NCBI GenBank assembly: GCA_943736015.1
Contig: OX031070.1
Coordinates: 22,465,673-22,529,672, forward strand
Reading direction: 5' to 3'
Length of the DNA stretch: 64,000 bases
DNA from: Tridacna crocea
Taxonomy: Eukaryota; Mollusca; Bivalvia; Cardiida; Cardiidae
The translations under genes were made by a program, and so were the position numbers. Shown one piece after another: positions 1 to 64,000 of the stretch. How positions within the stretch are numbered: position 1 is the stretch's first letter; each line of letters opens with the position of its first letter. A model generated the notes under the pieces. It ran no database searches. It saw nothing but the letters and a program-made list of their open reading frames with translations, and was not told the DNA's origin.

Positions 1-174
1 TCGGGATTTGGACCGGTTTCAAGTCAGACAAACAGAAGGCAAGCTCGGGATATGAACCGGTTTCAAGTCATACAAATGTAATGCAAGCTCGGGATTTGAA
101 CCGTTTTTAAGTCATACAAATGTAATGCAAGCTCGGGATTTGGACTGGTTTCAAGTCAGACAAATATAATGCAT
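1..174. repeat. 44-bp direct repeat, four copies, cut by the left window edge
   Basis: CTCGGGATTTGGACCGG-type units start at 1, 45, 89 and 133, followed by TTCAAGTCAKACAAA. The period is 44 bp with no unique spacers, so it is a short tandem array, which may continue to the left of the window. Confidence 0.85.
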
Positions 175-178
175 ACCA

Positions 179-414
179 TTAATTCTTTACCACGCAATCC
201 CTCCTTTTAGCGACTCTGAGACAGAAGCCTTTTGAAAACATTATGGGAAAAGTAGAAAATGCTGGTAACCAATATTTTCTACTTTTCCCACAATGTTTTC
301 TACCCTTCCCAAAACAAATTTTAATGCTCACTCATATTAATTTCGTCGTCTGCAAATGGTTCCAATTTGGTCTACACGGAATGGTCTAAAACTATGTCGT
401 TTGGTAAAGAGTGA
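179..414 (-). mobile_element. PalA element
   Basis: TTAA start, degraded right end. Both palindrome arms share a change: AAAAGTAG on the left, CTACTTTT on the right, where the family has AAAAGGAG/CTCCTTTT. Confidence 0.85.
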
Positions 415-872
415 AAAGAATGGATATCGTTATCTACCTTATTATGTGTTACAGTGGAATCTGCCAATATTCCAGTTGCCAACATTTAGACCAACTGCAA
501 TTTTTCAATATACTTTTCTGTCAGCGACTAGCTCGATAACAGATTGTACTGTAACTAAAATAGTTTGTCTAGATCTCGACTCCAGAATTGTTTACTTTTG
601 GCCAATTGGGTGCCTTTAAATTGTCTTTCTTCCTCTGATACCCACAATATGGACAAGTCTAAAGTTTTGTTGTTTTGTAAAGAATTTATTGTAGTATATA
701 ATGCCAAAATATTCGTGTCAAGCCCCCGTCATATAATAACTTTAAGGTCAAAGGTTATCGGAATAAAGTATCAATGTCAAACAATATCAGTGGTATACTC
801 CGTTTGACACTTCACAAAATATCCATCAAGGTTTGAAGGCTGTATCTTGATATTGTACAAATATGTGACCAG
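415..872. other. Unassigned intergenic DNA
   Basis: No splice-like coding frame, repeat match or hairpin recognised. Short open frames here have no protein-like composition. Confidence 0.5.
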
Positions 873-990
873 TTTAATCATCAGGCTGCTAACCGCGACT
901 CAGTGACCTTTGGCGGATAGTGTAGGCTCAAGATCAGACTGCTCAGAAGTCTGATCTTGAATCTACACTGTCCTATGAGAAGATACCCCC
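873..990 (-). mobile_element. PalB element, partial
   Basis: GGCTGCTAACCGCGACTCAG terminus, then the core AAGATCAGACTGCTCAGAAG and its mirror TCTGATCTTGAATCTACAC. The far end is lost in pyrimidine-rich DNA (CTCCTCCT and a poly-C run near 1020-1032). Confidence 0.75.
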
Positions 991-1112
991 TTCCTCCTCC
1001 TCCTCCTCCTCCTCGTCACCCCCCCCCCCCCCATAAAAAAAAACGATTGAACATTTGGGGATTTTTTTCATCGGCTGGAAAGTTTCTTTTTATTTATTCA
1101 GCTGGTTATGGA

Positions 1113-1342
1113 TTAACCCATTACTCCATAGATACTCATTTCTACACATTGCTTGTAGGAGCCTTTGGAAAACATTGTGGCAAAAGGTGAAATTGCTCGC
1201 GACGAGCAATTTTACCTTTTGTCAAAATGTTTTCTATGCTATCAAAAGGTGTCATTTACACATAAAAAAACGACTTCATCCTTGCTGTTATTTAGGGTCA
1301 ATTAGAGATGCCATATGAATGCCTTATGGGGTAAAGGGTTAA
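1113..1342 (-). mobile_element. PalF element
   Basis: TTAACCCATTACTCCATAG to GGGTAAAGGGTTAA, 230 bp with TTAA ends. Central palindrome around GAAATTGCTCGCGACGAGC with AACATTGTGGCAAAAGG arms. Same termini as PalA but a different internal sequence. Confidence 0.85.
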
Positions 1343-1409
1343 ATAGAGCTTGATAACAAAGAAGAATCCAGTCTTTCTTTAACTCTTCAAAGACATGGGC
1401 GACAACTAC

Positions 1410-1580
1410 GGGCTTTTGAAAACGGCAAGGATACAAGATCAGACTGCACAGAACTTACGCTGATCTTGATCTGTATCTTTCTGTCTATCTGTCTCTGTCT
1501 CTGCCTCTCTGTGTCTTCCTCTCTGTCTCTGTATCTGTCTCTGTGTTTTGTCTCTCTTTGTCTGCGTCTCTATCTCTCAA
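1410..1580. repeat. PalB core fragment followed by a TCTG/TCTC microsatellite
   Basis: AAGATCAGACTGCACAGAAC near 1437 and its degenerate mirror, then about 90 bp of TGTCTCTG-type simple repeat (1480-1570). Confidence 0.65.
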
Positions 1581-1647
1581 CTGACGTTTTTAACAATGAT
1601 CGTTGCTGATGGACACGTGTCTTACACAAAGACCTGGGCAAAAACAT

Positions 1648-1908
1648 AAACCTTGCTCCAGTAAAAAGGGCTTAATACATCTCCGTGATCCTTGATACCA
1701 AGCAAGACACCACATAAATTAGGAATACATGGTATCCAATTAGTTTGACAGTTGATTGGATACGGAGGTAGAACCGTCTTTGGACAAGCATAACATTTAC
1801 AAATAGCAAAAAGTATCGACTCATTTCAGCCTGCGCGGAATGCGCAGGATGACATGAGTCGGTACTTTTTGCAGATGCATTAAGCACCCTTTTCACAGAG
1901 CATGGTTG
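1648..1908 (-). mobile_element. PalE element, nearly complete
   Basis: Left end CTTGCTCCAGTAAAAAGGGC with TTAATACAT and right end ATGCATTAAGCACCCTTTTC with ACAGAGCATGG are inverted repeats. Inner hairpin is TCAGCCTGCGCGGAATGCGC. About 260 bp, no coding sequence. Confidence 0.75.
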
Positions 1909-2294
1909 ATATGTTTATGACAATGAAAGGGTCATTTTTTAAAGGGTTGCGTGTGGTGATCTAGTTATTGCCAAATTTATAGACTGCATTAGATATACGA
2001 TTTGATATATCTGTATTTCAAAATAGAGGGATAATAATATAGATGTCTTCACATTTCAAACCTATAATACCACGATTTGAATTCAGGTCTCGTCCCAAGT
2101 TTTTGTAGACCTATATTTGAATATATACCTAAACTATTTATAACACAATCTCATCTTCTTTTTATACATATGGGCCATGCTCTGCGGCAAATGGGGGCTT
2201 AATCCACTCAGCGTCATAGGCAGAACTGGATTAATTTTGTATATTGCACACGTACTAGCTTAGGAAAGAAATCACCCAAAATATTTTATTTACG
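1909..2294. other. Unassigned intergenic DNA with a PalE end fragment
   Basis: GCCATGCTCTGCGGCAAATG near 2172 followed by GGGGCTTAATCCA is a solitary PalE terminus. Nothing else recognised. Confidence 0.5.
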
Positions 2295-2523
2295 TTAATT
2301 CTTTACCAAACGACAAAATTTTAGACTGGTCCAAATTGAAAGCACTTGCAAATGGCAAAATAAACATAACTCAAAAATTGAAATTTATTTCTAGTAGGGT
2401 AGAAAACACTGTACAAAAAGGAGAAAATGCTGGTTACCAGCATTTTCTCCTTTCCCCACAATGTTTTCAAAAGCCTTCTTTCTCAGGGTCGTAAAAACTA
2501 GGGATTGTTTGATAAAGGGTTAA
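2295..2523 (+). mobile_element. PalA element
   Basis: Complete, TTAA at both ends (2295-2298, 2520-2523), full palindrome with slightly imperfect outer arms (ACTGTACAAAAAGG left, CCTTTCCCCACAATG right). Confidence 0.9.
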
Positions 2524-3544
2524 ATCGGGAGAAAGACAGTGCTGTTTTCGGTATTATACGAACTCTCTTGCATACGGGTCCTTTCTGTCTGCTAGCAAAG
2601 GCATTCGAAGGTCCGTTGGTACATTAAGGAAAACTGACAATTTCATTGGTAGATCATTGAACGCCGTTACTATAGATAGCATATGCTGGATCCATTCTAT
2701 ATCATTTGTATACGCTAGACAGCCGATGTACAAGGATGCTATTTTTAGTAACGGTTTTGGATGATCAAGTACTAATGGACTTTCAGAAATTTATCGTACG
2801 AAATACAACGTTACTCCAAGAAAACTGGTGTTTTTGATAACACTATAGATCCTAGCTATGCTAGGGGTGCCTGGTCATAAAACAGTTGAATAATTACAGC
2901 ATTTCATCCAGTATACCGAGTATCTTATTTTCGTCGCGGTAACAAATTTTGTTGACGGTTGCACTTCCTTTTGAACACAAAAAACAATCGGAGGAAACAA
3001 TCTGAAGATTTAAAATCTGGACACTAAGGTGTCACTTCAGATATCTATTTCATGAGAGGCGTGTATGTTCTATAAGCGTATTTTAAACTACATTTTTGTA
3101 CTAAACGTCAAGTTAATCGCTGAAATTGAATATGCATTAATTCTTCCGACTACAAATAAACTAATTAAACTTGACCTAGACATACCAATTCAACCCATCT
3201 CGAAACAAATAAAATTGAACATTATCCCACAGCAGTAGGCAATGTCTAAAAATGTTTTTGGAATATAATCTACAAACCTTGAACCCTATTCTTCCAATGT
3301 TCTATATTTATCATTTTAACCCTTTACCAAACAAAGACGATTTCTAACAACCCTCATGCTTACTTCGGTCGAAATTTCTTGCTATTTGCGTTGTCTGCGC
3401 ATATCATATTCCTCGAAGGTTTGACCTGTCTGTTATGACGCACCACTCTCCCCAATACTGGGGGATCGTAGCAATATGTGCTATAAAGTAGCAATGAAGA
3501 AAATGGCTTTTCTCTAAACTGCTGATCATAGCTAAATGGAACGC
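2524..3544. other. Unassigned intergenic DNA
   Basis: About 1 kb, largely without repeat matches. A PalA left terminus of some 45 bp lies at 3318-3362 (TTAACCCTTTACCAAACAA). No gene seen. Confidence 0.5.
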
Positions 3545-3670
3545 ACCAGGTAGCATTTATCGAGTAAACGTATTGTCGCGTGGAAAAGTAGTCCGGTTCT
3601 GTACCCAGGATGCCCAAGTTAGATAGATGTGTATTTGTAGAATGCCATCTAGTGGGAGATAATGTGCCAT
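3545..3670 (+). repeat. Dispersed repeat, copy 1 of 2 (partner at 34737-34880, minus strand)
   Basis: CACCAGGTAGCATTTATCGA, then TCTGTACCCAGGATG and GTATTTGTAGAATGCCATCT. The same landmarks in the same order occur in reverse complement at 34737-34880. Family not recognised. Confidence 0.7.
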
Positions 3671-3741
3671 TGGTCATATTCCTGCATATCTGAGAACCAG
3701 TCTACTCCACAATTAAGTCCTATTATTTGCTTTAAGTACCT

Positions 3742-3930
3742 TAAGGGGGCTCTTTGTTGCTCAGTCGTAAAGTGTAATACTCATCAACTGGAGGCTGATG
3801 ATTCGAACCTCACTGGAAACAATTTGTAATCCTTGGACGAAAAACCTAGTACTGGTGAGATCCAAACCCAAAATGAACACGGGAACTGTCGCCGTTATAT
3901 TACTGAAATAGTGTTGAAAGCCACGTACCT
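3742..3930 (+). mobile_element. tRNA-derived SINE
   Basis: tRNA-like head with an A-box-like TTGCTCAGTCGTAAAG and B-box-like GATTCGAACCT, followed by a tail region GCCGTTATATTACTGAAAT and GTGTTGAAAGCC that resembles the 3' end of the SINE at 19352-19680. Non-coding; mobilised by a LINE in trans in other animals. Confidence 0.7.
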
Positions 3931-4261
3931 ACATGTATATATTACCTCTCAATGAAGTAATCAATTCAATACCTGCAAATGCACACGACGTCGACGTGGC
4001 CGTTTCCCTTTTTTTTAATAGGGCTTCTTTCTTGTGGAGCGAAATCTTAGAACAAAACGTCTCTACAATAAGATTAATTACGTAACAGAAGAAATACAAA
4101 ACTGGCTACTTGATTGACAACTAATGCGTAAATTTCGTGTGCGAATGCATAATGACCGTCGGTATGCCCCTAATTTGTAATTTAAAACTCTTTTTTGTTC
4201 GTCCGCTTCACTATTGTCTATTTTTTTCCAGAACAGAACAAAAGTTTATTCACCCTGTCTA

Positions 4262-4362
4262 CGCCATAGGCGAAAAAGGGATATTTTTGCAGACAGCACA
4301 GATCCAAGATCAGACTGCACAAAACGTGCAGTCTGATCTTAGATCTATGCCGTCCTCTTGTT
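4262..4362 (+). mobile_element. PalB element, partial
   Basis: AAGATCAGACTGCACAAAAC facing GTGCAGTCTGATCTTAGATC, a near-perfect hairpin, with decayed flanks. DNA between 3931 and 4261 shows no feature. Confidence 0.75.
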
Positions 4363-4589
4363 TAGCCAAGCCTGTAGGCTACCAATACAATAGTATTTGT
4401 AATGACTAATTAAGTGATATCATATAGCAAACATTAATAAAAGAAAAATAAATGACAAAAAAACTATAAATAAGATGAAGGAGCAGGGAGCGTGTAATAG
4501 GAGCAACAGCAGCAGTGGAAAAAAATGAGAATTGAATGGACAACAGGAATAGTAGTACATGTATAAGGAGCAGAAAATAGAAGATCCAG

Positions 4590-4700
4590 GGCAGCAGCAG
4601 CACCAGAAGTGGGACAAGGAGCGGCAGCAGGAGCATAAGCGAAAAAGGAGGAATAGGAGAATGATCTGGAGGTGGAAAGGTGGAGGAGGAAGAGGAGGAT
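4590..4700 (+). repeat. GGA/GCA-rich low-complexity lead-in to the minisatellite
   Basis: Irregular AGGAGCAGCAG and GGTGGAGGAGGAAGAGG runs without the 37-bp period. DNA from 4363 to 4589 is otherwise featureless. Confidence 0.65.
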
Positions 4701-6565
4701 GAGGTCAAAAGGGGAAATACACACTACGAGAGGAGGAGGAGGAGGAGGTCGAACAGGAGATAGACAGTAAGAAAAGAGGAGGAGGTCGAACAGGAGATAG
4801 ACAGTAAGGCAAGAGGAGGAGGTCGAACAAGAGATGGACAGAAAGAAAGGAGGGGGAGGTCGAACGAGAGATAAACAGTAAGAGAAGAGGAGGAGGTCGA
4901 ACAGGACATAGACAGTAAGAGAGGAGGGGGAGGTCGAACAGGAGATAGACAGTAAGAGACGAGGAGGAAGTCGAACGGGAGATAGACAGAAAGAGAAGGA
5001 GAGGAGGTCGAACAGGAGATGGACAGTAAGAGAAGAGAGGGAGGTCGAGCAGGAGATAGACAGTAAGAGAAGAGGAGGAGGTGGAACAGAAGATAGACAG
5101 TAGGAGAGGAGGGGAAGGTCGAACAGGAGATAGACAGTAAGAGAGGAGGAGGGGGTCGAACATGAGATAGACACTAAGAGAGGAGGGGGCGGTCGCATAG
5201 AAGATAGACAATAAGAGAAGAGGAGGAGGTCAAACAGGAGATGGACAGTAAGAGAGGAGGGTGAGGTTGAACAGGAGATAGACAGTAAGAGAAGAGGAAG
5301 AGGTCAAACAGGAGATAGACAGTAAGAGAAGAGGAGGAGGGGGTAGAACAGGAAGTAGACAGTAAGAGAGAAGGATGTCGAACAGGAGACTGACAGTAAG
5401 AGAGGGGGAGGAGGTCGAACAGGAGATACACAATAAGAGAGGAGGGGGGAGATCAAACAGAGGAAAGACAGAAAGAGAGGAGGAGGAAGTCGAACAGGAG
5501 ATAGCAATTAAAGGGAAGGAGGAGAACAGAAGATAGACAGTAAGAAAGGGGGAAGAGGTCGAACAGGAGATGGACAGTAAGAGAGGAGGAGATCGAACAG
5601 GAGATGGACAGTAAGAGAAGAGGAGGTCGAACAGGAGATGGACAGTGAGAGAAGAGAAGGAGGTCGAACAGGAGATGGACAGTAAGAGAGGAGGAGGTCG
5701 AACAGGAGATGGACGGTAAGAGAAGAGGAGATCGAACAGGAGATGGACAGTAAGAGAGGAGGAGGAGGTCAAACAGGAGATAGACAGTAAGAGAGGAGGA
5801 GGGGGTCAAACAGGAGACAGACGGTAAGAGAGGAGGAAGAGGTCAAACAGGAGATAGACGGTAAGAGAGGAGGAGGAGGTCAAACATGCGATGGACAGTA
5901 AGAGAGGAGGAGGTCGAACAGGAGATAGACAGTAAGAGAAGAGGAGGAGGTCGAACAGGAGATGGACAGTAAGAGAAGAGGAGGAGGTCGAACAGGAGAT
6001 GGACAGTATGAGAAGAGGGGGAGGTCAAACAGGAGAAAGACAGTAAGAGAGGAAGAGGAGGTCAAACAGGAGATAGACAGTAAGAGAGGAGGAGGAGGTC
6101 AAACAGGAGATAGACGGTAAGAGAGGAGGAGGAGGTCAAACAGGAAATAGACAGTAAGAGAAGAGGAGGTCAAACAGGAGATAGACAGTAAGAGAGGAGG
6201 AGGAGATCAAACAGGAGATAGACAGTAAGAGAGGAGGAGGAGGTCAAACAGAAGATAGACGGTAAGAGAGGAGGAGGAGGTCAAACAGGAAATAGACAGT
6301 AAGAGAAGAGGAGGTCAAACAGGAGATAGACAGTAAGAGAGGAGGAGGAGGTCAAATAGGAGATAGACAGTAAGAGAGGAGGAGGAGGTCGACCAGAAGA
6401 TAGACAGTAAGAGAGGAAGAGGAGGTCAAACAGGAGATAGACAGTAAGAGAACAGAAGGCGGTCAAACAGGAGATAGACAGTGAGAGAGAAGGAGGAGGT
6501 CGAACAGAAGATAGACAGTAAGAGAGGAAGAGGAGGTCGAACAGAAGACAGTTAGAGAGGAGAAG
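4701..6565 (+). repeat. 37-bp purine-rich minisatellite, about 50 units
   Basis: Unit GGAGGTCGAACAGGAGATAG with ACAGTAAGAGARGAGGA. GTCGAA starts at 4748, 4785, 4822 and 4859, giving exactly 37 bp; some later units are 34 bp. The plus strand is almost free of C. Units show sub-types (GTCGAA versus GTCAAA, GATAG versus GATGG) that cluster, GTCAAA being commoner after 5760. On the minus strand all three frames stay open for long stretches because the unit has no stop and is not a multiple of three; the translations (SISCSTSSSSLTVYLLFDL) are not considered real proteins. Confidence 0.92.
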
Positions 6566-6746
6566 CAAGAGCAGGGGGAATAACAAGAGGAGAACGGATG
6601 GGAGTGGGAGGAGCAACAGTAGTTTTGTTTTCATTTTTTTTTCACATTAACAAATTTAATGCAATGTCACGGTGTAAATGCACGACCAGACGGCATGTTC
6701 GGTCCAGTCTGATTTTTAAATATGCTGTCCGCGGCTATGAATCATA

Positions 6747-6969
6747 CTGAACTCTTTACCAGACGACAAAATTTTGGACTTGTCCAAATTGGTAGCATTT
6801 GCAATGACAATATTCAATATGGCTCAAACTGTGCAATTTGTATTTGATAGGGTAGGAAATATTGTGGGAAAAGGAGAAAATGTTGGTTTTTCTTCTTTTC
6901 CCACAATGTTTTCAAAAGGCTTCACCCTCAGAAGTCGTTAAAAGTCTTGGTTGTGTGGTAAAGGATTAA
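6747..6969 (+). mobile_element. PalA element, first of a chain of three
   Basis: Palindrome centre reduced to AATGTTGGTTTTTCTTC. Its right TTAA (6966-6969) is also the left TTAA of the next copy. Confidence 0.8.
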
Positions 6970-7188
6970 CTCTTAATCAAACGACAAAAATCTAAACTTA
7001 TCCAAAATCAAAATAGTTGCAGGGTGCGAATTAAACATCGTTAGAATTAGCTGATTTGTATTCAAAAGGACAGACAGCTTTGTAAGAAAATTGTGGTTAC
7101 GAAAATTTTCTCTTCCTTCCTACAAAGTTTAAAAAATAACCCATCCCTCAGGCCCAATAAAATTCCGAATAGTGACATAAAGGATTAA
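6966..7188 (+). mobile_element. PalA element, old copy, second of the chain
   Basis: Heavily decayed: TTAACTCTTAATCAAACGAC at the start, GTGGTTACGAAAATTTTC at the centre, ACATAAAGGATTAA at the end. Shares TTAA with both neighbours. Confidence 0.7.
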
Positions 7189-7413
7189 CCTATTACCAAA
7201 CAATACCTACTTTTGACGACCCTGAGAAAGAAGCCTTTAGAAAACATTGTAGGAAAAGGAGAAAATGCTGGTAACCAGCATTTTCTCCTTTTCCCACAAT
7301 GTTTTCTACTCTGTCAAAGAGAAATTACTCCATTTGAGCCACACCGAAATAGTCGTCTGCAAATGCTTTCAATTTGGACTGGACTAAAATTTTGTCGTCT
7401 GATAAAAGGTTAA
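7185..7413 (-). mobile_element. PalA element, third of the chain
   Basis: Complete with an intact palindrome; opposite orientation to its two neighbours; left TTAA at 7185-7188 shared. Confidence 0.88.
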
Positions 7414-7526
7414 GGGATGGAATACCTGCCAGTAGGAGGATATCATTTTATCTCAAATTACATGTTATTTCGAGTCAAAGAGATAGGTAGTTTATCAAAC
7501 AGTTCATCATTTATCGTATGAGTAAG

Positions 7527-7597
7527 CATGCACCCTTGTAAATAGATTTCGTCTCTAGACATGCACCCTTGTGAATAGATTTCGTCTCTAGACAGCG
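7527..7597 (+). repeat. Two-copy 37-bp direct repeat
   Basis: CATGCACCCTTGTAAATAGA followed by TTTCGTCTCTAGA, repeated once with one base changed. Confidence 0.8.
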
Positions 7598-7747
7598 TCG
7601 TTCATTGTACTATTGCTCTTGGATAATGCTTAAACACAGCACAGCACTGGTACTTCGATGGATGGAGGGCTCACTCACTAGCTAAATTTTTGCCTTGAAA
7701 CAAAAGGCGTCTGAAACTGGATTAATCCCTTATCAAATAATCTCAAT

Positions 7748-7951
7748 TTAACCCATTACCACACAATTCCTACTTTTGATGCCCCTGAGAAAGAAGGTTT
7801 TAGATAACATTGTGGGAAAAGGAGAAAATGCTGGTAATCCGCAATGTTTTCTATCCTTCACAAAACAATTTTCAATTTTTTTTTATTTTTTCTTCTGCAA
7901 ATGCTTTCGATTCGGACAAGCCTAAAATATTGTCGTTTGGTAATGAGTTAA
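7748..7951 (-). mobile_element. PalA element lacking one palindrome arm
   Basis: Left arm GGGAAAAGGAGAAAATGCTG is present, then TAATCCGCAATGTTTTC: most of the right arm is deleted. TTAA at both ends; the right one is shared with the next copy. Confidence 0.85.
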
Positions 7952-8155
7952 AGAGATCCCAGATATATGTAGCAAATTTTGAAAACATCGCGGGGAAAGA
8001 GAGCATGCTGCTTACCAACATGTTTTTCCCTCATTTTCTCACAACGTCTTCTTTTAAATTAAAGGCAAGTTTCTTCATTAAGTAATCCTTTATTTGCCGT
8101 ATGCAAAATCTTTGAATGTGGGCATTCTTCAAGTTTGTCATGTGATAAAGAGTTA
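7948..8155 (-). mobile_element. PalA element, old copy
   Basis: Decayed copy with GAAAACATCGCGGGGAAAG and GTGATAAAGAGTTA landmarks, joined to the previous one at TTAA 7948-7951. Confidence 0.65.
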
Positions 8156-8323
8156 GACGATAAAGTTACATTTTTACGGACTTCTGTATTTGTCTAAAAA
8201 TGTCGCAATTCTTTTATTATAATTATTTAGGTACAAATTTGCAACTGCAAACAACAAATTAAATATGGCCGAAATGTTGAGGTTTGCTTTTGAAAACTGA
8301 GTAAACACTAGGCCTACAATGCT

Positions 8324-8530
8324 TTTAACCCTTGTTCTGGCTAAGTAAGTAAAACGAAATTTGAAATTCGATAGTACAAACCCAAATATAGCTTGTTCAA
8401 AGTTTTGTTTTGGGGAATAATATCTCTTCATCGGACAGTGTGGATCCAAGATCAGACTGCACGTTCTGTGTAGTCTGATCTTGTTCTATACAGTCCGCAA
8501 AAGGTCAGTGAGTTGCGTTGAGCAGCTTTA
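8324..8530 (+). mobile_element. PalB element
   Basis: TTAACCCTTGTTCTGGCTAA terminus, GGGGAATAATATCTC spacer, then hairpin CAAGATCAGACTGCACGTTC with TGTGTAGTCTGATCTTG and AAAAGGTCAGTGAGTTGCG to the far end. Confidence 0.85.
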
Positions 8531-8592
8531 TTTATGGATTGATAGCTTTATTCCTCAAGGTCGTTGAATTTCGAGAATATTAGATGAAAAAG

Positions 8593-8821
8593 TTAACTCT
8601 TTACCAAACGACATAATTTCATACTGGTCCAAATTGAAAGCACTTGCAGAGGACAAAATAAACGTAACTCAAAAATTGAAATTTGTTTCTAGCAGGGTAG
8701 AAAACATTGTGGGAAAAGGAGAAAATGCTGGTTACCAGCATTTTCTCCTTTTCCCAAAATGTTTTCAAAAGGCTTCTATCTCAGGATAGTAAAAACCAGG
8801 GATTGTTTGGTAAAGGGTTAA
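8593..8821 (+). mobile_element. PalA element
   Basis: Complete, TTAA 8593-8596 and 8818-8821, palindrome intact apart from CCCAAAATG in the right arm. Confidence 0.92.
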
Positions 8822-8964
8822 GGCTTAATGAATTTAGATAAGGCAAAAACAATGTGACAGCAGAAGAAGCCTTTTCATCCAAGTCATTTCCTCTTCTTTT
8901 CAAAATAAAAAAAAAAACGGTTACCTGCCAGACACAGAATATCATCAGCAAAAAAGATAATGAA

Positions 8965-9205
8965 TAAATCCTTTACCACACAATCCTGAATTCTAGAGAC
9001 CCTTCAAAACAAGTCTTCTGAAAATATCGTGGGGTGGAGTGGGGAGAGGAAGGGGAATATGATGGTGGCATCTTTTTCTCTTTTTCACACCATGTTATCT
9101 TATCTTTCAGAGAAAAGTCCATTCAGTTGAGCCAATTTTAAGTTGTCGTCTGCAAATACTCTCAATTTGGATGAATCTAGAATGCTGTAGTTTGGTAAAA
9201 AGGTA
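8965..9205 (-). mobile_element. PalA element, old copy
   Basis: Palindrome replaced by a GGGGTGGAGTGGGGAGAGG stretch in the left arm; right arm and GTCGTCTGCAAATA still clear. Confidence 0.7.
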
Positions 9206-9379
9206 TTTCATTGTGCAGTTTTATAGTTAACACTCGGCATTTAGCTAAAGGAATGGAAAAAAAAAAGAAATTTCTCAAAAATAGGAATTTGCCTTTCGCA
9301 GCTGGTACGACTAACACTGTTGTAAAAGGAGCGACGGTTTTCAATTAGCCATTGATACTGTTTACCACAACTTGTTTAA

Positions 9380-9535
9380 CTGTTATAGGTTGCTAAGGGC
9401 GACTAAAGGACCTTTTGCGGACAGTGTAGATCAAGGTCAGACTGCACAGAACGTGCAGTCTGACCTTGGATCTACACTCTCCGGTATGGAATACTATTCC
9501 CCCAAAACCTATTTGAAACAGGAGAATTTAGGTTT
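9380..9535 (-). mobile_element. PalB element
   Basis: GTTGCTAAGGGCGACTAAAG end and an extended hairpin. Both arms carry the same variant, CAAGGTCAGACTGCAC on the left and GTGCAGTCTGACCTTG on the right, where the family has GATCAG/CTGATC. Confidence 0.85.
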
Positions 9536-9563
9536 ATATCATCTGTTAGAAACTTTCATTTGA

Positions 9564-9793
9564 TTTATCCCTTTACCACACAATGACGACTTTTGACAAC
9601 CTTGAGGTAGAAGCATTTTGAAAATATTGTGGAAAAAGAAGAAAATGCTGGTGACCAGCATTTTCTCCTTTTCCACAATATTTTCAACCCTTCCTAAATC
9701 AAATTTCAATTTTTCGGTCACATTGATTTTGTCGTCTGCAAATGCTATCAATTTGTACCACTCTATCAATTTGTCGTTTGGTAAAGAGTTATT
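9564..9793 (-). mobile_element. PalA element with matched arm variants
   Basis: Arms read GAAAATATTGTGGAAAA and its exact mirror TTTTCCACAATATTTTC; both differ from the family consensus AACATTGTGGGAAAA by the same substitution and the same one-base loss. Confidence 0.85.
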
Positions 9794-10944
9794 TAGCAGG
9801 ATTATGGTTAAAGTGCTGGAGGGGTGAAAAAAATCGTTCATATAATTTATGTAAATTGGGCTTGTAAAAGCATAGCCTAAATGCATTTTCTTGCATATTA
9901 GATTTGAAACCACTTAGATATGAATCACAGTCGAAATAAAGAATCCAAAATAGTATCATGAATACGTAATGGAAAGTAAACAAAATTCCTCAATTCTTAT
10001 TTCTCCGATTTCAGAACATATATTCGCCTCCTCAAAAAAGCTTTGATAGACACTACTGGCTGTGTCCGTTTAGTAAGCTATCTATGGTGGCCAATTGGGA
10101 CCATCTTATATCTCTAACCGTATCGCAACAACGCTTATTATTTTTTTACCGACTGACCATTTCAGGCCCGACTATTTGAAAATATGTGCAAAAGACAATT
10201 CAAGTGTGGCACAAATGATTAGGGTCGTCTTTAAAATTGTGAAAACCAATATGGAAAAATAAGAAAATTGTGGTTACCAGCTTTTCTCATTTTTTGGAAG
10301 GCGAGACTTTAATTCTCACCTTCATATGTCAGCACTCGGCAGTCTGCTGCAAATGCCTCTGAACAGCATTATCCACACGCCTTTCAAATAGTTCATTAGT
10401 TCTGGAGTACATAAGAACAAAATAATGTCGAGACCTTTGTAAATTTAATCAGCACAGCAAGAAGAAACTCCAAATTTCTAGGGGGAATGAAATCGACTTC
10501 TTAAAAAGCATTGTTTTTGACAAAATTAATGCAAAATGCTTTGGATCAGTTGATGGTGTTCCTACAGCAACAAATGAAATGTAGCCATAATAAGCCAATT
10601 GAAACCTACAAAAATGACGTCACTCGGACCTACTTCCATTCTACAACGCATAAACAACTGACCATCGAATATTTAAATTTACGACCCCTGAACTAACCAG
10701 TCGGATAGCTTTTTGGAACGGCATATCGCTGACAGAGCTCTTTTCTCTGTTCACAGCATAATTACGTCTTTATGAGAAGTAAAATTCCCATAAAATAAAT
10801 TTCTTTGAATCATCAAGTGTTTATGCAACAAATATATATATATTTGAAAGGGAGAAAATTTTAAACTACAGGAAAATACTCAATATGTTGCGCTTATATT
10901 AAAATCTCGCCTTCCAACTGTTATTTCAGTGCTTTGATTCCTAT
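9794..10944. other. Unassigned intergenic DNA
   Basis: A very old PalA-like hairpin remnant may lie at 10141-10310 (AGAAAATTGTGGTTACCAGC). No gene or other repeat recognised. Confidence 0.45.
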
Positions 10945-11206
10945 ATGTGACCCATCACGCAAAAAGGGACCTTCTGGGAACTGCGAAAAGTGTCAACCAT
11001 GGTCAGACTGCGCGAATTGCGTAGACTGACCAAGGTTGACACTTTTCGCTTAAATGACATTTCTGTATGAAAAGAGGTCATTGTACCTTGTTATACAATC
11101 ATTTTTGAATCATCAATTTAAACTGACCCGCACTATCGTTGATCTGTTTTCATCTGATTGATGTACAAAATTCCCAGTTGGTTCCTTTTTGCGTGATGGG
11201 TCACAT
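10945..11206 (+). mobile_element. MITE with TGTGACCCATCACGC termini and an inner hairpin
   Basis: Ends ATGTGACCCATCACGCAAAA (left) and TTTTGCGTGATGGGTCACAT (right) are perfect inverted repeats; the match extends to about 28 bp with a small gap. Inside, GCGAAAAGTGTCAACC to GGTTGACACTTTTCGC forms a second hairpin around TGGTCAGACTGCGCG. 262 bp, no coding sequence. Confidence 0.88.
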
Positions 11207-11210
11207 GCAT

Positions 11211-11422
11211 TAACCCTTATCCTGCTTTATGAAAGAAATGACTTCTTCAAGCTGATAGTTAAAGTCCGGACACTACTGTTTAAAAAGGTATCTTTTAGAG
11301 GAAAGATATCTCCTGATCGGACAGCGTAGATACAAGATCAGACTGCACGTTCTGTGCAGTCTGATCTTGATCTTCGCTGTCCTCAAAAGGCTAGTGAGTC
11401 TCACTTAGCAGCCTTAAGGTTA
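11211..11422 (+). mobile_element. PalB element
   Basis: TTAACCCTTATCCTGCTTTA terminus; hairpin AAGATCAGACTGCACGTTCT with its mirror; CACTTAGCAGCCTTAAGG far end. Starts 4 bp after the TGTGACCC element. Confidence 0.85.
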
Positions 11423-11535
11423 CAGAACTTTTCTTTAGGGTCGTAAAAACACGGGGTCGTTTTGGTAGCGAGTTTACAGTCGGAGATCATTGGCTGCGAA
11501 AGAGTTTATCAATCTTCGTGAGGTAAAAAGAGTAT

Positions 11536-12081
11536 CATCCCCGCGAGCCAAGGTTACGATCACTACGTGGATCTTACCTTGGCGGATCGAGCCCGATTTC
11601 GAGATTCCCGCGATATGGCCCCTATTGGATGCTGATTATTATCTCCCTTTACACCGTATTTCTTATAGCCAATGAAATATCGTTTTACAAACCGCTTACG
11701 ATTACAATAACTCAAAATGAAGTAATAACCACAAACGTACTTCGACATTCAGGTGCTGGGATATAGCTTAAAACCTCTGATAGTTGATTGGTCACACTGA
11801 AACTTTCTGTAAATACTGTTCGTCTATGTTTTTTTAGGTAATAAATTATTACAGATCCTGCACACATCCACGGAGGTATTCATGTTTACCTTCTATTTTT
11901 ATCCGAAAGGTCACGACCTTGTTCTATCTTTATCAAAGATGAACTGCTACGAGCGATTTCATTCGTGCAGTTAGAGCTAGCTGCAACCTATGAAAATGCG
12001 TATCTGGGTATGTGAAAATCAAGCTCGATCCACCAAGGGTAGAGTAGTGTAGTGGATAGTCACCCTTGGCTTGCGAAGATG
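11536..12081 (+). mobile_element. Mutator-like MITE, long copy, with 9-bp target duplication
   Basis: Termini CATCCCCGCGAGCCAAGG and CCTTGGCTTGCGAAGATG are inverted repeats, extended inward by GGATCGAGC/GCTCGATCC. AAAGAGTAT flanks the element on both sides (11527-11535, 12082-12090). A 9-bp duplication with long terminal repeats is typical of MULE transposons. 546 bp, no transposase. A shorter copy lies at 37220-37626. Confidence 0.88.
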
Positions 12082-12090
12082 AAAGAGTAT

Positions 12091-13606
12091 CAGTTCAACC
12101 AATCAAATTCCGTGTTTGAAATGAAAACGCCTTTAACAAACCGGAGTTTGGCTTTAACGAGATATAGTAGATTTTGTTACTGATATTGGGGATTCTTTTT
12201 TTTTTTAATTTTTAAAAGGTCCGGGAATTCCTTCGCGCACTTGTAACGTGTTGGCTAATTGATTAGTGCATCCTCAAATTTTCTTAACGGGGCCATTGAA
12301 AAGAATATTGGCCAATCATTATAGAGCGAGGTTTTGTAAGATAAATATCCAATGGTACATAGATTATTTGAAGCATGATCGAAGTATCATGATTGACTGA
12401 AAATCATATTTTTAAGTATTTAACGCAATTTATAGCATTATTTCAGATATTTTGCAACCACAAGTCACCTACCTACGACTTTACGGTATTTCCTTGACCA
12501 GTTCTTTGCGTAGCGTTTATTTCTTTCAAGCCACTGGCTGCAGTACTACATAAAAGTCGCCAAAGCAATGTTCAGCCGTGAGACAGCAATGAATCTTGTG
12601 GCAATGAATTTTATCAACCTTTCGGAAACTTTGACAGAGCTTAGATAGAAACCGTTATACCTGGGTTTCAAGCCCTACATGTTACCGACTACACTACTGG
12701 GCTTCACCAATGACGAATACGGAGTTAGAAAAATAAATTACTGTGTTTTTTCGGTAAAATAACGGCGACACGCCTCTTTTAATTACTTACTATCTCTTAA
12801 ACAAAATTCCACAAATGCTGTTAATGAGATTATGTAGGATATGTCGCCCACTCAAAAGACTTAGATCGAAAGAACGATCTGACAATTAAAAATTTGATTG
12901 TACGGTGTCATAGAAAGACCATCATTTCCTTTATTGTTGTACACACTTAAAGCGGTTGCAAATCAATTTTAATCAAAAGAATGAAAACTTTTTTTAAGTC
13001 AGCTTTAACATTTCGATAAAAAAAATACAGCAGTTTATCAAGTAGCATAGTGAGAAAAGAAGATAATTCTGGTAACCACAAATAAAATCTTTCAAGCCAC
13101 ATTTAAATTGCGGTTTATTATTACTTTGAGTTTGAGTTTACTTTAAGTATAAAACAATGTCGTCTGTTAAAACTTTAGCCTACTATCATTACATTGTCGT
13201 CCCAGAAAAACAAGGTGAATAAATGCAAAAAATGAAAAAAAAGCGTGCAACTTACGATTTACATAAATATCATATCGCGATGCAGGCTTGTTCGTCTATG
13301 TCTTTAGACGAGTAATACTTTTATTGTCTGGTAAAGAATTAACCTGTTACTTACTTAAACCGGAAATATAAGGCGCATGACCGCGAAAAGAAAGAACGAG
13401 TATTGCCGCATTGAAATGAAAGCACACATGTTGTATTATTATACTGCATAGAAAATTCTCGCGATCTGATTGGATATTATGCCCCGAACATATATGTCGT
13501 GTACAGTGACAAAACCAACATAAAGTCAGTTCCCCTTTCGGGAGCCCCGTATACGTGCTACACTATCAACAAAACATCCACAATAGCGGTGTAGATCAAG
13601 ATTAAC
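12091..13606. other. Unassigned intergenic DNA
   Basis: About 1.5 kb. A minus-strand tRNA-like head (GTGTAGTCGGTAACATG, then GGGCTTGAAACCCAGG) at 12655-12712 suggests an old SINE. A decayed PalA remnant may span 13030-13350. No gene seen. Confidence 0.45.
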
Positions 13607-13665
13607 CATTCGGAACACCTCGGCTAATCTTTCGATTCGTAGAATTGGCCGAGGTGTTCCGAATG
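13607..13665. repeat. Inverted repeat, CATTCGGAACACCTCGGC
   Basis: CATTCGGAACACCTCGGCTA faces GGCCGAGGTGTTCCGAATG across a loop of about 20 bp. AAGATTAAC occurs directly on both sides, which could be a target duplication. Confidence 0.75.
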
Positions 13666-14249
13666 CAAGATTAACATCAAGATTATACGCCAAGCTGCAC
13701 GTTTTAGCACATATTACCAAGGTTTCGGTTTCGCCACTTCCCAGTGACGTCAGTTTTCATTTAAATGGGGCACTCAGAAGAGAAATTCTGATTGATACTT
13801 TTCAGAAGATGCTATTCTTATATCGAGCAAAGGTATCGGTAACGTGGAAATGTACTTGGTCAATGTACTTTGTACAGAGCTCTAGGCCCGTCTACAAACC
13901 GATAGACAGACAAACAAATTGACGACCGGACCGATGGATAGACAGACGAACAAACAAACAAACAGACAGAAGACGGACAGACAGACAACGGAAGCGTTCA
14001 ACGATCCTGCATTAACAGTGCTTATTTTTAATGAAAGCGACAGTGACTTTCTAACCCTTCCGGGTATTATTTATCTTTTATCTGTGGTTAATCGGTAACT
14101 AGATCTTTTCAACCATGACAGAAAATGCATTTTAAATGCTTTTTTAAATACAGAGACAGTTTTATTTGGCTTTTCGCCGATAGATAAAGAAAATTACGTC
14201 ATTTGAAATGTGATAGTGATTTTAAATAACAGTTTTCCCTATAATTATT
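13666..14249. other. Unassigned DNA with GACA simple repeats
   Basis: GACAGACAAACAAA-type simple repeat at 13890-13990; otherwise nothing recognised. Confidence 0.55.
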
Positions 14250-14512
14250 GCCTGCAACACACAAAAAGGGGCATTCGGACTTTTGCGTAAACTGGCGTCT
14301 CGGATCAGTACGCGTAGCTCTCGTAGGCTAATCCGAGACGGCACTTTACGTCAACATCAGATTTTTTTCTTAAAGTAGATTTCCGTGAAAACGAACATCA
14401 CACTCGATCGGAAAGTGTCATCACGGATCAGCCTGCGCGGACTGCGCAGGCTGATCAGAGACGATACTTTACGCAAATGTTCGAATGTCCCTTTTCGCGT
14501 GTTGCCATCCAT
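14250..14512. mobile_element. PalC element, two inner hairpins
   Basis: Ends TGCAACACACAAAAAGGGGC and CCCCTTTTCGCGTGTTGC-like are inverted. Inside are GTCTCGGATCAG...GGCTAATCCGAGAC and TCAGCCTGCGCGGACTGCGC with its mirror, each next to ACTTTACGC-type sequence. Confidence 0.8.
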
Positions 14513-14699
14513 ATTGCTGAGCTAAAAGCCGGGATTTTTTGTGGGTTTTTTTACTACTTCCCAATCTGTCTCTGATGACTCTATAATCTATTTAAAAATC
14601 AGTCATGATATTTAGCAGCAACTCGTAGGCCTAAACAAATTTTTTGTCTATTACCGCTTCAATTACATGTAACTAATAATCATGTTCTGTTCTGTATTT

Positions 14700-14758
14700 T
14701 TCATGCTCTAGAAAAGGGGGGCTTAATGCAACTGCAAAAAAGAACTTGTGTTGACACA
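14700..14758. mobile_element. PalE terminus interrupted by a PalF element
   Basis: ATGCTCTAGAAAAGGGGGGC with TTAATGCAACTGCAAA is a PalE left end; 40 bp further a PalF copy begins at TTAA. Confidence 0.55.
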
Positions 14759-14984
14759 TTAACCCTTTACCCCACAAGGCATTTCTACAGTATCTCAAAT
14801 TGACCCTAGATAACAGCAAGGATGAAGCCGTTTCTTATGTGTATATGACACCTTTTGATAGCATAGAAAACATTGTGACAAAAGGTGAAATTGCTCGTCA
14901 CGAGCAATTTCACCTTTTACCACAATGTTTTCAAAAGGCTACAAGCCATGCGTAGAAATGAGTATCTATGGAGTAAAGGGTCAA
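14759..14984 (+). mobile_element. PalF element
   Basis: TTAACCCTTTACCCCACAAG to GGAGTAAAGGGT; palindrome GAAATTGCTCGTCACGAGC with ACATTGTGACAAAAGG arms. TTAA lost at the right end. Confidence 0.85.
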
Positions 14985-15112
14985 GACTGACATTAATCGA
15001 AACTTTTTACAATTTGTCAATTTTCTGCTTGTCGGGGAACCAATCTCCCTCTAGTTTCAGTCGGTTATTAGACTTAATTGATTTTATCTATTTATGATCA
15101 TGTGACGAATTG

Positions 15113-15260
15113 TATGAACAGAACAGAACAGAACTTTTATTGTTCGACTTGAACAAAGTACATGATCATTACAAAGGACATTTACACATAGGTATTATAT
15201 ATACAACTTGAATCAACACATATTAATTCCTTTATAAGTATTATAAAATAAATATTAAAG
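15113..15260 (-). mobile_element. Retroposon 3' tail with TCTGT repeats
   Basis: Read on the minus strand: GAACAATAAAAGTTCTGTTC followed by TGTTCTGTTC. A poly(A)-signal-like AATAAAA followed by a TCTGT repeat is the same tail as at 44145-44205. Body length unclear. Confidence 0.6.
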
Positions 15261-15310
15261 TCGTTTACACGCAGAGGCATTTACGTTAGCAATAAGGCGC
15301 CGCAGAATAC

Positions 15311-15541
15311 CCTTTACCCATTACCACACATTCCCTAATTTTGACGCCCTTGAGGAAGAACCCTTTTGAAAACACTATGCGAAAAGGAGAAAATGCTGGT
15401 AACCAACATTTTCTCCTTTTCCCACAGTGTTTTCTACCCTTCCCAGAACAAATTTCTATTTCTTAATCACCTTTACTTTGTCGTCTGCAAATGCTTTGAA
15501 TTTAAACCAGTCTAAAATTTTCTCGTGTGGTAAAGAGTTAA
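15311..15541 (-). mobile_element. PalA element
   Basis: Nearly complete; right TTAA at 15538-15541; arms ACACTATGCGAAAAGG and CCTTTTCCCACAGTGT. Confidence 0.85.
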
Positions 15542-15827
15542 GAAATTTAAACATTCGAATCCAAAGATATGCCTAACAGAGATACATGTACATCAAGCCC
15601 CCTTCTGGCAGAGGAAGGCTCAATCCTTTTTGGGGGGGCTTGGTCTGTATAAGTTGGCTTTGGCTCACTAGCTGATATTAGTCATGAATGAATTGTACAA
15701 GTTTATTCTGCGGGCCCATTTATAACAGAGTTAACCGATGACCCGAGGCGCAGATTTGCACTTGAGCAGATAGATATGACACTGGACAACCATTTTTTGT
15801 ACTAATTGGAAAAATGAAGTTTTAGCA

Positions 15828-15925
15828 ACATTCTGTGAAAAGGGGCCTTAATGCATCTGAGATATGTATCGACCCAGGTCAGCCTGCAGAGGCTGTCACA
15901 GGCCAAAACTTTTCGCTATCGGTCA
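15828..15925 (+). mobile_element. PalE element, left part
   Basis: CATTCTGTGAAAAGGGGCCT, TAATGCATCTGAG, then GTATCGACCCAGGTCAGCC. The right half is lost. DNA between 15542 and 15827 and from 15926 to 16174 has no recognised feature. Confidence 0.65.
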
Positions 15926-16174
15926 CTTTTCTCTATATCCAGGGGTAGAATTGTCTATAATTTACTATTGAGCTACATGTATTTTATGAACAGTATCTCA
16001 CTGTTTATAAACGTCTTATGGATGTCTATTTTCGCCAGTATTCCAGACTTGTTCTCAGCAAAGTTTTCCTTCCTAGCTACCAACATTTCCACCAAACGAA
16101 CACCACGGAAGAAGAAATTAGCGGATTACTGAATGACATACAAACGGAAAAATATAAATAAATGATATCGCACA

Positions 16175-16253
16175 TCGTCGGTTTACTTCAAAAACCTCGT
16201 AACTACAGCTTGTTTAAAGCTGTAGTTACGAGGTTTTTGAAGTTAAACGACGA
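16175..16253. mobile_element. PalD full-length hairpin, copy 1 of 3
   Basis: TCGTCGGTTTACTTCAAAAA, CCTCGTAACTACAGCTT, loop GTTT, then the mirror to CGACGA. Arms of about 37 nt pair with hardly a mismatch. Confidence 0.9.
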
Positions 16254-16548
16254 CATGCTCTTGGTTTTGAAGGAAAGAAAGCAGCCACTACTGGTTGAGA
16301 AGAATATTGTGCGAATCGATGCCTGTTAAAGATGTCCGTTTACTCATTCTAAGCCAAAATATAACCAATTTCGTCGATATTTTATCCAGCTATAGTCATT
16401 GCTGTGGCTTCATGACAAATATTACACCTGGTAGTTGCCCGATTACATGGAGTACGACACAGATAGAATTTGTACGTTGGACCTGGCTTTTTTCCACTCG
16501 TTCGATCAAGGATAAAGCGTGATGCTTGTCACGTGTACGATCTTGGCC

Positions 16549-16853
16549 TTGCATATCCATGTGGCTGCCATGGCAAGAAAGTAAAGTCGAGAAACACTAC
16601 TGTCGCAGCAAATCTATCTTAAAAGAAGTCACTAGCAATTTACTCAAAGATGTCGGAACTTCATACCGAGATTGCAGTGGCATTTTATTGATACAGTAGA
16701 AATGTAAGTTCCCTGCATATTCATGTAGCTGGCACAAAAATGAAGCGGGATACACTAAACAAGTCTACTGTCGCAACAATCTGTGTCACAAACCAATAAC
16801 AATTTGCTCTAGGACTACAGAATTTTATAACGAGAGTCCGCATTCACCAACCA
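16549..16853 (+). repeat. Two diverged tandem units of about 165 bp
   Basis: GCATATCCATGTGGCTG at 16549 and GCATATTCATGTAGCTGG at 16712 are followed in both units by CTACTGTCGCA, ACCAATAACAATTT-like and ACTACAGAATTTTATA-like sequence. Similarity is moderate. No protein recognised. Confidence 0.6.
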
Positions 16854-16955
16854 TTCTAAAATACATTGATTGTTTGTTCTTGGTGTAAAAAGTAAGACGG
16901 TTTTTTAAGTCGGTATTGTATCACTTTAAAATGTTGAAAACTCATAAATGATAGG

Positions 16956-17184
16956 TTAACTCTTTACCAAACCACAAAATTTTAGACTGGTTCAAATTAT
17001 AAGCACTTGCAGATGACATATTAAACGTAAATCAAAAATTGAAATTTGTTTCCAGCGGGGTAGAAAACATTGTGAGTAAAGAAGAAAATGCTGGGTACCA
17101 GCATTTTCTTCTTTTCCCACAATGTTTTCTAAATGCTACTATCTCAGGGTCGTACAAACCAGGGATTGTTTGGGAAAGGATTAA
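16956..17184 (+). mobile_element. PalA element with matched arm variants
   Basis: Complete, TTAA ends. The arms share AAAGAAGAAAATG / CATTTTCTTCTTT where the family has GGAG/CTCC. Confidence 0.9.
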
Positions 17185-17432
17185 GAATGTACTTCAGTAT
17201 TTCAGAATAATAGATAAATACAGAACCCAGGAAAAAATCGCTATACTTGTTTTCCTTCTTCCCGAAGGAATCACTCCGTATTAGAAATAGATCTGATCTG
17301 GTTTTCGAGGATTTTTTAAGTGTACTTGTGTGTTGTGGGATTCAAAAGGCTTAGTAGTGCGTATAATTATCAATTTTCTTACGCCCACGCAGCATTCGGA
17401 AATATTTTTTTTCTTTTCCTCCTCGGATTTTA

Positions 17433-17630
17433 TTTAACTCTTTACTGAACAACAAAATTTTAGACCTGTCCAAATAAGAATTATTAGATTTTCTCATACA
17501 GTAGACTTGCACAAAACAGAATATTACATAACAACAGATAGTGTAGTCCCGGATTAGTCTGCCAGGAATGCGCAGGCTGATCCTGGACGACACTTTAGCA
17601 AACGCTTAAATGCCTCTTCTCGGGCATAGT
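17433..17630. repeat. PalA left-end fragment and PalC fragment
   Basis: TTTAACTCTTTACTGAACAA to ACCTGTCCAAATAAG is a 55-bp PalA piece. From 17530, GTAGTCCCGGATTAGTCTGC and its mirror with GACACTTTAGC are a PalC hairpin. Confidence 0.65.
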
Positions 17631-17658
17631 TTTGATGCCTTGTACTTGAGATACAATA

Positions 17659-17870
17659 TTAACCCTTATTCTGCTAAATAACTAAGTTGAAGTTTTCAGT
17701 TCGATAGTAAAAACACAAATATTGGTATTTCAAAGTTAAGTTTGGGGGAATAATATCTCCTTATTGGACATTGTAGATCCAAGGTCAGACTGCACGTTCT
17801 GTGCAGTCTGATCTTGATCTAGACTGTCCAAAAAAGGTCAGTGAGTCGCGCTTAGCCGCCTAAGGATTAA
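17659..17870 (+). mobile_element. PalB element, complete
   Basis: 212 bp from TTAACCCTTATTCTGCTAAA to CGCTTAGCCGCCTAAGG and TTAA. Outer ends are inverted repeats; hairpin GGTCAGACTGCACGTTC with GTGCAGTCTGATCTTG. The best full-length example in the window. Confidence 0.9.
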
Positions 17871-18114
17871 AAAAAGAGGAAAGTCATAGTCAAAAGGTCG
17901 TTGAAATCTTCTACAAAATGTATCGATCCTGTGTCAACTTGTACAGTCCGCACTACTGAGGACAACCAGCCGAATCTGTCGTCAAAACCTCTCGTCACAA
18001 CTCGGCCGATTCCTTACCTACATCTGACTCCCATCACCCGAGGTATGCCGAATGTGTTCAAAATAATTCCGGAAGACAGCGTTCCCCCTCCCGAAAGATT
18101 ACGAAGAGTTTTTC

Positions 18115-18342
18115 TTTATTTTTACCAAACGACATAATTTTAGACTGGTCCGAATTGAAAGCACTCGCAGACGACAAAATAAAATGGTCTCAAAAATTGA
18201 AATTTGTTTCCAGCAGGGTAGAAAACATTTTGGGAAAAGGAGAAAATGCTGGTCACCAGCATTTTCTCTTTTTCCCACAATGTTTTCAAAAGGCTTCCAT
18301 CTCAGGGTCGTAAAAACCAGGGATTGTTTGGGAAAGGTTTAA
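18115..18342 (+). mobile_element. PalA element
   Basis: Complete palindrome; left TTAA mutated, right GGTTTAA. Arms clean except CATTTTGGG in the left one. Confidence 0.88.
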
Positions 18343-18399
18343 GTGCCATCTATTAAAACTGAGAAAAATTCTTACCTCATCGGCTTGACAAAACAAGCT

Positions 18400-18475
18400 G
18401 ACGTAATTGATCAAAGATCAGACTGCACGCTCTGTGCAGTCTGATCTTGATCTATAACGTCCGCAAAAGTCCATG
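18400..18475 (+). mobile_element. PalB core
   Basis: AAGATCAGACTGCACGCTCT facing GTGCAGTCTGATCTTGATC, then ACGTCCGCAAAAG; ends not recognisable. Confidence 0.75.
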
Positions 18476-18799
18476 TTTTTGCCTATGACGCTGAAGGGGG
18501 TTACTGTATTACATCACAATATATGTCGTTTAAAAAGGGAATGTACGGTATTTCATCCCAATATTTCTGAGTTACAGATGAGAGGAATTCGGTCTTAACT
18601 GTCCTATAAGAATGACGTGCCAAGTCTAGCTGCGAGTTACCGCATAAACTACATTATATAATGTTCATGGACGCCTGTTGATTCTGGAACTCGGCAATTT
18701 CCACCAATGCATGAAATATGGAAAACGCGCTTGCTATCACAGACATGATGTAGTTATTAACTTTGTATTGCTATGCTTTACCAAATGACGACTAGTGCC

Positions 18800-18878
18800 A
18801 CAAATCTGTCTTTGTCTCTGTCTGTCTGTCTGTCTGTCTCTCTAAATGATCAAAGTTAAAAAAAAAACACGATTAATA

Positions 18879-18923
<45 letters not shown>

Positions 18924-18925
18924 TG
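18800..18925 (+). repeat. TCTG and TC microsatellites
   Basis: TCTGTCTGTCTG near 18820 and an uninterrupted CTCTCT run at about 18883-18920, each followed by AAATGATCAAAGTT: the flank is duplicated with the microsatellite. DNA from 18476 to 18799 is featureless. Confidence 0.85.
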
Positions 18926-19039
18926 ATCAAAGTTTGAAAAAAAAAACACAATTAATACTCGTAAAACATAATATATCTTGTGACCGAAAAAAAAAAGAGA
19001 CTTGAAACCTGAAAAACGTAGGGGATTTTTATTTCAATC

Positions 19040-19150
19040 AATTGTCTTTGAAATAAATGTAGTTGAAAAACAGTGAATAAAATGAAGAAAATGCTAGTTA
19101 CCAGCGTTTTCTCCATTTTCCACAAAGTTTACGGAAGGATATTTATTCGA
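19040..19150 (+). mobile_element. PalA fragment
   Basis: AAGAAAATGCTAGTTACCAG facing CGTTTTCTCCATTTTCCAC; only the central half survives. Confidence 0.6.
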
Positions 19151-19157
19151 GACTATT

Positions 19158-19351
19158 CAACCCTCTTCCACACAATAACGAGTTTCAACCACCTTGAGGA
19201 AATAGACTTTTGAAAAGATTGTGGAAAAAAGAGACTGCTGGTAACCAGTATTTTCTCCTCTTTCCACAGTGTTTTCCTATTTCCTATCGTAGACAGAGAT
19301 CACTTATTAAGCTATATTTGTATTCTGTGAGTACTTCCAATCTGGACAAGC
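19158..19351 (-). mobile_element. PalA element truncated at a SINE
   Basis: CAACCCTCTTCCACACAATA to CTTCCAATCTGGACAAG; the last part of the element is missing where the SINE starts. Confidence 0.8.
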
Positions 19352-19680
19352 CGAGTCCATCAAGCTCAGTCGGTAGCGTGCAAGACTTAAGAACAGGGAG
19401 GTCGTGTGCTCTTTCCCTGGTCTGGCCATTTTTCCCCAAGTATTGACGATAGTCATTGCGACAGGATTCATTCTTCTCCCACTGCTGACCATTGTCTCGA
19501 TGATGATTATGTGGGAAAGTAGCCAGTGGCTTGGAAAGAAAATTTTGGGAAGCACTGGTACAAGAGACTATAGGAAAGCATACACATGTAGATAGGTGTA
19601 CTGGCCGCCGCGATATGACTGAAGTAATGTTGGAAATAGCTTTAAAGACCAATCAATCAGTTAATAAATCAATCAATTTG
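19352..19680 (+). mobile_element. tRNA-derived SINE with (AATC)n tail
   Basis: Head AAGCTCAGTCGGTAGCGTGC is an A box; body has GTCATTGCGACAGGATTC, CATTGTCTCGATGATG and AGCCAGTGGCTTGG; tail GGCCGCCGCGATATGACTGA followed by CAATCAATC repeats. The B box is degraded. A minus-strand copy at 28797-29045 shares the body. Confidence 0.88.
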
Positions 19681-20079
19681 GAAAAGTCTTAAAATCTGTC
19701 GTTTACTATTAAAACATTCGATCTTTAAGTACAGGTTAACGCAAAATATTATATCTGTAAAAAGCCAGCGAGTGCATACATGGCGAAGAGATAAATGCCA
19801 AAAAAATCCTCAGACACACGTCCAAATTAGTGACAAAATTGCATTGCATTGCAGATTAGAACTTGTTTTATTACAGCACAAGTGTTTTTGTTAAAGAAAC
19901 AAGTAATAAACGTTTCTGACACGTAGAAATGCGGGTGAATCAACGCGAAGTTATGATGAGAGATAAATCTCGCTCCTATTTAGCAGAGTTTTGTCAAACA
20001 CTCTCCTATCGCATGCTACTTGTCATACATGCCACTCTAGATTTCTGCAAAACGAAAGACACATTTGCACTGGTTGTTT

Positions 20080-21430
20080 CACTTGTCTATCAGCTTTCCT
20101 CCATGCACTGCATTTTTCTTTATGTGTCTCTCTGTTTCTTTGTCGGCCTGTCTGCATCAGTGCTACTGCTTTACTCGATGGCTTCCTGTGTTGACCTGCT
20201 TGTCTGTCTGATAGACTGACGAAGTCTCGCTGTTTGGCTCCTAGACCTCTATATTGCTTGTTAGTGTGTTGGTCCTTGACTCTATTGATATCTTTGCTTG
20301 TCTGCTTCTCTGTCTGATAGACTGTGTCTGGTTGTTTGTCTCCTTGACACCTGGACTTTTTGTATGATTGTTGCTTCTTGACGCAATAACTTCCTGTTTT
20401 CAGCTGCTTGTATGGCTTATGGACTGTCAGACTGTGTCTGGTTCTTTGTCTCCTAGACTGCTCGTATAAAATAATGCAGCTTTACTCAATGGCTTCCTGT
20501 GTTCACCAACTTGTCTGTCTGTTTGACCGTATCTCATTGTTTGTGTCATTTATTACTTGTATGCGTGTTGCTGCCTAAGTCTACGGGTACCTGTGTTTTT
20601 CTGCTTGTCTATCTGATGAACTGACAATGATGTTTGTCTCCTAGACTCCTTAAATACATGTAAATGTTGCTGCTCGACTAACTTGTTTCCTGTGTTTATT
20701 TGCTTGTCTTGTTGACAGACTTGCTGTATCCGACTGTTTGTTTCTTAGACTGCTTATATAAGTGTTGCTGGTTGACTCTAGGGATACGTGTGTTTACCTT
20801 CTTTTCTTGCTGATAGAATGGCAGTATCTTGGTGTTTGTCTCCTAGACTGATTGTATGAACGTTGCTATTTGACTCAATAAGTACCTATGTTTACCTACT
20901 TTTCTATCTACGAGACAGACCGTGTCTTGGTGTTTGACTCCTAGATTGCTTGTATGAATGTATGCAGCTTGACTCTAGGGTACATGGTACACCTGCTTGT
21001 CTGGCTGACAAACTGCCTGCCTGTGTCTGACCTTTTGACTCCTAGACTGCTTGCATGAGTGTTGATGCCTAATTCTATGACTTCCTGTGTTTACCTGCTT
21101 GTTTTACTGATAGACTATTTGACTCTATCTAGCTGATTGTCTATTAGACTGCTTTTACGGATGTTGTTGCTTGACTCAAGCGTACCTGTGTTGACCTGTT
21201 TTTCTGTCTGGTACACTGACTATGCCTGGCTGATTGTCCCGATGCTTGACTCGACGGCTTTCTGTGTTTACCTGCTTGTCTGTCTGATAAACTGGCTCAC
21301 CGTTTCAGGCAGTTTGTTTCCTAAATCATTTCTATAATTGTTGCTGATGACCCGATGGCCTCCTGTGTTCATGTGTTTGTCTGTCTGATAGAATGCCGTA
21401 TGTATGGCTGTTTGTCTACGCTCTTTTTTC
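20080..21430 (+). repeat. Diverged tandem array, period about 100 bp, about 13 units
   Basis: CTTCCTGTGTTTACCTGCTT recurs at about 20181, 20289, 20388, 20491, 20584, 20686, 20783, 20880, 20977, 21080, 21180, 21262 and 21357. Each unit also has TCTGATAGACTG, GTTTGTCTCCTAGACTGCTT and GTTGCTGCTTGACTC. Units differ by perhaps a quarter, so the array is old. Open frames in it are incidental. Confidence 0.85.
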
Positions 21431-21785
21431 AAAGACGTGTCCGCTCAAGTAAATTCTTTGATTTAGTGTATATATCAGAACTAAGAACTGCGCCCTGCAA
21501 AATAGACATTCCAGGATATCGGTCTTGGCCAAGGAAGTAAGTTCAATTATTTAACAGATGATGCGCAAAACTATTCCAATTAATTACCTATTCATTAGGG
21601 AACACTTTCTGTGCTAATTGGTTAATTCAATTATGTTTATTTTCATAATCATTCAATTCACATTTGGCATGTCAGAATGCATTTTGTAAACTTGAAGCAC
21701 TAAAGTACTTTTTGACTATGCTGGAATTACCATGTAAATGTCTTTGTACCTTCTTGATCACCTGAATAATATTAATGAACCAACC

Positions 21786-22014
21786 TGAACCGATTACCAC
21801 ACAATCCCTACTTTTGACGATCCTGACAAAGAAGCCTTTTGAAAACATTGTGGGAAAAGGAGCAAATGCTGGCAACCATCATTTTCTTATTTTCCCACAA
21901 TGTTTTTTATTCTTCCAAAACCAAATTTCAATTTTTCATTCGCATTTAATTTGTCGCCTGCAAATGCTTTCAATTTGGACTGGTATTAAATTTTCTTTTG
22001 TAATAAAGAGTTGA
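21786..22014 (-). mobile_element. PalA element
   Basis: Nearly complete, ends mutated (CCGATTACC, AAGAGTTGA). Palindrome with a few mismatches at the tip (GGCAACCATC). Confidence 0.85.
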
Positions 22015-22238
22015 ATCGAAGACGAGCTGTCGCAAAGTCTTTACTTAGTTTTTCTGGTGTCATATTCTTTAACCATTCAAAATTGCTTTCTTAGTCAAAT
22101 TTTCAAGAATCTGCTAAACTTGAAAGTAACACCATTTTTGATTGGCTAAACATTTGATTTCGCCTATCAAAAATTGTGTTACTTTCATTCTAGATTAAGT
22201 GAAAAGACAAAGAATGGGGTTCAAAATAGTTGGTAAAT

Positions 22239-22611
22239 ACGGGGAACGGACAAAAGTCCACTGGGACAAAAGCCCACTTGGACAAAAGCCCACTCGACAA
22301 AAGCTCACTGGACAAAAGCTCACTGCTAATTTTGGCAAGGAGGACAAAAGTCCACTGCTTATAAAAAAGTGTTAAATAATCATTTTTTGCAAGAAAGCAT
22401 TTTTCTGCTTTTCACATGTTTTCTCAATTCTAAAGACTAGTCACATCATAAATACGAAAAATGTTAATTACTACATGATTTTAACTAAAAGTGGGGTTTT
22501 TTGTCCTCGTGAGTTTTTGTCCCTATGCGCTTTTGTCCTAGTGGGCATTTGTCTGGTGGGCTTTTGTCCCAGTAGGCTTTTGTCCTAGTGGGCTTTTGTC
22601 CTACACCCGGT
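22239..22611. mobile_element. Foldback element whose ends are arrays of GGACAAAAG
   Basis: The left end has six GGACAAAAGCCCACT-like units of about 14-15 bp; the right end has about six units of the complement, AGTGGGCTTTTGTCC. Centre is AT-rich and unique. AATACGG occurs at both outer borders and may be a target duplication. Resembles foldback-type elements. No coding sequence. Confidence 0.8.
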
Positions 22612-22689
22612 CAATACGGACCTTGGTATATATAGCGATGAATCCCCAGTGCTTCTGTCCCTATTTTCGATTAAGCCCAAGAGATAGAA

Positions 22690-22850
22690 CATAAATTTTG
22701 TAAATCACAAATCTTGGGCAACCTGAAGATATGGGTTCGACTCGCAGGGCTTGGAACCTGAATTTTACTAATTTTCTTCGAATGAGACATTCTAGGGAAC
22801 ATCACTCATATAGTCAACCGGTGGCGCCGGTAAATACACCGATGAAAATA
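22690..22850 (+). mobile_element. Possible old SINE
   Basis: B-box-like GGGTTCGACTC at about 22733, then CCGGTGGCGCCGGTAAATAC near 22820. No clear A box or tail. Confidence 0.35.
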
Positions 22851-22977
22851 ATCAATTCCGTCAAATAGCGGAGATCAACACAGTAGGCTTCTCATTGTTT
22901 CCGTGGACATATGTCAGTTCTTGGACAAAGAAAAATATACTTCATCCGTAGACTCTTTCACCTGCCAACTTCAGTTT

Positions 22978-23158
22978 AACCCTTTGGCTGCTTATCGCGT
23001 CTCTCACTGACCTTTTGCGGACAGTGTAGATCAAGATCAGACTGCACAGAACGTGCAGTCTGATCTTGGATCTACACTGTCCGATTTGACAGTATTTTGG
23101 GTTTTACTATCGAAAGGAAAAATTTCATTTTAGTTATTTAGCAGGATAAGAGTTATTA
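22978..23158 (-). mobile_element. PalB element, complete
   Basis: TTAACCCTTTGGCTGCTTAT to ATTTAGCAGGATAAG; hairpin AAGATCAGACTGCACAGAAC with GTGCAGTCTGATCTTGG inside ACAGTGTAGATC/GATCTACACTGT arms. Confidence 0.88.
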
Positions 23159-23199
23159 CGCATTTAGTTTATCTGTGTACCAGTTAACATCATTTCAAA

Positions 23200-23413
23200 T
23201 TATTATATACTGTAAGGCTTTATAGATGACACATCAAAATTAATGTAGCTATAATGATTGGGTTTTTTTCTTATTTGGAAGGATAGAAAAAACATTTTTT
23301 GGGGAAAAAAAAGATATTGCTGGTTTACAGTATTTTCTCCTTTACCCACAATGCTTTTCAAAGCTTCATTCCTCGCAGTCGTTTAATCTCGGGATATTTT
23401 GGAAAAGAATTAA
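23200..23413 (+). mobile_element. PalA element, old copy
   Basis: GGAAGGATAGAAAAAACATT, ATTGCTGGTTTACAGTATTT and TTTGGAAAAGAATTAA landmarks. Confidence 0.65.
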
Positions 23414-24818
23414 TTCGTAGATTTGTGCAAATAATTGTGCGTTAAACTACTGGATTTGTGGCGTAATCTAATGGAATTTATACACAATCCGGTATGTTGG
23501 GTTAAACAACAACTTTCTAGCATTTCTGTGGCCGTCACAAACGTCTATTATTATCTGGAATAATAACAACAATTATCTTATCAATGGCAAATGGTATTTT
23601 TAGTTTATTTACCGCAAAATCTATGCCGTAAACAATTTAATTAAGTAAACATGAAAATGCTTCCAGGAGAATGCAGGGAGATAAAAGCCACAACAATGAA
23701 AGATAAACAAGAGGATCATGACCATTTTTTGTAGGTCCTGCGGTCGCTCAACTGCAATTCCATTACTCGATAAGCAAAGGCCATATATTTTATTATGTTC
23801 ATTTAAAGACGTTAATGACAAATTCTTCCAACGGACAGATTTTTTTTAAACTTTGCACATACAAAGCTCATCATGTCTCTTGTAAATTATAATGATAGAA
23901 AAAGGGGGTCCCCGTGCTCGTTTCTAAGAAATTCGCTTTTGAAAAAGGTATATACAGTTCCAAAATTCAGCATATAATAGATTTAACACACTTTCCTTTA
24001 ATAGTCAATTAAACAGGAAAATTGCCAGAAGAATATACAAATATACATCACTTTAAAGAAAAATAATTCAGTTTTGCACAAAAAACATATGAAAGCCTGG
24101 TTCTGAGCATGGTAAATGTACCAATATGCATTTTATATATAGACTATTGAGTTAAAAAGGGAGAAAATTTGACCGGGTTAAGGGTTAATTTTCAATAAAA
24201 ACATACTTTCTAACGGACAGATTTTTTTTAAAATTTCCACAATCTTAGTACTTATAAATCTTGACAATAAGAAAAAATAAAAATAGCACCTACCCGTGCT
24301 TCTTTCCCCAGGAAACAGGGATGAAGGTCACGTTGGACGTTAATTTTTTCCAAGGAAAACTATATAATAGAAGCTCAGCAGACATAGTGGGAAAGAAGAA
24401 ATTGCTCATGCTTATTGAAAGCGATTTCTCCTTTTCCCACATTAATCCTATACTCCTTCAAAAAATGAATATAGCCTATATACCTCAAATTTATATCAAA
24501 CCCTTAATTATCTACATGTTTTTTTTGTTTTTTTTTTTATAAATTTGCATACATGATTACGGCTCATAGAAATGCAAAAAAAAAACCAAGAAATATCTCT
24601 GGAAAAAATGGGATAAAAGCTCAGCAGACATGATGGAAAAAGGAAAAATTATTTAGTAGAAGAAATTTCTCCTGTTCCCACAGTATTTTTCAAAGAGGAA
24701 ATAGCCATTCTTCCTGAACCATGTATACTTCAACAGCTTCAATTTTCTGCCTGTTTCATTGTTTGCTGTGTAACTGGACTTTTTTTCGAGCTAGTTCTTT
24801 ACCAGTCATATCATCCTT
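23414..24818. other. Unassigned DNA with weak repeats
   Basis: AACGGACAGATTTTTTTTAA occurs at 23831 and 24213. Two PalA-like hairpin remnants with AGCTCAGCAGACAT lie at 24370-24460 and 24608-24700. No gene seen. Confidence 0.45.
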
Positions 24819-24890
24819 ACACTGGCAGGCCAGTTTTGATGCTATCACCTTCATCCTGAAAGGATAGCATGACAACTGGCCTGCCAGTGT
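24819..24890. repeat. 72-nt inverted repeat
   Basis: ACACTGGCAGGCCAGTT with TGATGCTATC faces GATAGCATGACAACTGGCC and TGCCAGTGT. Arms of about 28 nt with one small bulge, loop about 16 nt. Single copy here. Confidence 0.8.
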
Positions 24891-26045
24891 CAGGAAAATG
24901 TCAGAAGCTGTATCATTTTCAGCGTTGGATGGCTGACATTGCGTAAAAAAAATTCTTTTTCCACGACAAATAAGCATTCGTTTTGATGAAAACTTCCCCT
25001 TTTTATTTCGACCATAGAATACCATGGCTAGTGCAACCGTGCTAGTACTATTCGTAGAATGTTCGGTCCGCTGTTGCTATTGCCATATGTGCGAAAAATA
25101 CACATTAGCGCTGATAGTTTTACTTTCTGTGAGAAATACACATGCGCAGTATGGATGCGCGTAAACATTTATACCAAACGTCGTTAAAAAAGGTCGACTT
25201 TTGAAACGGGGTATAATCAAACTCAGTGCATAAAACTTGAGTATTTGTTATGATTTTACAATCTTCATATTGACTAGTATAAAACCTTGTCTTTTGAAAA
25301 AATCCTCTATGTTTCAGCTGCATAATATATTAATAGAATAAAACATGACTGAATGTGACGGAATTGGGTTATTTTTATTTGAGGGCTGAAACTCGAGCAT
25401 TCTTGGTAGATGCCTAGTTGGTGATATGAAATGGATTTTTCCCTCGTAAACTGACTGACATGTGGCTGTTAAGAACTCGGAGTTGATGTCAGATATATGC
25501 CAAAAGTTAAAATTGAAATATTATCACATTAACTCAAGAATGTTCTGTACGAGTTGACTTTTGATTCAGAAGAGTTTGTTCAAAACCCTTTCAATACGGT
25601 AAACGCATCGAAGTTTGTTACGTGACCCTCATCGTTTGAATAAAATTTCTTTCGCCGATTCCCGGGAGCTTGTATGCATGGTGTCACACCACTGGGAACT
25701 GATTTCGGGTCGAGGTAATCAAAAGTAGTCCCAACTAAAAATTTGACATTAAGCGCCTTCGCTGCACAGTTTCATCAGAATCAAGGAAGGACAGGTCTAA
25801 TAAAATATTTCTGTAGTGTTGCTTTGATGATTTTGTGAAAACTAAGTGCAAGTTTCTTATTTCTTTGGGAACTTCTTTATGCATAAAAGAACATGGTTTA
25901 CCACGTGGAAGGGCCTTTTTTCATTGTGATTTATCAGAGGCAGCTTGTGTAAGGTAGAATAGAATTCAAGCTGGCTTCCTTATAAAAGCAGCTAGGAGAG
26001 GTCAGCATCGATGTTTTCAAGTAGTTTATTGGCTTTTAATTACAA
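24891..26045. other. Unassigned intergenic DNA
   Basis: About 1.15 kb without a recognised repeat, hairpin or coding exon. Confidence 0.5.
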
Positions 26046-26313
26046 TATGGAGTGCAACACATGAAAAGGTGCATTCGGACATTTGCGTAAAGTGTCGTCC
26101 CGGATTAGCCTGCGCAGTCCGCGCAGGCTAATCCGAGACGGCACTTTACGACTACAGTAGATTTTGTGCTACAGTAGACTTGCGTTAAACAGAAAATCAC
26201 ATAAAATCGGAAAATGTCATTTCGGATTAGGCTGTGAAGACTGCACATGCTGATCAGAGACGACACTTTACGCAAATGTCCGAATGACCTTTTTCGCGTG
26301 TTGCACTCCATAT
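26046..26313. mobile_element. PalC element, complete
   Basis: ATATGGAGTGCAACACATGA and the mirror CGTGTTGCACTCCATAT close the element. Inner hairpins: GATTAGCCTGCGCAGTCCGC with its mirror, and a decayed second one, each beside AAAGTGTCGTC or GACGACACTTT. A TA or TATA target is likely. Confidence 0.88.
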
Positions 26314-26789
26314 ATTTGGTACATGTAAACAAATAAGTAAAAATGCCTTCGTGTAGAAACCTCTTATGCTTTACACGACGGTCATTTGACCTTCTTCCAG
26401 CGTTTTCAAGTCGCATGATCTTGTCCAGCGGATTTCTTTCTAGATTTTTTTGACGAAATTCTTCTTATTATCTTCTGCTTAGATTGAATTGCTTAACGAA
26501 AAATTACAATTATTTGACAGGTCATTTTGCAGCCATGGCAAATTAATATAACAAATTCTTTCTCAAATTCGCCATATAACACGTCTGTTTCCTGATTCCG
26601 TTTTATGACTGCTTTATTCACAAAACCACGACGAGATAGACTGTGTATCAGAACAACGTCGCGAGAAAAACGAATTTAGGCAGCAAATTCTGTAGCAGTC
26701 TGTTTTTTAAACTCACCAGCATGACCTCCACCAAATATCATCAGCTGATTTGCCAATTCATTCAGCTTTTTGTGTAGGTCACTGGACAC
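26314..26789. other. Unassigned intergenic DNA
   Basis: Nothing recognised. Confidence 0.5.
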
Positions 26790-26870
26790 ATCGTCGGTTT
26801 ACTTAAAAAACCTCGTAACTACAGCTTGTTTCAAGCTGTAGTTACGAGGTTTTTGAAGTAAACCGACGAT
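26790..26870. mobile_element. PalD full-length hairpin, copy 2 of 3
   Basis: ATCGTCGGTTTACTTAAAAA to the mirror AAGTAAACCGACGAT; loop TTTC. Arms of about 38 nt with one mismatch. Confidence 0.9.
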
Positions 26871-27159
26871 ATATCAAATAGAAACAAACAGCAAAGCTGT
26901 AAGTTTGCCAATAAAAGTCTAGCATTGGATCCAAGACGGTGAATTTCGCTTTATTTTGTAGCCAAAAAAAGTGAACACGATATGCACTCTCATTTTGCCT
27001 GGTACAGCGTTGACTGAAGAAAAAGAACCTGAAGAAATTGTAGAAAGATGCACGACAATGTTGTTCAACGAAGACGTGCGACTAATACCGGTCGTTCACG
27101 CCAATTCATCTTTAGATTGATGTGCGTTGAAAGTGAGCCAAAAATTTACTTATAAACTT

Positions 27160-27320
27160 AAAAAACATCAAACGTTAGAAAAACAGACATATAATATAGC
27201 AGTTTTTTTTTTTTTTTTGATGCTTTGAACTGTAATACACACCAATCAAAAGCAGAAATAACAGGAAACAGAGAATTTATTAAAGACCTATTTATTTATT
27301 GATGATGCTTTATTACATAT
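27160..27320. repeat. Direct repeat, unit 1 (partner 27838-27990)
   Basis: AAAACATCAAACGTTAG, TTTGAACTGTAATACACACC, AATCAAAAGCAGAAATAACA and GGAAACAGAG recur in order at 27838-27990. With the PalD hairpins it forms a larger duplicated block. Confidence 0.75.
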
Positions 27321-27330
27321 TAAGGGGTAG

Positions 27331-27387
27331 GTGCAAGACTGTTATAAGTGCATATGCAATGTATATGCACTTACAATAGTCTTGCAC
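27331..27387. repeat. 57-nt hairpin of precursor-microRNA size
   Basis: GTGCAAGACTGTTATAAGTG with CATATGCA faces TATATGCACTTACAATAGTC with TTGCAC; about 27 pairs, almost all Watson-Crick or G-U, and a very short loop. Single copy in the window. Could be a small MITE instead. Confidence 0.7.
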
Positions 27388-27514
27388 TAAGCTTCTTTAT
27401 AACAAGCAAGCCATGCCATAATCACGGAACCATAAAATCCATTTCCTCTAACATCCGGCTGAATCCTGAGATAGAACGGTTCTTAGATGTTCCTAAAATT
27501 TTTACAGTTAGCAA

Positions 27515-27605
27515 AATCATCCGAGTCTGCGCGGACTGCGCAGGCTGACATGAAGCGATACTTTTTTCGATTGCTTTAAACACCCTTTTCACAGCGCCTG
27601 GCTCA
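27515..27605 (-). mobile_element. PalE element, right part
   Basis: GTCTGCGCGGACTGCGCAGG with CTGACATG, then TGCTTTAAACACCCTTTTC and ACAGCGCCTGG. Confidence 0.7.
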
Positions 27606-27660
27606 TATAGAATATAATATTATCTGGTAAAGTGTTTATTGAGACGTCGTGTAAACTAAT

Positions 27661-27741
27661 TCTTCCGTTTACTTCAAAGACCTCGTAACTACAGCTTGTT
27701 TCAAGCTGTAGTTACGAGGTTTTTTTTTAAGTAAACCAACG
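27661..27741. mobile_element. PalD full-length hairpin, copy 3 of 3
   Basis: CCGTTTACTTCAAAGACCTC to the mirror; the right arm has an extended T run (GAGGTTTTTTTTTAAG). Confidence 0.88.
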
Positions 27742-27837
27742 AATTGTTGACGGATGCACAAAAATGTCGAGCAAAAATGGCCGACTTATATTGGTCGAAC
27801 ATACCAGCCTCTTCGGCTTATGTAAGCCAAAATGTCC

Positions 27838-27990
27838 TTCTAAAAACATCAAACGTCAGTAAAAATAAACAAACAGACTGAGATTTTGTTTTCAAATTCT
27901 TTGAACTGTTAAATACACCAATCAAAACCAAGAATAACAGGAAACCTTGAAATTGTCGAAAATTTGTTTATTTGTTGATTAAAGGCTTGC
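27838..27990. repeat. Direct repeat, unit 2 (partner 27160-27320)
   Basis: AAAAACATCAAACGTCAG, TTTGAACTGTTAAATACACC, AATCAAAACCAAGAATAACA, GGAAACC. Similar distance behind a PalD hairpin as unit 1 has, though shorter. Confidence 0.75.
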
Positions 27991-28154
27991 TTAATTACTG
28001 CTTAAGTATCGAATGTTCTGTTTTCCAGATAATCCAAATAATGGCGACGAAACCAGCGCATGTCTCAAAAAAAAAATAGTTCCACTTTGTATCCTCAAGA
28101 AAATAGTTCCATTCTGAATCCTTTTCCAAGTGTTCTTAGCCATTAACGTCTTTC

Positions 28155-28260
28155 ACGTCTACAGTTCCCATTGCGGCCAGTGAAGATAAAGATCAGACTG
28201 CACAAAACGTGCAGTCTGATCTATGATCTACACAGTCCGATTTGAGGAAACATTCTGACC
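28155..28260 (-). mobile_element. PalB core
   Basis: AAGATCAGACTGCACAAAAC with GTGCAGTCTGATCTATGATC and ACACAGTCCGATTTGAGG. Confidence 0.75.
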
Positions 28261-28424
28261 AAAAGCAACCTTGATACTGTACTCAGTTACATATTAATTG
28301 TAGACTGTAAATGTCTATTTGGGTTATTTTTAGGGTTCACGTATATTTCCATGAAAGCAGCAGCGAGTGCATTTAGATAATATGTATCTGTTGTGGACCG
28401 TCGTTTAATCCTCTGCTTGTTGTC

Positions 28425-28663
28425 TTAACCCTTTACCACACAATCCTTGGATTTTATGACCCTGAGATAGAAACCTTTTGAAAACATTGTGGGAAAAGGA
28501 GAAAATGCTGGTAACCAGCATTTTCTCATTTTCCCACAATGTTTTCTACCCTGCAGGAAACAAATTTCATTTTTTGAGGTACGTTGAGTTTCGTTTATTT
28601 TGTCGTCTGCGACTGCTTTTAATTTGGACCAGTCTAAAATTTTGTCGTGTGGGACAGAGTTAA
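28425..28663 (-). mobile_element. PalA element
   Basis: Complete, TTAA ends 28425-28428 and 28660-28663, slightly longer than average because GTACGTTGAGTTTCG is partly repeated. Confidence 0.9.
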
Positions 28664-28796
28664 TTCGTTTGTTCGTTCGTTTGTTCTTTCACTTGTTAGT
28701 GAGCATTTGTTTGAGCATTGTTTGTTTCTTTCTTTGTTTGTCTGTTTCTTTGTTTGGTGTTTTGACCTCATTTCAGTTACATCACGGAAGCAAGTT

Positions 28797-29045
28797 CAAC
28801 TGTCCATGCTTTCCAGGAGTTTCATTTACCAGTACTTTTTACAATAATCCTTCCAAACCACTGGCTGCTTTTCAAAATAACCGCATGGTCGAGACAATGA
28901 ATAGCAGATACAGAGAAAAGAATTCTGTCGCAATGACTATCATAAAACCTAAAAATAGATTAGTCGAGCGAAGGATTCGAATCAGGGGCCCTCAGGTCAC
29001 AAGTCCTACACGCTGCCGGGCTCGGCTGTCTACAATTAGACCGAA
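28797..29045 (-). mobile_element. tRNA-derived SINE, minus strand
   Basis: On the minus strand: head GCAGCGTGTAGGACTTGTG, B box GATTCGAATCC, body GTCATTGCGACAGAATTC, CATTGTCTCGACCATG, AGCCAGTGGTTTGG. Body matches the SINE at 19352-19680; the GCCGCGATATGACTG tail is missing, so it is 3' truncated. Confidence 0.88.
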
Positions 29046-29089
29046 AATAGTACTTTCAGGGTACATGTATTTGCAAACGATAGGTTGAA

Positions 29090-29224
29090 ACGTTCTTTAT
29101 TGAAAAGAGTTGCCTTTGAAAAGATAAAAAAAAAATGCTTGAACAGGATAAAATCCTGGTAACATTTTTTTTCAAGTCTTCTTTTTGGGTTCGTCAATAC
29201 ATTAGCTTGTTAGGTAAAAGGTTA
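29090..29224. mobile_element. PalA element, old fragment
   Basis: AGGATAAAATCCTGGTAACA and TTGTTAGGTAAAAGGTTAA. Confidence 0.5.
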
Positions 29225-29317
29225 ATCATATTTTGTCAAAAATAATATTAACAAAGGATTAATGGTAATCGTTAACAAAAGTAAGACACGACAAGCCTGA
29301 TCCTTCAAAATGGCAAC

Positions 29318-29510
29318 AAGGGAAAAGGGGCTTTCCGAAACTTTGCGTATGGTGACAGTGATACCCTGTGCAAGTCTACAGTAGCACAAAATCTAATGTA
29401 GTCTTGAGGTGCTGTCTCAGATTAGCCTGCGCCCACTGCGCAGGCTGATCCGAGACGACACTTTACGTAAAAGTCCGAATGCCCCTTTTTGCGTGTTACA
29501 AGCCAAAGGT
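29318..29510 (-). mobile_element. PalC element
   Basis: GGGAAAAGGGGCTTTCCGAA end, CAAGTCTACAGTAGCACAAA linker, hairpin GATTAGCCTGCGCCCACTGC with its mirror, GACGACACTTTACG and CCCCTTTTTGCGTGTTAC. Confidence 0.8.
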
Positions 29511-29639
29511 AAATTCATGGAGAAAGGGAGGCAACTCTTCAGAAGTGCATAGTCAAATATTCGAGCGGGTTCATGACCTTATTATGGCTATGTTACACGT
29601 TTCAACATGATAACTATCAGCTCTTGATTGACAACTTAA

Positions 29640-29890
29640 ACAGCTCCAGCGAACAGCGTGGATAAAGATCAAAGTGCCAAGAACGTGCAGTCAGATTTTG
29701 CATCTCTTTCCAATGCTAAAGTTCTCGTCGGTTGCAAAGGTACTCTACTTTTATCCCTCAAAACAAATCGCATTCATTATCAAATCAGTTCTGTGTAAAG
29801 TGAGTTTTTGAACGCTTCTTGGAAAGGTATCAACTGAAGTCAGCTTGTGCAGTCCGCGCAGGCTGACCCGAGTCGAATATGTCAATTTTC
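29640..29890. repeat. Decayed PalB core and PalE core
   Basis: AAGATCAAAGTGCCAAGAAC with GTGCAGTCAGATTTTG at 29665-29700, and GTCAGCTTGTGCAGTCCGCG near 29850. Confidence 0.5.
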
Positions 29891-30011
29891 TGCGTGTCAA
29901 ATAAACCTTCTACCTCATGATTAAGAAGGAATTCAGACAAAATTGATCCGTACTGACAACTTTCCTAATACAATGCACTATGTATTTGATACACTATTTG
30001 CAGACTACTGC

Positions 30012-30240
30012 TTAACTCATTACCAAACGACAAAATTTTAGATTTGTCCAAATCGAAAGCATTTGCAGACGACAATGTAAATATGACTGAAAATTTGATA
30101 TTTACTTTGCGAAGGGTAAAAAACATTGTGGGAAAAGGAGAAAATGCTGGTTACCAGCATTTTCTCCTTTTTCCCACAATGTTTCTAAAGGCTTCTTTCT
30201 CAGGGTCGTAAAAACCAAGACTTGTTTGGAAAGGGGTTAT
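30012..30240 (+). mobile_element. PalA element
   Basis: Complete, left TTAA 30012-30015, palindrome intact. Confidence 0.9.
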
Positions 30241-30384
30241 TAATGAAATTTGTAGCAAACTGAAATGTTTGGTTTCTGACGAAAACTTTTTTTGTGTGTC
30301 TTGATACAACACCACCAATTGAAAATATTGTGACAAAAGAATTTTCTAATATTGCCACAATTGTTAGATTACGGCATCGTTTCC

Positions 30385-30590
30385 CCTTTAGCTGCTAAAT
30401 AAATTAATCAAGAATTAGAGGCCGAACGTGAAAACCCAAAGTTTAGGATTTAAATATTTTGCCCATGGAGAAATCTTATCATTTCGGACAGTGTAGATCA
30501 AAGATCAGGCAACGAGTTCTGTGCAGCGTGATCTTGATCCACACCGTCCACAAAAAAGCAAACAAAGTCATGCTCAGCATCTTAACTATC
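30385..30590 (+). mobile_element. PalB element
   Basis: CTTTAGCTGCTAAATAAATT start; core AAGATCAGGCAACGAGTTCT with GTGCAGCGTGATCTTG, arms mutated; CGGACAGTGTAGATC outer arm clear. Confidence 0.75.
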
Positions 30591-30629
30591 AATAGCACGT
30601 AACCATCTTACTCAGTCTGAAACCTTTGC

Positions 30630-30847
30630 TTAACTCAAACGTCTAAATTTTAGTCCAAATTCAAAGGGCTAGCAGATGATAAAGTAAAAGTAACTCAAAA
30701 ATGGATTTTTTTCCCTAGCTGGGTAGAAAACATTGTGGGAAAAGGAGAAAATGCTGGTAACCAGCATTTTCTCCTTTTCCCACAATGTTTTCATAAGGCT
30801 TCTATCTGCGGGTCGTAAAAACCGAGGATTGTTAGGTTAAGGGTTAC
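30630..30847 (+). mobile_element. PalA element
   Basis: Left end partly deleted (TTAACTCAAACGTCT); palindrome perfect over GTGGGAAAAGGAGAAAATGC and its mirror. Confidence 0.88.
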
Positions 30848-30874
30848 CATTTGGGAAATGAAATAACTCTGAGA

Positions 30875-31103
30875 TTAACCCTTTCCCAAACAATCCCTGG
30901 TTGTTACGGGTCTTGAATAGTAGTCCTTTGAAAACATTGTGGGAAAAGGAGAAAATGCTGGTAACCAGCATTCTCTCCTTTTCTCACCATGTTTTCTACC
31001 CTATCATAGACAAAAATCATCTTTTCAGCAAGAGTTGAATTGTCGTCTGCAAATGCTTTCAATTTGGTCTAGTACAAAAGTGTGTCGTTTGGGAGAGGTT
31101 TAA
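30875..31103 (-). mobile_element. PalA element
   Basis: Complete; right TTAA 31100-31103 shared with the following PalB copy. Confidence 0.9.
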
Positions 31104-31277
31104 TCCTTTTCCTGCAGAAAATGACCTTTCAATTCGATTGTTAAAACCAAAATATTTCTATTTCAAAGTTCTGTTTTGGGAAATAACATCTCCTTATCAT
31201 ACGGTGTAGATCGAGATCAGACTGCACGCTCAGTGCAATCTGATCTTGATCAGCAAAAGGTCTGTAACTTAAGGGTT
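31100..31277 (+). mobile_element. PalB element
   Basis: TTAATCCTTTTCCTGCAG start, hairpin GAGATCAGACTGCACGCTCA with GTGCAATCTGATCTTGATC, end AACTTAAGGGTTA. Abuts PalA on both sides. Confidence 0.8.
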
Positions 31278-31296
31278 AGAAAGATGGCATGGGGGT

Positions 31297-31524
31297 TTAA
31301 CCCTTTCCCAAACAATCCCGAGTTTTTACGGGTCTGGAATAGTAGCCTTTTGAAAACATTGTGGGAAAAGGAGAAAATGCTGGTAACCAGCATTTTCTCC
31401 TTATCCCACAATGTTTTCTACCCTATCATCGACAGAAATCATTTTTTCACCAAGAGTTGAATTGTCGTCCGCAATTGCTTTCAATTTGGTCTAGTCCAAA
31501 AGTTTGTCGTTTGGGAAAAGGTTA
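31297..31524 (-). mobile_element. PalA element
   Basis: Complete; very close to the copy at 30875, including GGTCTRGAATAGTAG and CAAGAGTTGAATTGTCGTC, so these two are one recent subfamily. Confidence 0.9.
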
Positions 31525-31525
31525 G

Positions 31526-31683
31526 AAAAAGAATATGCCGACAACTAGCATTTTATGTATTGCCCGCAATATTTTCTGTCAGTTCAAAAACGCATTCTGT
31601 CATTTGAATTGCATTTCATGTGTTGTCTGCAAATCTTTTCAGAATGGCCACGTCTCAAATTTTGTCATTTGGTAAAAAATTAA
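31526..31683 (-). mobile_element. PalA fragment, right part
   Basis: ACTAGCATTTTATGTATTGC to ATTTGGTAAAAAATTAA; left half missing. Confidence 0.65.
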
Positions 31684-32125
31684 TCAACCCTATATACCAA
31701 ACCATCCCGACTTTTAAACTCGACACCAGTAACATCGCACGAAAAGTAGAAGATGCTGGTAAACAGCATTTTCTCCTTTCTTTACAATGCTTTCTAGTCG
31801 TCAAAAAAACAAATTCATCTTTGCAGACACTGTTAACACTTTACCAAACGAAAAAAATTTTAGACTTTTCCAAATTCAAAGCATTTGCAGACGACAAAAT
31901 AAACGTGACTCAAATGTTGAAACTTGACAGTAGAAGAATAGAAAACATTGTGGGAAAAGGAGAAAATGCTTGTAACAAGCATTTTCTCATTTTCCCACAA
32001 TGTTTTCAGAAGGCTTCTATCAAAGGGTCGTGAAAACCATAAATTATTTGGGAAAGAGTTAAATTATCGTCTGCATATGCTTTTAATTCGGCCATGTCTA
32101 AAGATTGTTGCCTGGTAAGGGTTAT
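31684..32125 (-). mobile_element. PalA element split by a second PalA element
   Basis: Left part 31684-31832 runs to CTTTGCAGACACTG; right part 32063-32125 resumes ATTATCGTCTGCATATGC and ends GGTAAGGGTTA. Between them a whole PalA copy sits with TTAA on each side. Confidence 0.85.
31833..32062 (+). mobile_element. PalA element inserted in another PalA
   Basis: Complete, TTAA 31833-31836 and 32059-32062. Palindrome tip GCTTGTAACAAGC: both arms carry the same G-to-T/C-to-A change relative to GCTGGTAACCAGC. Confidence 0.9.
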
Positions 32126-32314
32126 TGTCGTCTTCTGGTAAATTTTCTGTGAAGCAATTAAGTTATAAGAGCATAGTAAGGGTTTTTTACGGCTTTCATC
32201 GTAATGGGAACGGCCATTCACTTTGTCTATTTCTGTCTCTACCATTATGGTACATTTATTTACTTTCTACCTAAAAGGTCGAGATTGGCAATCTTTTTTT
32301 TTTTCTTTTTTTCT

Positions 32315-32475
32315 TTAAACCAATTACCACACAATCCCTACATTTGACGATCCAAAGAAAGAAGCCTTTGTAAAACATTATGGGAAACGGCAAATTTCAG
32401 TGACTTTCATTTTGTCGTCTCCAATTACTTTCGGTCTGGACAGGCCTAAATTATTATCGTTTGGTAATGAGTTAA
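32315..32475 (-). mobile_element. PalA deletion derivative, 161 bp
   Basis: Intact ends with TTAA, but the sequence goes from ATTATGGGAAACGGC directly to AAATTTCAGTGACTTTC: both arms and the tip are gone. Confidence 0.85.
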
Positions 32476-32544
32476 ACAAAAACGCTTTTTACAGTAAATT
32501 CTCGTACATTTTAGTTTTGCTATGTACGTATGAAAGTAACGTCT

Positions 32545-32649
32545 GTTAGAACCACTTTTGAAATGAAATCTATTTTTGAAATAAAAATTTCGATTTCGCT
32601 GCGAAATTTTTATTTCAAAAATGGATTTTATTTCAAAAATGGTTCTAAC
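32545..32649. repeat. 105-nt inverted repeat
   Basis: GTTAGAACCACTTTTGAAAT, AAATCTATTTTTGAAATAAA and AATTTCG face the mirror, loop ATTTCGCTG. The phrase ATTTCAAAAATGG is itself repeated in the right arm. Confidence 0.85.
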
Positions 32650-32879
32650 TAACGTCGAGGTAATTACGCTTACTATTCGAATTGACTTTAGATACATGTA
32701 TCAGCTGTCTTTGACCTCTTTCGATGATTTTTGGGTTCTGGAAAATAAAGTGATGTGTTGCCAACTCGAACACAACACAGAAGCCCTGTATTGGTAAGTC
32801 ATTGTATTAACTATTTGACGTTTTGAAACTGTACATTGTAGATTGCTTTTCTTCAAAAAGACTTGTTCAGTATAACCGT

Positions 32880-33108
32880 TTAACCCATTACCACACAATC
32901 CCTACTTTTGACGCCCCTAAGAAAGAACCTTTTAGAAAACATTATAGGAATAGGAGTAAATGCTGGTAACCAGCATTTTCTCCTATTCCCACAATGTTTT
33001 ATACCATTCACAAAACAAATTTCAAATTTTCAGTCACTTTTATTTTGTCGTCTGTAATTTCTTTTAATTTGGACAAGCCTAAAATTTTGTTGTTTGGTAA
33101 TGGGTTAA
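32880..33108 (-). mobile_element. PalA element with matched arm variants
   Basis: Complete, TTAA ends. Arms share GGAATAGGAG / CTCCTATTCC instead of GGAAAAGGAG / CTCCTTTTCC. Confidence 0.92.
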
Positions 33109-33184
33109 AATGTGGAATAAAACTCAATAATAAACACCCAGTTCATGATGACAATGTGTTGTTTTTTTCAATGCCAGAAAACAG

Positions 33185-33411
33185 TTAACATTACCAAACG
33201 AGAAAATTTTAGACTGGTCCAAAATCAAAGCACTTGCAGACGACAAAATAAAGGTGACTGAAAAATTGAAATTTCCTCTGGGAAAGGTAGAAAACACTGT
33301 GGGAAAAGGAGAAAATGCTGGTTACCAGTATTTTCTCCTTTTCCCACAGTGTTTTCAAAAGGCTTCTTTCTCAGGGGCGTCAAAAGAAGGGATTGTGTGG
33401 TAATGGGTTAA
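33185..33411 (+). mobile_element. PalA element, ACTGTGGG subtype
   Basis: Complete, TTAA ends; the outer arm variant ACACTGTGGG is mirrored as CCCACAGTGT. Confidence 0.92.
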
Positions 33412-33592
33412 CTTTCGCTCCGTTCTTCGCTATGTGAGATTAATAACATGGTTCATTAGTTGATTTCTCCGGAAGAAATCACAGTATCGAACAGTGTAGA
33501 TCAAAGATCAGACTGCACGTTTTGTGCAGTCTGATCTTGATTTACACTGTCAGCAAATGCTCCCCAAGTCACACTTAGCCGCCTAATGTTTA
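33408..33592 (+). mobile_element. PalB element
   Basis: Begins at the right TTAA of the previous PalA. Hairpin AAGATCAGACTGCACGTTTT with GTGCAGTCTGATCTTG; end CACTTAGCCGCCTAATG. Confidence 0.8.
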
Positions 33593-33772
33593 AACATAAA
33601 TGATCAACAGTATAAGATAAAAGTTAACAAAATAAAAAGACATTTCAACCATATGACAAAGATAGAAAATGAATAAAAAGCCTTGCCATACAAAGGTCTG
33701 TTCCAGATTTTGGATAACGGTTATTACAATAATCATAACAGTGCTAATTACATACAGACAGTGCAAGTTAAT

Positions 33773-34003
33773 TTAACTCTTTACCAAACGACAAAATTTG
33801 AGACTGGTCCAGATTGAAAGCATTTGCAGACGACAAAATGAATATGACTAAAGAATTGAAATTGGTTTTAGGAAGGGAAGAAAACATTGTGGGAAAAAGG
33901 AGAAAAATGCTGTTTACCACCATTTTCTCCTTTTTCAACAATATTTTCAAAAGGCTTCTCTCTCAGGAGTGTTAAAAGTTGGGACTGTGTGGTAAAGAGT
34001 TAA
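33773..34003 (+). mobile_element. PalA element
   Basis: Complete, TTAA ends; tip decayed to CTGTTTACCACC. Confidence 0.88.
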
Positions 34004-34312
34004 GAGAAACTCGGGAGGGTAGATATAAATGAAAAAAAAAAAAACAGGAGGATGTAATGTGTTTATTCGTTGAGATTTCAATTGAAGACAGTCATATGAT
34101 GGCAACAGAAATTTCAGCTTTACCATCGTAATGTAAAAAAGAAGGGAATGCTTGTGCTATAAGGTTCTAAATGGTAGACGGATAATACCAGACAGAGTCT
34201 GAAGGATCTAATTAAGATGTCAATTTGGGGGGGGGGAAGAAAAAAAATGGTTTGAAAAGATGCAATTGGGTAAAGATTCAGCTAGAACACTTCGTTTGTA
34301 GAAGACGTCATT

Positions 34313-34538
34313 TAACTCTTTACTAAACAATTCTTGGTTTTTACGACCCTGAGAAAGAAGCCCTTTGAAAACATTGCAGGAAAAGGAGAAAATGCTGGTA
34401 CCAGCATTTTCTCCTTTTCCCACAATGTTTTCTACCCTATCAGAGATCTAAAGCTAATTTGTATCAACTCAGAATTTGTCGTCTACAGATGCTGTCAATT
34501 TGGAAGAGTCTTAAATTTGTCATTTGTGAAAGGGTTAA
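34313..34538 (-). mobile_element. PalA element
   Basis: Complete, TTAA ends; tip shortened to GCTGGTACCAGC, making the palindrome perfect through the centre. Confidence 0.9.
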
Positions 34539-34736
34539 GGAACAAAAAGGTCAATTGTCCTGTAATTCAAAGTCCCTAATGAGAGGTGTCAACCGGTGGT
34601 TGTCGCAACCCTAGACGGCCACTTGGCTGGTTAAGCTTATAGAAAGTAATCATTGCGAGAGACTTCTGTAAGTTGAACAAAATTGGCTTCACAAAATCGA
34701 TGTATGTATGATTAATAAGTAGGAACCTAATATTAT

Positions 34737-34880
34737 CTTCCGCTAGATGGCACTCTACAAATACGTAACTATCTATTTTGGTCATGCTGGGTACAGAACT
34801 GGACAATTTTTCAAATTGACATCCATTACTTTAAATTTCAAAATAAAATAAACGTTTGCTCCATAAAACGCTACCTGATG
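34737..34880 (-). repeat. Dispersed repeat, copy 2 of 2 (partner 3545-3670)
   Basis: Minus strand reads CATCAGGTAGCGTTTTATGG, TTCTGTACCCAGCATG, GTATTTGTAGAGTGCCATCT. Same order as at 3545-3670, with an indel between the first two blocks. Confidence 0.7.
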
Positions 34881-35327
34881 CCGTCCACTCAGCTATAATC
34901 AGCTTGCATGTAACCTATCCATCGGCCATTTATTAAAATAGCCTATAGGGTTGGGTAAAAGCTTCGGTACATAAGCCTTACTTTTGTCTTGTATATGGGG
35001 TGCGTGATACATCATAGCTGACAGGTCGGATCTTCAAAGAAAATAAATGATAAGCGCAGACAACGGAAACTTAAACATCAAAGAATCATCATTTTGAAAC
35101 AAACAGGATTACAAATCACAAGGTAGACTGTCGGAAAATATCCAATTACCAAACAAAATGGCTCTATTCATCTCTTTCATCGTAAGAGGACAAAAAGGTA
35201 CTTTGGATGCATACTGTAGGCTTGTAAAGTCACATAATTATGTAAGAGTTCTGGATTTAACTGGATTGTAAATTCAGCCGTCGAAAGAGATGGATTTAAA
35301 ATGGACCATTGTCTGTGAAGAGAGGGC
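34881..35327. other. Unassigned intergenic DNA
   Basis: No feature recognised. Confidence 0.5.
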
Positions 35328-35733
35328 TTAAAGGTGGCCCTTCAGATTTTGGGAAAAAAGTTACAAAAAATACGGGAAATAAATTATATTTATACTCCCA
35401 AAGCCTTATAATTTTCATTCATAAAACCCCAGTAGTCGAAAACCATCGAACAATAAGAGAAATTAGTGATTTACTACAGCCCAGGTCGACGCCGACGGTA
35501 AACACGGTCTATTTTTACATGAGCAACTTGCTCATTTACATACTGGCAATACACAGACAAAGCTTCAGACATAGCGTCCGAAGACGACATTATGGAAAAT
35601 AATTACACATTTGTTATTTTATGGAATTTAAGCATCATTAGTTTCGTGCCAGTCACTATACATTCCCATAATGCTTGTTTTGATTTTTAGCGCGTAATCT
35701 AAAAATAGCTTAAGGGGCTACGTAGCCTTTTAA
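35328..35733 (+). mobile_element. TTAA element of 405 bp, copy 1 of 2
   Basis: TTAAAGGTGGCCCTTCAGAT to GCTACGTAGCCTTTTAA: short inverted ends and TTAA on both sides. Shares CATAAAACCCCAGTAGT, GCCCAGGTCGACGCC and GGAAAATAATTACA with 47240-47644. No coding sequence. Confidence 0.85.
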
Positions 35734-35775
35734 GTATCGATTCATGTTAGCCTGCTCAGTCCGAAACATTTTCCT

Positions 35776-36004
35776 TTAACCCATTACCACACAATCCCTA
35801 CTTTTGACGCCCCTGAGAAAGAAGCCTTCAGAAAACATTGCTGGAAAAGGAGAAAATGCTGGTAACCAGCATTTTCTCCCTTTCCCACAATGTTTTCTAC
35901 CCTTCACAACACAAATTTCAAATTTTCAGTCACTTTTATTTTGTCGTCTGCAAATGCTTTCAATTTGAATCAGTCTAAAATATTGTTGTTTGGTAATGGG
36001 TTAA
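35776..36004 (-). mobile_element. PalA element, joined to the next
   Basis: Complete; left TTAA follows a short PalE-core fragment (TATCGATTCATGTTAGCCTG). Right TTAA 36001-36004 is shared. Confidence 0.92.
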
Positions 36005-36234
36005 CTCTTTACCAAACGATACAATTTTAGACTGATCCAAATTGAAAGCACTTGCAGACGACAAGATAAATGTAACCCAAAAATTGAAAATTGTTTCCAG
36101 CAGGGTAGAAAACATTGTGGGAAAAAAGGAGAAAATGCTGGTTACCAGCATTTCCTCCTTTTTCCCCACAATATTTTCAAAGGGTTTCTATCTCGGTGTG
36201 GTAAAAACTAGGGTTTGTTTGGTAAAGAGTTTAG
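36001..36234 (+). mobile_element. PalA element, joined to the previous
   Basis: Complete palindrome, right end GGTAAAGAGTTTAG. Opposite orientation to its neighbour. Confidence 0.9.
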
Positions 36235-36334
36235 TCAATATTCTGCAATTCGAAGGACCAGTCTGTGTCCACATTCTGTCGGTTGATTTTTATGGATCAA
36301 CAATTAAATGGTGACTGACTTGGTGTGATGTACA

Positions 36335-36587
36335 TTAACCCATTACCACACAATCCCGACTTTTGACGACCCTGAGGTAGAAGCCTGTATGCATTGCTTG
36401 TAAGAGCCTTTGGAAAACATTGTGGCAAAAGGTGAAATTGCTCGTGACGAGCAATTTCACCTTTTCCCACAATGTTTTCTACTTCTCCTGAAACAAATTT
36501 CAATTCTTTAGTCACATTTATATTGTCGTCTGCAAACGCTTTCAATTTGGACCCAGTCTAAAATATTGTCGTTTGGTAAAGAGTTAA
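36335..36587 (-). mobile_element. Hybrid element: PalA ends with a PalF core
   Basis: Starts as PalA (TTAACCCATTACCACACAAT, CCTGAGGTAGAAGCCT), switches to PalF (GCATTGCTTGTAAGAGCC, GTGGCAAAAGGTGAAATTGC, TCGTGACGAGC), then returns to PalA in the right arm (CTTTTCCCACAATG, TTGTCGTCTGCAAACGC). 253 bp, TTAA ends. Confidence 0.88.
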
Positions 36588-36789
36588 GCCCCCTTTTGCC
36601 AGAGCCCGACTCAAATATAATTTTTGCTTATGAAAGGGATAATAACAAATCTAAAAGGAACATGATCACAAGGATGTTCATTAAATACTCCATCCTATTA
36701 TCATATGATTTGGACAAAGGTAGTAATTTGTAATGGAGGTATAATTTGATGAGGAAGTTCAAGAAAACGACCAGTTCTGTTTGTAAATG

Positions 36790-36915
36790 AAAGACCCCAA
36801 GCCATTCGGTGCCACGGACATAAATATGGTCTTATGTGGACGGTATTTAATAAAGTTAGAATACACAGAACATGTAGTCTGATCTTAGATCTATATCGTT
36901 CGTTTGTAAAGTCAA
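36790..36915 (-). mobile_element. PalB element, half
   Basis: ACAGAACATGTAGTCTGATC with TTAGATCTATATCGTTCG; the first arm is missing. Confidence 0.6.
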
Positions 36916-36941
36916 ACCCATAAGATAAATATATTACTTAG

Positions 36942-37163
36942 TTAACCCATCACCACACAATCCCTACTTTTGACAACCTAGAGAAAGAAGCCTTTAGAAA
37001 ACATTGTGGGAAAAGGAGAAAATGTTGGTAACCATTTTCTCCTTTTCCCACAATGTTTTCTACCCTTCATAAAACAAATTTCAAATTTTTACTTTTATTT
37101 TATCGTCTGCAAATGCTCTCGATTTGGACAAGCCAAAAATCCTTTCGTTTGGTAATGAATTAA
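36942..37163 (-). mobile_element. PalA element
   Basis: Complete, TTAA ends; a few bases lost at the tip (GTTGGTAACCATTTTC). Confidence 0.9.
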
Positions 37164-37219
37164 AGTGGATTGTATTTTTCAGGATAAGAAAATAATGGTC
37201 GAGTTTACATATTATTTCA

Positions 37220-37626
37220 AATCGTCGCGAGCCAAGGTTACGATCACTATGTGGATCTTACCTTGGCTGATTGAGCCCAATTTCGAGATTCCTGCGAGGC
37301 GTCCTTTATTGGTTGCTGGTTATCATCCCCCCCCCCTTTACATCATATTTCTAAAACCCAATGGAATACCCTTTTACAAACCACTTACGATTACACATGA
37401 AGCGATAAGCAGACATCCATGTGGGTTTCCATGTTCACCTTCTATTCGAAAGGTAGCGACCTTATTCTACTTTTATCAAAGATGAAATGCTACGAGCGAT
37501 TTCATTCGTTGCGGTTAGAGCTGGCTGCATCCAATGAAAAAGCGTATCGGGGAAATGTAAAAATTAAGCTCGATCCGCCAAGGGTAGAGTAGCGTAGTGA
37601 ATCGTCAGCCTTGGCTTGCAAAGATG
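37220..37626 (+). mobile_element. Mutator-like MITE, short copy
   Basis: Same termini as 11536-12081 (GTCGCGAGCCAAGG, CCTTGGCTTGCAAAGATG) and same interior over CCTTTACA and CTACGAGCGATTTCATTCGT. Internal deletion of about 140 bp. Borders ATTATTTCA and ATCATTTGA match in 7 of 9 positions, a decayed target duplication. Confidence 0.85.
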
Positions 37627-37681
37627 ATCATTTGACTACTAAAGAGTTACTCGTACAGTGCTGAAAAATTGGTGCAGATAT

Positions 37682-37911
37682 TTAGTCCTTTACAAGAACG
37701 ACGAAATTTGAGCCATTTTCCAAATTGAAAGCATTAGTAGGCGACAAATAAACTGTTGCTCGAAACATGTCGATTACTATTCAAAGGGTAGAAACTATTG
37801 TGTTAAAAGGAGAAAAGGCTGGCTACCATCATTTTCTCCTTTACCCGCAATATTTTCAAACGCATTTTCCTTAGGTCAGTAAAAAGTCGGGATTGTGTGG
37901 TGAAAGGTTAA
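37682..37911 (+). mobile_element. PalA element, old copy
   Basis: AAAGGAGAAAAGGCTGGCTACC centre, GGGATTGTGTGGTGAAAGG and TTAA at the right end. Confidence 0.78.
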
Positions 37912-38136
37912 GCTATGGAAACCACTAGGAAAATGTAATATCAAGGTTGTCTCAGCCAGAATTCTTTAGGAAATATCGGACAGTGCGGATTGTGGTTCTT
38001 ATCTATTTACAGTCAGATACTTAACTTTCTACTAAAAGTAAAGTTAGTAAAGCGTCCAGCGAAGTAAAGGTTTCAGACTAATGTGATTCTTTGATGTCTA
38101 TAAACATCAGTGTTTATTCAGTACAAGACTTGGGCT

Positions 38137-38364
38137 TTAACCCTTCCCCAAACAAGCCCTGTTTTTTACGTGTCTGCAGTACAAGCCTTTTGAAAACACT
38201 GTGGGAAAAGGAGAAATTGCTCGTAACGAGCAATTTCTCCTTTTCCCACAGTGTTTTCTACCCGTTTGAAGAACTTTTTTCCATTTTTGTCAAATTTAAA
38301 ATTGTCGTCTGCAAACTCTTTCAGTTTGAAAGAGTCTAAAATTTGTTGTTTGGGAAAGGGTTAA
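38137..38364 (-). mobile_element. PalA element, TTGCTCG-loop subtype, upstream of the receptor
   Basis: Complete copy with TTAA at both ends. The palindrome loop reads GAAATTGCTCGTAACGAGC rather than the usual AATGCTGGTAACCAGC. Both arms carry ACTGTGGG/CCCACAGT. It ends 360 bp before the receptor ATG. Confidence 0.85.
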
Positions 38365-38724
38365 ACGAGTTTCAATTTATGCTTGTCATCTCTATCAAAG
38401 CCGTATAAGGCTCGCCTAGAGACTTTTTCGGCCAATCCAATAGCCGCTGAGTATTTCTCCTAGCAACTGTATAATTATTTGGAAACATAGTTATAAGAAA
38501 CATAACGTTTCAAATCATTTCTTTCGTGGAGAAGACGACATCATTTAGGAACTGTGTGATCCTTTATTCTTAAGAAACGCCCTTGCTTCAAATACACAGC
38601 AATATATACGGTTTTTAACATAGTCAAGTTAAGAATTGTTACTAGGATTTTAGGATTACTCCAAACGCCAAATTCAGTATTTTCGAGGTTTTCAGCAAGT
38701 TATAAATTGTATAAGTTAGTGTCA
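38365..38724 (+). promoter_or_regulatory. Upstream region of the receptor gene
   Basis: 360 bp of non-repetitive DNA between the PalA copy and the ATG. TATAAA stands at 38701-38706, only 19 bp from the ATG, too close to serve this start. TTTTCAG at 38689-38695 could be a splice acceptor of a 5' untranslated exon. No promoter element can be assigned with confidence. Confidence 0.25.
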
Positions 38725-39786
38725 ATGGATCAGAATTTGTCGTTTTGTGATTCTACAACAGTATTAACCCACGCTGAGCGTGGTGTATCAGGGGTGCCAG
38801 AGGAAACCACGCCGATAGTTTATCCGTGCGGCTATTGTGATATCCATTGCATGTACCACGCTGTTTACTGTGTTTTTACGGTTGGAATCTTTGCCAATGC
38901 CATCGTTTTATTCCGAGTTGCTTTGGACAGGAAGCTGAGGAATGTGACTTTTGTTTCCATAGCAGCTTGTGCCTTTGCCGACATGTGTTTTCTGATCATC
39001 AGTCTTGCTGCATCGTTCGAGGCAGTGATTATGACAACAACGTGTAACGACTCGAGTAAATTGGCCCACACTGCATACAACGTCGTAAAAATCGTTTCCT
39101 GGTTTTCAGCCAATGGTCATGTTGCCTTGTTGGCTGTCGTTCGTTATGTATTTTTGACATTTCCCCTGAGGGCCAGTATCTACCTGTCCACACGAAGGGT
39201 TCTCTTGCTGTCGGGGTTGGTTTGGGCTCTTAGTTTTCTTTTCATCATTATCATGACTGCCGTTAGTTTTATTACTGGACTCGACCGACGACGATCAAAA
39301 TATTTCCAGATTATACTATGGACGACAATCTACCTATTACCTGTAATTGTGACTGCCACGCTTCATGTTGTCAAGATCTACAAATTGAAGCATATGAACT
39401 ATACTGTGACAAATGTACAAACGAGGCCTCGAGTTAAGACGATGTCCAGGATGGTCGCACTGGTCATTGTGTTTGCAACTGCTTTGCCATTGCCGTTCGT
39501 TCTAAACAGATTTCTGCAAAGTATTGACCTCGACATATTTGTATACAGATCTACTACTACAGCCCTTCACGTAGAGTACATTGTTCAAATATTTATTTTC
39601 CTAAATCATAGTATAAACCCAGTGATATACGCATTCGTTTCCGATGCATTCCGCATGAGTTTAAAAAGAATGCTGGGTAGGGACCGAAATGTTATAAATG
39701 ATCGTAACAGCACTGGTGCAACACCAACCGCCTTCTTGTCGGAGATCCAAAGACGGGATGCACTTCTTGACAGATTTGCGGACTAA
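38725..39786 (+). CDS. Rhodopsin-class (class A) G-protein-coupled receptor, orphan, intronless
   Basis: A single open reading frame of 353 codons encodes a seven-helix plasma-membrane receptor. Helices lie near residues 42-65, 73-97, 114-143, 158-183, 193-217, 243-264 and 282-306. Class A landmarks are Asn58 in helix 1, Asp86 in helix 2 (AFADM), Arg140 at the end of helix 3, Trp167 in helix 4, Pro206 in helix 5, Pro255/Pro257 in helix 6 and NPVIY at 298-302, followed by an amphipathic helix 8. Odd points: the usual Asp/Glu before Arg140 is Val (VRY instead of DRY), helix 6 has LPLP instead of CWxP, and the short second extracellular loop has no Cys to pair with Cys107, while the N-terminal segment has four (8, 35, 38, 42). 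Asn4 is a glycosylation site. The start is the first ATG in frame; the frame is open 18 bases further upstream. The ligand is unknown; a peptide receptor is possible but not shown. PalA elements flank it on both sides. Confidence 0.88.
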   Translation: MDQNLSFCDSTTVLTHAERGVSGVPEETTPIVYPCGYCDIHCMYHAVYCVFTVGIFANAIVLFRVALDRKLRNVTFVSIAACAFADMCFLIISLAASFEAVIMTTTCNDSSKLAHTAYNVVKIVSWFSANGHVALLAVVRYVFLTFPLRASIYLSTRRVLLLSGLVWALSFLFIIIMTAVSFITGLDRRRSKYFQIILWTTIYLLPVIVTATLHVVKIYKLKHMNYTVTNVQTRPRVKTMSRMVALVIVFATALPLPFVLNRFLQSIDLDIFVYRSTTTALHVEYIVQIFIFLNHSINPVIYAFVSDAFRMSLKRMLGRDRNVINDRNSTGATPTAFLSEIQRRDALLDRFAD

Positions 39787-39927
39787 GATATGCTAAAAAA
39801 GAGTAATGAAGAGAAAGAATTTCAACCCTTATTGTACTGAATAACTTTACTCAAACTTACAAGCCGGTGGTAAAAATCTGAATAATGCTATTCTAGATTT
39901 ACTTTTTGTATGGAGAACGATATCCCC

Positions 39928-40156
39928 TTAACTCTTTACCACACGACAAAATTTTAGACTGGCCCAAATTGAAAGCATTTGCAGAAGACAAAATAAAAGT
40001 GACGGGAAAATTGAAATTTGTTCTGGGAAAGGTAGAAAACACTGTGGGAAAAGGAGAAAATGCTGGTTACCAGCATTTTCGCCTTTTCCCACAGTGTTTT
40101 CAAAAGGCTTCTTTCTCAGGGGCGTCAAAAGTAGGGATTGTGTGGTAATGGGTTAA
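39928..40156 (+). mobile_element. PalA element, 3' flank of the receptor
   Basis: Complete TTAA-bounded copy with symmetrical ACTGTGGG/CCCACAGT arms. It holds the first AATAAA after the receptor stop (39992-39997, about 206 bp downstream), so it may supply the poly(A) signal. It abuts a PalB copy on its right TTAA. Confidence 0.88.
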
Positions 40157-40259
40157 CGGACAGTGTATATCCAAGATCAGACTGCACGTTCTGTGCAGTC
40201 TGATCTTGGATATACACTGTCCGAAAAAATTCAGTCACACTTAGTGGCCTAAGGGTTAC
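40153..40259 (-). mobile_element. PalB element, truncated, with a perfect long hairpin
   Basis: GGACAGTGTATATCCAAGAT and CAGACTGCAC mirrored exactly by GTGCAGTCTG, ATCTTGGATATACACTGTCC. The GTATATCC/GGATATAC variant is on both arms. Starts at the TTAA of the PalA beside it. Confidence 0.85.
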
Positions 40260-40346
40260 GAAAGAGTTGTCGCTTCAACGGGCGTTTCCTTTTTCTTGAT
40301 GTTTCGGTTCCAGGGTTTTCTCACTCGTTTTTCTTAGAATTTGCTT

Positions 40347-40574
40347 TTAACCCTTTCACTAACGACAAAGTTTAGACTCTTCCAAACTCAAAGAGTTTGC
40401 AGACGACAATTTCAAATTTAATAAAAATGGCAGAAAGTTCTCCGAATGGGTATGAAACACTGTGGGAAAAGGAGAAATTGCTCGTTACGAGCAATTTCTC
40501 CTTTTCCCATAGTGTTTTCAAAAGACTTATACTGCAGACACGTAAAAACAATGGCTTGTTTGGGAAAGGGTTAA
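40347..40574 (+). mobile_element. PalA element, TTGCTCG-loop subtype
   Basis: Complete, TTAA ends; ACACTGTGGGAAAAGG arm, loop GAAATTGCTCGTTACGAGC. Confidence 0.88.
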
Positions 40575-40867
40575 AAGCTGTAGCCAAGACATTGGCGTCG
40601 TTTTTAACATGATTTCTCTATGGTGCTACAGGCCTTTTTCAACACTATTGCAGTTATATCTCAGCGGTCAGTGCACCAATCCTTGCTCCACTGAAAGTTC
40701 TTTCACCAGTGCTTCACACCATATTCTTTTCTAGCCACTGCCTGAGCTATGGAGACAATCATCCGAACCAAGGTAATACTTAGTTGTCAGTTTTGCATTC
40801 TTACTTCATTATGCTAGGACTTATCATATTATATCATTATTTTGTTCATAAAAACTGGTTTCGTTCT

Positions 40868-41096
40868 TTAACTCTTTACCAAACGACAAAATTTTAGACT
40901 GGTCCAAATTGAAAGCACTTGCAGACGACAAAACAAAGGTAACTTAATAATTGAAATGTGTTTCCAGCAGGGTAGAAAACATTGTGGGAAAAGGAGAAAA
41001 TGCTGGTTACCAGCATTTTCTCCTTTTCCGACAATGTTTTCAAAAGGCTTCTATCTCAGGGTCGTAAAAACCAGGGATTGTTTGGGAAATAGTTAA
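40868..41096 (+). mobile_element. PalA element
   Basis: Complete, TTAA ends, palindrome nearly perfect (one mismatch, TTTTCCGAC). Confidence 0.92.
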
Positions 41097-41208
41097 ACAA
41101 CCAGACCCGTTGCTTAGCCAGTAATCATCGGGAATGATGTATCAGTAATAATTATATTGTATTTTGTGTATGGTCATATTGGCATGTTGCATCAACATGG
41201 CGGCATGT

Positions 41209-41438
41209 CTAACCCTGTCCCAAACGACAAAGTTTGTACCAGACCAAACTGAAAGCATTTTGCAGATGACAAATTAACAGTTGCTAAAAAGAAGATTTTT
41301 CTATATGATAAGGTAGCAAACATTGTGGGAAAAGGAGAAAATGCTGGTTACCAGCATTTTCACCTTTTCCCCGCAATGTTTTCAAAAGGCTTTTATTCAT
41401 GACCCGTAAAAACCAGGGATTGTTTGGGAAAGGGTTAA
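41209..41438 (+). mobile_element. PalA element
   Basis: Left end TCTAACCCTGTCCC, right TTAA 41435-41438; palindrome with one mismatch pair. Confidence 0.88.
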
Positions 41439-41473
41439 TTGTTACCTATTCTGCAGCTTTTTGTGTTCAATTT

Positions 41474-41620
41474 CAACTCTTTAGCCTACGATAGAATTTT
41501 GGAGATGTCCGAACTGAAAGCATCTGGAAATAAGATAATGCCAAAATGACGATTTTCTTTGAAAGGATGAAAAGGAAAGATCATGTTCTCCTTGTTTCCT
41601 TTTTGGCTTCGAATTGTTGC
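41474..41620 (+). mobile_element. PalA fragment, old
   Basis: CAACTCTTTAGCCTACGATA, TGTCCGAACTGAAAGCATC, then decay. Confidence 0.6.
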
Positions 41621-42299
41621 TTATCCAAATCCAAATCCAAATGCTGCATTCACAATTTCGGCCTCCGGCCTATAATGAACATAATACAATAAATTACACA
41701 GTTTGAAGAGAGATATTACTTGAACAAACTGACCCGAAATTGACCTCCATGCGAGGAGTAACTCAAAAGTAAATATTCACACCATCGGGCACAATCGAAC
41801 GGTACGGAAACTCTGTTAATGGTAAATGTCGGGTTTGAGCCCTACAGTACCTAAGTCAAAATATAACAGCATTTTCTTGATGACATAGACCAAGATCTGA
41901 CGACATACATGGAAAGTACAATTTAGATCCATGTTATTGGCCACGAATTTACCAGTTTAAACCAATCATGTTGATTTTTAGTATTTTCACTATTCTTTAA
42001 AGACAAGATAAATATATCGGCCATATAAAGAGCCAAAAGGCGTGCACTAAAATCCGCATGCAGACGACATTAGCCGAAGCTAAGTTCGGACATAATTCAA
42101 GTTTATAATATATGAAAACAGAGGTAATCTATTTCATCTCAATCTGTTCCAGCAATATATACACTGTAGTTGATATACGTGAAACCCATATACATGATTG
42201 GCGCTTTGAAATCATAGGATGGCGGTTCATGTTCGTAAAGCAACGAACCAAGTAAAGATGGTGTATAACATGGCTTGGTTTTATCGAAATAAGGATTAA
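41621..42299. other. Unassigned intergenic DNA
   Basis: ATCCAAATCCAAATCC short repeat near 41625; B-box-like GGGTTTGAGCCCT near 41831. Nothing else recognised. Confidence 0.45.
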
Positions 42300-42408
42300 A
42301 TCATGAGATAGAATTGTCATTAAACATGCAAAAGTTTCGACAAAGGTCTGCTTGCGCGAACTGCGAAGGTTGATATATAAACCTTGGTCCGAACATTTTG
42401 CAGATGCA
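42300..42408 (-). mobile_element. PalE element, left part, interrupted by PalA
   Basis: TCTGCTTGCGCGAACTGCG hairpin and ATTTTGCAGATGCATTAA. The TTAA of GCATTAAGCACCC is where the PalA copy enters; ACCACCTTGGAAAGCATG after it fits the decayed PalE end. Confidence 0.65.
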
Positions 42409-42637
42409 TTAACCCATTACCACACAATCCCTACTTTTGACGACCCTGAGAAAGATGCCTTAAGAAAACAAAGTGGGAAAAGGAGAAAATGCTGGTGACC
42501 AGCATTTTCTCCTTTTCCCACAATGTTTTCTATCCTTTACAAAACAAATTTCAAATTTTCAGTCACTTTTATTTTGTCGTCTGCAAATGTTTTCGATTTG
42601 GACAAACCTAAAATTTTGTCGTCTGGTAATGAGTTAA
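42409..42637 (-). mobile_element. PalA element inserted in PalE
   Basis: Complete, TTAA ends 42409-42412 and 42634-42637; arms differ at AACAAAGTGGG. Confidence 0.9.
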
Positions 42638-42854
42638 ACCACCTTGGAAAGCATGTTTGCATGTGATAGTATTTATTAAAAAACTTAGGCTGATTTAAGG
42701 AAAAAATACATTAAGAAATATTTCTATAAGAAGCGAAGTGTGCAAATTCATTGAAGTGATGAGTACAAAAAATAATTCTATGTTAAAGAACCTTAGTAAG
42801 TTTGTCTTATAGAAGCCTTCAAGTGCTGCAGTTCTTTAAAGACGTTTTCTACAG

Positions 42855-43018
42855 TTTTGTGAAAATTTAATCCTTTCTTAGAATTTTCTAATTCTTTCAT
42901 ATGTTGGGTAAAATTCAATGCCAAACTCAAAAATGAAAAGAAAAAGGTATGTTGTAGAATTAGATTTTCTGCAAAATGGCTGTTTCTATGGTAACCGTTT
43001 GTATCAAAACACCTAAAA
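42855..43018 (+). repeat. Direct repeat, unit 1
   Basis: TTAGAATTTTCTAATTCTTT, AGAAAAAGGTATGTTG, ATGGCTGTTTCTATGGTAAC and CGTTTG recur about 372 bp downstream. Confidence 0.8.
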
Positions 43019-43228
43019 TGACCACATCTTCATAAAAGACAGTAATACAGTGATAGAAAGTTTATTATACAATGCAAATATTATTTTCCAAATTTAATAT
43101 ATTATTTCTAGATTCTGTATGAATGAAATAATAATCTGAGTTCTTTTTCTTTTTGAAAATTTATTTTTCCTATTTCTTGACTCGCCAAAATATTAGCAAA
43201 ATCAACATGTAGTCTTCAATTAATTCAA

Positions 43229-43378
43229 AATTTTGAAAAATTCCTTTCATAGAATTTTCTAATTTTTGGTATGTAGAGTCTACAGTAAAATTAAATGGTA
43301 AGTACAAAAATGAGAAGAAAAAGATATGTTGCCGAATTAGATTTTCGTAAAATGGCCGTTTCCATAGTAACCGTTTAG
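43229..43378 (+). repeat. Direct repeat, unit 2
   Basis: ATAGAATTTTCTAATTTTTG, AGAAAAAGATATGTTG, ATGGCCGTTTCCATAGTAAC and CGTTTAG; partner of 42855-43018. Spacing about 372 bp suggests an old tandem duplication. Confidence 0.8.
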
Positions 43379-43779
43379 ACGCTAAGACCGATCGGCACTG
43401 TTATGTTCAGTAGACTCTAGTCTCTGAGAAAGTCGATACGGCCGAAAACTTTCCTATAGTCTTCTGATCTTTTCCCCTTAAGATCTTTTTGCAAAATGTC
43501 CGTTAAGTCGATATTGTAGACTCATTCTTCGCTTCGAAACGTACCGTATCCGAAATTCAAAGCATTGTCCGAACGATATACAAGTACCTTCTTCGAGAAG
43601 AGTTACTGTCTGTTATTATCTCCCTTGAAATCGCCAAAGTGATGCGCAGAAATTACTACCTAAAACATCCTTAAACTGATAATGTTATATTATTATTTGT
43701 ATTATTGTTATTATCATATAGCAATATTCTGGTAGAAATCGTTGTATTTTTGGGTTCATCCTCCATATGCATTTATTTA

Positions 43780-43783
<4 letters not shown>

Positions 43784-43814
<31 letters not shown>

Positions 43815-43815
43815 G
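43784..43815 (+). repeat. (ATCT)n microsatellite
   Basis: Seven or so ATCT units after TTTATAT. Confidence 0.9.
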
Positions 43816-44039
43816 AATTACTTTAAAGCATAACTGGTCCTAAACAGAACTTGAATATGTTGAAGGCTTTGACAGATAGTGATAATGTTTGTTTTTTTAT
43901 ATGGAAATTTTCCCTTTTTGTCAGATCCAATAACCTTTCAGTAAATGATAGCGTAATATTTTTCTTTACTTTTTTTCTGATCTACTCACTTTACCTTTAC
44001 TTTAATCATTCTGTACTAACACCAGATTACATATACATG

Positions 44040-44091
44040 ATTGTGAATGTATGATGATGAAGATCTGTAAAGATCAAATCTTTAATAAAGG

Positions 44092-44143
<52 letters not shown>

Positions 44144-44205
44144 GTATTTTGACAAGGCAACGCAAGGCGAATACGTCTGAATAAAATGTCTGTTCTGTTC
44201 TGTTA
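44040..44205 (+). mobile_element. Retroposon tails: (ATCT)n and TCTGT type
   Basis: TCTTTAATAAAGGATCTATC then about a dozen ATCT units, followed by AAGGCGAATACGTCTGAAT with AAAATGTCTGTTCTGTTCTG. AATAAA followed by short tandem repeats is a retroposon 3' end; the second matches the minus-strand tail at 15113-15260. Confidence 0.6.
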
Positions 44206-44379
44206 TCTTGTTCTTATATCGCTAACATAAAAGTATTTGTCTAGGAAAAAAAAGGCATTTCCATTGATTTTAATCATAAATCCTTTGACAATAAAAAAAA
44301 AAACGTTTGTGTAGGATGTTGTATACAGGAAAGGTGCGAGTAAAAATATTTTCTCTGAATAACCTTTTTTAAATCTTAC

Positions 44380-44480
44380 TTCTTACCTTGTAGTCAACAG
44401 GTGAATATTTTAACAGTCCTGTGGAACAAAGCTTTTGAAAACAATGTGGGAAAAAGAGAAAATTCTTTTTCGGCCTTTTT
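44380..44480. mobile_element. PalA fragment
   Basis: GAAAACAATGTGGGAAAAAG and AGAAAATTC; left part only. Confidence 0.55.
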
Positions 44481-45847
44481 TCTTTACGATCCGAATTACA
44501 ACTTTCAAAGTTCCGACTTAAAATTAGTAAATATTTCAAAATATATTTTTTAATTGTTCAAAGAAGTTTTCTCGGTAAAAAGTTGCAATGTCTATTGCAA
44601 TGTCTTTTATACTGGCACGTATATCAAATATGTGTCATGTGTCTTTTTTATGCTCCAGAAAGAAAATTTCGTCAGCATATAGTTTTTGCTTGGTCTATTG
44701 GCCATTAACTTATTTTCCTGTTACTAAGTTTTAAAATAACTTTGTCAAAAAAGGTGAAATGTCAAGGTCCTGGCAAGACCGATGCCCCCCCCCCCCCCCC
44801 CCCAAATTTTGAGAAGGAGCCGAGTTTAATTGTTTGTGCCAAGCCTGAACCCTTTTAAATTATGAATTGATTTAACCATAAATGTGCAGGAATGTTAACC
44901 ACTGAAGCACAAGGTGTCGAGTTTTAAAATCATGGCCGTAAAGCGATGGCAAAGAACGAAACAGGGGGGGGTATGTCTGTGGCCGGTATGCGTCTTTTTT
45001 TAACTAGCCAAAAGAAGACGTATAAAAAAATGATGTATCGCACGCAAGAATTATTCTGTAGGTTGACCGATATCAATATTGTTCCAAGATATAGCTTGAT
45101 CTTGATTTACACTGTCTACAAAACAACGAAACGTAGTGGACCCTTAAAATAGAAAACAGCTATTTCCACTATATTATTATCCTACAAAATTTGCTAAGAT
45201 TAAAAATGTGTATTATTGTACTACTTTCCCCGAACCACTTTCTCTATCATCTAGTGTCATTGACCTAATTTGTTTTTCTCCAGATCGATGTCAAATATAT
45301 GAGATTAATATGGGTACATTAGGCTAAAGCGTACAAGCATAAGTAATATGATTGGTAAACTCAAATCTATTCAGTCAGTCAGTCTCTCGTCTATCCGTCC
45401 GTCTGTTATTTCTTTTGATTACGCACAATTGTCATTGATAATTAAAACAGTTACAATATTCAGTTTGTTTTGAGCAGTCGAAAACTGGAGGTTGAGGATC
45501 AGATTCCCAGCCGAGTCATGTTTTTTTTAAATCTAATATTTAGAATCTATAGCTATCTCTTTCATATCACTGGGGTGCAGGAACCAGGCTGTTAATTGCC
45601 AGGGAGGGGGGGGAGGGGTTTCCGGACCCCCACCTCCCCTACAATTTTCAAAGTAACTGCTGTCTGCCTAAAATTTGACCAAGTATGAATGTGTTATACA
45701 AATTCTAGATCTATGCAAAGACATAAGTCAAATCCACAAAGAACTTCTAGCTTGAGGTAATGGATCCATAAAATCCATCTTGTCTTATTTGTGATCAAAT
45801 GATGAGCTCGATAGTTTTTTGAAATGCAGAAAATTTGAAGAACTCGA
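44481..45847. other. Unassigned DNA with poly-C/poly-G runs
   Basis: A C run of about 19 lies at 44784-44803 and GGGAGGGGGGGGAGGGG at about 45601-45618. A PalB fragment (TTGATCTTGATTTACACTGT) is at 45095-45120. No gene seen. Confidence 0.5.
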
Positions 45848-45945
45848 AAAGTTTCGACCCATGTCAGCCGGCACGGACTGCTCTAGCTGACACGGGTCGA
45901 TTCTTTTCTGAAATGCTTTAAGCACCCTTTTCATAGAGCACGGTC
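45848..45945 (-). mobile_element. PalE element, right part
   Basis: GTCAGCCGGCACGGACTGCT hairpin, GCTTTAAGCACCCTTTTCAT and AGAGCACGG. Confidence 0.72.
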
Positions 45946-46053
45946 CATTATGTTTTGGCCTAGATATAGATAGAATAATGATGACATCGGCGTTAGCACC
46001 GGACAGTAAAAGAATTCAAGGCTACGTGGCCGTTTTGAATATACAAACTGGTA

Positions 46054-46190
46054 AAATTATTTCGTAAAAACGAATAAATTATTTCGTAATTACGAAATAA
46101 TTTTTTCGTACATGCGAAATAATTATTTCGTAAAAAGGAAATATTATTTCATATAAATGAAATATTATTTCAAGAAAACGAAATAAATTG
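46054..46190. repeat. Array of TTATTTCGT motifs in both orientations
   Basis: AAATTATTTCGTAAAAACGA, TTACGAAATAATT, GCGAAATAATTATTTCG and later TTATTTCATATAAATG. Many nested short palindromes; AT-rich except for the CG steps. Confidence 0.8.
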
Positions 46191-46569
46191 AGAAATTTGC
46201 ATACTAAAAAAAGATCGAGCATGTCAGTTTAGGGGTTCCGTAATATTCTCAATACAAAGATATATTATAATTACCTCCCTTTTCTGGAAACGAACAAAAG
46301 TATCAACAAATACTTTGAAGATAGACATCAAAGGAATTTCTGGTTGGTTAAAAATGTGCAAAAGTATTATATTTGTATAAACCTGTCTTTACCAACTGTC
46401 AAGAAAATTTATGCTGGGATGCAGAAGAATTACAGGTCCATCACCTTAAGTTGTACTTTGCTAAGAAAGGGTCAACAGCTACTAAATGCCTGTATCAATG
46501 AAATACATGTACCTGTATTTGAAAATGGGCGATGTAAAATGCGCTTTATCACTCCCTAAGTTATATACT

Positions 46570-46890
46570 CCACCTACGAAGTAAAAGAGGCATACTGGTT
46601 TCACCATGGCTGTCCGTCCGTCCGTCAATCCGTCCGTCTTGTTTTCGTTTCTGTCCTGTAACTCAAAAGCATCTGACTTTCGAGCCTGAAGCAGTGTACA
46701 AGTGTTGCGCATGACCTATGGAGATGTCCTGTCGTTTTAAATCACAAAGGTCATATGTCAAGGTCACAGGTGAACTTTATTGAAAATGGTGTCCATGCTC
46801 TTACTCAATAGCTGTGTTGCTCATGACCCAAAGGAGTCGCCTTATTGTTTTTGGATCACACAGGTTAAAGGTCAAGGTTACTGGTAATTT
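46570..46890 (+). repeat. Bivalve-type dispersed repeat with TCCG and GGTCA motifs
   Basis: CACCATGGCTGTCCGTCCGT with CCGTC runs, CTGTCCTGTAACTC, then CAAAGGTCATATGTCAAGGT with CACAGGTGAAC and GGTTAAAGGTCAAGG. I recall such repeats from bivalve genomes; no coding sequence. Confidence 0.6.
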
Positions 46891-46959
46891 TTGTCTGATT
46901 GTCGTTTCCCTGCTTTTACTCAATAGCTGTTTGGCAAAGGACCCTGAAACAAGTGTTGC

Positions 46960-47188
46960 TTAACTCTTTACCAAACGACAAAATTTTAGACTGGGCCAAG
47001 TTGAAAGCAATCGCAGGCAACAAATTAGATTTAACTCAAAATTTGAAATTTGTTTCCAGCAGGATAGAAAACAATGTGGGAAAAGGAGAAAATTCTGGTA
47101 ACCAGCATTTTCTCCTTTTCCCACAATGTTTTCAGAAGGCTTCTTTTCGCAGGGTCGTTAAAATCAGGGATTGTATGGTGAAGGGTTA
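46960..47188 (+). mobile_element. PalA element
   Basis: Complete palindrome, left TTAA 46960-46963, right GAAGGGTTATG. Confidence 0.9.
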
Positions 47189-47239
47189 TGACCCAAGTAG
47201 GTACCCCTTATTTTTGTCACATTTTCATATCACTGTTAC

Positions 47240-47644
47240 TTAAAGGTGGCCCTTCAGATTTTAGGACGAAAATGTTACAAAAATGAAAAAAAAATCATCC
47301 TTATCCTCTCATAGCCTTTTAATTTGCATGCATAAAACCCCAGTAGTTGAAAACCATCCGACAACACGAGAAATTAGAGATTTACTATGGCCCAGGTCGA
47401 CACCATCGGGAGACACGTTCTGTTTTTACATGTATAATTCGCTGATTTAAATACAGGAAATACTCAAACGAAGCTTCAAACATAGCGTTCGAAGAAAACA
47501 TTATGGAAAATAATTACATGTTTGTTATGTAATGGAATTTAAGCGTTATTAGTCACATGCATGTCACTTGACATTCCCACAATGCTTTTTTTCATTTTTG
47601 GCGCGAAATCTAAAAATACCGTAACAGGCGACGTAGCCTTTTAA
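47240..47644 (+). mobile_element. TTAA element of 405 bp, copy 2 of 2
   Basis: TTAAAGGTGGCCCTTCAGAT to GCGACGTAGCCTTTTAA; partner of 35328-35733. TTAA at both borders. Confidence 0.85.
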
Positions 47645-47980
47645 AGGAATACCATAAAAAAAATGTTTTGTAATTTTACGAGTCTTAATTATTGATGATT
47701 TGTATCGTTTATATTCATTTTTTTTTCTTTCTTTCTTTTTTTCAGTGATAGATATATTTTCTAATTTGGCGAGATATTAAAAACCTAAATACCCACCTTT
47801 AAGTTGAAAATTTACATCAACTCACATCAGAATTGTCAGTAACCATCTTGAAAATATTGTTACAAATATGCCCTCTTTTTTCATTTTAAAAATTTCATTG
47901 GAAATAGAAATTGCTACCGAACATGCGGTGCATTTGTTTTGTCTTCAGGTATCACTTTATAAAATACGAAATATCAAGTT

Positions 47981-48209
47981 TTAACCCTTTACCAAACAAT
48001 CCCTGGTTTTTACTACCCAGGGAAAGAAGCCTTCTGAAAACATTGTGGGAAAGAGAGAAAATGCTGGTTACCAGCATTTTCTCCTTTTCCCAAAACGTTT
48101 TTTACTTTTCTAAAGTAAAGTATCAATTTTTTAAGTCACGTTAATTTTGTCGTCTGTAACTGCTTTCAATTTGGACAAGTCTAAAATTCTGTCGTTTGGT
48201 AAAGCTGAA
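47981..48209 (-). mobile_element. PalA element
   Basis: Complete palindrome with mismatches (AAAGAGAG left, CCAAAACG right); right TTAA lost (AAAGCTGAA). Confidence 0.88.
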
Positions 48210-48513
48210 TTCATTTCCTGCGTCTTATATATTTCATTTGGGCTGTCTAGACAAATATGATATCACGTGAGAGTATCAGATACTTGTTTCATGGAGTGCG
48301 TTACGAAATAGAAGAACTCTTATTAAATACGCACATTTTAAAGTGCACGACAAAAAGGAGGAGGGGAATAAGAAAATCTAGTAAAATACAATTGTACGGA
48401 GAACAGCAGCATTTTTCTGTATCAATACTAATCACGAACAGACATAACATATTCATATTTTTATCCTTTTCAAATAATAACGATATTTATACATCTAATC
48501 ATGCTCATGAGAC
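48210..48513. other. Unassigned intergenic DNA
   Basis: No repeat recognised. A plus-strand frame of 86 codons (48257-48517) runs into the next PalA element and has no recognisable domain. Confidence 0.45.
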
Positions 48514-48743
48514 TTAACCCTTTATCGCACAATCCCGACTTTTAACATCTTTTTGAAAGAAGCCTTTTGAAAACATTGTGAGATAAGGAGAAAATGCTGG
48601 TAACCAGCATTTTCTCCTTTTCCCACAAAGTTTTCTATACTCTTCACAAAATCAATTTCAATGTTTCAGTCACTTTTATTTTGACGTCTGCAAATGCTTT
48701 CGATTTGGACAAGCCTAAAACTTTGTCGTTTGGTAATGAGTTG
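48514..48743 (-). mobile_element. PalA element, joined to the next
   Basis: Left TTAA 48514-48517; right end GGTAATGAGTTGA, shared with the next copy. Confidence 0.88.
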
Positions 48744-48970
48744 ACAGACGACAAAATTTTAGCCATGTCAAAATTGAAAGTATTTGCAGACGACAACTTT
48801 CAATGTGGCTCAATATGAAGAGCCCTTGTTTTATGATAAGGTAGAAAATAACGTGGGATAAGGAGAAATTGCTGGCTATCAGGATTTTCTTCCATTTCCC
48901 ACAATTTTTTTCCTCTACAGGCTTCTTTCTCATGGTCGTCAAAAGTAGGGATTGTGTGGTAATGGATTTA
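48741..48970 (+). mobile_element. PalA element, old, joined to the previous
   Basis: Lacks the terminal CTCTTTACCAAAC; GACGACAAAATTTTAGCC start, GCTGGCTATCAGG centre, GGTAATGGATTTA end. Confidence 0.78.
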
Positions 48971-49043
48971 CAAAACAGCCACAGAGAAATATCGACAAAC
49001 TGAAAGTTTTTTTTTTGGTAACAACAATGACTCGGTTGTTCGC

Positions 49044-49250
49044 TCAACCTTTTCCAAATAATCCGGGGTTTTAATGGACCAAGGCTGTTAAAAACATGGT
49101 GGGAAAAGGAAAAAATGCTGGTGACCAGCATATTCTCCATTTCTCACCATGTATTCCAATTTGAGCAGAGTCTGCAAATGCTTTTTACCAGCAATTTCTC
49201 CTTTTCCTAGTTTTCTATCATTCCATAAACACATTTCATAATCAGAGATA
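49044..49250 (-). mobile_element. PalA element, rearranged
   Basis: CTCAACCTTTTCCAAATAAT to GTCTGCAAATGC, then an extra arm piece ACCAGCAATTTCTCCTTTTC, as if two copies recombined. Confidence 0.65.
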
Positions 49251-49252
49251 CT

Positions 49253-49454
49253 TTAACCCTTTACCAAGCAATCCCTGGTTTTTACGACCCTGAGATAGAA
49301 GCCTTCTGAAAACATTGTGGGAAAAGGAGAAAATGCTGGTAACCAGCATTTTCTCCTTTTCCCACAATGTTTTCTACCCTACTGGAAAGAAAATTCAGTT
49401 TTCGAGTTACGTTTATTTTGTCGCATGCAAGTGCTTTCAATTTGGTAAAGTTAA
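49253..49454 (-). mobile_element. PalA element
   Basis: Left TTAA 49253-49256; perfect palindrome; right end shortened to TTTGGTAAAGTTAA. Confidence 0.88.
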
Positions 49455-49699
49455 ACCTGTCGTCTGCTAATCCTTCTACCAAAATTTTGTTTTTGATTGG
49501 ATGAGAAATGAACGTCGTTTGAACAGTTTAGGTCATATTACAGTGGCCAGTGTACCTACCTACGCGTTTGTTTTCTTGCTTTTTCCACACCAGCAGAGAC
49601 ACAACTCTCTTTTCAAGTCACTGATTACTTTCTCACATGTATCAGAAGTGAGAGGCGAAAAATCGCCGGATAGAAAGTTTGCCTCAACAGGGTATCCAA

Positions 49700-49850
49700 C
49701 TTACAACCATCAACTTGCGTTTTCTCCTTTTTCCACGATGTTTTCTGTCCTTTCACTCACAGATACCATTATCATGTGAGCTGTAATTTTTCGTCTACAA
49801 TTACTTTTAAATCAGACAAACCCAAAATTTTGTCGTGTGGTAAAGAGATC
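49700..49850 (-). mobile_element. PalA fragment, right half
   Basis: TGCGTTTTCTCCTTTTTCC to TGTCGTGTGGTAAAGAG. Confidence 0.65.
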
Positions 49851-49899
49851 AACTTGATTCCCTCTTCTGCGAAAGTTGCGATATTACTTATTTCCTTTA

Positions 49900-50121
49900 T
49901 TAACCCTTTACTACACAATCCCGCCTTTTAACACCTATGTGAACAACGCGTTTTGAAAACATTGTGGAAAAAGGAAAAAATGCTGGGAACCAGCATTTTC
50001 TCCTTTTTCCAACAATGTTTTCTTCCCTTCCTAAAACAAATTTCAATTCTTTAGTCACATTTATTTTGTCATCTGCAATTTCAATTTGGACAGTCCAAAA
50101 ATTTGTCATTTGGTAGAGTTG
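49900..50121 (-). mobile_element. PalA element
   Basis: Left TTAA 49900-49903, palindrome GTGGAAAAAGGAAAAAATGC with near mirror, right end GGTAGAGTTGA. Confidence 0.85.
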
Positions 50122-50409
50122 AGTACAATATTCCCATCGGGTTTGTCATTGAAAAGCTCAGTCGACTGATATACAATTCTTCTTTACGATAACAAAAAAA
50201 AAACACTTTTAGCTTTCATATCTTTACTCTACCAAAACATCACATATACATGTAACAACAGTATGGACAACTTTTTTTTAATAAATATAAGGACAAAATT
50301 TCATCTACTTCGTTTAGTAAACAAAAAATAGATTTGACATCTTGACATAAAGTATATCAACATAATACGAAATAAAATAAGTTAAGACTGACTAAACATA
50401 GAGTAATCC

Positions 50410-50516
50410 TTTCAGCGCCATATGTGGAATTAGGGGCTTTGCAGACTGCATAGATCAAGATCAGACTTACACAGAACGTGCAGTCTGATCTCTGATCTAG
50501 ATACCTTCTGTCTGTT
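50410..50516 (-). mobile_element. PalB core
   Basis: CAAGATCAGACTTACACAGA with ACGTGCAGTCTGATCTCTG. DNA from 50517 to 50896 is featureless. Confidence 0.72.
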
Positions 50517-50896
50517 TTATATCATCATTTAAAATAGATTTCCACGGTCATCTTGTTTTCTGTACTCCCACACTATTTTGTTGAATCATCTCAGAATATC
50601 GATGATTATTTTGGATAACACAGGATTTATTCTTGTAATCTCTTTAGAAAATCCACTCATCAAGCTTTACGTCATTTCAACCCTTCAATTCATTTACTCA
50701 TGCAAATCACTTTCATACTCATTACTGGCAGGGATCTATATAAAAAGAGTTCATGTCTAAAAGGTTAGGACTTTGCTGCAGGAACTTATGCTGTGGGTAC
50801 TTATTTGAATTGTCGTAATGAGATAATTCTAGTTTATATGAGATTATGAGATAATCTTAGTTGAGAAATAATGAAATACTAGCTTCTGTCATCCTT

Positions 50897-51125
50897 TTAA
50901 CCCTTTACCCCATAAGGCATTTCTATGGTATCTCTAATTGACCCTAAATAACAGCAAGGATGAAGCTGCTTCTTATGTGTATATGACACCTTCTGATAAC
51001 ATAGAAAACATTGTGGCAAAACATGAAATTGTTCGTCACGAGCAATTTCACCTTTTGCCACAATGTTTTCCAAACGCTCCTACAAGCAATGTGTAGAAAT
51101 GAGTATCTATGGAGTAAAGTGTTAA
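50897..51125 (+). mobile_element. PalF element
   Basis: TTAACCCTTTACCCCATAAG to GAGTAAAGTGTTAA; palindrome tip GAAATTGTTCGTCACGAGC. Confidence 0.9.
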
Positions 51126-51269
51126 AAGTCTCTGAATACTTATCTATCTGTACTTTTTCATAAAGTAAGCAGTGTCATTATCTTACTTAGGTTTATGAAA
51201 AGTTAATAATAAAAAAATCTCTCCACAAGATTTCCAACAGTACACATCTGCAAACAAAGGCCGTATCTT

Positions 51270-51498
51270 TTAACCTCTTACCAAACAATCCCTACTTTTA
51301 ACGACCCTGAGAAAGGAGCCTTTCGAAAACATTAAGGAGAAAAGGAGAAGATGCCGGTAACCAGCATTTTCTCCTTTTCCCACAATGTTTTCTACCCTTC
51401 CCAAAACAAATTTTAATTCTGAGTCACATTAATTTTGTCATCTGCAAATGCTTCCAATTTGGACTAGTCTAAAATTATGTTGTTTGGTAAAGAGTAAA
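51270..51498 (-). mobile_element. PalA element
   Basis: Left TTAA 51270-51273; arm mismatches (AAGGAGAAAAGGAGAAGATG); right end GGTAAAGAGTAA. Confidence 0.88.
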
Positions 51499-51797
51499 CT
51501 CCTAGGACTCTAATGGCTACATAAAGTCCAGCCATGCTCTAACAAAAGGAGGTATAATTCGTCCTTGTGATGAAATATACGAAAAAAGTCATTAAATAAT
51601 TAGGCATGCATTATAGCCACTCTTTCAACAACCAACATAATCATGGGGTAGACTTGTCCTTTGACAATGAGAGATCTGATCAATAGCAAAATGTTTCATT
51701 GAAGGTCAGCCTGAGCAGACTGAGTTGGGTCGAAACTCATTGGAGACATTTTTTTTAGCTTCAGTAAACACAAATCAAGTAGGATACATTTTAAGAC

Positions 51798-52053
51798 TGC
51801 CAAACGGCAAAAATTTTCATTTAGCCGGAAATGAAATCGTTAGCAAAGAAGATATATAATATAGTTCTAAAACTAATGGGGATGTGTTATTGAAAGGATA
51901 GCGAACATAGTCGGAAAGGAGAAAATGTTCACGACAGTACATCTCCTTTTCTCAACGATTTCAAAGGCCTTCCATGTAAGGGTTGTTAAAATTTCAAAGG
52001 CCTTCCATGTAAGGGTTGTTAAAACTTGAGATTATTAAGTATAGGTTTAACAA
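51798..52053 (+). mobile_element. PalA element, old, with internal 34-bp duplication
   Basis: TTTCAAAGGCCTTCCATGTA with AGGGTTGTTAAAA is present twice in direct succession (51958-52025). Ends AGTATAGGTTTAA. Confidence 0.72.
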
Positions 52054-52129
52054 TTGTGGCAAATACAAAAATTAAGGTGTCTACAGTAAATTTGCTTTGC
52101 ACTGATTAGACAATGTGCTAAACGGAGTA

Positions 52130-52255
52130 CTGGTATTCTAAATCCATTGTTTCTCTTTGAAACCCTTTGTTGCCGGTACTCATTAGAATCGTCTCAAAAA
52201 AAATGATTCTAGTAAGTACCAACAACATAGGATTTAGAGGAGAATAATTGATATT
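52130..52255. repeat. Imperfect inverted repeat, possible small MITE
   Basis: TATTCTAAATCCATTG at 52133 faces CATAGGATTTAGAGGAGAATA at 52228; inside, TTGCCGGTACTCATTAGAAT faces ATTCTAGTAAGTACCAACAA. Confidence 0.65.
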
Positions 52256-52544
52256 TTTCATTTTGAAATCAAATTCACTCCCTCTACATGGAGCTCTGTA
52301 AACATCTAGCAGTGTTTCACTAATGTTAACAGCTTGATGTTTTCTCTGCTGCAATAGAGTTCTGTCCCCTTCCTAAGTCCAGGCTTGTTTTCCGTGATGC
52401 TGTAAAAACAAGATATGCATAATGAACTTATTACTAATATCACTATATTTGGTGGATTGCTATTTTCAAGTTAGTCTGTCAAATTCAGATTACTAAGCCA
52501 CTGACCTGTCTGTACTGTTTGACTTTTCAGTCATCAGCCGCTTA

Positions 52545-52724
52545 AATGACAACAACAAAATAAATGTGACTGAAAAATTGAAATTTTGTTTGAGAAGGGT
52601 AGAAATCATTGTGGGAAAAGGACAAAATGCTGGTTACAAGCATTTTCTCCTTTTTCCCACAATGTTTTCAAAAGTCTTCTTTCTCAAGGTTTTTAAAAGT
52701 TGGGATTGTGTTGTATAAGGTTAA
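52545..52724 (+). mobile_element. PalA element, left end missing
   Basis: GACAACAACAAAATAAATG to TTGTATAAGGTTAA; palindrome good. Confidence 0.85.
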
Positions 52725-52764
52725 CAAATGATACGAAAATTTCAAGCTAACAGTAGTGGCCCAT

Positions 52765-52890
52765 GAGCCATGCTCTGTGAAAAGGGGGCTTAATGCATCA
52801 ATTAACAAGTATCGACCTCGATGAGCCTGCGCAGTCCACGCAGGCAGATCTTGGTCAATACTTTTGCTGTCCAAGCACCATTCTACCTCA
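52765..52890 (+). mobile_element. PalE element, left part
   Basis: GCCATGCTCTGTGAAAAGGG with GGCTTAATGCATC, GTATCGACC, GAGCCTGCGCAGTCCACGC hairpin. Confidence 0.72.
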
Positions 52891-52931
52891 TGGTTAAGTT
52901 GATAGCTTTAAAAAGTGACTATTATGGATTC

Positions 52932-53160
52932 TTAACCCTTCCATAGATACTCATTTTGACATATCAACAACTGACAGCTTTTGAAAACATTTTGGGAAAA
53001 GGAGAAATTGCTCGTAACAAGCGATTTCTCCTTTTCCCTCAATGTTTTCCACTCAATCAGATATTTGTATCCTCATTTGTCCTTATCTTTTTAACATCAT
53101 ATAATAATTTGCTGCTGAAATGGAAGAGCCTCAAATTGGCATATCAGGCAAAAGGGTTAA
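52932..53160 (-). mobile_element. PalA element, TTGCTCG-loop subtype
   Basis: TTAACCCTTCCATAGATACT (a PalF-like end) to GGCAAAAGGGTTAA; arms TTTTGGGAAAAGGAG, loop GAAATTGCTCGTAACAAGC. Mixes PalA arms with a PalF-like terminus. Confidence 0.82.
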
Positions 53161-53526
53161 TCATGTGATGACTGGTTTTGAATCAAATATCACAGTGATG
53201 GATTCAGCAGCCATTTGCTAGAGCGTAGCTATATTATCATTATATTATTCATCCTCCACTTTTGCAAAAAGAGTGATCTCCTTAATCAGGCCTTGATTCA
53301 CTTTCTCACCGTTAAAATTTTTAATAAATGGCAACATTTTGTAATTAAAATTTTATAGGTATCAAATAAAAAGGACAGTGATATTGTAGTCATATTTGGG
53401 GCTTATCATTGCTGCTAACAACCTGAGAAAATCTTTAAAGTCTTGCTTGATGTTCCGTGTCAGAAAAATCAAGTCTTTCAATAGCCTTACATCAAGTACA
53501 AGCCCCAAGAAAGATACTTCAGCATT
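53161..53526. other. Unassigned DNA downstream of trichoplein
   Basis: The missing terminal trichoplein exon would be expected in this neighbourhood or further left; no HPKIAWN-like peptide was found here. Confidence 0.45.
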
Positions 53527-53769
53527 ATATGGTCTGCAACACACGAAAAGTGGCGTTTGGACATTTGCGTAAAGTGTTGTCCCTGCACAGTCTACGGAAG
53601 CTGATCAGAGACAACACATTCCAGTCATGCGTGATTTCCTATTTCACGCAAGCATACTGTAGGACAAAGTTTGATGATGACATAAAGTGCCAGTCTGCTC
53701 AGGCTACTCCGAGACGACAATTTACACAAATGTCCGAAAGCCCCTTTTCACATGTTGTAGACCATATAA
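53527..53769. mobile_element. PalC element, complete
   Basis: ATATGGTCTGCAACACACGA and CATGTTGTAGACCATAT close it; TGCACAGTCTACGGAAGCTG inside is a decayed hairpin, second hairpin also reduced. Lies within 300 bp of the last trichoplein exon found. Confidence 0.82.
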
Positions 53770-54043
53770 TGTACTCTTACTGCTCCATTGACTTCATGTT
53801 GCTGACAAACTGCAGACACACATTCCTATCACTAAACCAAGCGCAATTATTGTTTACCCTTCTCAGATGCCGAGGTTTGGTGTTTTTTTCAATATCCATT
53901 TTTATATACAGTAGATAAATCAGTGAGTACAGTTACCAATAGTGCAATTAAAACAAAGGCTAACTGACCTCAGTAAAGGACCCAAGAGGCCAAAATTCAT
54001 CTCCAAAAACAAAATCTATTAATAGTTTAAACATGTATCTTAC

Positions 54044-54187
54044 TCTTGGTGTAAATCCTCGCAACTTCAATCTCTCTGTCTCCTGTTTAAGAAACTGCTC
54101 ATAGTCTTTTTCTGCCACTTTATCCTCCTCCACCTCTTGCTGTAGTCGTAATTTAGTAATTTCTTCCCTCTCTTTACGAGATGTGAT
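54044..54187 (-). CDS. TCHP: Trichoplein exon (last one found)
   Basis: 144 bp, 48 codons, acceptor TTGTAG, donor GTAAGA. Reads ITSRKEREEITKLRLQQEVE, then EDKVAEKDYEQFLKQETERL and KLRGFTPR. The end aligns with human LQQEAETMAEQGYRPKP. Reading through the donor gives about 21 unrelated residues before a stop, so a further short terminal exon is expected. No match to the HPKIAWN tail was seen downstream to 50 kb. Confidence 0.85.
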
Positions 54188-57100
54188 CTACAAGTAAGTT
54201 TACACAGATTATCATATCAAGTGTTGTATTCACCAACCATTTTAAGTTGATACCTAAGCTTTCAGTCTGAGAGGTGAGTACAAAGCATCTCAACCAATAA
54301 GAAAGCTAGTTGTAGAACTTGGAAATCAGAACCCATCCCCCTCCCTGAGATGCAGAAAAGAGGAGACCATCAAACTCCCTTCAAACTATTTCATTCTGTA
54401 ATCTTTACTTATATATGTTATATGGTTTGCAACACGCAAAAGGGGCATTAGGACATTTGCGTTGTGTCATCTCGGTTCAGCCTGCGCAGTTCACAGAGAC
54501 TTATCTGAAACAACAATTTCAGTTTTTATGTATTTTTCTGTTTTGCGCAAGTCTACTGTAGCAAAAAATCTACTGTAGTCGTAAAATGCCGTCTTGGATT
54601 AGCCTGCACAGACTGCGCAGGCTAATCCAAGACAACATTTTACACAAATTTCCTAAAGCTCCTTTTCATGTAATGCAAGCCATATATGAAAGCATTGTGG
54701 ACGATGTTCTCCTCACTTTCAAAGACATATCACACCATTTCAGCTGCATTTCAATCTCGCCTTCTATCTCAACAAGTCTTAAGTTTTGTCTTCTGGTCCA
54801 GAAATACTTGAAATTGACTCAATGAGCAAAGGCTAATAAGTCTACAGCTAAGTTTCATCTTAACTCTTTACCAAATAACGTAACTTTGGACTAGTCCAAA
54901 TTGAAAGCATTTGCAGACAACGAAATTGATGTGACTCAAAAACTGAAATTGGTTTTGGGAAGGGAAGAAAATGTTGTGGGAAAAGGAGAAAATGCTGGTT
55001 ACCAGTTTTTTCTCCTTTTCCCACAATATTTTAAGAAAGCTTCTTTCTCAGGGTCCTGAAAACCAGGGATTGTTTGGGAAAGGGTTAAAGAAATTTTATC
55101 AGGGTTCAGCAGTTCAGCAGTTAATGATAAGAATGAGATTCCATATCAAACCTGTTCTTTGAGTTCCAGTTTAAGCTTTTCTTTTTCAGCTTCAGCTTTC
55201 TCAAAATCGCATCTGGTGAGCTGATTAGCTATTTCCATTTCTCTGATTAACTCTTCACGATGTTTAATTGACTCTTCCTGGCGCTCCCGAACTTCCTCCA
55301 TTCTATCAATAATCTGTTCATTTCTTGCATCAAGTACCTGTAACAATATAATCATATGTATTTTTAAATTCAGCGTATTAGACAAATGACAGATTTCTTT
55401 CGGTCAATAGGTTTACCCATTAAAAAACAATCTGGATTTTTAACAAATGTTTAAGATGAGGCTTTCGAAAACAACCTGTAAACCAGAGAAAATTCTGGTA
55501 ACTAGAATTTTCCACATTCAAAAAAAAAAAACCTTTAGCTTTAAATAAGACAATTCCAATTTTTTGAGGCAACAATATTTTTCCAACCTTCTGAGACAAA
55601 TACCATTCTTTGAACCAGATTTCATTTTCAACTGCAGATTCCTTAAATTCTGACAAGTCTAAAGTGCTTTGTTTGGTAAAAGGGTAAAACACAAGATATT
55701 TTACCCATTTATCAAACAACACAAAGATTTTGAGACCACCAGGCAAAAACACCTGAAAAATGAAAAAAACTTGTTCAATACTTGCTGCAATGGTGAAAAT
55801 AGGTTTGCTTGGCAGATTTACCAATGTGTTTTATCTCTTAACCCACCAACAAAATTCTGGATTTACAACCATTTGAGTTCCTTGTATATCATATCACACT
55901 CTACCATTCCTCATTAATTGTGAGTATTCATTAGCATGTTTAAACGTAAATAAGTAGTTTGAATAGGTATTTTAAGTTTCACTGTTTAGACTTTGAAGGA
56001 AAAGCTAAATGACTTTTGTAGCTTCAATTCCATTTAAAACTTTCCACATGAACTTAGACTATAAAGGTGCAAAAATCAGACTAAGCTGACTGGTGCAGCT
56101 GAAGTTATCTTCTGCTTTAATTCTGTAAAAAATGACAAAATTCTAGACCTGTCCACATTCAAGGTATTTAAAGCCAACAAGTTGTGTATGGTTTAGGCTA
56201 TGAAATTTCTATCTGAAAGAGTTGAAAACTTTGTAAGAAAAGGAGAAAATTCTGCTTACAAGCATTTTCTTCCTTTCCCTCAATGTTTTCACTGGTCATC
56301 ATCTTCAGGGTCACTAACACTTGGGTTTGTATTGTAATGGGTTCAAAGATTAACTGTATCTATAATGTCATAAAACATCTTATTCCAATGGTGCCAACAG
56401 TTGTCTTGTAGCAGGCTATTAGTGCCAAGTTGGCAATACAATATTTGCTCAGAATGAGCAATTTCTTCCCATCCCAAATATACTTTAGTTGCATTCTTTA
56501 CTTAGCTTTATTTCACACCAAAACATTCATATTTTTCAACATTTTACATGAATGTTTTAACCCTTTACTCCATTGATACTCATTTCTACTCATTGTTTGT
56601 AGGAGCCTTTGGAAAACATTGTGGCAAAAGGTGAAATTGCTCGTGACGAGCAATTTCGCCTTTTGCCACAATGTTTTCTACACCATCAAAAGGTGTCATA
56701 TACATATAAGAAACGGCTTCATCCTTGCTGTTATTTAGGGTAAATCAGAGATACCATAGATATGCCTTTTGGGGTAAAGGGTTATGAATGGTCTACTGCA
56801 AATTTAATCCTGATCAGAATAAAGCTGTATGTACCTCTTTCATCAGCCTTTCCCTGGCTTTCCTTTCTCTTTCCCATTCTGCTTCTCTTTTCTGCCACAT
56901 TCTTGCTGCTTCATCTCTGTAATTCAATTTGATTATGTGATAAATCTTGCGCTTTGAATTATATACCTCTTTTAAGTTGAACAAGAGATGCAGTGTAATA
57001 GTAGAAAATATGGCTTTTCAGAGACATTCATGAACGCTATCTTTTTTTATCTACAAAAAATGACAGTACCACATCACCATGCAACTAACTTGTGGAGTTC

Positions 57101-60100
57101 TCCATGTTAATCCTTTCCCAAACAAGTCCTGGTTTTTACGTGTCTGCAGTAAAAATCTTTTAAAAACACTTTGAGAAAAGGAGAAATTGCTCTAAACGGG
57201 CATTTTCTCCTTTTCTCACAGTGTTTTCTACCCTTTTTGAGAACTTTCTGCCATTTTCTCAAAATCTAAAACTGTTTTCTGTAATTTTCTTTCAGTTTGG
57301 AAGAGTCCAAAATTTGTCATTTGAGAAAGGGTTAAATACCATTGTGGACAACAAATCAAATTTGGTCAAATTGTGGGATTTTCCGCTGAAAGAGTACAAA
57401 ACATTGTGTAAAAAGGAGAAATGAAATAAATTAATGTGGCTTAAATTAAGGAATTCGTTTTCAAAAGGGTAGATAACTTTGTGGGAAAAGGATAAAGTTC
57501 TGGTTACTAGCATTTTCTCTTTTTCTCACATTGGTTTCAAAAGCCCTTTTCCTTCAATCATTAACACTTGGGATTGTGTGGTAAATGGCTATCACTTTCA
57601 TTTATGTATTGAACACACTATTTCTGTATGTAATAGTTTTGATTCTCTATTAATAACAAAGGGACATTTGTTGATCAGGCATAAAAGAAATGCAAGATAA
57701 TGACCATGTGCTAATCTCAAAGACATAATGACTTACTGATATAGAAGGTCTAATTCTGCTTCTCTTGCTTTTTCTACTCTGATCTGGTCTTCAACAACCT
57801 ACAGTGATAAGTGACAACAAGAGCCGTCAGAGACGGGTTATGCTCCCCGAACAAGTGCTTGTCATTAAATATATGAAATTGATATAAATTCACTTCTTTT
57901 ATCCTAAAAGAACCAGTTCATGCCCCCCAAAATTTGAAGTGAAAAGGCAATCACTATCTTAGAGATAGCCAACACAAACTTGTAGAGGACAATAAGCCCA
58001 ATAAGCCCCCTTTAAGCTCCCTTTTCCCATCAGACAATATTGCATCATTGAAATAAATACAACGGGTGTGTGGTTTGTGGCATTTTTGAATAATACTTCA
58101 AAATTCGAAATTTCATAAAATTTTGAGCTGTCATGTAGTAAATATTACATAAAACAATTCTTTACATGAAGCCCCCTTTTTCCGAGACGCAGCCTGAAAT
58201 TGAGAAACAGGAAGAGAGGTACCTGGGCAACGTTCCAACAAGTTCAGATTTGAAATTTCACAAAGTTTTGAGCACCCATAAAGGAGATACACGTGAAAAA
58301 CAATTTTTTCCATGAAGTCGCCTTTTTCCGTGATGCAACCTCAATTTGAGAAACCAGGAAAGACGTATTTGCGCATTTGTAATTCATAGATTGAAAAAAA
58401 AAACAAAGGGCACATGTTGAAACTTGTAAAACAAGATATAACCATGAAATTTTGAAAAAAACTGAACAAGATACTAGTAAAAATTGAAATTTTGCATTAG
58501 GGCCCCTTTTTCCTTGTCATTTTACAAGAAACCCCCTTTTTCCATGACAGAGGGTCAAATTGAAAAACACATAGATAAAGAAACAAGAGCACATGCTGAA
58601 ACTTTGAAAAAACAATATAACCATGAAGTTTAATGAAATTTTGAGCAAAACTGAATGAAATATTAGTAAAAATTGGAATTTTGCAAGAAACCCCCTTTTT
58701 CAATGACAGAATGTCAACTTAAAAAATGCCCAGATTAAAAACAGCAAAGGCACATGCTAAAACTTTCCATAAACAATATAACCATGAAGTTTCATGATAT
58801 TCTGACAAAAACTGAATGAGATATTGGCAAAATTTGCAATTTTGCATTAAGCCCCTTTTTTCCAGGCCCCTTTTTCCATGTCATTTTACAAGAAACCCCC
58901 TTTTTCCATGACAGAATATCAACTTAAAAAATGCATAGATAAAGATACAAGAGCACGTGTTGAAACTTTGAAAAAACAATAAAACCATGAAGTTTAATGA
59001 AATTTTGGGCAAAACTGAATGAAATAGTAAAAATTGGAATTTTGCAAGAAACCCCCTTTTTCCATGACACAACGTCAACTTAAAAAACGCCAAGATTAAA
59101 AATAGCAAGGGCACATGCTAAAACTTTCCATAAACAATATAACCATGAAGTCTCATGATATTCTGACAAAAACTGAAAGAGATATTGGCAAAAATTGTGA
59201 TTTTGCATTAAGCCCCTTTTTTCCATGGCATGGTGTCAAATTGAAAATCCGGGAAAGATACGTCGGCGCCTTACTTCAAAAAGTTCATATATGAAGTTTT
59301 ATCCAATTTGGTCCAGGGGTTGTGGAGAAATCGCTTCGGACAGACAGACAGAAGGACGGACGGACGGACAGACAGACGGACGAAGCGGCAACTATATGCT
59401 CGCCCTTCGGGAAGCATAAAAAATATATACATTAAAAAATAAGGGCTTTGCAAAGCAGCACATGTATGCCCGAAGGGGCTTGTCATTGAAATGGGTAAAA
59501 ATCTAAAATGCCTGCATATCTCCAAATTTTGAGAGTCCTATGCTGCTAACATACAGACTGCTAGGACCATAACATAATACAACACTTTTGGCATATAATA
59601 AAAAGAAAGAAAAGGCTAACAAGGCAGAAATAAGCCCTGATTATTGTCTGCTTGTATTCTTGTTGACTCTTCATCAGATGAAAGAAATTTACATTTGTAG
59701 ATTTTGAAAGCCTTTGCAAACAGAAATTTAAATTTTGCTCAATGCAAGGAAATGTTTTTCAAAGGATGAAATCATAATGAGAAAAGGAGAAAATCCTGGT
59801 AACTACGATTTTTCCCTGTCCTAAAATGTCGTTCACCAAGACCTTCCTCTTCAGGGCTGTTAAAACTGAATATTTTGGTCATTAAATAACAAAATTCTAC
59901 TATCCCATAACTCTTTTCCACACAGCAGAATTTTAGACCTATCCCAAATCAATTTCAGTATAGTGGCTCAACTCAAATGATGCAATTTTTCTTTGATCAA
60001 GTAGTTTTTGTGAAAACTTTGTGTGAAAAGGAGAAAATGCTGGTTAACAGCTTTTTCTCCTTTATCCACAAAGTTTTCAAAAGACCTCTTCCTCAGGGTC

Positions 60101-63100
60101 ATTAAAAATCGTCATTGTGTGGAAAAGGTATAATGTAATAGATATTTTGTGTTTATTTTTGTCTCAAATAATTCCTATTTGAATACAAGTAGTGACTCTC
60201 AATATGATGTGGGTAGTTCCAAAAAATTGACCCAGTTCATTAATTGCAGGTTTAAACCCTTTGATCCAACTGTCTCCCCATTTGTATTTGTTGAACTATA
60301 TCGGCCATAGAAGAGAATCTTTAAAATTTCCTTGGTTTAATTGAATCATGACAGTAACAGACTGTGATATCCTCAATATACACTCTTTCAACAACCTATA
60401 TATGATATAGAGGATATTTGGGTTTTTTTGGTGACAGATAGAAATTTATTTCATTGAGTTAACACCATCGGTAATATTTTCACAAGTGGCACAGCCGCAA
60501 TTGAAAATATTACCCATTGTGTTCAAGAGATGAAATAAATTTCAATCTTTCCCCCCAAAAAATATTATATTCTATTTATTTCATGCTTTTAACCCTTTCT
60601 GGGAGGAGCTTTATCAAAATCCAGTACAGTATTTTTTCCATTATTCCCTGTTGCATACCCCTCCTGCATAGCAGTGCATTACAATATTACATCAAGCATG
60701 AGAAATGTAAGGTAAATGACATCGTATTTCCATCTGGTTGTGAGGCATGCACATTTTACCTAGGCAACAAGAACATGAAAATCGGTATTTTCACTGGTCG
60801 TACCCATGTAATATCGAAAAATATTTTCACTGCTATTTCTCAATATCCTACCGGAAAGCATAAAATAAATTGCGTAATTACATTCTCTTCTAATTCATGA
60901 AAGATTCTCAATTCTCACAATCATGTAGCTGGTATGCAACACTGAAAATCCTATGGACTAGTAATTCAACAAGAATATTGCCAATAAGTCTTGAAATACA
61001 CCATCTAACTAACAGCAGTGCCTGCCTTACCTTTTTCATCCAGGAAGCATCTGCTCTGGCTTTTTCTTTACGGGCAGTTAACACCTCTGCCATTTCTGCT
61101 TCTTTCTCGGCAAGTGCTTCCAAAATCTTTCTGTCCAATTCCTGAAATGGAAAAGAAAAGTCTTTATAATGTGCCAGTCTTTCATTGTCAAAAACCATAA
61201 ATTACCATTGTATTAGATGCAGCTATTCCTCATTACATTTTAATAAGATTCCATGTCATGGAATCTAAAAATCTAATTTGTATCCAAAACACCTACCAAA
61301 GAACAAAATACATGTATCTCTCAGAATTTAACTAGAGCTGTCACTAAATGTGACTTAATACCCACACCAGCACTTTGACAGGAACAGGTAATCATTTGTA
61401 CACAGACGGACACACCCATGACCAAACGGATGGACAAACGAACAGACAGGCTGATTTCAGTATACCACTGAAAATATTTGTTTTACGGGGGTATAATAAT
61501 GCTCACCTATCAGGACCTTTGACTTGTAACTATTAATCCTTTACTAGACAACAAAATTAAACATATATCTCTATTGAATGCACTAGCTGACAACAGATTA
61601 AATGTTAAGTTCAAATAATGTTAAGTTCAGTCTTATGGGATAGAAATCATTGTGAGATATGGAGAAAATGCTATTTACCTGCATTTTCACCTTTTCCCAT
61701 TATATTTTCAAAAGCCTTTTCTGACAATCTCCTTAAAACACAACGCTAGCTCAGTGGGGTAAGACATTAAAACTAGAGTTCTACACTACACATGACAAGT
61801 AAAAGAATGCTGTCTTACCAATTCTTCCTGGATTTGCTTTGATCTTCTTCGCATCTGAGCTATATGCTGCCTCAGTAACACACGGCTGATGAGGAAATAG
61901 GAAAGAACTGATTAAGCAGATGTTACTCATAAACAGAACCTATATCTAAACCTTTACCATACAATCTTGAGTTTAACAACTCTGGTAGAGAAGACTTTTG
62001 AAGCCATTATGGGAAAAGAAGAAAATGCTGGTTACCAGCATTTTCTCCTTAACCCAAAAAGTTTTCTACCATTTCATATGCAAATTCCTTTATCTGACCC
62101 AAATAAAATTACATGTGAATGCTTTCAATATGCAACATTTTGTCATATGCTAAAACCTTTGACTTTTTCTATGAAAAGTGGATCAGATTGATCAACAAAA
62201 GTTTAGAATATCACAGTGATCTATCTTGATACCTCAAGGGTCTGACAACATCACAAGGTGAATTGTAATGTTTTCACAGATGAAAAAAAAAAACACTTCA
62301 GAATCTTTACTTTCAGTTTATCAGTCATTTAAGTAATTTCACATAATCATATCTACAATTTTGATACATCTATATTCAAAATGCATTTATTGGGAAAAAA
62401 TCTAGCTTCTGTAAGTTCAAACTTTGCTCTAATTTTCAGAATAAGTAGGTATTTTTTTCAACTTGTAAAATAAACAAAAAAAACCTTTCTAGAATAATTG
62501 GAAAATAGCAGTTCCAAATTGATAGCCAATGTGAGATAAAGTAACACTAACCCAAAGTCTTGCTTCTTTCTTCTGTCTTCCATTTCTCTTCTCCTCTCTT
62601 CCATTTCCTCCAGCGCCCATTGTTCTTTTTCTAGCTCCTCTTGTTCTTTCTTCAGCATTTCAGCCTATTACAAAGTGATTATCAAAATTAAAGTAAGTTA
62701 GAACCATTTGCAACAGACTTTTTCAGAACAGAAGGGCCATTGGCTTATAGGCTCACCTAAGTAAAGTCATCTAGGGCTGATAAAGCTGAAGAGATCCTGG
62801 TTTAGGTGATGTAAACTACATGAATGTTAGTGATCTACCTTTTCAATGACTTGAGCTATCTAGAAAATGTCTGAGAGACCAACAAGACAAACATTTTTGT
62901 CATGCTTCATGAGGATTGGACTGAAAAATTTACCTCTAGCATGCACATTAGGCTTTTCTTTAGATTTGACCCAGTGACCCACTTTTTGCCCTGACATAAC
63001 CTGGATTTTTTAACTTGTCTGATTTATAATCAAGACATTCTGACTAATTTCGATGGGTAATCAGCTGAAAAATAAGGCTTATGGAGTACAAAGGATGCTT

Positions 63101-64000
63101 TTTTTTTCTAATATTTGTCCCAGTGACCTAGCTCTTGATCTGACATGACCCAATTCTTAACTGTTATTGGATATCATCAAGCCAAACATTCTAACCATGT
63201 ATCATAAGTACATGACAGTAAAAGTAGCCTCTAGAGTGTACACAAGATTTTCCTGAGATTGGTTCCAGTGACCTAGTTTTTGTTCCAGCATGATCCTATT
63301 TGTAACCTGTTTGAGACTTCATCAAGACAACTACTCAGACAAAGTTTCATAAGCATTGTGTAGTAAATGTGGCCTCTAGAATACCTACAAAATTTGGTCT
63401 AGTGACCTACTTTTTCACCCACAAAGATCCAAACTTGTTCAAAACATGGTAAATTTCAGGAGAATCAGACTGAAAATGTGGCCCTTAGACAAAACACAAG
63501 GTTTTCCTAAGATTTGGGCTCATGACCTACATTTTGACCCAACAAGACCAAACTTTATCTTTGTGCACGATATTATCAAGACAAACCATTTCACAAATAT
63601 CAAACTCAAATTGTAGCTTTTACTGTGCACACATGGTAATAGTTGACACCCAGAGGAAGGTCTATGGACGATACAGAATGCACAACAGATGAAACATGAT
63701 CACAGAGGCTTACCTTGAGCACTTTGTGCTACAATGAGCTTAAAACAAAACCAATATTTTTCTTAATTTCATAAAGTCTGTCTCACAGAAAATACCATGC
63801 AATTTTATCTAAATACTCATACAAAACTATATGCAACTTTTATCAATATTCCAAAGCCATTTTGAATTGTTGTCATCATCTTTTAAATAAACTCATATTC
63901 ACAGAAAGCTGACATAAGAAAAAGGCTAAATACACAAAATAGCTTACCTCTGTTTCCCTTGCCTTTAACTCTAACATTTGTTGTTTCAACATTTCAGCAA
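54044..64000 (-). CDS. TCHP: Trichoplein keratin filament-binding protein homologue, 3' part of the gene (eight exons; 5' end off the window)
   Basis: Eight minus-strand exons join in phase to about 272 codons of a highly charged, nearly unbroken coiled coil. Blocks that match my memory of human trichoplein in the same order are LKKEQEEL, QIQEEL, ADASWMKK (human ADVAWMKQ), EKAREAEL, MWQKREAEWERER, RLMKEVL and QEESIKHREELI. Trichoplein is a TPH-domain protein of centrioles, desmosomes and keratin filaments; in vertebrates it activates Aurora A at the mother centriole and restrains primary-cilium assembly. Molluscs lack vertebrate-type keratins, so a centriolar role is the better inference here. 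Roughly the C-terminal half is present. The N-terminal half lies past 64000. After the last exon seen, the vertebrate protein continues for a short PKPYGHPKIAWN-type tail, which I could not locate upstream of a stop. Introns of about 0.7 to 3.2 kb are full of repeats. Confidence 0.9.
54418..54690. mobile_element. PalC element in trichoplein intron
   Basis: ATATGGTTTGCAACACGCAA to ATGTAATGCAAGCCATAT. The right hairpin carries mirrored changes: GTCTTGGATTAGCCTGC and GCAGGCTAATCCAAGAC (family GTCYCGGATTAG/CTAATCCGAGAC). Confidence 0.87.
54860..55088 (+). mobile_element. PalA element in trichoplein intron
   Basis: Complete, TTAA ends; ends 63 bp from the exon at 55152. Antisense to the gene. Confidence 0.9.
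55152..55337 (-). CDS. TCHP: Trichoplein exon
   Basis: 186 bp, 62 codons, acceptor TTACAG, donor GTTTGA (a weak but legal GT donor). Starts VLDARNEQIIDRMEEV, contains QEESIKHREELIREME and ends KLKLELKEQ. Human counterpart: QEESLKHREQLIRNLE. Heptad pattern throughout. Confidence 0.94.
55411..55688 (-). mobile_element. PalA element, old, in intron
   Basis: GTTTACCCATTAAAAAACAA, AGAGAAAATTCTGGTAACTA, GTTTGGTAAAAGGGTAA; interior enlarged. Confidence 0.65.
56118..56345 (+). mobile_element. PalA element, old, in intron
   Basis: ATGACAAAATTCTAGACCTG, AAGGAGAAAATTCTGCTTAC, GTATTGTAATGGGTTCAA. Confidence 0.75.
56558..56785 (-). mobile_element. PalF element in intron
   Basis: TTAACCCTTTACTCCATTGA to GGGGTAAAGGGTTA; palindrome GTGGCAAAAGGTGAAATTGC with TCGTGACGAGC, nearly perfect. 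Ends 50 bp from the exon at 56835. Confidence 0.9.
56835..56916 (-). CDS. TCHP: Trichoplein exon
   Basis: 82 bp, acceptor TTACAG, donor GTACAT. After one base that completes Gln it reads DEAARMWQKREAEWERERKA and then RERLMKE. Matches human [20 protein letters not shown] very closely; this is the best conserved stretch. Confidence 0.94.
57107..57335 (-). mobile_element. PalA element, TTGCTCG-like loop, in intron
   Basis: Complete, TTAA ends; loop GAAATTGCTCTAAACGGGC; arms share TTGAGAAAAGG / CCTTTTCTCA where the family has TGGGAAAAGG. Confidence 0.86.
57332..57587 (+). mobile_element. PalA element, old, joined to the previous
   Basis: Starts at the shared TTAA 57332-57335; GGATAAAGTTCTGGTTACTA centre; GTGTGGTAAATGG end; about 60 bp of extra sequence inside. 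Confidence 0.7.
57737..57798 (-). CDS. TCHP: Trichoplein exon
   Basis: 62 bp between acceptor CTGTAG and donor GTAAGTC. Reads VVEDQIRVEKAREAELDLLY, then CA of a codon finished in the next exon. Matches human IEEQLQLERAREAELQMLL. A repeat element begins only about 20 bp upstream of its acceptor. Confidence 0.92.
57820..59425 (+). repeat. Repeat block with CCCCCTTTTTCC units and a 362-bp higher-order duplication
   Basis: Begins AGAGCCGTCAGAGACGGG with TTATGCTCCCCGAA and ends TGCTCGCCCTTCGGGAAGCA after a GACAGACGGACGG run; the ends are imperfect inverted repeats. Inside, units of about 180 bp each start CCCCCTTTTTCCATGACA; positions 58503-58862 and 58866-59222 repeat at about 362 bp. Lies in the trichoplein intron, starting about 20 bp from an acceptor. 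Confidence 0.82.
59660..59885 (+). mobile_element. PalA element, old, in intron
   Basis: GAAAGCCTTTGCAAACAGAA, AAGGAGAAAATCCTGGTAAC, CTCTTCAGGGCTGTTAAAAC. Confidence 0.7.
59907..60132 (+). mobile_element. PalA element in intron
   Basis: ATAACTCTTTTCCACACAGC to TGTGGAAAAGGTATAA; tip GCTGGTTAACAGC. Confidence 0.8.
60400..60945. repeat. Dispersed repeat with ATATTTTCAC motifs, in intron
   Basis: CGGTAATATTTTCACAAGTG faces TTGAAAATATTACCCATTG at 60467-60512; GTTGCATACCC at 60650 and GGTATGCAAC at 60932 are inverted. A 127-codon frame (60517-60900) crosses it but has no domain I recognise. Confidence 0.5.
61031..61141 (-). CDS. TCHP: Trichoplein exon
   Basis: 111 bp, exactly 37 codons, acceptor TTTCAG and donor GTAAGG. 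Reads ELDRKILEALAEKEAEM and then AEVLTARKEKARADASWMKK. The Trp-Met in DASWMKK is the clearest anchor to trichoplein (DVAWMKQ). Confidence 0.94.
61533..61770 (+). mobile_element. PalA element, old, in intron
   Basis: TTAATCCTTTACTAGACAAC start, GAGAAAATGCTATTTACC centre, TTAA end; AATGTTAAGTTCA is doubled inside. Ends 49 bp from the exon at 61819. Upstream, 61370-61490 holds a GACGGACA-type repeat fragment. Confidence 0.75.
61819..61885 (-). CDS. TCHP: Trichoplein exon
   Basis: 67 bp between acceptor CATCAG and donor GTAAGACA. One base completes the split Gly codon, then RVLLRQHIAQMRRRSKQIQ and EEL follow. Same length and pattern as human GRFLRHQYNAQLSRRTQQIQ. Too short to be obvious without the neighbouring exons; found by following the phase. 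Confidence 0.92.
61947..62158 (-). mobile_element. PalA element in intron
   Basis: AAACCTTTACCATACAATCT, AGAAGAAAATGCTGGTTACC with mirror, TTTTGTCATATGCTAAA. Confidence 0.78.
62552..62664 (-). CDS. TCHP: Trichoplein exon
   Basis: 113 bp, 37 codons plus two bases. It begins AEMLKKEQEELEKEQWALEE after the acceptor TAATAG and ends KKQDFG, with the Gly codon split before the donor GTTAGT. Matches the human segment around KLKKEQENLLKQRWELERL. Confidence 0.92.
62728..63742 (+). repeat. Bivalve-type tandem element, period 120-150 bp, in intron
   Basis: GGCTTATAGGCTCACCTAAG at one end and AGGCTTACCTTGAGCACTTT at the other. GTGACCTAGTTTTTG-like anchors at about 62971, 63119, 63267, 63400 and 63522, each with ATCAAGACAAACATTCT and TTCATAAG. 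I recall this class as abundant in bivalve genomes. No coding sequence. Confidence 0.75.
63948..64000 (-). CDS. TCHP: Trichoplein exon (first visible, cut by the window edge)
   Basis: Reads AEMLKQQMLELKARETE on the minus strand and ends in GAG followed by the donor GTAAGCT. The phase at the donor is 0. It matches the human block LLQQMEELKLKEVE. The exon continues beyond 64000. Confidence 0.85.

Follow-up and report, generated by a model that had tools for sequence, protein, structure and literature searches.

The 64,000-nt stretch of Tridacna crocea DNA analysed here (the window) contains copies of three palindrome-bearing families, namely PalA, PalB and PalC. PalA was delimited with an nhmmer profile as an element of 229 columns, short and uniform in length, with an internal palindrome of 67 nt. 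Its terminal inverted repeats read TTAACCCTTTACC at one end and GGTAAAGAGTTAA at the other in the nhmmer alignment, and the same end repeats were also seen as the inverted pairs I12 and I13 in the region 39500-41500. Of 126 full-length copies, 98 carry TTAA at each end taken singly and 80 carry it at both, compared to 10 of 252 control windows, which points to a TTAA target duplication by PalA. The left end after the TTAA is CCCTTT or CCCATT whereas the right end is CCCTTT in the A2 and A1x subfamilies and CTCTTT in A1, the CCYT motif being taken from PMC2872659. A total of 399,154 matches to a 35-nt PalA core (at most 2 mismatches) were counted in 1.05 Gb of genome. Judged from its ends and copy number, PalA belongs among the non-autonomous DNA transposons, is very abundant and is apparently a MITE with TTAA ends of piggyBac-like type, and at 229 bp it is probably too short to encode a transposase. 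A literature search with the letters of the PalA palindrome turned up nothing related.

The original prediction pointed to eight PalA copies in which both arms carry the same substitutions, and the letters are present in all eight. By nhmmer and arm comparison, the copy at 179-414 (plus strand, palindrome 234-300) has a symmetric 20G>T and three one-arm changes, that at 16957-17184 (minus) a symmetric 20G>A and three one-arm changes including 33T>G next to the centre, that at 31834-32062 (minus) a symmetric 31G>T and one one-arm change, and that at 32880-33107 (plus) a symmetric 17A>T and four one-arm changes. The copies at 33189-33411 (minus, with one one-arm change) and 39928-40156 (minus, palindrome 40035-40101) share a symmetric 8T>C, which is the marker of A1c, and arm comparison of an old copy with A2-like flanks at 57107-57335 (plus) gave symmetric 8T>C, 13G>A and 31G>C with 26T on a single arm. 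In the eighth copy, at 9565-9791 (plus, palindrome at about 9619-9687), 6C>T is symmetric, whereas the remainder of the shared string results from a one-arm substitution together with a deletion in the opposite arm; the one-arm changes of this copy comprise a 1-nt deletion besides 14G>A and 20G>A. One-arm changes are present in each of the eight copies, with 1 to 6 per copy.

For PalB and PalC the positions first given were element starts; the palindromes themselves lie at 9418-9482 and 40157-40223 (PalB) and at 54581-54643 (PalC), all on the plus strand, and their matched letters are as described. The first PalB palindrome combines a symmetric 19A>G with an inherited one-arm 1-nt deletion, and the second has a symmetric 11G>T with both arms at full length. 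The PalC arms, CTTGGATT and AATCCAAG, depart from the pooled consensus of the arms at two positions, one being a C>T decay of CpG on both arms and the other site 20, at which T and C each occur commonly.

Members of the other PalA subfamilies were also located in the window. Two A2 copies were found with nhmmer at 38137-38364 (plus; 8C, 26T and 31C on both arms) and 40347-40574 (minus). Five A3 copies were found in the same way, at 1113-1247 (plus; 14C, 21T, 26T and 31C on both arms, where the A1 model matches only part of the element), 14759-14984 (minus), 36335-36587 (plus), 50994-51125 (minus) and 56557-56691 (plus), the last two pairs of coordinates being those of the part that matches the model. 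A one-arm change at site 13 that is common in A3 is present in the first two of these and absent from the third. Two copies of the A1x kind lie at 30875-31102 (plus; left flank A2-like, palindrome A1) and 41210-41438 (minus).

Local analysis was based on 217 distinct PalA copies, drawn from 228 after ten near-identical copies that share loci and one further copy from locus L041 were left out. In the 64 copies of the window, 53 changes are symmetric, 263 are on one arm and 12 are unequal doubles; the corresponding numbers for the 217 copies are 168, 796 and 50. The 168 symmetric pairs compare with 37 expected from a plain shuffle and 80 from a divergence-stratified shuffle. Most of them, 117, fall at five subfamily-marker sites, where the expectation is 20 (plain) to 60 (stratified), and at each of these sites symmetric changes outnumber one-arm changes (8C, 22 to 16; 14C, 16 to 4; 21T, 18 to 5; 26T, 28 to 8; 31C, 25 to 2). 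The 28 non-marker sites hold 51 symmetric pairs compared to an expected 17 to 20, although one-arm changes at these sites number 674, or 13 for every symmetric one. This excess is concentrated in the outer arm, where sites 1-19 hold 33 pairs (12.5 expected), compared to 7 pairs in the inner arm (4.8 expected). About 30 symmetric pairs of the local sample are left over after founders and chance.

Variants with at least five carriers and enough flank columns were assessed for clustering of their carriers by flank, and clustering was observed for four of the five testable symmetric variants (three of which have carriers in common) but for only one of the 50 one-arm variants. The common one-arm change of A3 at site 13 was not brought out by this test. 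One-arm families at left-arm sites 6, 8, 10 and 13 were set aside as they are largely tandem-array copies in L039 and L041. The symmetric 20G>A, with 10 carriers among the 217 copies, does not cluster by flanks.

The first subfamily consensuses were grouped by the symmetric states at sites 8, 26 and 31, which leaves 59 of the 228 copies outside, and symmetry at these three sites is therefore partly by construction. The A2, A1c and A3 consensuses were built from 7, 10 and 17 copies respectively, and the A1x copies were picked for A1 bases at sites 26 and 31. The subfamily-defining changes occur on both arms at all five sites. When copies were regrouped by the left flank alone, 148 of the 217 were assigned and 69 were not. 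The 18 copies with A3 flanks remained symmetric for the A3 base in 16, 17, 17 and 15 cases at sites 14, 21, 26 and 31, and the 14 copies with A2 flanks had both arms A2 or both arms A1 in every case at sites 8 and 31 and in 13 cases at site 26. The left-flank grouping also brought to light the A3 change 13G>A, which is on the right arm in eight of the 18 copies and on the left arm or both arms in none; it would leave a possible G-U pair if the plus strand of the element is the RNA.

As had been proposed, the flanks are more diverged than the palindromes, with an arm distance of 0.10 at flank distances of 0.23-0.28 and of 0.12-0.20 at 0.33-0.44. In close pairs the respective arm and flank distances are 0.027 and 0.031 (four pairs only) and 0.062 and 0.086 (110 pairs). 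The consensus arms of A1x (six copies) are identical to those of A1, its flanks differing at 22% of columns; relative to A2, 23% of the flank columns differ and the arms show three symmetric changes.

Genome-wide arm counts covered sites 19-33. Exact symmetric inner cores number 191,599 for A1, 10,018 for A2 and 15,594 for A3, whereas only 10 copies combine one A1 arm with one A2 arm. A further 193 copies are half-way between A2 and A3 at site 21, a number judged to be on the order of later point mutation. Mirrored change was tested at sites 29 and 32, the spectra and symmetric fractions being based on the first 100 places listed, or the first 50 in the case of palindromic patterns. At site 29, 8,538 copies are changed on one arm and 305 on both, compared to 95 under independence or 168 with the age factor of 1.77 given by a non-mirror control; among the matches listed, 29 of 50 both-arm copies are symmetric (42.5% expected), which is a weak excess (p 0.02). 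At site 32, 19,301 copies are changed on one arm and 1,288 on both, and the total exceeds expectation for symmetric and non-symmetric changes alike, with 23 of 50 symmetric among the matches listed (44% expected). As the two bases of site 32 are 4 nt apart, clustered mutation is the likelier source of its excess. The estimated share of one-arm changes that were mirrored is 1.0% (-0.04 to 1.8%) at site 29 and 0.2% (-1.9 to 1.9%) at site 32.

PalB, with 32 copies, has 15 symmetric changes (13 under another way of counting gaps) compared to 4.4 expected. The 1-nt deletion noted above is on a single arm in 23 of these copies and on both arms in none. PalC shows no symmetric excess in 34 palindromes (10 found, 14.2 expected), which do not represent 34 independent elements since most PalC elements hold two palindromes. 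Both-arm change beyond chance, originally put forward for all three families, therefore stands for PalA and PalB and not for PalC, and the view of three families sharing one process of concerted change is not supported, PalC being without excess and PalB carrying a one-arm deletion in most of its copies.

The reading we favour, with a probability of roughly two in three, is that the arms of settled PalA copies mutate nearly independently, that the symmetric markers come from founders, and that the source elements are constrained toward matched arms. Counts support the first two parts, the founder origin being that of the strong symmetric variants that mark the subfamilies. The amplification of symmetric founders, one of the possibilities raised originally, is thus borne out for the main variants by the large symmetric subfamilies, the few half-way copies and the flank clustering, and founder symmetry covers the larger part of the shared changes, with the off-marker excess falling outside it. 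The third part, a strong constraint on the palindrome among the few PalA copies that would make new ones, is suggested by the two-arm form of the subfamily changes, by the low arm distances at high flank distances and by the A1 palindrome having stayed the same in A1x despite the 22% difference in flanks, and would favour founders with matched arms. A change in a source palindrome would mostly survive when both arms change, either by a rare template-switch or hairpin-copy event or by a second, compensating mutation. The putative constraint may lie in the folding of a hairpin or cruciform, or in a single protein that binds to both arms. Selection for pairing, also proposed originally, is plausible for source elements, but two one-arm variants, the PalB deletion and the A3 change at site 13, have multiplied, so any requirement for matched arms is not absolute. 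The off-marker pairs, the site 29 excess and the unclustered carriers of 20G>A also run contrary to the favoured reading.

Regular copying of a one-arm mutation to the other arm in resident copies, by hairpin-templated correction or by template switching, could account for the off-marker pairs, which are strongest in the outer arm, for the weak symmetric excess at site 29 and for the PalB excess, and homogenisation of inverted-repeat arms by template switching is reported in the parts of PMC8604942 and PMC8794818 consulted. We consider it unlikely, as one-arm changes prevail so heavily off the markers, the mirrored share is so low at both genome-tested sites, and the PalB deletion and the A3 change at site 13 are on two arms in none of the 32 and 18 copies respectively. 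The original idea that one arm is rewritten from the other thus finds no support as a common process in resident copies, although the off-marker pairs perhaps reflect a rarer rewriting.

Ectopic gene conversion, in which elements broken at the palindrome are repaired with other copies as template and the block is thereby homogenised across differing flanks and sometimes flipped, is distinctly unlikely as the main cause. It would fit the conservation of arms across diverged flanks and the A1 palindrome in 6 of the 14 copies with A2-like left flanks. Among 119 well-oriented A1 copies the centre base is T for A in 13, which are not clustered by flanks, compared to 64 A>T changes in 4,731 at other A/T arm sites; a copy at 30635-30846 (minus) has perfectly paired arms with the centre flipped in this way relative to its flanks. 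Three copies with flanks 37-41% different have the symmetric 20A and the one-arm 33G in common, and one of these has both the arm marker and the centre reversed. Against conversion, a foreign palindrome was found in none of 17 A3-flank copies and in none of the 87 typeable A1-flank copies (out of 107, of which 19 had no recognisable palindrome and one was ambiguous), and A1/A2 arm chimeras are restricted to the 10 in the genome. Concordance of flank and palindrome therefore gives conversion little support.

If each subfamily had arisen with a fresh inverted duplication of one arm, symmetry and few half-way copies would follow with no later concerted change, but A1, A1x and A2 share the position of the palindrome in the element and both of its junctions (left AGCCTTTT or AGTCTTTT, right CTACCCT), so their ancestor probably had both arms already and this origin is very unlikely; in A3 the left junction alone is clearly shared. 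Chance with parallel hits at hypermutable sites such as decaying CpG fits part of the PalC example and the lack of a PalC excess but is highly implausible for PalA, where symmetric counts lie above every shuffle, the A1 arm has no CpG by inspection, and the marker sites refute it.

Compared with known systems, PalA resembles by description the CMITE elements of Acropora corals, which, in the parts of PMC2872659 consulted, are small and non-autonomous, with TTAA duplications, CC[C/T]T termini, a piggyBac-like relation, tandem arrays and an internal region that varies less between families than the terminal repeats do and has a suggested role in transposition. PalA shares the TTAA, the conserved interior and the tandem arrays, and its ends agree in part with the CMITE termini. 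CMITE elements however measure about 100 bp and their reported numbers are far lower, and the conserved part of PalA is a palindrome with two-arm subfamily changes, whereas terms for palindrome, hairpin or symmetry do not appear in the CMITE main text. Quasi-palindrome correction, known from microbes and yeast as a way to perfect imperfect inverted repeats (PMC7202029 and PMC3820800, in part), was not seen as a frequent event in resident PalA copies. For RNA genes, Monttinen and Loytynoja 2022 (PMC8794818, in part) address the same question, the joint change of stem sides, in terms of hairpin stems maintained by template switching, whereas PalA offers a very large set of settled stems in which the counts suggest that mirrored change is rare. 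Changes at the level of the PalA sources appear mostly mirrored, unlike those in settled stems. When set against a compensatory stem of the RNA type, the five two-arm subfamily sites agree, yet the site 13 change (8/18) and the PalB deletion (23/32) are one-armed.

The coordinated change of the two halves of a hairpin is a long-standing question, and here one genome provides about 400,000 copies of one stem. The subfamilies show the outcome where the stem may matter, and the settled copies serve as a near-neutral gauge of arm rewriting. A bolder reading, which we hold only tentatively, is that PalA is a runaway MITE in which the palindrome plays a working role, that copies with paired arms (perhaps G-U pairs included) are favoured as sources, and that the palindrome perhaps flips in place in about one in ten copies; with paired-arm copies favoured as sources, the genome would therefore be a record of compensatory change. 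If so, a few symmetric source-level shifts could be set against hundreds of thousands of settled stems, which would show how often mirrored change arises neutrally (at sites 29 and 32, in about 1% of cases or less). Should the constraint on source elements be real, the internal palindrome, and not the terminal repeats alone, would influence which MITE copies multiply.

The PalA palindrome forms the middle of a 229-bp element that starts with TTAACCC, carries a 33-nt arm, one centre base and the matching 33-nt arm, and ends with GGGTTAA or GAGTTAA. Both ends contain TTAA in 80 of 126 full-length copies compared to 10 of 252 control windows, and judged by its sequence this anatomy is that of a piggyBac-like MITE. 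The nearest published kind found for PalA is the CMITEs of corals, described as piggyBac-related MITEs that form tandem arrays and in which the internal region is the conserved part (PMC2872659). No paper on these palindromes was found in a literature search that covered few subscription journals. In the assembly that contains the window (1.05 Gb, 18 large contigs), the exact 33-nt arm has 98,648 and 98,122 matches on the two strands and the 35-nt core has at least 399,154 with up to two mismatches, genome counts for large families being lower bounds. PalA-type sequence accounts for 23% of the window and for 12% of eighteen 10-kb stretches, each at 5.0 Mb of a large contig; two of the eighteen consist of tandem arrays that include a PalA copy. 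PalA copies are spaced about 1.85 kb apart in locus L041:1-10000 (contig C11) and about 1.64 kb apart in locus L039:1-10000 (contig C9). Identical decayed arm changes recur in the copies of both arrays, which suggests that a single PalA insertion multiplied as part of a tandem array on two chromosomes. Other repeats in the window include a purine-rich tandem array with strong strand skew (4736-6562; 37-nt unit, about 50 copies) and a 361-nt unit present twice in tandem (58501-59225).

A total of 228 palindrome-covering PalA copies were collected, 64 from the window, 96 from the 18 stretches and 68 from loci L001-L030, the last obtained by exact arm match and biased to young copies. After removal of ten nearly identical copies that shared loci, and of one further copy belonging to the same tandem array, 217 copies remained, in which the 33 site pairs (site 33 lies beside the centre) hold 168 symmetric changes, 796 one-arm changes and 50 unequal double changes. 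Five marker sites (8, 14, 21, 26 and 31) account for 117 of the 168 symmetric pairs, against 20 to 60 in between-copy arm shuffles, and the remaining 28 sites for 51, against 17 to 20. The matching substitutions first seen in PalA arms exceed the shuffles at marker and other sites alike.

The marker sites are those at which the consensuses of the subfamilies A1, A1c, A2 and A3 (135, 10, 7 and 17 copies) differ, always in both arms, and all 33 pairs of each consensus are symmetric. Sites 26 and 31 change jointly in A2, sites 14 and 21 change with them in A3, and the change at site 8 marks A1c and A2. In the genome, exact matches to the inner 31 nt (sites 19-33) number 191,599 for the A1 form, 10,018 for the A2 form and 15,594 for the A3 form, with ten mixed copies of one A1 and one A2 arm and 193 copies intermediate between A2 and A3 at site 21. 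This pattern is taken as founder symmetry. As the consensus grouping relied on sites 8, 26 and 31 being symmetric and excluded 59 of the 228 copies, copies were regrouped by left flank alone, which assigned 148 of the 217. Among 18 copies with A3 flanks, the A3 base occupies both arms in 16 (site 14), 17 (site 21), 17 (site 26) and 15 (site 31), while the 14 copies with A2 flanks have a single type across both arms in all cases at sites 8 and 31 and in 13 at site 26. Over all 217 copies, marker bases are symmetric versus one-arm in 22 versus 16, 16 versus 4, 18 versus 5, 28 versus 8 and 25 versus 2 copies (sites 8, 14, 21, 26 and 31 respectively). A divergence-matched test on 185 copies with sufficient flank sequence found more similar flanks among the carriers of a symmetric variant in four of five testable cases, of which sites 21, 26 and 31 have common carriers, compared to one of 50 cases for one-arm variants. 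No flank clustering was found among the ten carriers of symmetric 20G>A, and for symmetric 14G>C the carriers with sufficient flank sequence were too few. A one-arm PalA variant has also multiplied, since 13G>A is common to the right arm of eight of 18 A3 copies (among others window 14759-14984 and 1113-1247, and L038:2076-1849 and L030:2264-2396 elsewhere in the genome) and to the left arm of none; in + strand RNA of the element, the two bases could still pair as G-U.

Copying of one arm's sequence onto the other had also been proposed, and template switching has been suggested to give rise to matched stem changes (PMC8794818). Genome-wide, among copies whose remaining inner bases are unaltered, 8,538 have a one-arm change at site 29 and 305 a change in both arms, where independence predicts 95. 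A non-mirror control, pairing site 29 of one arm with site 32 of the other, gave 763 copies against 430, a factor of 1.77 that we ascribe to unequal copy ages and that raises the expectation at site 29 to 168. Site 32 has 19,301 one-arm and 1,288 both-arm copies, against 486 expected under independence and 860 with the factor. Among the first 50 both-arm copies listed for each site, 29 were symmetric at site 29 (p 0.02; the one-arm spectrum predicts 42.5%) and 23 at site 32 (p 0.44; 44% predicted). Mirrored changes are thereby estimated to make up 1.0% (-0.04 to 1.8%) of one-arm changes at site 29 and 0.2% (-1.9 to 1.9%) at site 32, so that arm-from-arm rewriting in settled copies is rare at these two sites. 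These genome counts concern the inner arm, the outer arm being seen in the local sample, where, with marker sites and site 20 excluded, sites 1-19 show 33 symmetric pairs against 12.5 expected and the inner arm 7 against 4.8. The outer-arm excess may come from symmetric founders of greater age, from small families or from rare copying events.

Matched changes had likewise been noted in PalB and PalC. The 32 PalB copies show 15 symmetric changes against 4.4 expected (largest shuffle 11), yet a 1-nt deletion occurs in one arm in 23 copies and in both in none, so that an asymmetric founder multiplied without repair. Among 34 PalC palindromes, which mostly occur in pairs within an element, symmetric changes show no excess (10 against 14.2 expected), and the changes in the example originally cited include both-arm CpG decay. 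A further family of short palindromes (window 26785-26875 and 16170-16258) has 42-44-nt arms that contain ACATCGTCGGTTTACTT close to their outer end.

Some copies hint that palindromes flip in place or move between elements. Of 119 well-oriented A1 copies, 97 have A as the centre base, 13 have T, eight have G and one has a gap, compared to 64 A>T changes in 4,731 at other A/T arm sites. The centre thus appears flipped relative to the flanks in 13 of 119 copies (for example window 30846-30635 and L024:2447-2650), and centre-T carriers do not cluster by flanks. Centre G also exceeds expectation, and relative to other sites the surplus of T compared to G falls short of significance (p 0.1), which makes a hypermutable centre a possible source of the centre-T excess. 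Symmetric 20A with one-arm 33G is common to three copies with flanks 37-41% apart (window 17184-16957, L024:2447-2650 and L045:7249-7471), one of which has both arm marker and centre reversed. Much movement is opposed by the retention of their own palindrome in 17 A3-flank copies and in 87 typed of 107 A1-flank copies.

Close PalA relatives have similar rates in arms and flanks (distance 0.062 versus 0.086, 110 pairs), while flank distances of 0.23-0.28 correspond to an arm distance of 0.10 and those of 0.33-0.44 to 0.12-0.20. Six copies with A2-like left flanks, chosen for A1 bases at sites 26 and 31 (A1x), have a consensus palindrome identical to that of A1 although 22% of flank columns differ between the two; A2 is set apart from them by 23% of flank columns and three symmetric palindrome changes. 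The palindrome is therefore nearly constant in multiplying elements, and its changes there mostly hit both arms. The simplest account of these sequence comparisons is that selection would favour a matched palindrome in PalA source elements, and it may act through arm pairing or through one protein that reads both arms.
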